Shown in pieces: positions 1 through 64,000 of a stretch of 64,000 nt of DNA (the stretch's first letter is position 1; each line of letters opens with the position of its first letter). A model generated the notes under the pieces. The model did no database searches, was not told where the DNA came from, and saw nothing but the letters and a program-made list of their open reading frames with translations. The stretch covers positions 1 through 64,000 of the forward strand of contig NW_027062879.1 of assembly GCF_032884065.1 (NCBI RefSeq), in the 5' to 3' direction. The DNA comes from Artemia franciscana. Taxonomy: Eukaryota > Arthropoda > Branchiopoda > Anostraca > Artemiidae. The translations under genes were made by a program, and so were the position numbers.

Positions 1-890
1 CAAACATTGTATAAAATGGAAAAAGTTGACTGGCAACGCTGACTAAAATCAAGGAGAAAAAAAGGTATTTCAGCAGACATTCACCGGTGAATGTCAACAT
101 TTTCGGACATTCACGGTAACAAATATAAATAATTGGATTTTTATGCTGATTTAAAATATAAAAAGTCATCAAGTTTACAACCCGTCAAAAGTTACTGGTA
201 CTAAAATAGAATTCTAAATTTTTGACAAAGGAGAAAAACACCCCAAAAAGTCAATCGATCTTATTGAAATTGTACCATCTTATTCAGCATATCAGAAACC
301 CTACTATAGAGGTTTCAAGCTCCTATATACAAAAATGTGGTATGCATTTTTGGCTAGAAGAAAGATCATGGATGCGTGTTTATTTATTCTAGTGCCCATT
401 TTAAGTAAGCAAAAAGATCCACACCCCTTTTTACCAAAGTCATCAGATCAAAATTTGAGATAGCCGTCTGATTCAGCATAGTTGAAAGGTCCAATAACAA
501 TGCCTTTGGGATGAAATGACCCCAACCGTACCTGGAAAAAGGGATGTAGGCACAAAGTTATGCAATTTGTCCATTACTCAGAAATGGTATTTGCTATTGG
601 GAAAGTTTCCGCATGAGTTGAAATCCGCTCCCTCTTCGATACCCCGCTCTTTACGCTACAGTTTGACTTTTTGTTCAAGCTCTTTAAGAACGACTACTGA
701 AACATAAGGGTCATTTAACTGGAATAAGAAGCTTTTCAAAGTAGTAATAACCTTAGCATAAGGAGTGGGGTATCAAGGAGGGAGTAATCTCTTTCGTACC
801 CGGAATAATTTCTGTTTGTTTTAAGTTTTAATGTTGCTCCTTACTTTAAGTTCAAAAAACTTTGGTACTTTTGTATTATACAAGAAACAC
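1..890 (+). repeat. Interspersed repeat family R1 with a fold-back FB1 core
   Basis: Non-coding. The part at about 240-540 resembles 32690-33080 on the same strand and 40385-40650, 42860-43180 and 46570-46930 on the other strand; shared phrases include a 'caaaaatgtgg' stretch followed by 'aagaaagatcaYggatg'. The part at about 625-885 has two inverted arms: 'ccccgctctttacgct' near 643 and 'agcataaggagtgggg' near 755, ending in 'gttgctccttacttta'. This matches fold-back element FB1, also seen near 33.5, 35.7 and 39.9 kb. The short open frame inside shows no protein similarity I recognise. Confidence 0.6.
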
Positions 891-899
891 TCGAGAATT

Positions 900-3010
900 T
901 TGATCGGGAATGACGCGAACACGAGACAAGAAACTGTTCAAGCAACTTCTTTATACTAGACAAGTAGCTTTGGCTAGGTTGGAAAATACATTGTAGCTGT
1001 ATTTTATCTAAGTATTTAGTTGGTATTTTAGATAGATTATGTTAGAATAGGTCTGTTTAGGTTACGTATTTAATATATGCTGTACTCTCTTCCCCCCTTA
1101 ATGTGCAAATATATAACCTAAATTTGTTTCTAAACTATCATATTTTCATCATAATTTTGCTTTATTTCATTAGCATTAATCAAACTTCATATCCCATATA
1201 ATAGTTAAGTACCAAACTTTTTACATGTTTAATTACAATATTTATCGAATACAATAATTTATCGATGGCTATTTGCTTAAAGCAATAAAAGCTGAACTCA
1301 AATGTTTTAAAAGACAATCAGTAAATTAGACACTTGGAACTAATTTATAAATATATCTTCTATAGCAATAAATACTTTCAGTAGAGCACTTTAAAGTTTA
1401 AACGTGACGAGAGGGAGTGGGGAGGTAATCATCTATCCTCACGTACGGCATAATTGACATTGTTTAAGTTTTAACTTCACCCACTTGTCTTTCCAATCCA
1501 ACAGTAAAAAAACACGGCTCTTATTTTTTCTTTAGTGTGCCTTTCGAAGTTCTAGTATTAGTTGTCAATTAATTCAAAAAAAAGAGAAATATTATACACT
1601 CATATTAACACAAACTTTTTTCCTGGTTTGGAAAATTATTTCAATCAATACCATAACTTCAATTGTTGTTTTTTTTGGAAAATGCTCTTTCTGTTTCTAT
1701 CCAAATTGAGAATTTATTATCATTCACTGAACGGCAAATTAAAGTAGATGAATACGTTCTGTTTCAGCTTCTGGAGGGACGAGTCACCTACCAAATTAAT
1801 ATTGATTCTTTTCCGTAATTCCAAGAGCTGGAGAATACCAGCAGTAACTCCCATAGGGAGCTGGAGGGGGAGTTCTAATTTAGCGGCAACATCCTAGGTA
1901 AGTTGATTACAGTGTATACATTTCTATTAGTATGACTTAATAATTTGACTTTTTACCTTTCTTTATTTAGAACTAGACTGGAATCTTTTTCCAGGCCGTT
2001 ATAACGACGGAGTACAAAAAGATTTTGTTTTGGAGAAGGGCCTCATTTTGGGTCTTTTTCAAACACCTACCACAGTTATATTCGTTGGGGAATTATTTTT
2101 TTATTTCTTTTATTATTTTTTGGGGGGCTGGAGTAAATTATAAGACTGGAGAGAGGAGCGGGTTGAAGGGGTCAGGGTGAACGGAGTTCTATTTGGATGG
2201 TGGCTGCTCCCCTCGGGTTGTTTGAGAGAAGGTGCTGTTTTTTTCTGTTTTTTTCATTATTTATGCAGGAAAAATTATGCAGGTTTTTTTTATTGTTATT
2301 GTTAATTTAGGATGCCTTTAGGAATGTTTATGTAGTTAATCGCTACGCGTTCGAAAAATTAAAATTTATCCCTAGCGTAGTGATTTATATCTGTAATAGT
2401 TTATATTTTCGTTTATTATGTAAATAAAAGTCAAAGTAAAAAAAAAGTCTCGTCACAAATTTCAGTCTTGTTTATACATGCACCCATGGCACGTACCCAG
2501 CAATTTATTCCGAAAGAAGGGGGGCAGTTTAAAAACAATCTTAAACAAAAGTTTAAGAACAGTTCATGGATGGGAAATATAAACAATTATAAAAATGCCA
2601 ACATTTCGGGTAGGGTAGGACACGAAATTTCCCTCCCTCCGGAGTTACTTGGCTGGACAACACTTAATAAAAGATTCTGAAAGTCAGGTGTAAGGTTATT
2701 AATAAAACAAATTTTTAGCACCCCCAAAGTAGATAAAATATAACATTTTTGCCGAAAAATGTGCAATACTGAAATAGAAGTGAAACTCATCTGTTTTAAG
2801 GAAAAAACACGTTTGTCACCTTAGAAATTAGAATTTTTCAGAAACAGAAAAAAATCTCCACTAAAAATGATCTGCTCTAAACACTCAAAACACTCTAGCG
2901 TTTAATTCACTCCATAAACTGAAGTTTAACTAGTACTCTTATTGAAAGCATTTTCGTGTGAAATAAATGTTGTACTAGTGAGAAAAATTAATAACAGGCA
3001 ATTATAAATA
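900..3010. other. No gene recognised; AT-rich DNA with one half-repeat
   Basis: No convincing exon or RNA gene. A piece at about 1060-1145 matches one arm of fold-back family FB2 (compare 13010-13110 and 62265-62360, sharing 'tttaatatatg' and 'gtgcaaatatata'). A sequence near 1400-1470 is a weak match to the FB1 right arm. The remaining short open frames are low-complexity and unremarkable. Confidence 0.5.
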
Positions 3011-3014
3011 TTCG

Positions 3015-3500
3015 ATTGATCATACTCGTTGTCACATGTCTTCTAACCGCAGATTTCGTTGTCCGTCATTTTCGTTCGACATAGTTGGGATTAACTCTGT
3101 CACTTGTCTTCTAACCGCAGAATTTGTAGTGAATCATTTCTGTTTGCGGTTTGTTTTGATGCTTATTGTCGCAAGTCTTCTAAGCGCATATTTCGTTATA
3201 CCTTATTTTCGTCTGAGATTTGTTACGTGACAGACTTATATACATGTGATTGTTGCGGTCGCTTGTCTTCTGACCGCAGAATAATGTGATTTCTTTTCCA
3301 GATTTTCCCCATTTATTATTTTTGCTTTAATTATCTTGTTACATAATTCAGTTTTTCGCTCGCAATTCGTTGTGATTCCCGCTTTTTGCGTGCCACTTTC
3401 GTTTAAGATTTGATGTGATCCTCGCTGTCACTTGTTTTTTAACCAAAGACTTTTTTCCCATCATTTTCATCACCACGATAGTTTTCTTCTGAGAATTAGC
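3015..3500 (+). repeat. Degenerate tandem repeat, period about 68 bp
   Basis: The phrase 'cttctaaccgcag' or a near variant recurs. Preceding 'gtc' marks fall at 3031, 3099, 3168, 3258 and 3427, so the early units are 68-69 bp and later ones are longer or disrupted. Each unit also carries a 'cattttcgttYgaRat' stretch. It looks like a decayed satellite or an expanded piece of a mobile element. Short open frames here are by-products of the repeat. Confidence 0.6.
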
Positions 3501-3979
3501 ACACCTATATTTTTCGGCCTGAAAAAACAATTTGGATAGGTTTTTCCCCAGTTCTTCTTTCCAAATTCGTTTTTCCCAGAGGTGTTGGCGTCGAATGTAT
3601 GGTCCTATAAGAGCGGGAGAGGGTTTGTTGATGAAATCATTCGGGAAAAAAGCCAGAAGAGAAGTTCTATTAACCTGAAGTTAGAATGTAAGTGGCAGTT
3701 GGAATCCCACTTATACAGGCCCGCCATGAGCCGAGCACTAGGGGGTCGAGGTCTCCTGGTACTATGTATATACAAGAGGATAAATGCGTCATATCTGCCT
3801 GAGTATTGGTTGAATCGTTTTTAGTGTCCATGATGCATGCAGCTTCAAAAAAGGAACGTAGCTAAATATAAAATACCGGTTGTAATGCGTCTATAATACT
3901 CAGAAGACACATGAACAACCTAGACCATCAAATGTGACAAAACCAATCCGAGCAGCTATTATAAAGTGCAATGAAAAAA

Positions 3980-4320
3980 TGTCCGAAGCAATGATAAACG
4001 AAAATGAAGAACAAAGGAAAATATAATTAGAATACTTTTGTCAACGACAATTATAACGAGTCTAAAGCAAAAGTGAAGAAAAAAAATACTTGGTTCGAAG
4101 ATAAGTGGCAGCAAGAATTAAAACGAGTCGAAAATAAAAGTGAAGAACAAAGGAATATGCGGTTACAAGACATGCGACAGCGAGGAGCAGACCGAATTAA
4201 AAATAAAAGTGAAAAACAAAGAAACATGTGGTTAAAAGATATGCCACAGCGAGAACAAAGAAATATGCGGGGCAGCGAGAATTGCAAGCGACAAAGGGAA
4301 TCAGACCGTGTCTAAAAAGA
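3980..4320 (+). pseudogene. STPR-like charged peptide repeats, probable Helitron remnant
   Basis: The plus-strand frame at 4073-4315 (80 codons) encodes about 24-residue charged repeats: NKSEEQRNMRLQDMRQR, then NKSEKQRNMWLKDMPQR. Weaker copies lie upstream in DNA that is out of frame or stopped (for example 'gaagaacaaaggaaaatataat' near 4008). The pattern E-x2-R-x3-L-x3-R-x-R at 23-24-residue spacing resembles the STPR repeat, known from silkworm FMBP-1 and from proteins encoded by arthropod Helitrons. There is no start codon in a convincing context and the frame stops soon after, so this is read as a broken transposon gene. The Helitron link is inference; a random charged coiled coil is the alternative. 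Confidence 0.45.
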
Positions 4321-4505
4321 AAACGACAAGTCATTGGGGCCCTTCAACGTTATATGTACTCCCTGTGGACCCCTCTATTTTGTCGAGGAAAGAGAAGCAA
4401 ACAAACGTGATTCATTTGGAGTTTGATACTTACAATAAGAATCAATATATACAAGGCTGCCGTGTGCTGAATGCCGGGGCCTGGCCTCCAAATCGGATAC
4501 GTAGT

Positions 4506-5480
4506 TTTTACGGCGCTTGGTCTGTACCAAGTGACATATAGCGAGCACAATTTCTGTCCGTCGGTATGTCTGTATGTCTGTCTGTTTGTCCTGGTTTTGC
4601 TAGTTGGAGCACTTCCAGATAAGCTAGGACGATGAAAGTTGGCAGACGTATCAGGGACCAGACCAAATTAAATCAGAAATAGCCTCTTCCCTGATTTGAC
4701 CATCTGGGGGGGGGGGGGAGCGAGCGAACGAGATAGTTGAGAAGAATTTTATTTGCCCACAAAACAAATGATCGTTTTCTAAGCGTGGCTTGCTGGTCTA
4801 GGGGTATGATTCTCACTTGGGGTGCGAGAGGCCTCAGGTTCGAACCTCAGACCACCTCAATTTTTACATGAAGAGCATCTGAAACTAGATATGTGATCAA
4901 TATAACCATCGCTGAAAGTTAACACGCGTATCAGGGACCAGACCAGATCAAATAAGAAATAGTCACTTCCCGGATCCGATCATCTGGGGGAAAGTGGAAG
5001 GACAGTTAATTTGGAAAAATTAGGAAAATATGGTGTTTTTAACTTATGAACGGGTAATCGGATCTTAATGAAACTTGATATTTAGAAGGATCTCGTGTCT
5101 CAGAGCTCTTGTTTCAAATACCAACCAGATCCAGGACATTAGAGGGAGTTGGAGGGGGAAGCCGGGAATCTTGGAGAACGCTGAGAGTGGAGAGATCGGG
5201 ATGAAACTCGAGGGGGCGAATAAGCACAAGTCCTAGATACATGATCGGCCATAATCAGACCCTGATCTGCTCTCTTTGGAGGAGTTGGGGGGGGGGGGGA
5301 TCCGGATGAAACTTGATGGGAAGAATATTTTAGATACCTGAATGACATTGACCGGTCCAGATCTGATCTCTTTGGGGGAGTTGGGGGTATTTCTAGTGAC
5401 TTGGCGAGTTCGAAAATAAGCACAACTTCCACATAAGTGCCACATGAGGTCTTAGCTCTTGCTTTTCTTAAAACTGGAAT
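4506..5480 (+). repeat. Repeat family P, copy 1, with tRNA-Pro-like core
   Basis: About 1 kb. It begins with a hairpin ('cttggtctgtaccaag'), then a (tgtc)n-like run, a tRNA-like segment at 4783-4855, a G-run near 4705, and modules containing 'gatcttaatgaaacttgat'. It ends near 'agtgccacatgaggtctta'. Related copies are 15690-16955 (plus) and 56530-57745 (minus). The ORF on the minus strand here (5139-5504) is rich in Pro/Ser from the G-run modules and is not believed to be a gene. Confidence 0.7.
4783..4855 (+). other. tRNA-Pro-like sequence inside repeat P
   Basis: The sequence has an A-box-like 'ttgctggtctaggggtat' and a perfect B box 'ggttcgaacc'. Its middle resembles the animal tRNA-Pro anticodon arm ('ctcacttggggtgcgag'). 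The 5' and 3' acceptor strands do not pair well and the segment is embedded in a repeat, so I call it a tRNA-derived relic and not a functional tRNA gene. Confidence 0.6.
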
Positions 5481-5499
5481 ATAGACGTTGCTGGCCACA

Positions 5500-5825
5500 A
5501 ACACGAACTAAATAGGTCACAATTTTAAAGAATGACTCGTATTTTTCTCAGGGTGGTTATATCAAAACCAGGGTGGTTATGTGGTGACACTATGGCATCA
5601 AGAACATGCTCACATTGTTTACGGTTAGGAAACAAGCGACAATGACCTATACAAGCCTGTTGTGTTGCCGTGCTGGCACCTTGCCTCGATTTTTTTTTCT
5701 TGAAAGTGGCATATTGACATTTCTTGGAAGATTTTTATTTTTCTCAGGGTGGTTGTATCGAACTTATGGTTACGCATTGACAAGTTAAAAAAAAGAAAAT
5801 CCCTTTCGTTATCACCTTATTTTTC
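5500..5825. other. No gene recognised; short duplicated phrase
   Basis: The phrase 'ctcagggtggttRtatc' occurs at about 5549, and again near 5744 after 'tttttatttt'; a partial copy lies near 5571. No coding signal is seen. Confidence 0.4.
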
Positions 5826-5839
5826 ATTATGCTTTTTAT

Positions 5840-5986
5840 TATTTATTTTATTTATTTAAGAATTAACGATTCTTCTTGACTACTAAGGTCCCTGCGTCGG
5901 CCCTGCAGTGCATTCCTGCAGCGTGATTCGATCTCTGGGTCCGGTATTACCAAGCTGAGGTCAAATCCACTGCGCCACCACAGGAC
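5840..5986 (-). mobile_element. tRNA-derived SINE A, 147 bp, with 14-bp TSD
   Basis: On the minus strand it starts with 'gtcctgtggtggcgcagtgg' (A-box-like) and has a B-box-like 'agatcgaatc', a body with 'ggccgacgcagggacctta' and an A/T-rich tail. It is flanked by identical 14-bp copies of 'attatgctttttat' at 5826-5839 and 5987-6000, the signature of target-primed insertion. A second copy of the same family lies at 51363-51513. SINEs of this kind carry no protein and rely on a partner LINE. Confidence 0.85.
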
Positions 5987-6000
5987 ATTATGCTTTTTAT

Positions 6001-9000
6001 GCACCTTTTTGTGCCAAATTTAGATGCTTTGCTAAAAAATAGCTTGAAAAGGCGAATAATAATAGGAATCTTTTCACATCACAAGATTTATTTTTCTTTC
6101 TTTTTTATTTGTTGCTAACATTATTTAGGTTTAGTCTTTGGTTGTCCATTAATCCTCGTTTTAACTAAATACAGTAGTACAGAAAGTTAAAAGCCAATCG
6201 AGTACTTTAACAGTAAAGTCCAAGATATGCAAAGTGGACTTGTCAATTTGGTTTCTAAATGACTCTAGTATTTGTGATTTTTCGCATTTGTATTGTCAAG
6301 AAGAAAAAACCTTTCAGCACACGATAAGAATCTTCTTTTCCCTTTATTTCCAAACATACTTGAAGAAATTTTCTATTTGACAAACATAGGATAGAAACCG
6401 AAAGCAAACCCGTAGAGCCTAAGTAAATTCTCAACATTTACTTTGGAAAGATAAGGATTGAAGTTTCTGAGTAAAATTACAAAGGCTTTATGACACATTT
6501 TATCACCTGTCAGCCTACTGAAATTGATACAAGAACAAAAAATATTAAAAAAAGATGAAATGAAGGGTATGGAAGATGGTCCTAACTCTCATATAGGGAA
6601 AAGCAAAAAATTGACAATTCCTAAGACTGTTTAAAGTGAGAAGTACATTTTGATTATAGAATGTTAAGCCAAAACGCTCGTGCCTAAATAATAACAACGA
6701 TAGTGATTATAATGCTATAAAAATGAAGTCAGTTATGCATTTATTACTAAACAAAATACAAGTGTGATTAAAATACGACTGCTTTCAACACGAGAGCTGT
6801 GTTGACTTATTATCGACCATTTTGCTCTACGTTACTCAACGTCATTTAATAGTCGGTAATATAATATGTTTCACATGCAAAATCGCTACTTAAGAGCTAA
6901 AGGGTCGTACCTGAAATAAAAAATGATTTCAAGAAAATCGATGATGAGGTTTGAGCATTCTTGTGTTCATAATAGTCGCAGAAACTTGGATTTAAGACAT
7001 CTTCAGGCAGACTTAAAGGAATCTTCCCAACAGAATCAAAGTATACAAAAAAAAAACAACTAATGACGTTATTTTCACTATTGACATTTTTAATAAACTA
7101 ACCGGAAAGCCGGTTGTTCGCGGTTGGGTTGGGGAGGGGTCATAAAGACAGTTTTAAGGGAAACAGGAACTTCCTGGGAGGGTGTAAAAAGGGAAACTTT
7201 GAATAGATTGGAAAGGGGGAGGAGCGTGCGTAGCTTTGTTGGCCTCAGGCGGCCTGGTGTTGCAGTGAGTTGTTAGTACTAGTAGTAATGACGTTTTCAT
7301 TCAGTCTGTGGCTATAACGGTTCAGATTTAGAGTAGAGGCGTTAATTTCTTCTTCATTTAAGAAGTCTGGGGTTAAAAAACAAAATAGCGATGTAACTTA
7401 CTGAACTATTGTAAGCTATTTTTTTCTTTACACACAAATAATTTCATAGACGTCTATTTGCAGCCATTTAAAGTATAACTATTCAAGATAGTAATGCTGA
7501 TTGTAGATATGAATGTGCAGTCTATTGTATTTCTGAAATTAAAAAAAAAAATCAGTAGATATTTTCTGAAAGCGGATCAACAAAAAAGTGGTGCTATATC
7601 TACTTAAAAGTAGAGATGGCGAGTGTTGGTTAAGTATTTAATGTCAGAACGGTATTCCTCCACAGCTCCCCACGAAATTAGTTGGCGTTTCCAGAGACAG
7701 AATTGAGAAGTCATATTCCAGATTATGATAATGCAGCTTTCAGGAATATATCAATCGCTTAAATTAGACTCTGAAAGGGAGATTTGAAGCCCATGCCTCC
7801 ACGTCAACCCTACTTGTAAATCAGTTTATTTTGAAGAAAATATTAACTTTGTTTTTTTTTCCTTCGCTCTTCGTTGATCCCTTAAGGCGACTATCTGGTG
7901 TTGGTTGTAGCGTCATAGCCAGAGATATTGTCTCATACTCTTCTGTGTTCCTCATCTTCCAGCAAATTGATGACACTCGTTCCGATTATCATTTGTCACA
8001 AGCAGGCTCGTAAATTGCTGGGACTTTGATTCGTATTTAATCTTAAGACTTGGGACTTGACCCGGGTACTTGGGTACTTGACCAGAGTTTGTTGGCGAAT
8101 GTTTGTGTGAGATTTTTGTTCCTAACTTTTTTTTACTTTTGTCACCCAGGAAAAGACTTGACCTCAGAATTTTAGAAGAAATAATAAAAAACTTAACATT
8201 AGGGAGAAGTTGTATCAAATATCGCCCTTTTTTTCAACTATAGTCGATTTTTTTTTCTTGAAATTTCTTAAGAGAAAGGAGGTACAGGCCCGACGGCTCG
8301 GTGGTTCAAATTTGCACATTTGTGAATTATATAACACGTTTTTGGGCTCCCTCCTGAAAAAATAAATAGTAAACAAGTGAATTGTATGAAAAAAACAAGA
8401 TAACATTTGCAGAAATTCTAGAAAAAAATTAAAAATACTGTCATTCAAGGGAGGTGGGTGGCTTAGAATAAAAAACATGTGTCTCAGACTCAAATATGGT
8501 AACTTGCTGAGAATAGTAACATTTAGAAGTAGCGACCTCGGTCTTATAAACAAATGATGATTTCCCTGATCGTAGTAAGTCAAAACCTTGCACTGGGCTT
8601 TCTGCCCTTTTTATAAATCGTCTTCCTATTCTGTTACTTTTTTAGTTATTATCAACTGTATTGCATCATGCTCCTCTTTTGCTCATTCCTTTAGCCTTTC
8701 ACTATATTTATTAACAACAATCACACAGACAAACATGCACACACATGCAAGACTCTTTTCCTATTTCAAAAGTTCAATTTTAGGTCATATTAATCATAAA
8801 AGCAAAATTTTTATGAAATGTAACTTCAAATAAGTTCACAGAGACGAAAAAAGACGATTAAAGAGAATGACATATTAACAAAGGCCTATGACAAAGAATT
8901 AATTTCAATTCACCTAATTTAAACACAGCTTTAGCTCTAGTCAGCCCAAAAGTGACCGACTGAGATGGAGCTTCCCCTGGTCCCTTGCTAGTCCACCTCT

Positions 9001-9422
9001 GTATATCCTTAGGTCCTACAAGTAATATTTCTCAACCTCTAAAGAAAAAGTGTATTTTCAGCATCAGTTATTTTAGAAGAACTCCGAAAGGTTAATAAGA
9101 ATTGAAAAATGATAATTTACTAGGACAAGGTGACCTTTCTACTACGTTGCTATAAAATATTTCAGGTGTAATTCTTGTATTACTTCTTCGTCTAACTATA
9201 TCATGTTTTCGTTTCCAACTACGGAAAGGAGATAAATCTATTATAAATAAACGCTATTGTGATTTTATCATTCCTCTCTGATGTCTTGGGGAATCTTTTA
9301 AAAAGAAGGATTTCTGCTTATTGATATAGAATAAAGTTTACTTTTCCAAACATCAGTTAGGATTTCGAGCAGGCCCTCCGATAGAACAAACAGTTGAATG
9401 ATTGCCAAAGAAGATATCAAAG
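6001..9422. other. No gene recognised
   Basis: AT-rich DNA. The short open frames, such as 8215-8583 minus and 7952-8218 minus, show no domain or splice context I can recognise. A small duplicated phrase ('cttgggacttgacccgggtacttgggtacttgacc' region) lies near 8045-8085. Nothing else stands out. Confidence 0.4.
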
Positions 9423-10124
9423 GGTGTGTTCCAGGGACTTACTGTAGTAACTGAATGGTTACTATTTCCGTTCCTAGCGTGAAAATGGTTACTGCCCAAC
9501 CCGCTGGGAACGAAAATAGTTACTGCCGGCAGTAACCGCAGTAAGTGATTTTCTTACCGTGCTCAAAAGAATAGTTCGCGCAGTAAATACATAATTCACC
9601 TTCCTCAACAAAAATCTCATTCAACAAAAAATAAATATGGACAAGAATGAAGTAATGGAATATCAAGTTATTTCCTTGGAAGAAGGTGGAACGGTGATTT
9701 TGCAAAAGAAAGAGGGATCTGAGCCAGGTTAGTAAATCACCATATTTTGGGATCAACATTTAAAAACACCCTGAGTAGTAGGCTATCTATTAGCAAGTAG
9801 GTTAAATCAATGAAAAACTTATTATTTAATTTAAAGATTTCCAAGTTTTCTTGGATATCCAGACATAATTATTACCTTAAATTGCCATTTGGAATCATTC
9901 TAAGGATTGACTTTTTCCAGGTAACATTGAGGCTCCGTTAAATTGCCACATGGGAGCATTTTAAGCATTGACTCCTTTTAGGCTCTACAGGCCTAGGTGA
10001 AGTATTACAGGTAAGTTGAGGATTTATTGGCTGCCAAATCATTATTCTGAGACTGTCTTTAATCCTATTGAAGAAGTAGGCTAGGGTAGACTATTCAGAA
10101 TCTATTCCAAAGGATGGTAATTTT

Positions 10125-10265
10125 ATCCAGTAAAATTCTAGTTGATTGACTTCTTGCTATCACTGAAAGGGGCTAGGTTAGGAAAATGAAACTTTCAGGG
10201 ATGGGTCTACAGGCTAAAGTATGTCCTGGGAAGGTATTTCAAAGTACACATCTCTACTCATTCTT
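10125..10265 (+). repeat. Short repeat family R2, copy
   Basis: Contains 'aaaatgaaactttcaggga' followed by 'ctacaggctaaagtatg'. Other copies: 12370-12500 (+), 13490-13630 (-), 13985-14100 (+), 14860-14965 (-), 58830-58960 (+). Confidence 0.65.
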
Positions 10266-11529
10266 GCTCTATAGGGCCCTGATCTTTGATGACCTTCAAA
10301 AATATATATAGCTGAAGTTACATGTTTCCCATGGATTCTGCCAATCTATCCCTCAACCTTTAACTCCCTGTTAATTGAAGCAACTGTAACAAAGCAAGAA
10401 TGGGGGAAAAGGTAACAGGTGACAGAATGCATTGGAACTACATAATTTTGGCTATATATTTGCACATTAGGCAGGTTGGAGGTAAATTATAGTATAGAGA
10501 TGCATGCTTTTCCCTTTGGTATGTAGGCTAAGTAGAAGGTCACTTGTACCTGATGCTGTCCGTGTTGTTTTTAGTTGGATGGGAAACATCCAAAGAAAGT
10601 TTCCTTTGAAAAGGTAGGTGAGAATGCCCAAAAGTGAGATTGAATTTGTCAAAGCTTGGAGGTTTGCCCCTTCAGTCTGTTTAAAGGAAAATGGATTCAT
10701 AATTGAAGCTTTGTTCATTTCAATCTTAAGGGTGACCTATATTTGTGAGAATTCATTAAATGGTTGTAAAGGGATACTTTTGTTTATTCATTTGTCTTCT
10801 TTGTTTTCTAACAGTTTTTTTAATCTTTAAATTGATATCCATTTCTTACAAATTTTTATTGATACCAGAGGTTCATTTGCAAGTTTTCACCTACTTTGTA
10901 ATCCCTGGTCTCACAATTACATTTAAATTTACTGAAGCTAGGAAACATAGAGCTCCTATCTATTTAAAGGAAATCAATGGATATAAGTAGGTTTTATTGT
11001 ATTTAAGCCCTAGGGCCATGGTAATTAAAAACAAATTAAAGAAGATTAACTTTAAAATACTTGACATTAAATAAGCATAATAGTCACAAAGAAAAACAAA
11101 TAACAAAATTATACTTCTGTGTTCAGTTGCCAACCTGAGCAACAGTCATAAGTTTTTTAAATCTTGCAGAACATTCACCCCAATTACATTCACAAGCTAT
11201 CTCTCATGACCCACACTCTTGTCCATACATCCACATTTCAGGGAAATAGAAGGACCATCATACTGGTATTCTTCATTTCTACTTATATTTAATGGGTTTG
11301 AAAGAAAGTTTCTATGGCTAAGTCAGTAGGCCAGTAAAGGACCTGGTGGTCCTTTAGCCAGGTAGTGCAATAGGAAGCTAGGGACCAGCCAGCCTATGCT
11401 CTTGCATGCCCTTCCTTCTTACTGTCACTAGATTTCCATCTGTACTCATTTAAAGTTAGGCCAATTCTAGCTGAGGTTAGTCATATCACCAACCCCTATC
11501 CAAAACCAAATAAACTTACAATGCCAGGA

Positions 11530-11605
11530 ATTAAACCTGTACCCCTTGGACAAAGCATTCCAACCCAGAGCGCCTACCACTTAGCAAGGAACACAAATTT
11601 GACCA
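11530..11605 (-). mobile_element. tRNA-like SINE B fragment
   Basis: The minus strand reads 'ctaagtggtaggcgctctgg', then 'ggtttaattcctggcatt', i.e. an A-box- and B-box-like pair spaced as in a tRNA. The same segment occurs on the plus strand at 59855-59930. It is part of the shared interior of the two TIR-bounded elements. Confidence 0.5.
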
Positions 11606-12537
11606 GAGAACAATAATTATTTGAAAAAAAGTAGAATATTGAAAAAAAAACTACTATCCTGTTAATGCTATAGGCCCATTTTATTTATACAAATCAATTT
11701 AAGACAGGTATCAACAAAACTCCATCCGGGATTGTATTTGCTTGAGATACAATCAAGCTATCTGAATGCTTAGTTTTGTGATATTCTAGTCTTGAAATAA
11801 TAAAAAAAGAGAAAAAGTATATGTTCTGTTTATTTTTCACCAGCTCATTTGAGCAAAATCATTTGTGACAGCCAAATGCCCATGGTTGGCTTAGAACCTC
11901 TCTAAATGCTCTGAAACAGAAGGAATAAAAAAATTATACTAATCAGTATTAAACTGTCCTTTAAATTTAAACACGTCCATTTAATTCGAAAATGACGCTA
12001 CTGCAAGCCAGCTTACTGTGCCGTTCCCACTGGCACTACGGCAGTTAGAAATGGGCAGTTACCGCGCAGTAACTACAGTTACTGAAAAACCGTCAGCTGG
12101 AACACATCCAAAGAATGATATCAAAGAAGAAAGGATTTAACAAAATATTTTGCATGCTTGTTTCTAGCATTTTATAAGTAATTTCTATTATTTTATGCTT
12201 AATCATGTGTACTTATTTAAATCATTATTAACATTTTCTGGAAAAATTGTGTCCATTTTTGGGGATCTATAAAAGAAAGTTTAGTTTTCTATAGGCTAGT
12301 TAATTTCCATTGTGTGGTAATCTGTTAGACCAATTTTCGTAAGAAGCACAGCTTAGATACCAATATACAATTATGATAACGGTAAAATTCTAGTTAATTG
12401 ACTTCTTGCTATCTCAGAAAGGGTTTAAGTTAGGAAAATGAAACTTTCAGGGATGGATCAACAAACTGAAGTATGTCCCAGGAAGGTATTTTGAAGCACC
12501 TTTGATGACTCTTTAAAATATGTTTCTTATAATAGTG

Positions 12538-13290
12538 TAACCTTATAAAATTGGGTAAAACTAGAGCAAACAGTATTACTGGCTTTTGTATAGGCTAAAG
12601 TGAATATACCACTCAATGCCTTTTTTAATGCTCTTTATAAATATAATAATTTTTTCTACCGGAAATTTAGATTTAAGCACTTTTGACCTCTTAAAAATGA
12701 CCTAAATATGGGGTATAAAAAAGGCTAAGAAAGTTGGTCTCAAACCTTAAATACCTTTTAACATTGATCTCAAACTTACTGTTTCATTAGAAATCTATTT
12801 TTTTTTTAATGTGAATTAATACACAAGTACTGATTATCCAATATTAATTTGGATAAATTAATTTTTCCAATGTTATGATGTTTTCTTCTTCCTTGACATT
12901 GAATTTTAAATAAAAGCATGCGTTTTTGGTCAATAATATTATTGCTGGCTATTATGAATGCCAGTTATACTGTTTGCTATAAATTTAACTATATTAAATA
13001 CAGCAATGGTCAGTTCACATATTTAATATATGTTATGCTTTACCCCCACCCCCTCTGATATGCAAATATATAGCCCAAATTTGTTTTCAAACTATCACAG
13101 ATTTGTAATGACCCCATATTTAGGTCATTTTTAAGAGGTCAAAAAGTGCTTAAATATGACTTTCCGGTAGAAGCGATTATTATATTTGTAAAGAGCATTA
13201 AAAAAGGCATCAAGTGGTATACTAACTTTATACAAAAGCCAGTAATATTGTTTGCTCTAGTTTTACCAATTGGGTAAAATTGTTTTCAGC
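12538..13290. repeat. Fold-back element FB2, copy 1
   Basis: The arm 12540-12728 ('gggtaaaactagagcaaac' to 'aaaaatgacctaaatatggg') is the inverse of 13112-13285 ('ccatatttaggtcattttta' to 'gttttaccaattgggtaaa'). The spacer is about 380 bp and resembles the spacer at 61070-61300 in direct orientation. Related fold-backs lie at 60970-61430 and 61897-62527. There is no coding capacity. Confidence 0.75.
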
Positions 13291-13309
13291 TTCATAACTT
13301 TGCTCAGTT

Positions 13310-13490
13310 GAATTTTATAAGGTTTTAAGTATATGCAAATAGATTTCCTAAATTTTGAAAAAAAAATGTTGATATGGCTCAAAATTCTACTCAAATAACA
13401 GGAATTGCATTTTCAGAACTAAAGGCAGAGAAAAAGCAACTAGTAACTAAAATTAAGGTAAAATGTTGTTTTGTCAAAATTTCAATAGGT
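13310..13490 (+). repeat. Direct repeat partner of 14205-14400
   Basis: Shares 'aaattctactcaaata', 'caggaattgcattttcaga' and 'ttgttttgtcaaaatttcaa' with 14205-14400 in the same order. The short ORF at 13374-13583 covers this repeat and runs into an R2 copy, so I do not regard it as a gene. Confidence 0.65.
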
Positions 13491-13844
13491 ATAGACCTGT
13501 CCTGTAGGCAAATTTCAGGGCCCTCTAGAGGGAGAAGGAGTAGAGGTGGGTACTTTAAAATACCTTCCCGGGACATACTTTAGCCTGTAGATTCATCCCT
13601 GAAAGTTTCATTTTCCTAACCTAAATTTTTCTACATTTTTAACCTAACCTACATTTTTCACTAGCCTTTATTATAAGCCAGTTTGGCCATCTTTTTTTTC
13701 AACTGGCACTTTTTTGTCATTAAGAAATGTCTTGTTGAAATAAAAATTAGAAAATACTAAGTCAATATGCTACACAAGACATATTTCAACAAAGGCTCTC
13801 TCACACATAACAATGTTCAATAATAATGAAATATATCATCAGGG

Positions 13845-13845
<1 letters not shown>

Positions 13846-13936
<91 letters not shown>
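13846..13936. repeat. (TA)n microsatellite, about 90 bp
   Basis: Uninterrupted alternating TA. It sits between FB2/R2 repeats. Open frames of alternating Tyr-Ile codons across it are artefacts. Confidence 0.97.
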
Positions 13937-13937
<1 letters not shown>

Positions 13938-14204
13938 CATTGGGGAGATTGCTATAGGGTACAATGGTTGTCTAGCTAATTTTTGCTGTCTTGAAAAGGG
14001 GTTGTTGAGAAAATAAAACTTTTAGAGATGGGTCTACTGACTAAAGTATGTTTAGGGAAGGTAGTTTGAAGTAAATATCTCCTTTCTTTCTCCCTGTAGA
14101 TGGCCTTGACCTTTATCACCTTCATAAATCTTTCTGTTGTAGAAATGAAACCTTGCTAAATAGATATACTGCTTAAATGAAGTACAAAAAGTTCTTTTCA
14201 GCTT

Positions 14205-15283
14205 CAGAACTTTATTCAATCTCAATTTATGATGGTTTCAAAAATCCACTAATAAATTTCCTAAACTTTGTAAAAAACATTTATAAGGATTGAAATTCTA
14301 CTCAAATAGCAGGAATTGCATTTTTCAGAACTAAAACCAGAGAAACAGAAACTAATAGGTTAAATTAGGTTAAAATATTGTTTTGTCAAAATTTCAATAG
14401 ATCATTGTCATTATGTAATTGTTGTGGAGCTGATGGGGGTCATGTAAATATTGTCATTGGGGCTCTCAGGTATGTATCTGTTCTTTAATCATTGCAACCA
14501 GTAATGCCTTCTCTCAGGCTGGGTTGTTCCCTCATCCCTTGCAAATAAAGGCATTGATTAAGTTGAAGTTTTTTTTTTAATTTCAGTTATTTAATCCCCA
14601 CCCCCTAAAAAGTCCAATTTAAGGCTATTTTAATTTTCAAAGTCCAAAGTAGCCTAAGGCAAAATGCAGTATATTTTATTTTTCCTATTCAGTGTCCTTC
14701 TGTCTGTAGGTGCGGGAGAAAATAACACAACCAAGGCTGTATCCAGGAGCAGGGGGTTCATGGGGTTTGACTATCAAGGTCATGGGTTTCACCTCTCAAG
14801 TAGGCAAATGTCCTAGACTTGTTAATCAGAAGAGGTTTACCATGGGAGCTAAGCAATATCTTTCCAGAGTATGTTTTTGGCACTAGATTCATTATTGAAA
14901 ATTTCATTTTCTTAACTTACCTTTTTCCAAGATAGCAAAAAGCAGCTAAACTAGAACTTTACCAGTCATAGTATGGAAACACTTAGTGCTCTTTTCTGAT
15001 TTGAAAAGGTTTCCTTAAGAACAGTAACAAATATTGAAAATACTTACCCTACCTATTATTGATCAAGGTTCCTTTGCTCCAGTTCCCCTCCCCCTTACTA
15101 TGTGTTAGATCTAAGATATAAATCTGCCATGTTATTCAGAATCCAATGCTAAGTTGATGTACCACAGTCACTAAATGTATCTGCATGGATTTACTATGAT
15201 AATATTTTGTAAATATGCCAGAAACTAAATATAGTAGTTTCTTCATTTTAAAAATGAGACAAAATGCTTATTAAATTATTTCA
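14205..15283. repeat. Repeat copies and non-coding DNA before the left inverted arm
   Basis: 14205-14400 is the direct copy of 13310-13490, and 14860-14965 is an inverted R2 copy. The rest shows no gene. Recognisable homology with the right arm starts at about 15283. Confidence 0.5.
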
Positions 15284-15689
15284 ATTTGCAAAAGTTTTTT
15301 TTCATAAAGGGTTTGCTTTTGAAAGTATAATGCAAAGGTAGTATTTCATAGAAAGTACCATAAGATACATTCCCAAAATACAGGGGGGAGGCAATAACCC
15401 TGTATCCTCCTCCCATCAATGTGCTCATATGTAATCTTTATTTCTGGTGAGGTATGTTTCACGTTGATATTACTTTTTACTCAGTTATATTTGTTTGATA
15501 AAACCACATACAATTGGATTGAGTGATAATTTTTGTTTTATGATTAGGTCATCATATTTTAGCCTCTCTATAAATCATCCCTTCTATGAATTGGTAATAT
15601 TTGTGTAACACATAAATAATACTAGACCAGCATAAAAAGACTTGCATCTTGCAAGATTGGTTCCAATTTGTATGGTTATGACCCATTTT

Positions 15690-16955
15690 TATGGCACTTG
15701 GTATTTACCAAGTGACATATAGCAATTACAATTTTTTTCCATCAGTCTATCTGTCTGTTGGTCATGGCTCTCCTAGTTTTGGTACTTTCAGATAAGCTAG
15801 GACAATGAAAATTGGCAGGCATATCAGGAACCAGACCAGATTAAATTAGAAATAGTCACTTCCCCAATTTGACCATCTGGGTGGGAGTGAACGAACGAGA
15901 TAGTTGAGAAGAGTTTTTATTTGCAATAAGCCAAACGATTGGGTTCTTATGTGTGTCTCGTTGGTCTTGTGGTATGATTTATGCTTTGAGTGAGTGAGGT
16001 CCTAGATTTTAATCCTGGATGACTTAAATTTTCACATGAAGAATGATCTAAAACTAGATGTATGATCAATACAGGGATTGCTGAAAGTGTTCGGGTGTAT
16101 CTGGGACCAGACCAGATTAAATAAAAAATAGTTGCTTCCCCAATCCAACCATATCGGGAGGAGTGGATGTATGGTTAATTTGGAAAAATTAGAAAAAATG
16201 AGGTATTAACTTACAAACTCGTTATTGGATCTTAATTATATTTGTCATTTAGAAGGACCTTGTGTCTCATAGCTCTTTTTTTAGATCCTGATTGGTTCTG
16301 GTGACATTGGGGGGGATGGAAGGGGTAAATTGGAAATCATGGAAGATGCTTAGAGTGGAGAGATTGGGATTGAACCTGGTGGGAAGAATAATCATGAGTC
16401 CTAGATACATGATTGAAATAACCAGCCTGTATCCACTCTCTTTGGGGGGGGGGGGGATTCCAGTGCTTTGACAAGTTTGGTGCTTTTTAACATGCTAGGA
16501 TGATGAAAATTGGTATGCATGTCTGGGACCTGCACAAATTGACTTGATGTAAGGGAAGGGAAATTGTGAAAATTGATGTATATTTATCTCACAAATGTGT
16601 GATCAGATCTTAATGAAACTTGATATATAGAAAGATCTCATGTCTCAGATGCTCCATTGTCAATTCAGATTGGATCTGGGAGTGAGGGGAGAGTCGAAAT
16701 CTTGGAAAGTGCTTAGAGTTGGGAGATCCAGATTAACCTTGATTGGAAGAATAAGCACAAGTTCTAGATACATGATTGACACAACCAGACCAGATCTGAT
16801 CTCTTTGGGGGAGTTGGGGGAGGATTTCCAGTGCTTTGGAAAGTTCAGTGTTTCTGGGCAAACAGCAAAGTCAATAACTCTAGTACCAAGTCTAATTTTA
16901 GGCGCCAACTTTGCCACAAGTGCCATATGAGGTCTTGGCTCTTGTTCTCTTATAG
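15690..16955 (+). repeat. Repeat family P, copy 2, with tRNA-Pro-like core
   Basis: Opens with the hairpin 'cttggtatttaccaag' and has the tRNA-like part at about 15950-16025 ('ctcgttggtcttgtggtat', decayed B box 'gattttaatcc'). A G-run lies near 16445, and two 'gatcttaat' modules lie near 16226 and 16606, one more than in copy 1. It ends at 'agtgccatatgaggtcttgg'. The ORF pair around 16640-16930 belongs to the repeat, not to a gene. Confidence 0.75.
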
Positions 16956-17648
16956 TTATTTGCTACAATTGGAGTAATAGTGTTTCTTGATATTAGTAAA
17001 TAAATTGATAACAAATTTGCCATAAGTATAACTAAATTTTCTACACCCAGGGACATGCATATGCTACATCTTTAGATCATCTGTAGAATATAAAGTTTTA
17101 CTATCTTAATTCTTTGTTTTGAAGTAAGCAATAGATTGTATCTTTAGATCTTCTGTAGAATGATCATTTCATCTTGGTTCTATGATTTGAATTGAAACAA
17201 GCAATGAATTATTTTTAAGCTTTTTTAATTTTTTTAGTTTTCTAAAACCATCAGTAAACCTTTCACCAAAGTAATTTTGATTGAATTTGACTCAAGACTA
17301 GGTTTGCAGCTAAACTGTCATGCATCTTTCCGGGTCCTAGTTTGGGCTTTAAATATGATTGTGAAAGAGCTGCTTTCAAGGTAACAAAAGCCTGTATTCT
17401 ACAATTTTACCATATTTGCATTACTATAACAAAATTCTAGGTGCTTAAAAAAAAGTCAATAAAAAATAAAATAAAAAAATATTTTTAGAAAGTTGTGAAA
17501 AATGGGGAAAAAATACTAGTTTGAAAATCTATAACAGTGAATACATAACAATCTGCCTATTCTGTGGAAAGAATTTAAAACTGGAGTGCCATTTCCAAGT
17601 GTTGTTGATAGTATTATATGTTTTATAGCTGATATTAACATATTTCAG

Positions 17649-17728
17649 AGATAATATTATGGATGTGCCTCATATTCCAAACATGACTGAGCATGTCACC
17701 ATTCCTGAGACTACTGATGTTAAAAATG
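17649..17728 (+). CDS. Candidate first coding exon, left zinc-finger gene copy
   Basis: A polypyrimidine-poor acceptor ('acatatttcag') precedes the exon and a strong donor ('aaatg|gtaagtt') follows it. The ATG at 17659 opens a frame encoding MDVPHIPNMTEHVTIPETTD, then VKN, ending in phase 1. The frame also stays open back to the acceptor, so translation could begin upstream. The same exon, with splice sites, ATG and phase kept, occurs in inverted orientation at 55744-55823 with about six amino-acid changes. It joins in frame to the exon at 20685 or directly to the zinc-finger exon at 31284. No named domain is recognised. The call rests on splice signals and on preservation in the duplicate. 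Confidence 0.5.
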
Positions 17729-18054
17729 GTAAGTTATCTAATAAATATTTGGTAACAAACTAAAAAGAAAGCTGTTTTTCTTTAGCAAATCATTTTCTCG
17801 TTTTCTTCTTGCTTCTAAAGTTCTCCACAGTAAAAATAACAAAAAAGATACAATATTCAATTGCATAAAAGCTAGGTAATGAAAGTGCTATTTTGCTACT
17901 CAAGAGTAAATTATTAGCTATATTTTTCCTTTGAAGAGACAAGTCTTCAATTTGAAAGTTTTTCTCTTTCTATTTCCTGTTTGCAGACATTAACAATAAG
18001 AAAAATTAGAAAGCAATAAGAAAAAGTATTCCTACTGTAGAGTCCATTTCTTGC

Positions 18055-20684
18055 TGCAGCCACAAAAATTATCTATTAATAATAAGGACTAGTTTCATTG
18101 TAATTATCTATAATAATACAATTATAAATTAGTTATAAGGTTTAGTTTTTTTTGTCTCTTGTAATAAGGATTAAAAAAAAACCCATAGCCTACAATCTTT
18201 TTCAAAACATTACTTTATGTTCGTTTGTTTCCTGTGATTATCTTTTTGTGATTTGTAAATAAACCAAGAAAGAGAAAAGGAGTTTATGATAAGGTAAATG
18301 TTGTTTATTAAAGAGGAAACACCAACAAATCTTCTTTTTTCAGTTACCTCAAAGCACCCTTCTTGGTAGCTAACCTACAATCTGTTTGTTTTTATCTTGA
18401 ATTATTTATTATTGTTTCCTTGTCCTTGCCCTGCCAATTTTTGTTTATTATTTCCTTGGCAGAAACTACATAATTCCAACAGTCTTTTCAGATTGTCCAA
18501 ATTCTGTCAAGTTTTTCAGTTTTTCTAAACTTATTATCAAGAGCTGTAGTATATTTCAAGTAGGAGTGAAAAAAATTAATTTTTCTAGGGTTTTTTTAAG
18601 TAGATTTTAGACAACTTCTCCCACCCTGCACATATTCACTTGTGTACCAAACAATGCTTGCTTTTTTCATAAATATGTGGTATTTGTTCAGTATAGCTAA
18701 GTAATTATCCAATAGATAGCCTGCCAAAGATTTTCCATGTCTTATTTTCCAGGAAACATTGTCTTTATGTTTATTGTAATTAATGTTTTTCATCACAGGG
18801 ATGAAAAATCATAGGTTGACCTCTAGTAGTCTGATTTGTATGTTTGTTGTGTCTTAAAATTGCAAGCTTGCCTCTAGGCCATATTTGCAGTCAATTGAGA
18901 CCCTTGTGTAGGAATTTCCAATGTTTATTATAGATAAGTAGAAACCCAGGTCACCTAGAATATAAAGAGATCAGAATATTACACCCTTTCTTGTCCGAAA
19001 CAGTGACCTGGTACACAATAGTAAACCTTATCTCATTTTAATGCAACATAATTTACAATGATGCTTTCCAAAGAAAGCATTATGCTTGCTCTTCTGGCTG
19101 AACTATTATTTATAGAAACCATTCTACTTTTACTTCACTCTTTTCTTTTGGAGGGGGGGGGGAACAACTCCTCTTGCTCCTTCAATTCACTTGGAGATTG
19201 ATTTACTATATAGGTTGAGCCTTTGGATTGACTTCACTGAGCAACCGGTACAGGTCATGTAGGGAGCAATTTGGTGTTCTGTTGGGATCAAGCGACTGGT
19301 GCTTGAAATAGGTACCGGTGTGTGAAATACTGGGCTGTGATTGCGACTTACTGGCTGTGGATGGTTTTGATTTGGTGGTTATTTCGTTAGAGTTGGAAAG
19401 GGAATATTTCAAATACCAGCTATACCTGTTCTGTTAAAAACAGGAAGTGGGCTAACCACTTTCTCTCATGTGTATGTATACGTTTTTCAAAATCATTTTA
19501 CTAGTATTGATACTGAGACAAAATGAATGAAAGATACAAAAATAGAATCAATTGAACAATTTTGTTGTTTGATTCTAAAGGAAACTGGGACTAGAATTCA
19601 AAGGAAAAGGCAGCATTGCCACCAATTGTAATCGATGCAATCGATAGATTTAGATTAGGAGGGGTGCAAAACAAAATGATTTTTTAGGTGTTTTTTTTTA
19701 GTAGATTTTAGACAACTTCCCCTTTCTCACGCTGCACATATTCACTTATGTTCCAAGTACCGTTTTTGTTTTGTTTCATAAATATGTGGTATTTGTTCAG
19801 TATAGCTAAGTGTGATCATTTAATAGATAGCCTACCAAAAATATTCCATATTTTATTTTCCAGGTAACATTGTCTTTATGTGTATTGTAAATAATATTTT
19901 CATCACATCGATTTGTGTTGTTGATTTTAATCATTATTTGTTCTTAGATTTAAACTTAAGCCCTGCCGAATCTAAATATAGTTTGACCTCTAGTAGTTAG
20001 ATTTGTATGTTTGTTGTGTCCTAAAATTATAAGCTTGCCTCTGGGCTATATTTGCTGTCAATTGAGAACCTTGTGAAAAGATACTTTTTGGGGGGGGGGG
20101 TTAGAAAAATGATGCATATAATTGGTGATACTATTGTTTATTTTGGTGATAATCTGTTATTTTGTAAGTATTCAAAGGGAAAGTATTTCAATTATTAGCT
20201 TTAGTATTTCAATGTTTCTGTCAAACAGGAAGTGGGGTATCTATTTTTTTTTCGTGTATATGCATATGTTTTCCAAAATTGTTTCACCTATATGGAATCT
20301 GAAACAAAATGAATAAAAGATGTAAAAATAGATTTGATTGAACAATTTTGTTGTTTGACGCTAAAGGAAACTGGAATTAGCATTCAAAGGAAAAATCAAC
20401 ATTACCAACAACCATTTGGTGGCTTTTTTTATACTAGATGATTAGCCAACTCATTAGCATATAAACTGCATAACCTGTGGAAGAATTTTCAGGACTCTTT
20501 TTCAACTCGAAATCTAGACATTTTGTGTTGGCTATTTGTCAGAGATAGTTTGATTTCTGCCCTTTTAAGGGTAATTATTTATTCTTGTGGACATAGTGTT
20601 GAAAAGGGGGAAGCAGCTGGACTTGTTTTGTAAGCTTTTCTGTTGAATGTGTTTGATGTCCCTGTTATTTATACTTTCTTTCAG
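18055..20684 (+). repeat. Intronic DNA with a local tandem duplication
   Basis: 18590-19650 and 19680-20430 are direct copies: 'catattcacttRtgt' then 'aaatatgtggtatttgttca' (near 18673 and 19780), 'gacctctagtagt' (18820, 19984), 'aacaattttgttgtttga' (19554, 20340). Unit 1 carries an extra block at about 19040-19400. No exon is evident, and the minus-strand ORF at 19206-19412 falls in that extra block. Confidence 0.7.
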
Positions 20685-20855
20685 AAGTTGAAGAGGCTTT
20701 TCCAAGTGACCATGAGGAGCTTTTTTACTTTCCAGACCACCTTTGGTCTCCTAAAAAGGAAGATGTTCCTGTGGATACTTTTTGCTGTTTTTCAGGACCA
20801 TGTAAACTTGAACCTGACACCCAGGAATTAAGCTCCACATGTTTTGACAGTGAAG
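20685..20855 (+). CDS. Candidate internal coding exon, left gene copy
   Basis: An acceptor with a good pyrimidine tract ('atactttctttcag') precedes 171 bp of open frame and a donor 'gaag|gtacat' follows. Joined to the phase-1 exon at 17728 it reads EVEEAFPSDHEELFYFPDHL, then WSPKKEDVPVDTFCCF and ends CFDSE plus one base, i.e. phase 1 again. The peptide is acidic with two short Cys/Pro-rich spots and no domain I recognise. Its length is a multiple of three, so skipping keeps the frame. No matching exon was found in the right arm. The 62-residue methionine-started frame here is the wrong reading frame. Confidence 0.55.
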
Positions 20856-23800
20856 GTACATCTCAAGCTTTTGGTTTTTATATAATCAAATAAAATAAAT
20901 TAGACTTTGTTAGGTCTTCTTCATCTTAAGATTTGAAACTGCTGAAGCCAAATCGAGACGAAATAAAAAAACAAAAAAAAAAAACTTGAAACTATGCAAT
21001 GGACTATGGACAACAATTCCTGCAAATTCTAAAATTTTTAACTTTCTGTATAAAAATTGTTAATTTTGTTGAACGAACTTGTTTCATTTCTAAAAAAAAC
21101 ATTGAACATTAATGTCGTCTTGTACTGTAGTATTAAGTATTGTAGTGTAAATGTTTTGTACTTGTAGATGATTATGTTTCTTTTGTACTCCGCTTGTTTT
21201 ATTTCTATTGTCTTAAATCCAGCAGATAATATATTAAAATTATATAAAGCTTTTGAATAGTATTAATAAAGGTTTATAGTAAGACTCAGTTTGGATTCTG
21301 AATTTTTGGAAAACATATCAAAGCAAAACAAGAGTTAAACACAAAACAACTCACTCAGTATCAAATATTACCCTAAAATAGACCTCTGTTTCAAAAGGAA
21401 ACACAAAATTTGTTTTAAAAAGGAAATCTGTTTTAAAAGGAAAGGCATAATTTTTATGCAAATCAACGCTGTATTTATGGTGTTTGAAATCTTTAAAGGG
21501 ATTATGCTACCATATTTAGAAATTTCCATAGATAACTCTAGAAAAACCTAGTTTAAACAAAAGCCAAATAAACAAAAGTTTACTTTGCTAAGTAAAGTTA
21601 TGAATGAAATTGTGATTATAAAAGTTCAGTCACAAAAGAATGTCCAGCATTTATAGGAGTAAGTCAGAGAGGAAGAGAGTTTTTGTGTGGAAGAAGAGGA
21701 CAATATTTTTCCGGTATGTCCAAAATTGTAATATCAGTAAAAAAAATGGCGCAAAAAATAAAACCACTGAAAATAATGACATGCACATGAGCTTGAGATT
21801 TTTCTTATCATAGTGTTTTCAGTAGAAAAAAAAAGATTTCGAAGATGCTTTATAATTAAAATAGCAGAACATAAACTTTTTCTACAGACTTCTAAGCCAT
21901 TCTTATTCAACGTAGTAATGGCAGTGGCATGGCCAGGTGGCTTAGACCACATAGGGTGGTACTATCCAGGTGTTGGCACCAAGAGAAAAAAGTGGAAGCT
22001 CATTTTTCAAGTATAGTAAGACTACGAAAGATCTAAGGGTATTTTCCATCGTTAGCCCTAGCTACTAAAGCTTATGGCTTTTGTGTTAGTTAGCTAAATA
22101 CACTGGGTGGATTTTATACTTAGAAACACATACTCAAAGCTTTACACCGTATGCTTAACCACTTCCCGCACTTCAAATCCCGCACTCCCGTCAAGGCCAC
22201 TGATAGAGAATACACCTCCAAAACTGCGATCCCACCTGGTGTGAGTCACAAACCTGGAGCTCACACCATCGATTTACTTTCATCCCAGTGCATCATGGAG
22301 GCTATATAATCATTTATCAGGCTTTATTATTTGTTCAACTCTGTTGTAAGTTCCATGTTCACAAAAAATTAAACAGTGTAATTCCCATCATTTTTTAAAA
22401 TAGTCAGGTATAAGGCATGGAAAGGTGGTCTTGTTAAACTAAGAAAGGAGTCCGCTTATGACGGCAACCTTGCTTTTAACACCAATGAGTAGCGGGTGCT
22501 GTTGGGACTTGGAAGGGCAATCAAAGAAAGGGGGGTAGTTTGAATTTTATGTTTATTTGTAATGAGCTAACATAAAACTTAAAAATTAAATGTTGGCAGA
22601 TATATTTCCCCAAAGAAACTAAAAGTAATTTTCTAAAATAAAAAAAAACTAAGAATACTTGAGTATATTTTTAGTATAATATTTGTTAAACATGAAAAGG
22701 CTTGGTAAATTATTTTTATTGTTATGTCTTAGTTGTTCTAATGAAAAATAATAACACATCACACACAAAAAGAAACGCTGCCACTTAAGCACAAATGATA
22801 GTCTGGCCTTTTGATGGCTTTTGAGATGTATGTATTTCCTATTTGTTTCGGGTCTCCTCTTTACTTGTTTCGTTGATTGTAATTTCAGTTTGTTTTAAGT
22901 TTGAAATATTTTGTGACTTTAATTGTGCTAGTCATTGGCTTATTACGGTTCTTTAGCTTCAAGAAAGTTGCACCTACTCGGTTTTGTATTCTTATTATTA
23001 TTTTCAAAATGAAATTACTGTACTTCTTTATAAGGTACAGCACAGCTAATCAAGTAACAGTTGAGCTTGGTCAAGCCAATAATGAAGAGTTAAACCATCC
23101 ATAACTTAATGACATTGTAAATTTTAGATAAAATTGTAAATTATAACCAACTATTTTCTGCTGACAAACCTCTTTAGGGACAAATATCGATTTTTCACAC
23201 CTTTTTCATTAATCATATATCTACTTTCATCCCAGTCTGATGTTCTTTAACTTTCTTTGAAAACTTACCTTTGAAAAGAAATTAATAGGGAAATTGCAAT
23301 ATTTGATGAATTACATGGAAAAGAGAAGATTGTGAAGTTTAAGTCCCTAGAATAGAAAACAACACATTAGCAAAAACAGACCAGATTCAAAACTATCCTT
23401 TACCGGGAAAAATACAAAGAGATCACTTGGGAAAATATGTTAACACAGTACAGTTTAAATAGTCTAATTGAAAGCCAATTCTACTTTTGTTTCGATTATA
23501 AAATATCAAATAAGTGTCGAAAAACAAGAATTATGACTAAATAAGCGAAACAAACTTTTTTTAAGTATGCAAATTCGCACACACAGCCAATACATACAAA
23601 CAGTGTATTTTATTCCAGTTTGAAACTTAGTGCCTCCCTTTAAAGTTCTTTCTAAGCAGTATAACAAGAAGAATAGAATCATTGCTGAACCTTAGTAAAG
23701 AGCAAATCAGGGCCAACCATGGTGCATAGTAGCCTAAAGCATGAAAACGCTCTTTGAAAAATAACCGTCAAGGGATAAGGATTTTGTGTGAATCTCAAAA

Positions 23801-24136
23801 GGGACTTTAAAAAATTTAAAACGCGCTCACCAAATCATCTACCTTCTCCCCAAAAAGTTGCAAGCTTGTGTTTTACCCCACTCTGGTATCAGAGTAGATC
23901 CATGCTATTAAAACAGAAAAAAAATCACAAAGAGACAATTGACAGAGCATCTTGTTTAAATAGAAAAAGAACTTAATAACCTGCTTTTATGATATAAATA
24001 CGTGAGATTTTAGTGCAACGGTATCTTCGCCACTGTAAATATGGGCGTTTTTATTAGTTCAAGAATACCTCAATAAAATTTTCAAGAGCACCTAAGAAAC
24101 TACAGAGTAGCATTGATGAAGTTGTAAACTCAGTTT
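20856..24136. other. Intronic or intergenic DNA, no gene recognised
   Basis: AT-rich with no protein-like frame. A slightly GC-richer patch at about 22145-22300 contains 'gagctcacaccatcgattta' and may be an old repeat. Otherwise nothing is visible. Confidence 0.4.
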
Positions 24137-24469
24137 AGTAGTAGTAGTAGTAGAACAGTTTTATTAGAAATAAACATTTCTTAATCAATAGCACAACATA
24201 AGCGAAGCTTGCGAGGCTGTGCTAAATGCAAAGAAAATAAAGAGACAATATGGAGAATAAGAAAATATGGAGAATGAGACCATATACCGAAATCAACAAA
24301 AAAAACCATAAACAATACACTACTTTGCGTGACCCCAAGACAGCAAAAAAAAATAATACATAAATATTACAAATGAATAACCTATGTAAAATTTATTTTA
24401 GTTAATCTGTTTCAAAAGTATACCTACCAAGCAACTCCACAAGTAAATCAGACTTAAACTGGCCCGAGC

Positions 24470-27300
24470 TACCTATTTCCTTGATATCTATACTCAGTTT
24501 ATTCCAAAGTTTTTAAGCTCTGTAAATAAGTGAAAAAGAAGACCTACTTGAAACTAATCGAGGAACCTCACTATTACCTCGTATCCGAGTAATGCGGTGT
24601 TGAACATCAGACCTCTCACAAAATATCCCTGTAAAACAATCAGGAAGGCTATCACTGTAATACTTATATATAAAAATCAACGTATAAAAATCACGTAATC
24701 CAGCTGCAGGCATATATTTAAATCTCTATACACAGACCTGAAAGACTCCTGGTTCCCAACACCACAAAAAACTCGGATAGCATTATTTTGGATCACATGG
24801 ATTGGACGAACTATCGAAGGGAAAGTACCAAGCCAAATCGACGTGCAATACAAAATGTAAGGGTGAATCAGGGAAAAATATAACAATCGTAGAACATTTG
24901 GGGGGAAAATATGTTTTAATTCTCGCATGATACCTGAGTTACGTGACAATATTTTCGAAACTGACTTCACATGATCTTTAAATGATAGGGTTTTATCAAC
25001 ATTGATTCCGAGGTATTTGGTGAATCTTGTTCGTTTAATAATTCCCCGCTCCGAAATTATTTCCGCAAAACAAGGGTAAAAATTCGGAGATCGAGAGAAA
25101 ATAACAAATTTGACTTTTCTATATTCAGGGCAAGGTGGGTTTTTTTAAGCCATATACATATCCTGCTCATTGCTGCATTTATCGTTGACATAAGCAGTTG
25201 TTCTGTAGGGGCAACACACACCAAGGTTGTATCATCAGCAAATAAGAGCATAGTAAGCTGGGTCTTACTTGGACCATTGTCAACAAACTCGTCAATTCTG
25301 GGCAGAGCTTTCACAACATGCGGTAGATCATTAATAAAAATTAAAAACATAGTCGGACCCAGTACGGATCCTTGGGGAACCCCCCAATTAACAACATTTT
25401 TACTAGACAAAAATCCTTGTAAATTGACATACTGATGTCTGTTTTGAAGATATCTGCAAAGCAAACCCAATGTAGCACCCCTTAATCCATAAAATTCACA
25501 TTTTTTTAATAATATTTGATGGTCAATAGTGTCAAACGCCTTAATTAAGTCCAAAACACCAGCTACCTTAAGCGTTTTATCAAGAGTATCATTAATTATA
25601 GTAATAATAAATGAAATCGCCATTTCTGTTGTTCTGCCCTTCCTGAAACCAAACTGATTTGGATGTAGAAGTTTATGACGCTCCAAATGGTCATAAATTC
25701 TAATATTAATACATTTTTCTAAAACTCGTGAAACAACAGGTAATAATGAAATTGGTCTATAATTCCCCAAATCATTCTTATGACCACCCTTAAACACAGG
25801 AGTTATTCTTGCAATTTTAAGACAATTGGGGAACTTCCCTTGCTTAAAACAAGCATTAATAAGGGATGTTAATATATGTGAAATGCTTGGAAACTCGGCT
25901 TTTAAAACAAGAAGGTTAATGGAATCACTCCCAGCCGAAGAACTTTTCATCTCAAAGATAATCTTACGAACTTCATCATGAGTGACAGGTCTTAGATACA
26001 TTGATACATCGACAGAAGTACCCATAAAAGTCTCAAGTGGAGGATCATTATCAGAAGCTACTGTAGTACGAGAAAATCGCGCCCCAACAGCTGTAAAATG
26101 TTCCGAAAGGGCATTACAAATTACATCAGGCTCATTCGATTTTAACCCATCACTTGTAGTAACTTCATCGGGCAGAACCAGATCTATTGAAGATATAACA
26201 CTTTTAATAATTTTCCAAGTTTTAGTCGGGTTACCACAAGCATCTTTAAATTTACACTCAAAATATTTTTTCTTCGCGTTTCTCAAAAGTCTATTAAGAG
26301 TATTTCTATAATTTTTATAAACTCTTGTGCAAACTGGATCATTTTCATTCCTTATTCAATCCCTATATAACTGTTCTTTCTTATTTATGCACCGCAGAAG
26401 ACTAGGTGACAACCATGGCTTTTTGTCGTATCTTTTTCCTTGACCTTGTCCGACTCATTACACAAGTTTTGCTCAGAATAGAGATCAATGTATCATAAAA
26501 TCTCTGAAAACTTATATTAATATCATCTAGATTTTCATCTTCATTATTCCCATCAACATTAGAAATCTCTTGTTTAAACTTTTCTAAGTTACCCTGGTTA
26601 AGCACAGGTAACATACTCATTTTCAGTCTAGGGCCTTGTTGCCTCGGGAAACAAACTTTAAAACTTGCCGAAATCCCAAAATGGTCAGAAACATCAGTAA
26701 CAATAACCCCTGGATCTGAAAATTTAGAATTAGAAAAAATATTATCAAGTAGCTTTGCCGTTAAAGTGGTAACACGCGTACAAATATTAATAGTGGGAAA
26801 TAAACTATATGACATGCAAAGCTGTAGGAAGTCCATAGGAGTATTCGAATTCATATCGTTAAGGTCAATATTAAAGTCCCCAAGCATGAAGAATGGGTGC
26901 GAACCAGTAGGTAGTTTATCCAACTGTTCCTCCAAAATATCCAAAAAGGCCGGTATAGACCCAGATGGTGGTCTATATAGTACAACAACATAAACATCTT
27001 TTGGCTTAAGCCTGAGCTGAAGGATAAGTGGCTCAAATAACATCTCGTGAAACAGCACTAGATCACTTCTTACCAAAACCTCGATATCGCTCCGTATATA
27101 AGCTCCAATACCTCCATGTTGACGAAATTGACGATTCCTATGATGATATGTATACCCTGGAATATCCAAGAGAGCAGAGTTATGCTCATTTCGCCATGTT
27201 TCTGTGAGATCAATAACCTGAAAAATGGAAAGTTCACATATCTCGCTTAAAATAAAATAAAAGATGAATTCAAACCCTGGCAGTTAAGATGGAAAACTCT
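24470..27300 (-). pseudogene. LINE ORF2: endonuclease and reverse transcriptase, frameshifted
   Basis: The reading runs through several frames. About 27513-27247 ends in LRVFHLNCQGL, the usual endonuclease N-terminus. About 27225-27170 reads VIDLTETW. 27169-26402 carries the APE-type endonuclease with GGIGAYIRSD, VVVLYRPPSG, GDFNIDL and SDHFGI. 26286-25057 carries the reverse transcriptase with NYRPISLLPV, QFGFRKGRTT, AGVLDLIKAFDTIDH (Ser to Ile against the usual DLSKAFD), GVPQGSVLGP and the catalytic FADDTT. 24970-24513 holds the C-terminal region with LLYFSLIHPYILYC. The endonuclease nicks target DNA and the RT copies the RNA there. Breaks near 27240, 26330 and 24970 disable this copy. Confidence 0.92.
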
Positions 27301-27747
27301 GAGATCTTCAGAATCACCACCACTATTCCCAGACCTCAAACCATCTTTAAATAGGTACTTTGAATTACAAGAAATATATTGACCAGCAATCCCAATATCA
27401 TAATTCCGGTGGAGCTGCTCCGTAAACATACTACCAAAATCCACAAATGAAGCTTCCAAATTTTTAAGACGGCTGTTGCCCGGGGTGCCACGATCACCAT
27501 CAACCATATTCATACAGTTTTACAACAAAGTAATATGGCCTCATCTCCACAACAAAACAAAAAAGAAAAGAAAAAGAACTAAACAAGAACAAAATAGAAT
27601 ATAACAAACAACAAAAGAATGACACTTTCCATCTCGGAAAAAAACAAACAAAAAAAGAAACATGCCGTATATTGTTTGCCCGTAACGAATCCATATACAA
27701 GTTACCAAATACAACGGCTACTAATTCCCACAATCACACAACCATAA

Positions 27748-28694
27748 TTATCGCGACAAAATAGCAAGTTTTATTTTAATTAAATTTTTTATTATTTTTT
27801 TTTTAATTGATCTTTTCAATAACAAATAAACACTCACTAATCTAACAACAGCAAAAAAAAATAAAGAATCCAACAAACTCTTAGCATTGTACCAAGGCAC
27901 TTTAATAATACGGTTGTCCTTTTTAACAGAGATGCTGGGTGGTAGGGTAGGAGGTACCCAGCATTCCACACCTTTATCCGCCAAACGCTTACGTAACCCA
28001 AGTAATTCTTTACGCAAAACCCGCACACGCGGTGAGACATCATCACTAATAAAAACAGACTTAAACCGAACTCTTTCCCTTTTAATTTTTTCGCATTACT
28101 TAGAATCAAGAAACGTGCCTGGACACTGTCCACCCTAATTTTAACAAAATTCTTGGAACAGTGAACCACAGTGAATGGTGGCAACTTGTCAGGTGGGAGT
28201 GACAAACCAGCTACAATCACCTCAGAAACCCGAGATGCAGCCTCATTCAAGGGTAAATCATTAAGGCCCCAAAACAGCAAATTGTACAACTTGTCCCGAT
28301 TTTCATCAACAAGAGACTGGGTCACTACCACATTCATTTCCTCATTGCATTTCTTAATCACCTGTGACAGGGCTTTTACAAAACTTTGCAGAGCTAGAAG
28401 TTCCGATTTCACTGTTGCAATTTCATTGTCCGTTGCATTACTTTTATTTTCTAGCACCGTAACACAACTTTTAACTGTACCCAAATCGTTCTGAATTTCA
28501 AGTACACTCTGCTTTAGGGTTTCCATGTTCACATTTATAGATTGGACCATTTCCAAAATTTTAATGATATTCTCTGTATTCGTTTTCTGGCAGTCCGCAT
28601 TAACACTCGTATCCGAATTACTAGTAGAATTCATAACCGGATCCGATAACTCAGCTTCTGTCCGGTTGCGTTCGGGTCTGGCTTTCTTTCCCAT
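27748..28694 (-). pseudogene. LINE ORF1: coiled-coil RNA-binding protein, frameshifted
   Basis: The likely start is MGKKARPERN at 28694; an upstream in-frame ATG at 28721 is possible. A Ser/Asn-rich N-terminus is followed by a heptad-rich coiled coil (roughly residues 50-120, IIKILEMVQSINVNMETL and onward). An RRM-like middle follows (DKLYNLLFWGLND ... FTVVHCSKNFVKIRVDS). A frameshift near 28090 moves the C-terminus into the frame at 28026-27748 (VLRKELLGLRKRLADKG ... IKVPWYNAKSLLD). The layout fits ORF1 proteins of L1/CR1/L2-type elements, which trimerise and bind the element RNA. The break makes it non-functional. Confidence 0.8.
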
Positions 28695-28740
28695 CCTGAC
28701 TATATCAAAATAATATGTCACCTACCTTTGCAAAAACTTA

Positions 28741-29433
28741 TTTTTTACCCATGCTAGTTTACAGCGTGCAATTTGCATTAACCGTTAAAAGGGCACGACT
28801 AACACCCACAACAGGATTCCTCAGGAACTAGCTCGAAGGCAGAACTAACTCCTTTGTATCCAAGATTATACTGTAACAATTAATTTAAGCAATTATCACG
28901 CTATTATTCACATAAGTCTACAACTTGGCATAGCAACCGTTGTATCCGGGCAAAAGCAGTCAGACAAGTTTATCCATTGACTGCTGAATGCGAACTGAAA
29001 ATTGTAATTTTATGCCTGTGAAACTATAGAGCCTTACAGCCTTTTTTTTAATGAGCCAAAGGCAGAAGCACTGATAATTTGCTATTATGCCTTTCCAGCC
29101 CCGAAAGGCTTTATCTCAGTAAGTATAAATAGGTTAGCTCTAGTTATTTCTATTTTCAAAAAATAATTAGCTATAATTTGGATATGAAAATTTGGGAATA
29201 AAGTACCAAATCATGAAATTGTTTTTTTATTAATCAAGTTACCTTTTATTATCACACTATTATCATTGTTCCATCAAACTTTAATGCTTAGATTTATTTA
29301 GATCTAATGTTCAGTGTCATTTTTAACGATTGTAGTCTGTTTATTTATCTTGTGAGGGTTCATTATTTATTTGTAAATTATTGACAATATTTATTTTTAG
29401 TCTCTTTGTTAATTTTTATTTTTGTTGTTGAAG
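28741..29433. other. Non-coding DNA between the LINE and the next exon
   Basis: May include the 5' untranslated part of the LINE. No coding signal was seen. It ends in the T-rich acceptor tract before 29434. Confidence 0.4.
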
Positions 29434-29627
29434 CTGGTGATAGTTCATCAATTGAAACTGAAACAATCAGAGAACCTGATATTTCAACTCTATCATCTGT
29501 ACATCAACTGCCACCTGTGGGCGCTGCATCTAGAATAACCAATTTAATATCAGAATCAGACTCTCAAAATTTGGACAACAATGACGAACGTATAATTGAA
29601 ACTAGTAGTGTTGTGAACTTAGTTTGA
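29434..29627 (+). CDS. Candidate alternative terminal exon, left gene copy
   Basis: After a T-rich tract and 'ttgttgttgaag' the frame encodes AGDSSSIETETIREPDISTL, then SSVHQLPPVGAASRITN, ending SSVVNLV and TGA at 29625-29627. The phase fits the donor at 20855 (G plus CT). The peptide is Ser/Glu-rich and low in complexity, with no domain recognised. It would give a product without fingers, in competition with splicing to 31284, which has the same phase. Alternatively it is internal, with a donor before the stop; none is convincing. No right-arm copy was seen and no clear AATAAA follows. Confidence 0.42.
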
Positions 29628-30780
29628 AAAAAGAAATATTTTGTCAAACATAAAAGTTTTTGTAAACTTTACAAACAAACATCAACATTTATATCAAACA
29701 ATAGAAACAACATAATATAATTCAAATTAGGAATTTTATTAATCTCCTAAAGTGGAGAGTATAAAGAAAAATAAAAAGGAACAAAGTGATGATATAAATG
29801 TAAAACAACAAACACATGTATATACAGGCCAGTATACCCAAACCTATATTAGACTAGGAATTCTTAATTACCTTTCATTAATAACATAGTAAATTTTTAC
29901 ATAAACAAGCAGCAAATCTAAAAACAATGGAAATATTTGAAATTATAAAAATAATACCAACTGACTAAAGAAAAAAAAATTCTAGTTTCAATAATCTAAA
30001 AATTTCAGAGTCGGGCTATGGGAAATAGATGGCCCGAGTGAATTAAATTTTTGTTGCTTCTTATTCATTATCACAATGGGATCTTTCATACCATATTGTT
30101 TTATCACTAATGACGTAGAATGAAATTTTGAAAGTCGACATAAAAAATTTCCAAAATAAAAAATGGTTGTTTTAATATTTGAACGATTAAAAGAACTAAA
30201 ATATGGTAGCCATGCTAAATATAGAAGAGCTTGAGGTAGAGCTACAGAATTAAAAACACAAGTTAATGACTTTCTAGTCAAAAGTCTTGCTGAGAAATTA
30301 TCCTACGAAAACGTGCAGAGATGCAAGACAGGATGAATTTTAATATATTTGCTTGACAAAGGGATAGTGACCATAAGTAGTTAGGAAACATCATTACATA
30401 AAACGTTTTTAATGTTCTTAAAGCGTTTAAATAGTATTACCAAAAGTCTTTGGCAGGCTAAGTTTGCATTTCGAATGATACGGTAGCACATCACAATAAC
30501 TTAAATTTTAAATAAAAAAATTGCTTGACATTTTTCCTTTTGAGGCTCTTATCATTAAAAGTAACTAAACTTCTTTTTACACTAGTTACTCAAAAACTTC
30601 TTTTTAAGTAACTAAAAAGTTATACCAGTGCAGCATGACTGACTTCCGTTACGTGGGAATTTAGCTGATTATTCTTTGCCAGAGTTAAATACTACTACTA
30701 ACGACTCAGCTTAGCACCAAAACGCGTGAGGCCGGCTACGTGCGAACACAGATACTCGCGCTCCTCCTCCATCCCAATTT
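29628..30780. other. Non-coding DNA
   Basis: AT-rich; the minus-strand ORF at 29988-30281 has no recognisable domain. Homology with the right arm starts at about 30780. Confidence 0.4.
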
Positions 30781-31283
30781 AGTCTACAAAAAATGTTTGT
30801 AGGCTAAAAACGAAAGCTGAGCATCAATTGAGTTTACACCTAAGTTTGTTCAGGAATCATGAAGAAAGGGGGGCAGTTGTCCCTGTAGATCCTAATTTTT
30901 AGAACTACCTGATTATTTTCTGATGTTTACGAATTTATTGGTACAATGACCTTCATAATTCATGGATTGTTCCTGTTAAATTAGTTTTCAAAGTGAGATT
31001 ATGGTACAAGCTTTTTTCAATTTTTTTTATCCCGTATTACTTTCAAGTTTGAAATCTGATAAAGATTTTTTATATTATTATTCCAATTCTGATACATCTA
31101 TTAACTGAAACTAATTTCCAATTTTTGTTTTTTCATTTTTGTTTCATTCGAAAGTGGTAGGCAGTGTAGATCCCAAACAGATAACAGTTGTAAAATCTTC
31201 AACTTTATTTTGAATTGCTATTATGTCTAATTATTGAATCGTTTCTACCTTATTTAATTTTAATAATTTTTTTTTTACTATAG

Positions 31284-32461
31284 AGATAATTCGTTTTACT
31301 GTGTGCAGTTCTGATGGTGTGGATCAACCAAAACTCTTTGGCCCAAAACCAATCTTGAATGTGAAGAAGCTGACACAGAAGGATATTGATGAATTAACAG
31401 CTGGTATTTGGCGTTGTGCCTGCTGTGGAAAAGTAGAAAAATCGTTTTTTATGCTAAATCTTCACATCAACACGGCTGTGAAGAACTTTCCCAATAGAAT
31501 GTGACATCTGTCCTGCAGTATTTAGGGAATACAGAAATTTTGTTGTTCACATTATGGAACACCAAATGGGACAGATAAGAAGATGTCCTATTTGTTTGTG
31601 TGAATGTATTGGTGATGTGAGTCAACATTTAGTTGACTCACATCATGGCAATTTTTCCCCAAGCGCCTCTGTGTTAGAACTACAGGAAGTTCATCACCAG
31701 CTGTTACACAGAATCATTCTACAAATGTTTGTTTTAATTCATTCGAATTGGATTCTGAAGCAAAAAACTTGGCAAATCATGAGATATGTTTGAATAGTTC
31801 TTTGCATATTAAAAAACACAAAACATTGAAAAGACTGAATAAAGCACATGTAAAGATAAAGCAATACATTTGTGACCTATGTGAAAAGAACTTTTCTAAT
31901 TCAAGCCATTTGATTCGGCACCAAAGAGTGCACACTGGGGAGAAACCGTTTAAGTGTGATATGTGTATAAAATGCTTTTCCGAATCAAGCTCTCTGAAAG
32001 TACATGAAAGGCTACATTCAGGTGAAAAACCCTTTAAATGTGACGTGTGTAAAAAAACCTTTTCTCAGTCAAGCCATTTGATTCATCACCAAATAGTACA
32101 TACTGGTGAGAAACTGTTTAAATGTAATACCTGTGAAAAAAGTTTTTCTCAGTCAAGCCATTTGATTAACCACCAAAGACTACATACTGGTGAGAAACTG
32201 TTTAAATGTAATACCTGTGAAAAAAGTTTTTCTCAGCCAAGCGGTTTGATTAACCACCAAAGAATACATACTGTTGAGAAGCCGTTTAAGTGTGATCTTT
32301 GTGGGAAATATTTTTCTTGTTCAAGCAATTTAATTAGGCACCAAAGAGTACATACTGGTGAGAAACCGTTTAAGTGTGATCTATGTGTAAAGAATTTTTC
32401 TGATCCAAGCAGTTTTATTAGGCACCAAAGAGTGCACACTGGTGAGAAACCGTTTAAGTGA
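31284..32461 (+). pseudogene. C2H2 zinc-finger exon, left copy, three 1-base deletions
   Basis: The acceptor 'tactatag' starts the exon in phase 1. The frame reads IIRFTVCSSDGVDQPKLFGP, then an atypical Cys/His region (WRCACCGKVEKSFFMLNLHI). Against the intact copy at 47153-48450 it lacks one base at each of three sites: near 31473 (CC to C), near 31491 (CCCC to CCC) and near 31685 (GGG to GG). Together these shift the frame between about 31473 and 31685 and then restore it. The intact downstream part (31748-32461) has seven fingers from YICDLCEKNFSNSSHLIRH to FKCDLCVKNFSDPSSFIRH with TGEKPFK linkers, ending in TGA straight after the last linker. C2H2 proteins of this type are nuclear DNA-binding factors. 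All three deletions lie in short homopolymers, so sequencing error is a real alternative to pseudogenisation. Confidence 0.85.
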
Positions 32462-33474
32462 GATATATCCAAGATAGAATATTCTTCTGAATTAAATCTT
32501 AATAATCATATAACAAAGCATTCTTAGATAAAGTGCTAATTCATATTTTACAATAACAATTTCTGTGGTCTTGCCGGATCCTATTGTACTCTGCTTCTTT
32601 ATTTTGCTATTCTTTTATAGTTTTATCAGTTCATTAATTAATTCATTTTCTCTTTGAATATCCTTGTTTATTTCCTGAATTTCATCCGAATTTCAAAGAA
32701 GGAGACCTAAGTCTAGTTTCATCCACCTAAAGTCTAGTATTTTTATGAAAATCGCGCCATTAGATTCAGTAAATAGTGGTTTCAAGGTCCTATCAACAAA
32801 AATGTGGAATTTATATTTTCAGCCAAAAGAAAGATCACGGATGAGTGTTTATTATTTTCTTTTCCTTTCCCAGGGGTGATTGCATTGAAACAGTAGTCCT
32901 AAAATATCAGGAGATGGCTCATTCTAACAAAACCAACAATTTGAGTCATTTTTAAGCGATCAAAAGACTGGAGGTGATAAGACCCCATCCCGCATCAATC
33001 CCCCCTAAAACACCCTATACAAATCTTTATATACCTATGTGATTAAGTTGGGCTGAAAAATTTCCATAGCTTTATCTTTAGGGATGGCAATGACCCACGG
33101 AGCCCCTGAGAAAAGGACTTCAATTTTGCAGTTTTCCCACTGTGAAATGCAAAGAATTATTTTATGGAGGAGGGGTGAATTTCAATTGGGATGAACTTTT
33201 CTCTGAGAAATTAAAAATATTTCCTGGTTTAATTTAAAATATGGTCGATAATTAAATAATAAAAAAAGATTTTTAACTGAAAGAAAGGATCAACCCACGA
33301 AGCTTCCGGGAAAAGGATTTTAGTTTTGAAGTTTTCCCGCCGTGAAATGTAAAGAATTATTTTGGGAGGAGGGGTGATTTTCAATTGGGATGAACGTTTT
33401 TCTGAGAAATTTAAAACTTAAGGGTATTTCCTGGCTTAATTTGAAATATAGTCCATCGATAATTAAATAAAAAA

Positions 33475-33760
33475 AAAGATTTTCAACTGAAAGTAAGGAT
33501 CAACATCAAAAAATTTTCATATATGAGGGAAATTATTTTTCTCAACGCTCGATTTTCATGCTGGAAGATTTTCTGAAACATAAGTCCCGCTTAATTTTAG
33601 TGAGACCTGTTTCAAAAAACTTTAAGGCTTTATTCTAAAGAGTGAGGGTTGAGGAAGAAGTATTTCCCTTTGCATACGTATTAATTTCTGTACCTTTTAA
33701 GTTTTTATGTTGCTCTTTACTTTCAGTAGAAAAAAGTTGTCTTTTTTAAAATAAAACAAA
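33475..33760. repeat. Fold-back element FB1, copy
   Basis: The left arm 'ttcaactgaaagtaaggat' near 33482 and right arm 'ctctttactttcagtagaa' near 33714 are inverted, with 'gagtgagggttgagg' as the inner arm. Only the right half is retained in the inverted right arm at about 43795-43862. Confidence 0.7.
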
Positions 33761-34299
33761 GTTTGTATCAAGATAGTTGAGACCACAGGGGGTTTTATCA
33801 GAGGACCAGTTGAATCTTAGTTAATGAATATGTTTATGTTTTTAGCCTTTTGGACTCTGCAATGCCAGAAAGAAAAATACGAATTTTGATAAAATTTACA
33901 GCACTTTATGTTGGCACTTCTACAGAAAGCAGGTTGATACAATTAGGAACTTAAAATCAAGCCCTTAAACATCCATATAAAACTGTTGATTCAATACTTT
34001 TAGAGGATTGGCATCAATATTATGACCGATTTTCAAAAAGGTCCAAATACCTTTCCTAAGATTCTATTAAGCTGTGTTTATTTGTCCTGGAATACTGAAA
34101 GAGGGCTCATTCTAACATAAATCAAAAGTTCTAGCACCCTTTTAAGTGACCAAAAAGATTGGAGGGTGACTAGGCCGTCTCCCTAGTCTTTTTTTTTTTT
34201 TTTCAAAATCGGTCAATAATATGAGATATATGGGTGGACTAAAGCATTATATAAAAGTAATAAAATTTGTCATGGTAAAACATTGATCAAATATGGAAT

Positions 34300-35170
34300 T
34301 GCTCAAACTCCTTGTGCGACTTTGGTTTCAATAACATTGGCTCCTTCACATACTGATTTTTTCCATTAATGTCCTTGGGCTCACCTACTCTTGCATATAA
34401 AATAAGACTAATTTTCGCAATATTAACAGAGAGTAAGCTTAAACTAGTAAACATATAAAAACTTTGAAACCCGACTAACCTTCAAATTCAAACTATGTAA
34501 ACACCGACTAGAAAATGTTAATGCAGTGTCATCAACAAACTAGATGAGACAAGAACCTGGCAGATAAAACATAATCGTATCAACATATACCAATTACAGT
34601 AGAGGACCAAGCACCGAGCCTTGTGTGACCTCACAAGCAACAGCAATTTGGACAGAAGCGACATCATCAATCAAAACAATAAACCTACCATTCAAATAAC
34701 TTTCAAACTATTTTAAGATGATCCTTTCATACATATACATTCCAATCTCCGCAATAAAATTCTAAATCTACGTCACTTTTTACTTGTAGAATCAAAGAAT
34801 ACTGTTAGGAGCATATTGACTCTTTTCAGGCAATTATTTACGAAATCAACGAGGTGAATAGCAGCATGACTAGTAGAGTGGCCTCGCCTAAAACCAAACT
34901 GCGCCTCACTTAACAGGCCATGCTTCGTAAGATGACTACAAAGGTGTTGACGGAACACATTCTCAAGTATCTTGAAGGACAACGGCAATATTGCGATTGG
35001 TCTCCAGTTACCCATATCTGACTTCAAACCTCATTCGATCAGAGGTATTACTTTAGCTTGTTTCAAGGCATATGGGAAGGTGCCTGTTGTGAGGGATGTG
35101 TTAATAATGTGAAACAAGGAAGAAAGTAGATACATCATTGTGGCTTTAGATGTCAAATTTTTGAATCATT
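34300..35170 (-). pseudogene. LINE reverse-transcriptase fragment
   Basis: 35027-34773 (minus) encodes GNWRPIAILPLSFKILENVF, then AQFGFRRGHSTSHAA, the RT thumb/fingers motifs. Degenerate continuation leftward shows the VTQGSVLGP-like and FVDDTAL-like motifs (about 34630 and 34530) with stops. It belongs to a different LINE from that at 24-28 kb. The distal part (34300-34740) is repeated inverted at 42230-42860. Confidence 0.8.
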
Positions 35171-35644
35171 TCTAGCACCCTCACGAACTGAAGATCCTAT
35201 TTTCGAATAAAAATGACAGAAATGATTGGCGAAAATAACTTTTTTGTCGGATATGTCACTAAGTTATAAAAAAAATTTCCATTACTTTCCATTGCTATTT
35301 GTTACTGGGAAGCAAGCATATATTTTTTAGGGGGAGGGGGGCAAATTTTCTCTTTGGGTATTTTCTACGAGGAAGGCTCTTTTGGGGAAGGTAGTTTCCG
35401 AGGGTGAATTTTCAGAGGAAATTTTACACTGAACGAATTTGCCAAAATTCGTATACGCAATTCTTCTTATGTCTTGCTTTTTCTTTACCGACTCGATTTT
35501 ACGCGTGGAGATTTTAAGGGTAATTGTCATGGGTAAATTTTTACCATGATTGAATTGTCTAGAGAATATATCCGTGGGTAAGAGGGATTTTTCCTTGGAG
35601 GAGGAGCCAGATTTCCAGCCCTATTTAGGAAAAAAGCCAGAAAT

Positions 35645-35972
35645 TGAATTAAAAAAAAAAAAATTTTCAACTGAAAGTAAGGGGCAACATCAAAACTTTA
35701 AACGATCAGAAATTATTACGTATATGAGGGAGGATACTCTTCCTCAACACCTTGCTATTGACGCTAAAGTTTGAATTCTGTCCCAATTGTTTGAGAACGA
35801 ATCCTGAAACACAAGGTGCGCTTAATTAGAACAATAAGAAGTTTTTTTTTTGTTCTTAGAAACTTTAGCGTAAAGAGTTAGATGTTGAGGAGTAACCTCC
35901 CCCTATATACATAGTAAACTCTGTTCGTTTTAAGTTATTATGTTGTTCCTTACTTTCAGTTAAAGAAACTTA
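35645..35972. repeat. Fold-back element FB1, copy
   Basis: The left arm ('ttttcaactgaaagtaaggg' at about 35660 to 'gacgctaaagttt' at 35772) is the inverse of the right arm ('aaactttagcgtaaagagtt' at 35861 to 'cttactttcagttaaag' at 35963). Arms are about 110 bp and the loop about 90 bp. The upstream ORF at 35550-35774 runs through this repeat and is not taken as a gene. Confidence 0.8.
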
Positions 35973-36033
35973 TTTTTCTTATATTTAATTTATTATATAA
36001 AGCTAAGCTTATTAGTAAATAAGTTCTATTTAT

Positions 36034-36370
36034 TTAGTCTTTATTTTTGACTAAATAAAGCAGATCTTTATTATTTACGAAGGTTTTATATGTATTTGTT
36101 ACGGTCTTAAACTGCTTAAATGATATGAAACTTATTAAGCTGAGGTTATCTAATTGTGAAGGTGTAGTGCATAGTTGCAACGAAGTTAAACGAGGAATAA
36201 GTTTTTGGAGACTACTATGAGGGATTTTCTGAACATAGAGTTTACCAACACCAAAAGGGCTTCTTGCAATTTGTGTGTCCTGGTTAGACGCATAAACCGT
36301 AGCCAGAATCAAACTATGAAATTACCTTTTTCTGTATTGGATTACCTTGAGGAATACCATGAGAATTAAA
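36034..36370 (-). repeat. Direct repeat unit, copy 1 of 2
   Basis: 36140-36370 matches 37825-38060 in the same orientation, sharing 'tttaccaacaccaaaaggg' and 'tgtcctggttagacRcataa'. The minus-strand frame over copy 1 (92 codons, PFGVGKLYVQKIPHS ...) is broken in copy 2. It could be the tail of a LINE ORF2, but I cannot assign it. Confidence 0.55.
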
Positions 36371-37824
36371 CATAGAAAAGGGTGTAAAATATAGGAAATA
36401 TAGAAAAGGATGTGTGCTGGGGAGCTGATGAACTTATTCTTCATCTTCCTCCATGTAAACCAAGCCTGGATGATGGTGTTGCAGAGTCAAACTTCCTCTT
36501 TTATTGCCGAAAAATCAATTCTGTAAATATTTCGAAATTTCATTTAACTGAATTGAGATTTAACTGAATTGATATTAATCCTAACCCAATGATGTAGAAG
36601 TGGATAAGAAATTTTTATTCAGAGAAGGGAATTTTTTAGAGGAGTTTTACTTTGGGATAATTTTCTGGAGGAGATTCTCCAAAAGGTTGCTTTTTTTATG
36701 AAAATATTACACCGAGGAGGGGATTGAGAAAAGGGCCACCCATCTCATATACAAAATTATATACAGTCTTAGTCCCTTTCTAAGAGAATAATTAGTACCT
36801 ACGGCATGAATCAACCAATTCAAACCTCATTTTGCAGGTTGAATCATAGGTAGCGCAATAGTGCTGCCTAAGTAAAGAGCGATATAGGCCAAATGTTTTG
36901 TTCACTTTTTTTTCCAATTTGGTCTTAAGGCAGGACACTTCATACCGAAGCAATTTTTTAAAGAAATTTTGAGATGGCCATTTGTTGTCGCAGAAACTTC
37001 AAAAAAGCTCGTTCGATTGGAAATTGAAAGATCTAGTGCCCTTTTTAATAGTCAAAAGTGAATGGAGGGCAACAATCCCTCTCCACAAAGCCCATCAGTT
37101 CCCAAAACACATCTAACCAAAGTTTGAGTTAGCCATTTTATTCAGCGTAGTTGTAAGATCTGGAAATTATGTCTTTGAGGATGAAAACCCTCCCACAACT
37201 CTTGTCAAAAGGGTTGAGAGCTATGCCCCGAGGACATTTAAGGTTTATGTGGAAAGCGTGGTATTAACAACTCCATAGGGGGTTTATTTGATTGGAAATA
37301 AGATGTTCTAGCGCCCTTTTAATGGGTCAAAGCTATCAGGGGGCAGTTGCACCCCAAGTTTTATTTTCCAAAAATGCATCCGATAGAAATTTTGAGATAG
37401 CTATTTGTTCAAAAATCGTCCAAAGATCATGTAGTAAGGTCCTAGGGTAGACAGAATCCCACAGAGTCTGGTGGTAAGAGCTGTAAGTTATTCCCCAGGG
37501 GGCTAGTTTAAAAAAGTTGTTTCAACTGTAAGTTAGGATCAACATCACAAACTTTCAGTACGCGAGTTCTGAGTTCTTTATTTCACAATAAATTTCATAA
37601 GCAAAAAATTACTTCAAGACATCCCCCCCCATAAGAATCCATGGCCCAGGAAAGAACAGGGGTGAACAAAAATATCCAAAATCCAAAAAATCGAGTCGCC
37701 CATCTTAATAATCCCCAAAAATGACAAGCTAGGCAGGGGATAGCTCATGATTTCACAACTCAATCAAATATCCAACTGAATCCAGAGACACCAACTCCAA
37801 CAAAAATGTTAGACTAAATGAAGC
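36371..37824. repeat. R1 repeat copies, no gene
   Basis: Two R1-like stretches at about 36940-37190 and 37220-37500 share 'caaagtttgagttagccattt' or 'gaaattttgagatagctattt'. An FB1 arm piece ('caactgtaagttaggatcaac') is near 37521. There is no coding signal. Confidence 0.5.
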
Positions 37825-38060
37825 CGAACTTACTTAATTGCAAAGGTCTTATGTGTAGTTGTAACAGAGTTGGAATGAGTTTTTTTGGACTACAATGAGG
37901 GATTTGGTGAATCTAAAGTAGACTTTACCAACACCAAAAGGGTTTATTGTAATTTTTGTGTCCTGGTTAGACACATAAACCTTATACCAGAATCAAACTA
38001 TGTAACTACCTTTTTCTGCATTGGCTGATGGATTACCGTGAAGATTACCACGAGGATTGA
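37825..38060 (-). repeat. Direct repeat unit, copy 2 of 2
   Basis: Partner of 36140-36370; the equivalent minus-strand frame is interrupted here. Confidence 0.55.
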
Positions 38061-38132
38061 AACTTGAGAAAGTCTTATAAGATTTTCCTTCACTCATATA
38101 AAAGCGTACCATTTAAAAAGTGCCACAATATA

Positions 38133-39106
38133 CGAGGCGTGTTTTTTTAATTAAGGTTTGTTTGAATGCAAGTACACAACGAAAAACTATTTCAAAAAAG
38201 TAAATTTATCTTCAGAAAGTTTATACTTTACTTGGTTTTTCAACAGAATTACCAAGTTTTTTGACACACTTATCATACCTCTCGAATAATTTTTAAATAA
38301 AGTCTTTATAAGAACTTGCCACCAGCTTCAATAAGCAAGAGTTCACTGCTGTTTTTAAGTCATCGTCATCTTTTTAATGGTTGCCACTGAAGTGGTAACC
38401 GGCTGAACTGTAGACGAAACTTGGGTTTCGCATATCATGCCCAAGTTGAGGCAACAGAACATGCAATGGAAAGACACAGACTCCCCTGAAAATTTGTAGG
38501 CCAAACATCTTCTCTCCCAGCGTAAAATCATGGCGTCGGTGTTTGGGAATAGACATGGTGTTTTCTTGGTCGACTTCGTGCAATTGAGGAGCCACTATCA
38601 GTGAAGCAACATACTGCCTTACCCTCAGAAAGCTCCGTAGAGTGATTAAAAAAAAAACAAACAAAAAAATACATGGCATACTGACAAATGAAATTGCCCA
38701 TCTTCATGACAATGCAAGATCTCACACTGCTGGTCAGACCCGTAATTTGTTGGAGAGTTTTGGCTGGGACGTTTTAGATCACCCACAATGCAGTCCTTAT
38801 CTTACGCCGATTGATTACTATACGTTTCTCCACCTCAAGCAATACCTCAGTGGCAAACGTTACAATGATGATGACGACATAAAAACGGAAGTAAATTCCT
38901 GATTTTATACCTGGTTTTATCTAAGTTTTTATACAGAGGTTACTTTAAATTAGTTGAGAGGTATGATAAGTGTAACAACAAACTTGGCAATTATGCTGCT
39001 AAATAGAGTAAAGTTTGTACTTCTTGAAAATAAGTTTACTTTTTTTTAAATCATAATTGATTGTGTACTTATGATTAAATGAACCTTAATTAAAAAACAA
39101 ACCTCG
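38133..39106 (+). mobile_element. Rearranged mariner element (974 bp) with TA target duplication
   Basis: The ends CGAGG...CCTCG are inverted repeats of about 30 bp flanked by TA on both sides (38131-38132, 39107-39108), the Tc1/mariner hallmark. 38385-38900 (plus) encodes transposase pieces. 38200-38380 read on the minus strand instead encodes the C-terminal end (DDDLKTAVNS-like, RYDKCVKKLGNSVEKPSKV-like). The left end is thus an inverted copy of the 3' part, and the original 5' end is missing. Confidence 0.85.
38385..38902 (+). pseudogene. mariner transposase remnant (DD34D)
   Basis: In the plus direction DETWVSHIMPKLRQQ begins at 38413, then SQRKIMASVFGNRHGVFLVDF in a stop-interrupted frame. 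After a shift come AHLHDNARSHTAGQTRNLLE, HPQCSPYLTPIDYYTFLHL and GKRYNDDDDIKTEV (38642-38902). The three catalytic aspartates (DETW, HDNA, IDYY) are still recognisable; mariner transposases use this DD34D triad to cut at TA sites. The N-terminal DNA-binding domain is absent and stops and a frameshift break the frame. The minus-strand ORF at 38374-38679 lies over it and is a shadow. Confidence 0.88.
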
Positions 39107-39108
39107 TA

Positions 39109-39734
39109 TTACAATTATATGTAATGTCTACAAAATTAATTATTTGTAAATTATAAGTAATTATATTAATTCAATAAAAATAAAATACCCAAAATATTAT
39201 AGCTATGAAGGCTTTGTACCGAACCAGAAAACATCTACAGACATATAGAAAGGATCTTACTTTCAACAGAAAATTGTATTTATATCCACATACCCGCAGG
39301 AAATCCCTACAGGTAGGGATTTCTTCAACCCGATACAATACAAGTGAGTTTGGAGGTGGAACGTTTAAGGGTGTAAACCAGCCTCATTTTACCAATCATA
39401 CAAATAAAAACCATATCGTACAAATACAAAAAAAATAGGGCAATGTAAAATATTTGATAAGATCACTATGGAATTGAAGGTGTGTGAAAGAAAATAAACC
39501 AGTTCTAGAACATGAAACGTCTAGTGACGAAATGATTACATTGAAATAACAGATTTTCATAGTTTGATCTTCTTTCAGATGTGGGCAATTAAATCCGGGC
39601 CTTTGGACCTGTGTCCCTCCCCGGATATTATCTCCAGATTCAATACCTACATATCAAACCATTTCTGTTTTTCCTCTTCTTAGATATACTCGAACCCCTG
39701 CAGTGTGTTTTTATTTTATGACTGCTAAATAATA
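39109..39734. other. No gene recognised
   Basis: AT-rich; the 77-codon plus frame at 39205-39438 has no recognisable domain. Confidence 0.4.
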
Positions 39735-40070
39735 AAAAAAACTTTTCGACTGAAAGTAAGGAGCAATATAATTATTTGAAACGAACAGAAGTTATTATAT
39801 ACATGACGGATGTTTCCCTTCCTCAGCACATGACTCTTCACCCTAAAATTTCGTAGCACTTTGAAAACGACTAAATATTTTATAATTAAACGACCTTCGT
39901 GCTTGAGGAGTTGTTCTTAAAGAGTTGGGACAAAATTTAAACTTTAGTGTAAAGAGCGAGGTATTGGAGAGGGGCAACACCCCTAATATATGTAATAATT
40001 TCTGTTTGTTTTAAGTTTCGATGTTGAAAAAACATTACTTTTCAGTTGAAAAAACTTGTTTGTTTTGAAT
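39735..40070. repeat. Fold-back element FB1, best-preserved copy
   Basis: The left arm ('cttttcgactgaaagtaagg' at 39742 to 'cctaaaattt' at 39850) is the inverse of the right arm ('aaactttagtgtaaagagcg' near 39938 to 'cttttcagttgaaaaaact' near 40056). Arms are about 115 bp and the loop about 85 bp. Sequence outside the right arm to about 40200 also repeats, inverted, the stretch left of copy 35645, so the full unit may be larger. Confidence 0.85.
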
Positions 40071-42229
40071 TTGTTTTCTGATTGTTTTTTAAATAGTACC
40101 TGGAAATATGGCTTCATTTCTATGGAAAAATCTCCCTTCACCACGGTAAGATCCTCTAAAAAATTCAAGCCCGGTGAAAATCTACCCTGAAAAATTACCT
40201 TTAACATCTACATGCGTAAAATTGAGTCGAGAAAGAGAAAGCAAGATATCTATAAAGAATTTTGTATATAAATTCTCCCCATAGAAAATTCCCCCAGCAG
40301 AAAATTGTCCCTGAAAAATGTATGCATACTTCTCAATAACAAATATGAGACGTAAACAATGGACAAGCGTTATGACTTAGACTTTTCCTCTTTGACCGTG
40401 TCTTTGTGTGTTTCAGCGGGGGGGGGGTCAAGTAATCCCAAAGGGCATAGTTTTTGGTCCTTCAACAATACTGAACAAAATAGCTGTCTTAAAATTTTGT
40501 ACAGATGATTTTGGGGAAAAAGTATGGGATGAGGAATAGTTGTCCTCCAATTTTTTTGTGACCTATAAAGTGAACTACGACTTCTAATTTTCGTTTGAAA
40601 GTTCTAGGATGCTAGGTCGATATAATTACCCCTTGGGAAAAACCTCTCCAGCAGGATTCTGATGGTGGTATTTTATGGTGTTACTGATGGTCTGAACGCT
40701 GATGGTGTTAATCTGATGGCGGCATTTTCATTTAGATTCTTTGAATTTTAGTAGATGTTTTCCCCATTTTTAATAATCAGGAAAATTTTATCAGGCTCGT
40801 AGCCTCTGATGGTAAACACTAAACTTAGTGAAACATTTCCCACTTATCAACCATAAATATAAGCAATTCGCAATTTCTGTAACTTACCACGCTTGCCCCA
40901 GGAGCTTTAGTGGTTATGTCACCCATAGAGGTAGTCTTCAATCAAATATCTTTGGAGAAAGGACAGCTATGAGGGAAATGGGAGGCGGACTAGTATCCAT
41001 CCAACTACTGTTTAACATCATTCTTAACAAGCTATGAAATCTAAAAATTTATGGCCTTGGACGATTCTTGAGAAACTGGAGATACATAAATAGGATAAAC
41101 TGGATCAATATAGCATCTTTTGATTTAGTTTTACCTTAACACTCTTCCAGTTTTTACTTTCATACTCTTAAGCTTGCCAAACGTATCCAGAATAAAACAT
41201 ATCCCCTTTTCCAAATGATAAATCCTGCATTTAAAAAGTGACAAGCTGCATGATTTAAAATCCTTGCCTCGATGGGCTGTGGAAGCACTGCATCCCCAGG
41301 GGCATAGGTGTTAGACTTTTCAAGTGTTCTGAATAAAATCTCTATTTCAATTTTTTTCAGTAGTGGGGGAAAGGAGCATCTAAAAAGGGCAAGGGGCCTG
41401 GATACCCTCCGATTGCTATTTATATCCCCTGGAATTCTTGAACTTAATACTCTTTGCCGTTCCTAAGTTTTAGAGTTTTGGATAAAATGACAACCTCAAT
41501 ATTTGGAGAAAAAAGGGGCTTGAGAGGAGCTGGATGTCCTCCGAACATTGTTACTCTTAATGAGAGTAGGTCTACTAGAACTTTTAATTTTCAATCGAAT
41601 GAGCACCTTTCAAAGTTTATACCCCCAACCCTTCCGTATGAAGAGCCTCTGGTAAAAACAAGAAATAAAAGGTGAATCCGAATGACCAATGCTAGTGTAT
41701 TTACTCTAATTTGTATTGCTAAGATAAGGCAAGATGTGATTTATTTAAAAAAAATTGCTATTATCGACCCAGAAAGAGCATATCCTTACTTTAGCCGTCA
41801 TATAAACTCTAAAGCTTATACAACCACTCTATAAAACATCTTTCTTTCTTCTTATACTATCTTTCTATAAGACACCTTATACCTTAAGAGTAGGCAATTT
41901 GGGTGACTTATAGCTGTTCCTCTGGTGCCTGTACTGGGTTTTGTCAAGCACCACCGGCCTATTTGTTTGACCTTTGAACTATTTTGAACGAAATGGTTAT
42001 CTTGAAATCTTGATGGGATGCATTTTGGTAAAAAGGGGCAGGAAAGGGGGAGGGAGGAGCACTTTAGTATCAATCACCATAGCAAAAGAGGCAAAAACAA
42101 ATTTAACAGAACTATTATACATTTAACAAATTGAACATATCTCCTAACAAAATTCTCCTAATAATATTCTTTGATTCTTAGAAATTGAAAAAATGAAGTT
42201 GAATTTAGATTTTTATTGCTGGGATTGGA
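40071..42229. repeat. R1 repeat copies in minus orientation, no gene
   Basis: 40385-40650, about 41290-41620 and 41920-42070 resemble R1 inverted ('aatcccaaagggcatagttt', 'ccttcaacaatactgaac'). The short frames have no domain. Confidence 0.5.
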
Positions 42230-42239
42230 ATGTGTATGT

Positions 42240-42860
42240 ATGAAAGGATCACGCTTAAAATAGTCTGAAAGTTATTTGAATGGTAGGTTTATTAATGTTT
42301 TGATTGATGTCGCTTCTGTCCAAATTGCTGTAGCTTGTGCGGTCCCACAAGGCTTGGTCCTCTACTGTAATTAGTATATGTTGATACGATGATGTTTTGT
42401 CTGCCAGGTTCTTGTCTAATCTAGTTTGCTGATGACACTGCATTAATATTTTCTAGTCGGTGTTTACATAGTTTGAATCTGAAGGCTAGTCGCATTTTAA
42501 AAAGTTTTCATATTTTTACTAGTTTAAGCTTACTCTCTGTTAATATTGCGAAAATTAGTTTTATTTTATATTCAAGAGTAGCTGAGCCCTAGGATATCAA
42601 TGGAAACATTCTGTATATGAAGGAGCCAATGTTTTTAAGAGTGGCCGTTAATGGTAAATTCTTTGTTTAATTTATATGTTTTGGATGAAAATAAAAATGT
42701 CTATGTCTATGTCTAATGTTGTTGAAACAATAGTCACACAAGAAGTTCGAGCAATTCGATATTTGATCAATGTCTTACCATGACAAATTTTATTACTTTA
42801 TATAATGCTTTAGTCCACCCATAAATCTTATATGGATGTGTGTTTTGTTCGGACAGAAAT
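42240..42860 (+). pseudogene. LINE reverse-transcriptase fragment, inverted copy
   Basis: Plus-strand partner of 34300-34735, with degenerate 'gtcccacaaggcttggtcct' (PQGLVL-like) near 42340 and 'tttgctgatgacactgcatt' (FADDTA-like) near 42423. Stops and shifts break it. Confidence 0.8.
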
Positions 42861-44439
42861 TTTTATCGGACGATTTTGAGAAAAAAAGACGAGGGAGACG
42901 GCCTAGTCGCCCTTCAATCTTTTTGGTCGCTTGAAAGGGTGCTAGAACTTTTGATTTCTGTTAGAATGAGTCCTCTTTCAGTATTCTAGGACCACAAGGT
43001 TTATACGATTACCCCCGGGAAAAAATGACAACAACAAATAATTAACACGCATCCGTGAACTTTCTTCTAGAAAAAAAATTCAAAATTATACTTTGCTACA
43101 GAGAGGAATTTGAAACCTCTATAACAGGTTTCTCTGATACGCTCAATCTGATTCTGTCATTTTCATTTAGATTGTGTGATTTTTATGTGTTGTTTGCCCC
43201 TTTTTCGAAAATCAGATAAATTTTCTGAGTCTTGTAGCCTTTGATGGGCATAACAAAACTTAATGAAACTTACATATTTGATATCAGCAACATAAGCCGA
43301 TTCTTTTGATAATCGATTCCGATTTTAGAGTTTCAGCTAATATTAAGCCAGGTCGTTCAATGCGTTACCATGAACTGTTTGAACATCGTTCATCCCATTT
43401 AACACCGTCAAACTAACCATAAGGCTCTCATCATCAAATGAATACAACCTAACAGTATCTAAGGAAAGGCATTTGGACCTTTTTGAAAATCGGTCATAAC
43501 ATAGATGCCAATTCTCTAAAAGTATTGAAGCAACATTTTTAGATGGATGTTTAATGGCTTGATTTTAAGTTCCTGATCGTATCAACCTGCTTTCTGTAGA
43601 CTCATCTTAGCAATGCCAACAGAAAGTGCTGTTAATTTTATCAATATTAGTATTTTTCTTTTTGTCATTGCAGAATCCAAAAGTCTAAAAACATCAACAT
43701 ATTAATTAGAAAAGATTAAACTCTTTCTTTAATAAAACCCACTTTCAACCCTTGTAGACTCGACTATCATGACAGAAACTTTGTTTTATTTTAAAAAACA
43801 TATATTTTTTCTACTGAAAGTAAAGAGCATCATTAAAACTTAAAAGGTACAGGAATTAAAATAATTAAATTTATTTAATTAAAATTAAAGGTACTTTAAA
43901 ATTAAAGGAATTAAAATTAAAGGTACTGGTTCTTCTTAACCAGGTTGTATGGATAAACAAAAGTTTCTCGTTTCTTTATTATCTGAATCGGTGTCCAAAA
44001 GACTTTATAATCACTTTAAAAGAACGTCGCCTAACTGGAACATTCACTTAATCAGCAGACATTCCCCCCGACCTGAGTATAAATCTTAGTGATAATAATG
44101 GTTTTAAAGATTTACTTCTCCTAGGAAAGACTGAAACATTATTAATAATTATTTAAAATTTTTCAGTCCAAACGATATGCAAAGAAACTTTTTAAAACGG
44201 TGGAAAAACATTAAAAGAAAAAGAAAATAGACTTCACAGGGATGTTAACACAACTAGGCATACACATACGGACTTACAATGAAAAAGCAACAACAAAAAA
44301 CAAAGAAATGAACAAAAATATTTCACGAATCAATGAATCAAAAGGATAGGCACAGAATATTGGCAAAAAAATATAAAACGAATAAAATGGACTTTACAAC
44401 ACAAAATGGACTTGTCAACACCTCAATGGTTTAAATGGC

Positions 44440-46310
44440 AAAAGGCCAAAAATAAGTAAGACACTACAAGTCCTCACTAGTTTTGGAGGACAGAGAATCC
44501 CAACAACCGGTTTTTGCAGCCTCACCTGTTCATACACCAATGGATACAATTAAAAACAGCCCATCTTTGTAGTGAAAGATGCCCCCATACCAATTCTAGG
44601 CTTTGAAACTAGCAGAAAACTGAAATTAATCAAGCTGACAGTGACAGATGAAAACAAAATCCCAAAGTCGACCCCTTTCATGCAGGAATTGTAAGACCTT
44701 TTTCAAGGTATTGGACAACTTGAAGGAGTGTCGCATTACTCCTAAAGAAGGAGCAGAACTAAAGGCCATACGAGCCAGACGCATCCCAATAGCCCTTCAG
44801 GACGGATTCAAGAAAGAATTAGATATAATGGAAAAACTGAGTATCATCAAAAAAGTCTCTTACCCCATAGACTGGGTGAATGCAGCAGTTGTGGTCAAAA
44901 AGCGTGACAAAGCCTCCGGTATGCACCTACATGATTTAAATATGGCTGTCAAAAGACCCCACCACCCAATACCCACATATTACGACACGATATTGAAACA
45001 TTCTGGTGTTAATTCTTCAAAAAATTGGATGCCCGCCATGGATACTGTTTTCACACCCTTGATGAGGATTCATCTCAATTAACAATGTTCAACATACCAT
45101 ATTGTCAATACAAGTTCAAACGTATGCCGTTTGGTCTAATCTCAGCACAGGACGAATTCCAGAGATGCATGGAAGAGACATTTGAAGTTTTGAAAGGGTT
45201 CTCTGTCATAGTTGATGAAATCATCTTATCAGGAAAACCCATAGTAGAGCATGACGCCAGTGTTCGCAGATAGCTAATCCGGGGGGCACGCGAATAAGCT
45301 GTCAAATTCAACCAAGAGAAATGTGTGTTTGGACGCAAAAGCATACCGTACTTTGGACACATAATATCGGAAAATGGCATCCACCTAGATCCAGGAAAGG
45401 TCAGTGTACTAAAAGAAATGAGGCCCCCATTCACCGAAGAGTAACTCCAAACTGTACTATGAATGATGAACTATCTTGCACGGTATATCCCCAACCTCAC
45501 AGCGGCTTAAGTGGGAGCACCAACATGACACAGCCTTTACAAACATCAAAGAAGCCATCTGCAGTTCCCTTGCATCGTTTGATCCAACAGCAGGGAACAT
45601 TCAGGTATAAGTTTATGCTTCGAAGTTTTGGCCATGGAGCCACTCTCATTCAATAGGAGAAAAAAGTTTCTTTCACGTCATGTGCACTGAACGCCACCAA
45701 ACAGAACTATTTGCAAATAGAAAAAGAACTTTATGCCATTCTGTTTGGATGTATGCACTATCATGAATACCTCTAAGGCCGAAAATTCAGGGTGGTACCT
45801 GACCACAAGCCTCTCGAAGTAGTCCTGAATTAGCCAATGTCAAAGTCTTTACCAAGAATTCAACAAATGCTACTGAGAACCCAACCATACGACTTCACAG
45901 TATTATTCTGCCCAGGCAAAGATATCCTCGTTGCCGATGCTCTGTCGCGCCCATATCTTCTTGAAGAGGATACAGCAATGCAAAATGAAATTGAATCATG
46001 CATACACTCAGTGATGTTACTACTACCAATCAGCAACGGCAGACTCGAAAGTCTCAAACAAGAGACAATAGCAGACGCTCAAATGATTGTACTCGCTAAG
46101 ACCATTCAAAGGGGTTGGCTGGAAGCCAGAAGAAACCTCTCACCAAACATCAGCTCATTCTGGAATGTCAGACATGATCTAACAATCATAGACAAAATAA
46201 TACTAAAAGGAGATCTCCTAGTTATACCCGAGAATTCCCGCAAGGAAATCCTCAACTGCATACATGACATTTGAGCATCAAAAAGACTAAGCAGTGAGCT
46301 CGCTCAGTCG
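44440..46310 (+). pseudogene. Ty3/gypsy-type pol remnant, copy 1
   Basis: The reading begins inside the protease-RT linker and passes through several frames: RRIPIALQDGFKKELD, YPIDWVNAAVVVKK, LDEDSSQLTMFNIPY, KRMPFGLISAQDEFQRCME and then VIVDEIILSG, where the second catalytic Asp of the usual DD is Glu. An RNase H part (LNATKQNYLQIEKELYAILF-like, 45690-45760) and a connection region (45837-46274, FCPGKDILVADALSRP) follow. Intact elements use pol for reverse transcription and integration. No integrase or LTR is identified. Multiple shifts and stops make it dead. Same orientation as the copy at 53.1 kb. Confidence 0.88.
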
Positions 46311-47152
46311 TTTTTTGGCCAAGAATTACAAAAGACATTGAAGAGCATATCAGACACTGCTATGGATACACCTGATATATTTCAAATTAAGCCAGGAAAT
46401 ACCCCTAAGTTTCAAATTTTTCAGAGAAACGTTCATCCCAATTGAAAATTCCCCCAACTTCCGAAAATAATTCTTTACATTTCACAGTGAGAAAACTGCA
46501 AAAATAAAGTCCTTTTCCCGAAGGCTTTGTGGGTTATTGCCATCCCTAAAGATAAAGCTATAGAAATTTTTCAAACCCACTTAATCAAATAGGTATCTAA
46601 AGATTTTTATGGGGTGTTTTAGGGGGGATTGATGTGGGATGGGGTCTTATCAACTCCAGTCGTTTGATCGCTTAAAAATGGCTCAAATTGTTGGTTTTGT
46701 TAGAATGAGTCATCTCGTGGTATTTTAGGACTACTGGTTCAGTACAATCCCCCCTGAAAAAACAACAACAAAATAATAATAAGCACTCATCCGTGATCTT
46801 TCTTTTGGCTGAAAATATAAATTCCACATTTTTGTGGACCTTGAAACCTCTACAATACGATTTTTAGATTTGCTGAATCAAATGGCGCGATTTTCAAAAA
46901 AAAGACTAGACTTTTGGTGGATGTTTCTCCTTCTTTGAAAATCGGATGTCTTTAGAAAATAAACAAAAATGTTCAAAGAGAAAATTAATTAATTAATGAA
47001 CTTATAAAACTATAAAAGAATAGCAAAATAAAGAAGCAGAGTACAATAGGATCCGGCAAGACCACAGAAATTGTTATTGTAAAATATGAATTAGCACTTT
47101 ATCTAAGAATGAGTTGTTATATGATTATTAAGATTTAAATCAGAAGAATATT

Positions 47153-48450
47153 CTATCTTGGATATATCTCACTTATACGGTTTATCTTGTCACCAGTGTG
47201 CACTCTTTGGTGCCGAATCAAATGGCTTGACACAGAAAATTTTTTTTCACATATATCACACTTAAACGGTTTCTCATCAGTATTTTGTCTTTGGTGCTTA
47301 ATCAAATTGCTTGACTGAGAAAATTTTTTCTCACATATATCGCACTTAAACGGTTTCTCACCAGTATGCATTCTTTGGTGCGTAATCAAATTGTTTGACA
47401 CAGAAAAAGTTTTCCCACATACATCACACTTAAACAGTTTCTCGCCAGTATGTAGTCTTTTGTGGTTAATCATACTGCTTGACAGAGAAAAAGTTTTTTC
47501 ACATGTATTACATTTAAACGGTTTCCCACCAGTATGTAGTCTTTTGTGGTTAATCAAACTGCTTGACACAGAAAAAGTTTTCCCACATAAATCACACTTA
47601 AACGGTTTCTCACCAGTATGTAGCCTTTTGTGGTAAATCAAACTGCTTGACTGAGAAAAAGTTTTCTCACATATATCACACTTAAACGGTTTCTCATCAG
47701 TATGTAGTCTTTTGTGGTTAATCAAACTGCTTGACACAGAAAAAGTTTTCTCACATATATCGCACTTAAACGGTTTCTCACCAGTATGCACTCTTTGGTG
47801 CGTAATCAAATTGTTTGACTGAGAAAAGCTCTTGTTACACACGTCACAAATGTATTGCTTTATCTTTAAATGAACTTTTTTCAGTCTTTTTACTGTTTTG
47901 TGTTTCTTACCATGCAAGGGACTATTCAAATATATCTTATGATTGTCTAAGCTTTTTGCTTCAGAATCCAATTCGAATGAATTAAAACAAGCATTTGTAG
48001 AATGATTCTGTGTAACAGCTAGTGATGAACTTCCCTGTAGTTTTAACTCAGAGGCGCTTGGGGAAAAATTGCCATGAAAATTACCATGATGTGAGTCAAG
48101 TAAATGTTGACTCACATCACCAATACATTCACACAAACAAATAGGACATCTTCTTGTCTGTCCCATTTGGTGTTTCATAATATGAACAACAAAATTTCTG
48201 TATTCCCTAAATATTGTAGGGCAGATGTCACATTCTATTGGGGAAAGTTCTTCACAGCCGGTGTTGATGTGAAGATTTAGCATAAAAAACGATTTTTCTA
48301 CATTTCCACAGGAGCCACAACGCCAAATACCAGCTGTTAATTCATCAATATCCTTCTGTGTCAGCTTCTTCACATTCAAGATTGGTTTTGGGCCAAAGAG
48401 TTTTGGTTGATCCCCACCATCAGAACTGCACACAGTAAAATGAGTTATCT
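47153..48450 (-). CDS. C2H2 zinc-finger protein, main exon, right copy, intact
   Basis: The acceptor 'tactatag' (minus) is at 48451-48457 and the exon starts in phase 1: AG, then ITHFTVCSSDGGDQPKLFGP. The frame is open to TGA/TAG at 47153, about 433 codons. The N-terminal third has an atypical Cys/His region: WRCGSCGNVEKS, CDICPTIFREYRNFVVHIMKH and CPICLCECIGDVSQHLLDSH. A basic stretch (KKHKTVKRLKKVHLKIKQ) precedes eight tandem classical fingers with TGEKPF/TDEKPF linkers, from YICDVCNKSFSQSNNLITH to FKCDICEKKFSVSSHLIRH. Finger 7 ends in Asn instead of the last zinc-binding His (HQRQN). The short tail is GDKINRISEIYPR. It is predicted to bind DNA in the nucleus; the target is unknown. An in-frame upstream exon is proposed at 55744-55823. 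The plus-strand ORF at 47391-47636 is a shadow. Confidence 0.92.
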
Positions 48451-48960
48451 CTATAGTAAAAAAAAACTATTAAAAGTAAATAAGGTAAAAACGATTCAAT
48501 AATTGGACATCATAGCAATTAAAAATGAAAGTTGAAGATTTTATAACTGTTACCAGTTTGGGATCTACACTGCCTATCACTTTCGAATGAAACAAAAATG
48601 AAAGAACAAAACTTGAAATTAGTTTCACTTAATAGATGTATCAGAATTGGAATAATAACATACAAAATCGTTTTCAGATTTCAAACTTGAAAATCATACA
48701 GGATAAAAAAAAATTGAAAAAAGCTTGTATCATAGTCTCACTTTGAAAACTAATTTAACAGTAACATTCCATAAGTTATGAAGGTCATTGTACCAATAAA
48801 TTCGTAAACATCAGAAAATAATTATGTAGTTCTAAAAATTATGATCTACAGGGATAACTGCCCCCCTTTCCCCCTTTCACCGTAATTTCTGAACAAACTT
48901 GGGCTTAAACTAAATTGATTTTCAGCTTTCGTTTTTAGCCTACAAACATTTTTCATAGAC

Positions 48961-49330
48961 TGAAATGTTTTTTTTTTACGTTAATGACTTTCACTAATTT
49001 GGAAATTCCTTTAAGGAACGATTTTTTAAGCATTGCTATCAGCATGATGATGGATGTCTATAAGACCATAAAAGAGACACAATTGTTCACAAGCAAATTC
49101 TAAGCACTATCTAATAGCACACAAAAAATGGCTTTTAGAAAATATGCATATTGTTTTTAGCTATTGACAAGTCCTTTGGTCAGTTTGCTACAAATATTTT
49201 TCTAGAAATGTAAACTTTTGATAAAGAACTTATTTAAAATCACACTTACAGCAGGAACCTAACATGGTTTTACTTGATTTTTATACGATCATAGGCAGAC
49301 CTTTTGAAATATACCAAATGCCTTCATTTA
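48961..49330. other. No gene recognised
   Basis: Non-coding, beyond the end of the segment II homology. Confidence 0.4.
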
Positions 49331-49334
49331 TTTT

Positions 49335-49514
49335 GATTCAATATAAGCTGTCTTTATCTTACAGCACTGCCCACTCTTGAAAATTTCACTTACTTTGAAA
49401 ACTTTTACTTTACCCATCTCTTTCGATTCAATATAAGCTGTCTTTATCTTGCGGCACTTCCCACTCTTGAAAATTTCACTTATTTTCAGAACTTTCAATT
49501 TACTCATCTGTGGA
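49335..49514 (-). repeat. 90-bp tandem repeat encoding a 30-residue unit
   Basis: Two units 90 bp apart (49335, 49425) share 'gattcaatataagctgtc' and 'cactcttgaaaatttcact'. The minus frame at 49573-49328 (81 codons) stays open through both and encodes KLKVLKISEIFKSGKC and KVKVFKVSEIFKSGQC, each followed by KIKTAYIESK. Whether it is translated is unknown. Confidence 0.6.
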
Positions 49515-49530
49515 GAAATGAAATTGTGTT

Positions 49531-50762
49531 GCGCGAGCAACACTTTGGTTTTGTCATTTATTTTTTCTAGCACCCCGATTTCAGCTTATTCCTAGAAAGT
49601 GGTAAGGGTCTAACCTCTGCGGTTTTGAAGGAAAGTGTTGACCTTAGGCCGGATTGATAAATACGACTTTGCATTTTGGAAAGCTTCGTAGAACTCTTGC
49701 CTAGGGCCAAAAAGGATGGTTTTTGCTTGTCCTTGAGGCAGAGCCTATAGTATGAAGTGACTTGGAGTCTTATAGCCTGTGTCAGAGAGAACTATCTTTA
49801 GTTATGCTGTCAAGCTTTTGTTTCATCAAACCATGTTTCTGCTTTTGGGTGGAAAGCTCCATTGTAGCAGGCAGGTACCACTTTCAAATTGAAGATGGAC
49901 TAAAATCTATAAGTGTTAAATATATGCGGCAGTTACTCAACCCCATAGCAAATATATCCTCTTTGAGTGATAAATAGAAAAATTTACAGAAACAAAAGTG
50001 AGGGACCAAAAGTGCTGCCATCTACTGTTTCTACCCATTTCTGTTCGTGATTTCAGCTGAGTTTATCATTTGGTTTTTAGCACTTGGGATTGTGGTAGAG
50101 AAATGGAATCAAATATGCCTCTTAAACTCTAAAAGTTCTCTCATTGCTAAAGAAATTACAGTTTATCCTTTGCACCTTTGTAAGTGATGACGTTAGAAAG
50201 TTGGCCTACGGCAAGAAAGTCAACTTTTGAACTAAGACAGATAGATTTTCTTTTTTGACGGTAGTCGATACTTCTTGATGAGCTGATCAAAGTATATTTC
50301 ATCCATTTTTTGGTAGAAAAATTCCTTCATGAGATGTACCAGTTTGAAAGTTGAAAGGGGTTGACAACTTCAGTAGTAAGGTACACACTGAAACGAAAAA
50401 AGTGCCAACTGTGAGACATATAGAGGAGTTTTAAGCAACAGTCGACTGTTAGCTCAAAATCATCTTCGGCAGTGAGGGGTTTGGAGCATTTGCTAGTTGG
50501 TGTACCTATTGTTTCCGGTGTATTCGATAGTAAGATCAATTCGGTTCCAATGGTAAGACATACAGGGGACTTGTAAGTAATAATCGGCTGTTAGGCTGCA
50601 ATCATCTTCAGCGATGAGGGGTTTGGAACTTTTACTAGTTGCAATGAGGGGTTTTTAACTTTTGCAAGTTGTTATACCTAGTATTTATTTTAAGATCCTT
50701 ACAAATTAACAACTTCAGCATTTAATCGAAGCGAGAAAACAAAACCAAAGTGTTGCTCTCGC
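49531..50762. repeat. Region bounded by 24-bp inverted repeats
   Basis: 'gcgcgagcaacactttggtt' at 49531 is the inverse of 'aaccaaagtgttgctctcgc' at 50743, with 23 of 24 bases matching over the full stretch. The interior has no recognised gene, but includes a local repeat ('gtgaggggtttggagcattt' near 50471, 'gatgaggggtttggaactttt' near 50614, 'atgaggggtttttaactttt' near 50644). The right end belongs to a Helitron-like sequence. Confidence 0.5.
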
Positions 50763-51362
50763 AATACTTTACTCGGCGAAGTCGAATAAAGGTTGCCGTA
50801 ACACCTCGCGTTGCCCATGCAACTTAGATCTAGATCAATTAACAAACGTATTAGTTCGAATGAGCAAAATTCGCTTAACGAAACTACAAGCTCAAATTTA
50901 AGTGCATCAAAGTGGATTTCACTGGAGTTTGAGTTTCTCTTTGAGTGTCCCGGTCGTCATTTATATTCCCTGTGTCCCGGTCGTCATTTGTGTCCCGGTC
51001 TGTAGTTTCATCAGTTGACGAACATGACGTCAGTCGACACACAAACATGACGTCACTCGACAGACATAACATACAGACAACTTATCTTCTATATATATAA
51101 AAATAAGTTGTCTGTGTGTGTGTGTGTGTGTCGAGTGACGTTATGTTTGTGTGTCGACTGACGTCATGTTTGTCGACTGACGAAATTACAGACCGGGACA
51201 TCGGGACACAAATGACGACCGGGACACCGGGACATCTATATATATAAAAATAAGTTGTCTGTGTGTCGAGTGACGTCACTGTCCGCATATGACGTCTGAA
51301 TTATTTCATCACATACCAATTCAAAAACAAACGTATTCAAGCCGAGCCGAAGTAGCTCAGTT

Positions 51363-51513
51363 ATATAACTACCTGTGTTGGCGCAGTGGGTTTGACCTTA
51401 GCGTGGTAATACGGGACCCAGAGATCGAACCATGTTGCAGGAATGCACTACAGGGCCGACGCAGGGACCTTAGTAGTCAAGAAGCTCCGTTAATCCGATA
51501 CAAATACAAATAC
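51363..51513 (+). mobile_element. SINE A, 151 bp, inserted in a tRNA-like sequence with 12-bp TSD
   Basis: Contains 'tgttggcgcagtgggtttga' and 'agatcgaacc' boxes, the body 'gggccgacgcagggacctta' and the tail (atacaa)n. It is flanked by identical 'agtagctcagtt' at 51351-51362 and 51514-51525. It splits the A box of the surrounding tRNA-like unit. The near copy at 51886-51965 shows that unit without the insertion. Confidence 0.88.
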
Positions 51514-51600
51514 AGTAGCTCAGTTGGTAAAGCGTTATGTTCCAGGTTCTAGGTCCGAGAGGTTCCAGGTTCGAACCTTGGCTTTAGCATTAATACAAAA
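51514..51600 (+). mobile_element. tRNA-like SINE C, copy split by SINE A
   Basis: 'tagctcagttggtaaagcg' (A box) and 'ggttcgaaccttggct' (B box) are followed by an A-rich tail. The first bases of the unit lie at 51343-51362, left of the inserted SINE A. Confidence 0.75.
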
Positions 51601-51885
51601 GAAGAAAAAAAAACTAAAAAAGATAAAAACTACAAAAAAAAACTAAAAAGAAAATACTAAAAAAACTAAAAAAGCCAAAAAACTAAAAAAAGGGAAAAAA
51701 ACTAAAAATTAAAAACTAAAAAAAACTATAAAAAGGTAAAAACTACAAGAAAACTAAAAAGAAAAAAAAACTAAAAACTGAAAAAGAAAATAAACTAAAT
51801 GAATGAAAAAAACTGACAAATAAAGGAGAAAAAGAAAACTAAAAAAATAAAAATAAAAAAAAACTTAAAAAGGTAAATGTATTCA
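51600..51885 (+). repeat. A-rich low-complexity tail
   Basis: Runs of (A)n with 'actaaaaa' and 'ggtaaaaac' interruptions; probably the expanded tail of SINE C. Confidence 0.8.
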
Positions 51886-52330
51886 ATCCGAAGTAGCTGA
51901 GTTGGTAAAGCGTTATGTTTCAGGTTCTAGGTCGAGAGGTTCCAGGTTCGAACCTTGGCTTTAGCATTAATACAAAAGAAGAAAAAAAAACTAAAAAATA
52001 AAAAAAAAACTAAAAAACAGGTAAAAACTACTACAAAAACTGAAAAAGCTAAAAAACTAAAAAAAAAACTAAAAAAAGGTAAGAAACTAAAAAAGAAAAA
52101 AAAAATAAACAAAGGTTAAAACAGCAAAAAACTAAAAGAAAAAAAAACAACTAAAAACTAATAAAAAAAACTACAAACTGAAAAAGAAAAAAAAAACTAA
52201 AAAAAGGAAAAAAACTGAAAAATAAAGGAGAAAAAGAAAACTAAAAAAGGTAAAAACTACAAAAAAACACTAAAAGGAAAAAAGGAAAAAAATAAAAAGC
52301 TAAAAAATAGGTAAAAACCAAAAAAATTAT
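51886..52330 (+). mobile_element. tRNA-like SINE C, uninterrupted copy, with A-rich tail
   Basis: 'gaagtagctgagttggtaaa' to 'ggttcgaaccttggcttta' at 51891-51964, followed by about 360 bp of A-rich sequence. Acceptor strands pair only partly, so it is not called a functional tRNA. Confidence 0.75.
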
Positions 52331-52799
52331 TTCATCATATACCAATTCAAAAACGAATGTATATACAGACCAGGACACAGGGAATATAAATGACGACCGG
52401 GACGCTCAAAGAGAAATTACAGACTGGGACACCAGGACACAAATGACGACTGGGACGTGTGTGTCGACTGACGTCATGTTTGTGTGTCGACTGACGTCAT
52501 GTTTGTCGACTATAAATGACGACTGGGACACAGGGACACAACTAAAACGGGGACACCGGGGGGCACAAGGGGATATATAAATGACGATGGGGACACAGGG
52601 AATGTTTGATTAGCAATCACCATCAACAAAGCTCAATGGCAATCATTAGAATAATAAGGTATAGATCTGAATACGGATTGTTTTTCTCATGAATAATATG
52701 TTGCATGTTCAAGAGTCGGGAAACCTGACAATCTATTTATATGTACAGACAATGGGACAGCGAAGAATGTTATATATTCGCAAGTTTTACGTAGTTAAA

Positions 52800-53007
<208 letters not shown>

Positions 53008-53064
53008 AAAGCAAGAGGTTGATTTTATAAGAAAAAATAAAAATAAAAATAAATAAAAATAACA

Positions 53065-55270
53065 TACCAAACCAAAAGCTTGCTACTTCTGTGATGGTGA
53101 ATATTCACCCTCCAACAAGTGTGCAGCAAAAGGAAAGATTTGTAGCAACTATGACAAATTGAACCACTTTGCAAAAGTAGCAAAAGGAAAGTGACACAAT
53201 AAACCAGCAACAGCATCCTTATGACGCACTAAAAATAAACGATGATGAGTTTTTTAATATGTTGTAAACATGGAAATGAGTGACAATCAACCAAAATTAA
53301 GGCATATGATCAATGGGCAAATCAGCATTATTTTTAAAATTGAAACTGGTGCCCAAACAAATATTATACCAGAGAACCTTTTAAACTCAATCAAACCAAA
53401 ACAAAAAATCAGCAAGACACTACAAATCCTCACCAATTTTTGGGGGGCAGAGAATCCAAACAACAGGTGTTTGCAGCCTCACCTGTGCATACACCAATGT
53501 ATGCAATGAAACACAACCCTTCTTTGTAGTGAAAGATACCCCCATACCAATTATAGGCTTTGAAACTAGCAGAAAACTGAAATTAATCAAGCTGATACTG
53601 ACAGTTGAAAACACAATCCCAAAGTCAACCCCTTTCATAGAGGAATTCCAAGACATTTTCCAAGGTATTGAACAACTCGAAGGAGTGTCACATTCCTCTC
53701 AAAGAAGGGGCTGACCCAAGGGCCATACCAGCCAGGCGCATCCCAATAGCCCTCCAGGACACATTCAAGGAGGAACTAGATAGAATGAAAAAACTGAGTG
53801 TCATCAAAAAAAGTCTCTTACCCCATAGACTGGGTGAATGCAGCAGTTGTGGTAAAAAAAAAAAGCCTGACCAAAGCCTTGGAATATGCACCCACATGAC
53901 TTATACAAGACTATCAAAAGACCCCACGACCCAATACCAACATTTGACAAAGCAATATTGAAACATTCTGCTCCTAAGTTCTTTGCAAAATTGGATGTCC
54001 ACCATGGATACTGGTCTCACATCCTTGATGAGGATTCATCTCAATTAACAATGTTCAACATACCATATGGTCAATACATCTTCAGACCGCATGCTGTTTG
54101 GTCTAATCTCAGCACAGGACGAATTCCAGAGATGCATGGAGGAGACATTTGAGGGTATCAAAAGGTTCTCTGTCATAATTGATGACATCATTTTATCAGG
54201 AAAAACCATGGAAGAGCATGACCCTAATGTCCGCAGCGCGCTAATCCGGCCACGTGAAAAAGCTGTCAAGTTCAACCCAGAGAAAAGTGTGTTTGGATGC
54301 AAAAGCATACCAAACGTTGGACACATAATATCAGAAAATTGCATCCACCCAGATCCCAAAAAGGTCAGTGCACTAAGAGAAATAAGGCCCCCATCTACCA
54401 AAGAAGAACTACAAACTATACTAGGAATGATGAACTACCTTGCACAGTATATTCCTAACCTGTCATCACTAAACCAGCCACTACGTGATCTTGCAAAACA
54501 ACCAAGAGTTTAAGTGGGAGCATCAATATGACACAGCCTTTACCAACATCAAAGAATCCATCTGCAGTCCCTTACATAGTTTGATCCAGCAGCAGGGAAC
54601 ATTGAGCTACAAGTTCATACTTTGCCGTTTGGCCTAGGAGCCACTCTCATTAATAATGAGAAACCAGTTTTTTCCACATCATGTGCACTGAACGCCTCCA
54701 AACTAAACTATTTGCAAATAGAAAAAGAACTTTATGCCATTCTTTTTGGATGCATGCACTATCATGAATACTATGACCAGAAATTCAGGTTGGTATCTAA
54801 TCACAAACATCTCAAAGTAGTCCTGAATCAACCTATGTCAAAGTTTTCACCAAGACTTCAATGAATGTTACTGAGAACCCAACCATACAACTTCACAGTA
54901 ACATTCCACCCAGACAAAAAATCCCTGTTGCCAATGCCCTGTCTTGCCTGAATCTTCCTGAAGAGAATACAACAATACAAAAGGAAATTGAATCATACAT
55001 ACAGTCAGTGATGTTGCTACAATCAATCAGCAACAGCAGACTCAAAAAGCTCAAACAACAGACAACAGTAGATGCTCAAATGATTGTGCTTGCTAAGACA
55101 ATTCAAAGGGGTTGGCTGGAAACCAAGAAACCTCTCACCAACCCTCAATATCATACTAAAAGGAGATTCCCTAGTCATATGCCAAAACTCCCGCAAAGCA
55201 AATCCTCAGCTGTATACAAGCATCACACTAGAGCATAAAAAAAACTAAGCAGCAAGCTTGATCACTGAAG
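53065..55270 (+). pseudogene. Ty3/gypsy-type gag-pol remnant, copy 2
   Basis: In order: a decayed CCHC knuckle region ([15 protein letters not shown], then CSNYDKLNHFAKV, some ligands lost); protease with IETGAQTNIIP where DTGA is usual; RT with RRIPIALQDTFKEELD, FFAKLDVHHGYW (first catalytic Asp kept) and VIIDDIILSG (Asp pair kept); a template-switch region ILGMMNYLAQYIPNL; RNase H (LNASKLNYLQIEKELYAILF); and a broken connection region. No integrase or LTRs were identified. Frameshifts near 53690, 53850, 54090 and 54510 kill it. It resembles copy 1 closely but extends further 5'. Confidence 0.9.
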
Positions 55271-55743
55271 TGTCTATAAATATTAGTTCAGCCAAATAAA
55301 AGTAGAGTGAAGGGTCTATAAATAATAGTTCAGTCAGAGGAACAAGCCTAACACTTTCTCTGGAAAGCATTGTTGTAAATTGTGTTGCATTAAAATGTGA
55401 TAAATCAGCTGTGAGATATGGGCTCTTCAGTAGGAATACTTTTTTCTTATTGCTTTCTAATTTTTCTTAATGTTTATGTCTGCAAACAAGAAATAGTAAA
55501 AGAAAAACTTTCAAATTGAAGACTTGTCTCCTCAAACTGAAAAAATATAGCTTATAATTTAGACACTTTCGTAGCAAAATAGCCCTTTCATTACTTAGCT
55601 TTTATACAGTTGCATATCCTTCCTTTTTTGTTATTTTTACTGTGGAGAACTTTAGAAGCAAGAGGAGAAAGAGAAAATTATTTACTAAAGAAAAAACAGA
55701 TTTCTTTTTAGTTTGTTACCAAAATTTTTATTGGATAACTTAC

Positions 55744-55823
55744 CATTTTTGACAACAGCAGTAGCAGGAATGGTGACAGGCTCAGCCATGTTTGGAATAA
55801 GAGGCACATCCATAATATTATAT
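55744..55823 (-). CDS. Candidate first coding exon, right zinc-finger gene copy
   Basis: On the minus strand the acceptor 'catatatcag' is followed by ATG at 55813, a frame reading MDVPLIPNMAEPVTIPATAV, then VKN, and the donor 'aaatg|gtaagtt'. It ends in phase 1, which joins in frame to the intact zinc-finger exon at 48450 (G plus AG). Compared with the left copy there are about six substitutions and no indels, stops or splice-site losses, which suggests constraint or recent duplication. The intron would be about 7.3 kb and contains the gypsy remnant, the (TA)n tract and Helitron-like DNA. Function of the peptide is unknown. Confidence 0.5.
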
Positions 55824-56529
55824 CTGATATATGTTAATGTCAGCTATAAAACATATAATACTATCAATAACATTTGGAAATGGCACTCAAGTTTTAAATT
55901 CTTTCCACAAAATGGACATTGTTATGTATTCACTGTGACAGATTTTCAAGCTGGTATTTTTTTCCAGTTTTTCACAGCTTTCTGAAAATATTTTTTTTCT
56001 GTTATTTTTATTGACTAATTTTAAGTGCCTAGTATTTTGGTATAGCAATACAAAAATGATAAAATGGTAGAATACAGACTTTTATTAGCTTAAAAAGCAG
56101 CACTTTCTCAATCATATTTAAAGCCCAAACTAAGACCCAGGAAGATGCATGACAGTGTAGCTGCAAACCTTGTCTTGGGTCAAATTCAATCAAAATAACT
56201 TTGGTGAAAGGGTTACTGATGGTTTTAGAAAACTAAAAAAAAATTAAAAAAGTTTAAAAAATAAATTATTGCTTATTTCAATTCAAATCATAGAACCAAG
56301 ATGAAATTATCATTCTACAGATGATCTAGAGATGTAATCTATTGCTTGCTTCAAATCAAATCATAGAACCAAGATGATAAAAAAATTTATTCTACAGATG
56401 ATCTAAAGATGTAGCATATGCATTTCCCTGGGTGCAGAAAATTTAGTTATACTTGTGGCAAACTTGTTATCACTTTATTTACTAATATCAAGAAATACTA
56501 TTATTCCAATTGTAACACACAACTATAAG

Positions 56530-57745
56530 AAAATAAGAGCCAAGAGCTCATATAGCACTTGTGACAAAGTTGGAACCTAAAATTAGACTTGGTACTAGAT
56601 TTTTAACTCTGCTGTTTGCCCAGAAGCACTGAACTCAGCAAAGCACTGGAAATCCCCCCCCCCCTAACTCCTCCAAAGAGATCAGATCTGGTATGGTTGT
56701 GTCAATCATGTATCTAGAACTTTTATTATTCTTCCCATCAAGGTTCATCCTGATCTCCCAATTCTAAGTGTTTTCCAAGAGTTCTACTCCCCTCCCCTCC
56801 CAGATCCAATCTGAATTGACAATGGAGCATCTGAGACATGAGATCTTTCAATACATCAAGTTTCATTAAGATCTGATCACCCATTTGTAAGATAGACATA
56901 CGTTAATTTTCACAATTTCTGTTCCCTCCTGCCCCCCCCCCCCCAAGCTGGTCAAATTGGGGAAACAACCGTTATCAAGTAAATTTGTGCAGGTCCCTGA
57001 CATGAATACCAGTTTTCATCATCCTAGCATATCCATAAGCACCAAACTTGCCAAAGCACTGGAAATCCCCCCCCCCCTAAGAGAGTGGATACAGGCTGGT
57101 TATTTCCATCATGTATCTAGGACTCATGCTTATTCTTCCCACCAGGTGTCATCCCAATCTCTCCACTCTAAGCATTTTCCAAGATTTCCAGTTTACCCAT
57201 TCCATTCCCCCCAATGTCACCAGAACCAATCAGGATCTAAAATAAGACCTATGAGACAAAAGGTCCTTCTAGATAACAAATGTCATTAAGATCCAATCAC
57301 CAGTTTGTAGGTTAAAAACACCTAATTTTTCCAAATTAACCATACACCTGCAAACTTTCAGCAATCCCTGTATTGATTATGCATCTAGTTTTAGATCATT
57401 CTGCATGTGAAAATTTAAGTCATCCAGGATTCAAATCTAAGACCTCACTCACTCAAAGCAAAAATCATGCTACTAGACCAACAAGATGCACATAAGAAAA
57501 ACAATCATTTGTTTTATTGCAAATAGAGATTTTTCTCAACTATCTTGTTTACTTGCTCCCCTCAGATGGTCAAATTGGGGAAGTGACTATTTCTAATTTA
57601 ATCTGGTCTGGTCCCTTATATGCCTGCCAACTTTCATTGCCCTAGCTTATCTGAAAGTGCCCAAACTAGCCAAGCTATGACCAACAGACAGACAGACTGA
57701 TGGAAAGAAACTGCAATTGCTATATGTGACTTGGTAAATACTAAG
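56530..57745 (-). repeat. Repeat family P, copy 3, with tRNA-Pro-like core
   Basis: Inverted partner of copy 2. The tRNA-like segment is at about 57415-57492 (minus). C-runs near 56655, 56932 and 57068 match the G-runs of the other copies. The ORF at 56957-57289 is part of the repeat. Confidence 0.75.
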
Positions 57746-59854
57746 TGTTGTAAAAATGGATCACAACCGTATATATCGGAACCAAACTTGCAAGATGTAA
57801 GTTTTTTTATGCTGGTCCAGTATTATTTTTGTGTTACACAAATATTGCTAGAAATAAAGATAACATATGAGCACATTGATGGGAAGAGGATACAGGGTTA
57901 TTGCCTCCACCCTGTATTTTGGAAATTCATTTTATGGTATTTTCTATGAAATACTACCTTTGCATTATACTTTCAAAAGCAAAACCTTTATGAAGAAAAA
58001 CTTTTGCAAATTGACACAATTTGTGTCAATCAGTATTGATTCAGAGTTCAAGGTGTGAGGACCTATATTTGGATTGAACCTATCACTAATATTTGGTACA
58101 GGATTATCGTCTCTACCTGACATATAGCCAATATTTTCATAATAATTAATTCAGTGTCCAAAGAATTATAAATAAGCGGATTATTTTCAGACTTGAGTGA
58201 AAATTCCCTTGGGAACAGTGGGTGCGTTTCTTTACTTGTCCGATTATTAATCTGATTAATCCAAGCGTTTCTTTAGACACATATGACGTCAGAGGTTAGT
58301 CGGATTATCCCCACAAACGCTCAAGATTACTTGTCCGTGGGCTGGCACTTTATAACCCCCAAATAAAAAGATTATTTGAGGATTGTGACGTCAATGCTAT
58401 ATATTTTTTTAAATGGATAAACATGTGAAATCGTTAAGTCTAGAGAAAAGACAAGGAAACTGTACATAATAGAAATAATCTTAGCTTTTCAGTGACCTGT
58501 AAGTAATATTATGCATATTCCTTAGTATCTAAAGGGTTTTTGGTGTTCTAGGCCTGTCTTGCATAGGCTAAGCTTCATAAGGAGTCAGAAGAAAAGTTTT
58601 TTTGTTATTAAAAAGGTTGATTCTTAGGGAGGCAGCTATCACATTGGTGAGTTAGTCAAATGTTATTATATCAAACAGGCCTAGTTTCTAAACCATCCTA
58701 TAATTATTAGTTGGAAAAAATTTAGAATGATTAGGCCAATACCTATAGCCTTTTATATAGTCTATATTTGTTGAGACTGCTATTTAAACTGGATTTTTAA
58801 GATACAGTAGGGGTAAAATTTTACTTTAGCTACTTTTGGCTATCTTTGAAAGAGGTTAGGCTAGGAAAATGAAACTTTCAGGGATGTGTCTACAGGCTAA
58901 AGTATTTCCCAGGAAGGTATTTTGAAGTACCTACTTCTACTTCTTTTCCCTCTAAAGGGTCCTGAAATTTTTGGGTGCCTCATTTTTTTGGTTATCAGTT
59001 TCTTTTTCTCTGGCCTTAGACAACTCCTGTTGATTGAGCAGAACTTTAAGCCATAACACTGTTTTTTTTCTAATTCTAAAAATAATCTTTTATGCCACCT
59101 CATTATAGGTTAAATATATGGCTTATATTATTTATTCTCCATGAATTTTTGTTTTATTTGATTTCATTGATGTCAGTTGCTTTCTGTTAAAAATATATTT
59201 ATTTTTTTACATCAAGCTTCTTCTTTTGTGAAAAAATTTGAACTGTTTTTCTTTTTATATATTGTATAAAATGTAAAGGAATACCTGGCCCTTCATTTCA
59301 CAGATTCAACTGAAAGTATTAGAGGCATCTTACATCAAAATTCATTTGACACATTTTAATGTTTTTTTTTTTAGATGACATAGGACACCATTAAAGTTTT
59401 GCATTTCCTTTGCTAAAAATTGTCTTAAAAAGTGCCAAGTTTAGAGAGTTATGTTAATATTTTTCTTGCTGATGAGTATAATTTTTTTTTAAATTCCTTC
59501 TGTTTAAAGAATTTTAGAGAGATTCTGAGCCAACCATGGGTATATTGTTGTTACAAATGATTTTTCTCAAATGGGGTTGTGGAAACCAAGTAGAACATAT
59601 AATTTCTCTTTTTTTATTATTTCGAAACCAGAATATCACAAAACTAAGCATTAATATTGCTGATTGTACCTTAAGTAAATACAATCCCTGATGGAGTTTT
59701 GTTGATACCTGTTTAAAAATTTATTTGTCTTAATGAAATACATATTGTTTGTGGGACAGCAATGAGCAACTATGACTTGAGTTATTTTTTTTTTTTTCAA
59801 TATTTTCTTTTTTCCAAATAATTTTTGTTCTCTGGTGACATTTGTATTCCTTCC

Positions 59855-59935
59855 TAAGTGGCTGGCACTCTAGGTTGAGAATCCTTTATCCAAAGGGCAC
59901 AGGTTTAATTTCTGGCATTATCAGTTTATTTGGTT
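59855..59935 (+). mobile_element. tRNA-like SINE B fragment
   Basis: 'ctaagtggctggcactctag' and 'ggtttaatttctggcatta' are spaced as A and B boxes; inverse partner at 11530-11605. Confidence 0.5.
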
Positions 59936-60969
59936 TGGGACGAAGGTCAGTGATGTAACTCTGTAAGTTCAGCCAGAATTGGCCCAAACTTAACAGGTTA
60001 CCTAGAGAAATCTGGGGTCAGTAAGCAGGAAGGACATGCAAAAGCATAGGATGACTGGCCCCTAGCTTCCTATTGCACTTCCTGTCTAAAGGATTACCTG
60101 GTCCTTTACTAGGCTTCTGACTTAGCCATAGGAGCTTTCTTTTAAACCCATTAAATATAAGTACAAAGGAAGAAATGTCAGTAAGGTGGTCCTTCCTTTT
60201 CCATGAATTTTTGATGTACAGACAACAGTGTAGGTCATAAGAATTGGCTGGTGAATGTTTTGCAAGGTTTAAAAATTTAGGGCAATTGCTCAGGTTGGCA
60301 ACTGAGCACAAAAGTAAAATTTTGTGAATGGTTTTTCTTTGTGAATGTCATATTTATGTCATGTCCAGAATTTTAAAGTTAATCTTCATTGTTTTTTTTT
60401 TAATTTCCATGGCCCTAGGACTTTAGTGTATTAAAACCTACCTATGTCCATCCATTTTCTTTTAAACAGAGAGGAGTTCTATGTTTCCTAGCTTCAATAA
60501 ATTTATATGCAATTTTGAGACCAGGGTTACAAAGTAGGTCAAAACTTGCAAGTGGAACTATGATATGACTAATTAATTTGTAAGAAATGTATATCAATTT
60601 AAAGATTAAAAAATTATGTAGAAAACAAACAAGACAAATAAATAAAAGTATCCCTTTACAACCATTTAATTAAGTGTAACAAATGTAGATTATCCCTAAG
60701 ATTGAAATGAACAAAGCTTCAATTATGAATCTGTTTTCTTTAAACAGACTGAAGGGACAAACCTCCAAGCTATGACAAATTCAATCTCACTTTTGATCTC
60801 TTTCCTTTTCAATAGGAACTTTCTTTGGATTTTTTTTCAACCAAGTAAAAACATTAGGGACATGATCAGGTATAAGTGACCTTCCACTAAGCCTACATAC
60901 CCAGGGGAAAATTGTGCAGCTATACTAATAATTGGTAAATTTTTTGTTGTTCATATGTTTGATTTACAA

Positions 60970-61430
60970 ATAAAGTGAACATACTCCTTGATGCCCTTTT
61001 TTATTTTTTACAAACATAATAAGTGCTTCAAGTACAAGTTTTTGAGCTCTTGAAAATGACCAAAGTACACTCAAATAGTTTTTGGGTATAAGAAAGCTTA
61101 AAACATTGGTCTCAAACTTACTGTTTCATTATTAATCCATTTTTTACATGTTGTATAATCTATGAGCACTGATTTTCCACAATTAAGTTGGATTAATAAA
61201 TTTTACAATATTATGCTGTATTTCTTCTTCTTTGATGCCAAATTTTCAATTAAGGTATGTGTTTTTGGTCATTTTTGACAAAATAATGTATGTTTTTCAC
61301 AGCCAAAATTTGTTAGGTTAAGTAAGGTCAAAAAGTGCTTAAACTTGAACTAGCAAAATAAGCAATTATTATATTTGTAAAGAACATACAAAAAGGCATC
61401 AAGTGGTATATTCATTTTATTTTTAGATCA
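60970..61430. repeat. Fold-back element FB2, copy 2
   Basis: 'gaacatactccttgatgccc' at 60977 pairs with 'ggcatcaagtggtatattc' at 61397; 'agtgcttcaagtacaa' pairs loosely with 'aaaaagtgcttaaacttg'. The spacer matches that of copy 1 in direct orientation. Confidence 0.65.
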
Positions 61431-61896
61431 AAATATGAACAACAAGAAATTCACCTCTAACATGCCTAATTTGCAAACATATAGCCCAAATTATATATTT
61501 CCAATGTTTTCTGCCACCTGTTACTTCTTTTTCCAGTTCTTGTTTTGCCACAGTTGCCTCAATTAACAGGTACAAGGGTTGAGGGATAGATTGGCAGAAT
61601 CAATAGAAAATATGTAATTTCAGCTATACATTTCCATATTAGCAGGGTTGGGGCTAAAGTAGAGCAGGGCTGCATGTAGAAAGCTATAATTATTATGTAA
61701 ATTACAAAGAATCATCTTTTTTTAACAGGTTTTCTTCTATAGGTCTACAGGTCCTTCTCTTGGCTTATACCACATCAAGCATCATATAACCAAAAAAGAA
61801 TAAGTAGCAAAAAGCTATATATACATAAGCACATGTTATTTAACAATGACTTCTCTAGTGCTTAACTATGACCCCTTAGTAATATTAACAAGAAAC

Positions 61897-62527
61897 AAGG
61901 GTAAAACTGGTGCAAACAGTATTACTGGCTTTCATATAAAGTGAATATACCACTTGATGCCTTCTTATATGCTCTTTACAAACATAATAATTTCTTCTAC
62001 TGCAAATTCAGATTTAAGCACTTTTTCACCTCTTGACCTCTTAAAAATGACCTATTAATGGAGTCATTACAAATCTGTAATAGTTTAGAAACAAATTTGG
62101 GCTATATATTTGCACATCAGGGGGGTGGGGGTAAAGCATAGCATATATTATATACGTAGACTAACCATTGCTGTTTTTTTTTTTAATGTGTTTGTGCACA
62201 TCAAATTTTAATGAAAAGAGAAATCACCAGTGCAACAGCACACACAAAAAAATTCAAGCAATGGTTGGTTTACATATTTAATATATGCTACACTTTACCC
62301 CCACCCCCTGATGTGCAAGTATATAGCCCAAATTTGTTTCTAAACTATTACAGATTTGTAACGACCCCATATATAGGTCATTTTTAAGAGGTCAAAAAGT
62401 GCTTAAATATGAACTTGTGGTAGAAGCAATTATTATATTTGTAAAAAGCATTACAAAAGGCATCAAGTGGTATATTCAAATTATATGAAAGCCAGTAATA
62501 CTGTTTGTACCAGTTTTACCCAATGGT
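61897..62527. repeat. Fold-back element FB2, copy 3, longest arms
   Basis: The left arm (about 61900-62155) and right arm (about 62265-62525) are inverted over roughly 260 bp, from 'ggtaaaactggtgcaaacag' to 'gtaaagcatagcatatatta'. A further start 'ggtaaaactggtgcaaac' follows at 62525. Confidence 0.8.
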
Positions 62528-63137
62528 AAAACTGGTGCAAACATAAATAGGTAACAGAAAAAGTGAAATTTAATGTAAATGACAATCAGGAACTGGATCA
62601 AGGGGGCCAAAAACAGGGCTATATAATTGGAGTTCAAAGAACGTGGTGATTTTTTAGTGAAAAAAAAAGCACTTCCCTGGCTAATTTAGGACTTTGAATT
62701 GATTAGCCTACCAAAATTTTCCTATCCTATGCAATTGAAATAATTTTCCCTTTTCAGAGCATTAAGACAATTTATCACAATAAAAAATATCCAAAGCATC
62801 TTGAATGGAATGACTTAAAAAGGCAAATGACAACCACAATTTGAAATCTTACAATTAAACTTCTGGCCACACAAATTGTATTAGGCTACCCAGCTCTGAA
62901 ATAATTGCTGAAGCTGTATTTGCCTGTAAAATTTGAAACAGGCCCAAAGTCCTAGCCTCTTCCTTGTCAAAACTTCACATAGTATTAAAATAATAATTAC
63001 ACGTGACCAATGTTGTTATTATTCGCAATTAATCTTGCCGTTTTCAGTAACACGTGGCCAGACAAGTATTTGTTGCTATCTTTTAGGGGTTAAACCTCGA
63101 TTAGTAAAAATCCCATTGGACAAGTAAAGAAACGCAC

Positions 63138-63405
63138 CCAGTGATTTCTCTTATCGATTTTTTCATGAACTATATATGATATAGGTCAGGATTAAGCAGT
63201 TGCGAAAATAATTATACTTTCCGATATTATAGACGATTGCGTTACGATAAAGGTGAGAGGAGAAAAGTAAGCAGAAGGGTGGGGGAGAGCTGTTTGCAAG
63301 AGCCGTGGTACCCGCCGGGCTTGTCCCTTAAATTGCGGGGACAAGGTAGGCAGCCTCCAACGCTTCCCTTACTTCTCTCGCAAGTGAACCTTCAATCTAG
63401 AGAAA
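63138..63405 (+). other. Leader upstream of the terminal ORF
   Basis: GC content rises sharply from about 63240 ('gagccgtggtacccgccggg' near 63300), unlike the AT-rich surroundings. It probably is the 5' untranslated region of the LINE whose ORF1 starts at 63406. The short plus frame at 63237-63434 crosses it and is not taken as a gene. Confidence 0.5.
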
Positions 63406-64000
63406 ATGGGAATTGGCAATTGGTGCGAAAATGAACTTTTCTACAATCCTATCCTGTGCTTTGTACAGAAAAATCTTGCTAAAGGAGTTTCGCCCGATAC
63501 GATAAAAGAGTACTTGGCCGATTTCTTCGAGTCTTCTTCTCTTGGTGAGACCCGTAAATTACTTTTTTTAAATCTTTTTCCGAATGAAGTCCCATCGAAG
63601 CGCGTAGGAGCCAATGCTGCATTAAACTGTGCTTCGGACATTATTTCTTCGCTTGTAAAGTGCGATTCCCAGAACATAAAGCTTCCGGACTTTGTTATCA
63701 AATGTCCCAGCGAAGTGCCAATGATCCCTGTCGATGCCTTCAGTACCCTCAGTGCCAAGGTGAATTCTTGCCTTGAACAGCTGCGTGATATTGCGTCCAA
63801 GGTTACAGAGGGACAGTCTAAGCTTGTAGCCCCTACTCAAAATAAGAAAAAACCGTCCTACGCTGTCATTGTAAGAAATCCACCCCCGGAGCTCAGCGAC
63901 CCTATCCTTCGCATGAAGAAGCTTGAAACGTTGGATGGTCACGACGGAATCATAAGTCTAAAATCTAAGCCACATAGCAAAAGCTGGGTTGTGATGGTAC
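63406..64000 (+). CDS. Open frame cut by window end, probable LINE ORF1 (gag-like)
   Basis: The ATG at 63406 opens 198 codons without a stop up to the last base, so the gene is partial. It begins MGIGNWCENELFYNPILCFV. Visible parts are an N-terminal block with repeated Cys and acidic residues (KEYLADFFESSSLGE), a middle with a possible short coiled region (FSTLSAKVNSCLEQLRDIAS) and a basic linker (QNKKKPSYAVIVRNPPP). An RRM-like start follows (DPILRMKKLETLDGHDGI, then SWVVMV). Basic linker plus RRM-like fold is common in ORF1 proteins of LINEs, but I cannot name the family; a cellular gene is possible. Codon use is richer in G and C than elsewhere in the window and the frame is clean, which points to a young insertion. 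The long minus ORFs here are shadows. Confidence 0.65.
   Translation, partial: MGIGNWCENELFYNPILCFVQKNLAKGVSPDTIKEYLADFFESSSLGETRKLLFLNLFPNEVPSKRVGANAALNCASDIISSLVKCDSQNIKLPDFVIKCPSEVPMIPVDAFSTLSAKVNSCLEQLRDIASKVTEGQSKLVAPTQNKKKPSYAVIVRNPPPELSDPILRMKKLETLDGHDGIISLKSKPHSKSWVVMV

Follow-up and report, generated by a model that had tools for sequence, protein, structure and literature searches.

Inverted zinc-finger block in the Artemia franciscana genome: evidence for one duplication and later copying to other loci

Y-chromosome palindromes consist of long inverted arms around a spacer, with conversion from one arm to the other. The locus of Artemia franciscana described here shares the long inverted arms around a spacer, but these arms are about 11% different and are not kept alike overall. 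In the genome of the springtail Folsomia candida, inverted duplication is reported to have given rise to 11 palindromes, and one of these holds zinc-finger genes (PMC5490193), so this kind of structure is already known. Our block is, like those palindromes, an intragenomic inverted duplication in an arthropod; it differs from them in that the inverted block occurs at more than one locus and each arm has one zinc-finger exon. A search of the literature on inverted zinc-finger clusters gave no match, which does not show that the block is undescribed. Expansions of zinc-finger genes have been linked to transposon control in a published proposal (PMC10547256). The locus resembles the lineage-specific C2H2 expansions of metazoans in its many tandem-finger genes within a genome rich in transposon remnants and in the greatest variability of finger columns 6 and -1, and differs from them in that Pfam found no KRAB, ZAD or other N-terminal effector domain in the tested exon (PMC10547256). 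No general view is changed by this block, and its value lies in illustrating the growth of a zinc-finger family by inverted duplication, block copying, and then decay and reshuffling of fingers, with shared and private insertions giving an order of events.

The window, that is, the whole stretch of DNA analyzed, comprises bases 1 to 64000 of the unplaced contig C293 (74,927 bases), and the genome with which it was compared has 1,270,528,402 bases in 6,468 contigs (~1.27 Gb). Arms are named below by contig and side (C293L, C293R). Self-comparison yielded two inverted pairs, segment I (15273-18051 versus 58022-55414) in three pieces of 86-93% identity, and segment II (30775-34818 versus 48967-42148) in pieces of 82-88% identity. 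In a sensitive search, 59 inverted matches were found between the left and right parts of the window, the best collinear chain having 15 pieces of up to 1,736 columns, whereas the same-strand control of that search gave 22 matches and a best chain of six pieces, the longest of 282 columns. Both segments lie on one collinear inverted chain (15273-19135/58022-55294 and 30775-34818/48967-42148), which confirms the nested, inverted arrangement reported in the initial annotation. The inner edge of the duplication was placed at 34818 / 42148. Outward, segment I reaches past the window, 13914-15278 being inverted with respect to C293:67298-68720 (86% identity, K2P 0.097). The nearest relative of its left arm among those compared is C14:1098416-1101479, and its right arm is 93.8% identical to C14:1129146-1131890 and 93.6% to C17:42606480-42608752. 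The features are collected in Table 1.

Table 1. Features of the inverted block in the window, in order of position
Feature	Positions	Strand	Remark
Segment I, left arm (upstream part of unit), including outward extension 13914-15278	13914..18055	+	self-comparison, sensitive search, other copies
Dispersed repeat within segment I, both copies	15686..16946	.	relative at 4505-5411
Small block extending segment I inward	19028..19135	+	pairs with 55294-55403, inverted
Left-arm interior, family DNA without match in C293 right arm	19378..24135	+	
LINE in left arm	24144..28995 (edges approximate)	-	Pfam RVT_1 and Exo_endo_phos
Segment II left arm, zinc-finger part	30775..33450	+	
Left zinc-finger exon	31314..32461	+	frame broken; Pfam
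Segment II left arm, 3-prime flank to inner edge	33681..34818	+	
Central spacer (loop) of palindrome	34819..42147	.	7.3 kb; full length on C14, pieces on C415
Dispersed ~1 kb repeat with inverted ends in loop	38127..39113	.	inverted ends 38130-38393 / 39109-38844
Segment II right arm, 3-prime flank	42148..43859	-	
Gypsy-like remnant in right arm	44448..46306	+	marker of right-type arms
Segment II right arm, zinc-finger part	46376..48967	-	
Right zinc-finger exon	47153..48424	-	within 437-codon stop-to-stop frame; Pfam
Second gypsy-like remnant, adjoining segment I right	53404..55264	+	self-comparison
Segment I, right arm	55266..58022	-	resumes at C293:67298-68720 beyond window
Insertion in right arm	58023..64000, on to about C293:67297	.	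uninterrupted site C14:1129146

Two further nested inverted pairs of the chain were considered as parts of the arms and rejected. The outer pair, 10485-11953 / 60933-59469 (K2P 0.19), was judged to lie outside the duplication because its right copy falls within the insertion at 58.0-67.3 kb and C14:1129146 is uninterrupted there. The inner pair, 35278-36001 / 40363-39710, has a K2P of 0.36, and similar repeats occur elsewhere.

Equal divergence of the two segments had been proposed beforehand as the mark of a single event, and an alignment of the arms segment by segment bears this out. The arms of segment I differ at 283 of 2,573 positions (11.0%), counting a dispersed repeat common to both arms, and the non-coding arms of segment II at 276 of 2,590 (10.7%), with a Fisher p of 0.72 when sites are taken as independent. 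The count leaves out the coding stretch 31314-31876 (32/561), the finger array (114/585), the block at 19028 (15/108), a short repeat at 13510 (12/115), the outer pair (29/183 and 241/1,427), the inner pair (180/643) and two same-strand comparisons. Between the arms, the finger array seems more divergent (K2P 0.23); as finger number differs between copies, non-matching fingers have probably been aligned there. Were gene conversion keeping the arms alike, they should be closer to each other than to copies at other loci; the C293 arms have a K2P of 0.07-0.14 in regions A to B3, against 0.02-0.06 among right-type copies, and their overall distance likewise indicates that similarity is not maintained along the whole of the arms.

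The inverted block also occurs outside this locus. A genome search with 30780-34740 gave at least 110 match rows; among the matches listed, relatives at 87-88% over the zinc-finger part are the other C293 arm, two oppositely oriented copies on C14, and copies on C16 and C415. Grouping by eye adds at least about 30 matching places, spread over nine other contigs. On C14 (1.062-1.085 Mb) the inner arms and inner edges of both sides are present together with the 7.3-kb loop; the edges, at 1069246 / 1076577, correspond to those of the window, and the loop has 93% identity over its full length. On C415, arms of both types are present, and part of the loop remains as two pieces that end at 39489; this contig keeps the left inner edge and has lost the right one, where it jumps from 39489 to 44572 in window coordinates, so that the right inner edge is common to two loci, C293 and C14. 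C16 has a single, mostly left-type arm with the first 747 bases of the loop. The K2P of the loop copies is 0.03-0.06. Most of the at least 133 match rows of the loop search fall in or around query 3310-4312, the repeat at 38127-39113, and without its embedded repeats the loop was matched at C14, C415 and C16 among the matches listed. The search with segment I gave at least 85 match rows. Segments I and II are not always together, since the only part of segment I found in C14:1040001-1062600 is 232 columns of its dispersed repeat, and a right-type segment I stands at C14:1.129 Mb. The initial annotation had held that many copies elsewhere would reduce the segments to ordinary dispersed repeats, and such copies do in part exist, with the block on C14, part of it on C415 and the zinc-finger part dispersed. 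The occurrence of the block, whole or in part, elsewhere in the genome marks it as a real but ordinary segmental duplication, a piece of a spreading gene family.

Two side observations concern the places of the copies. The segment I copies at C14:1129820-1131742 and C17:42606684-42608604 are ~0.9% apart, as in a recent duplication between chromosomes. By match coordinates, several zinc-finger units on C14, C11, C17 and C21 stand a few Mb or less from the end of a long contig, which gives the impression of a subtelomeric position, and those at C16:6.3 and 9.6 Mb and C21:8.1 Mb lie away from contig ends.

The arms fall into two types. C293R groups with C14L, and with C415R where present, with a support of 100 in all four segment II trees, and C14R groups with C415L with supports of 100, 100 and 96 in the three segment II sets holding both. 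The segment I tree separates C293L and C14:1098k from C293R, C14:1129k and C17 (support 100). The two arms of the window differ in how cleanly they follow this division. C293L groups with the left types with a support of 95 at the inner edge and of 100 in segment I, and is mosaic in between; its zinc-finger exon joins the right-type arms in region A (support 91), and it has a K2P of 0.05-0.14 to left-type arms (C14R, C415L and C16; C14:1098k for segment I), being about equally far from right-type arms in several pieces. The diagnostic sites of C293L are divided left:right as 34:4 of 39 at the inner edge, 122:44 of 170 in segment I, 18:11 of 30 in B2, 24:24 of 51 in B1 and 18:31 of 49 in A, and those of C293R, in the same order, as 7:30 of 38, 36:135 of 177, 7:22 of 32, 1:53 of 54 and 3:47 of 50. 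Conversion, or ancestral states held in common, may account for the mosaic pattern. For the zinc-finger exon, gene conversion between the arms was considered and not adopted, the pattern being suggestive and a third-position test not significant (p = 0.12). C16 goes with left types in A (100), B1 (93) and weakly B2 (60), and, in the short B3 set with its 312 bases of C16, with right types (95). In the right arm, the stretch 48970-49640 is an outlier, with a K2P of 0.26 to C14R, 0.11 to C14L and 0.03 to C415.

The palindrome on C14, the grouping of right-type arms across contigs and a gypsy-like remnant that these arms share all point to an inversion older than the copies, and the order of events read from these sequences is that the inversion preceded the copying, C293L and C16 having a mosaic history. 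We consider it very likely that a single inverted duplication of a zinc-finger unit produced the block, which was later present at several loci and then underwent gains and losses of transposons. A unit of at least 20 kb, made of a C2H2 zinc-finger exon and a long upstream region, would have been duplicated once, inverted and tail-to-tail, around the 7.3-kb spacer, and we infer that ordinary break repair or template switching was responsible. The inverted block would then have come to stand at more than one place, its inner part complete on C14 and shortened on C415, and with C16 holding one arm by itself, mostly of left type, and each copy would afterwards have gained transposons and lost pieces. 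The unit itself would be a member of a dispersed zinc-finger family spreading by segmental duplication. The single ancestral inverted duplication of a zinc-finger locus proposed in the initial annotation thus finds support in the equal divergence of the segments and in the same two inner edges on C14.

Alternatively, two members of the dispersed family could have met in opposite orientation through independent duplications, with no single inverted-duplication event. The zinc-finger family does occur on many contigs and in both orientations, segment I and segment II copies are also found apart, and C293L is mosaic and not cleanly left-type. We nevertheless regard such a meeting as unlikely, given that the region A tree unites left and right types (support 100) to the exclusion of the five other sampled units (C14:535k, C11, C21, C14:4181k and C14:1054k), that the two segments are equally diverged, and that both inner edges are common to C293 and C14. 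An assembly artefact, in the form of a false palindrome or of a head-to-head join between uncollapsed haplotypes, might be suspected because C293 and C415 are short (74,927 and 55,913 bases) and C293R and C415R are only ~2% apart. These two contigs could be partly divergent alleles, and the palindrome would still not be false; the distance between the arms and the same palindrome on the 41.8-Mb contig C14 make an artefact very improbable, as had been anticipated. Finally, an accidental nesting of ordinary dispersed transposons, as a reading of segments I and II, is extremely improbable, for although 15686-16946 is a dispersed repeat and the outer pair and the inner pair at 35.3-36.0 kb resemble repeats, the rest of segment I (query 1675-2783) is found, among the matches listed, at 8 places (at least 8 in all) besides the two in C293, two places on C21 hold both segment I and the zinc-finger part in the same orientation with segment I upstream, and the loop outside its repeats has the restricted distribution given above.

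Under the single inverted duplication that we favor, the unequal spacing of the arms would come from later events, and the initial annotation had ascribed part of it to insertions. This holds for the left LINE, which is missing at the corresponding places of C14R and C16 and has at least 35 other match rows of 93-96% identity, and for the remnant at 44448-46306, which is collinear in C14L and C415R and, among hits of 120 or more columns, has no match at the corresponding place of C14R, C415L or C16; C14R has a gypsy-like piece at a different position, 1094638-1096132. It does not hold in the same way for the second remnant, whose neighbourhood is also on C14:1.13 Mb and C17 and hence is not private. 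The two remnants are K2P 0.16 apart; Pfam found no domain in two ORFs of the first, for which gypsy is the earlier reader's name, and a partial reverse transcriptase match, under the Pfam cut-off, in the second. Deletions have contributed as well as insertions, since family DNA of the left arm at 20.2-30.8 kb is lacking on the right: outside the LINE it had no match in the C293 right arm by self-comparison, and parts of it are found in C14R and C16, partly in C17 and C14:1.135 Mb, and in many more distant places. The interior at 19378-24135 is found in C14R, C16, C17 and C14:1.135 Mb and, more distantly, on C21, C107, C10 and others. The right arm lacks a stretch of about 1 kb (18056-19028) that is largely present at more distant places on C21, C10 and C5. 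At 30775-30786, C16 and C14R carry an extra 1.3 and 2.7 kb, which suggests a deletion on the left arm. The repeat at 15686-16946 is taken as dispersed because at least 30 further places match only about that stretch, with main rows of 72-79% identity.

Other elements were observed in the right part of the contig. The right-hand insertion holds a LINE from 63388 (into C293:64001-74000) with two stop-to-stop frames of 374 and 883 codons, the second with endonuclease and reverse transcriptase domains. At 51514-52254 there are two tandem 377-base units with a tRNA-like head and an A-rich tail, like a tRNA-derived SINE; Rfam at gathering scores gave one weak tRNA match in this repeat (51887-51966), and ARAGORN found no tRNA. 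An (AT)n run of ~100 units stands at 52803-53004, and there the C415 match switches place, C415:34119-35919 ending and C415:11280 beginning.

The right zinc-finger exon has tandem C2H2 fingers in an open frame (PF00096, E 3.5e-49, 8 stretches), with an array of seven canonical fingers and, by eye, one degenerate finger, preceded by one single finger. In the left exon, when both arms are read side by side, three single-base deletions before the array split the frame, so that the part before the array is spread over frames and the seven fingers of the array remain in one. In the exon before the fingers, dN/dS is 0.29-0.33 in all six pairs between arm types (C293R, C14L and C415R versus C14R and C16, the C16 frame being shorter, 158 codons), a range that indicates purifying selection between the types. 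Comparisons of right-type copies with one another give a dN/dS of 0.68-1.08, each pair having 5 to 16 changes; these ratios, based on few changes, and the broken left copy suggest that the genes here may be decaying. Over 75 fingers, variability is highest at helix position 6 (2.71 bits), followed by -1 (2.26), a non-contact column (1.98) and position 3 (1.87), and by motif count the arrays of the closest units have 5 to 21 fingers. Judged from its family, the product is likely a DNA-binding regulator of transcription that may act against transposons.

It seems quite unlikely, though a few other pairs hint at it, that tail-to-tail inverted zinc-finger pairs are themselves a favored unit of spread in this genome, with preferential copying of such pairs from chromosome to chromosome. 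A second inverted zinc-finger pair was noticed within C14:520001-540000 (526395-527245 versus 536314-535461, 92%); it has a similarly arranged relative on C11:48150001-48170000, with main blocks 93-97% identical, and match coordinates suggest the same paired arrangement on C12 and at C14:4.09 Mb.
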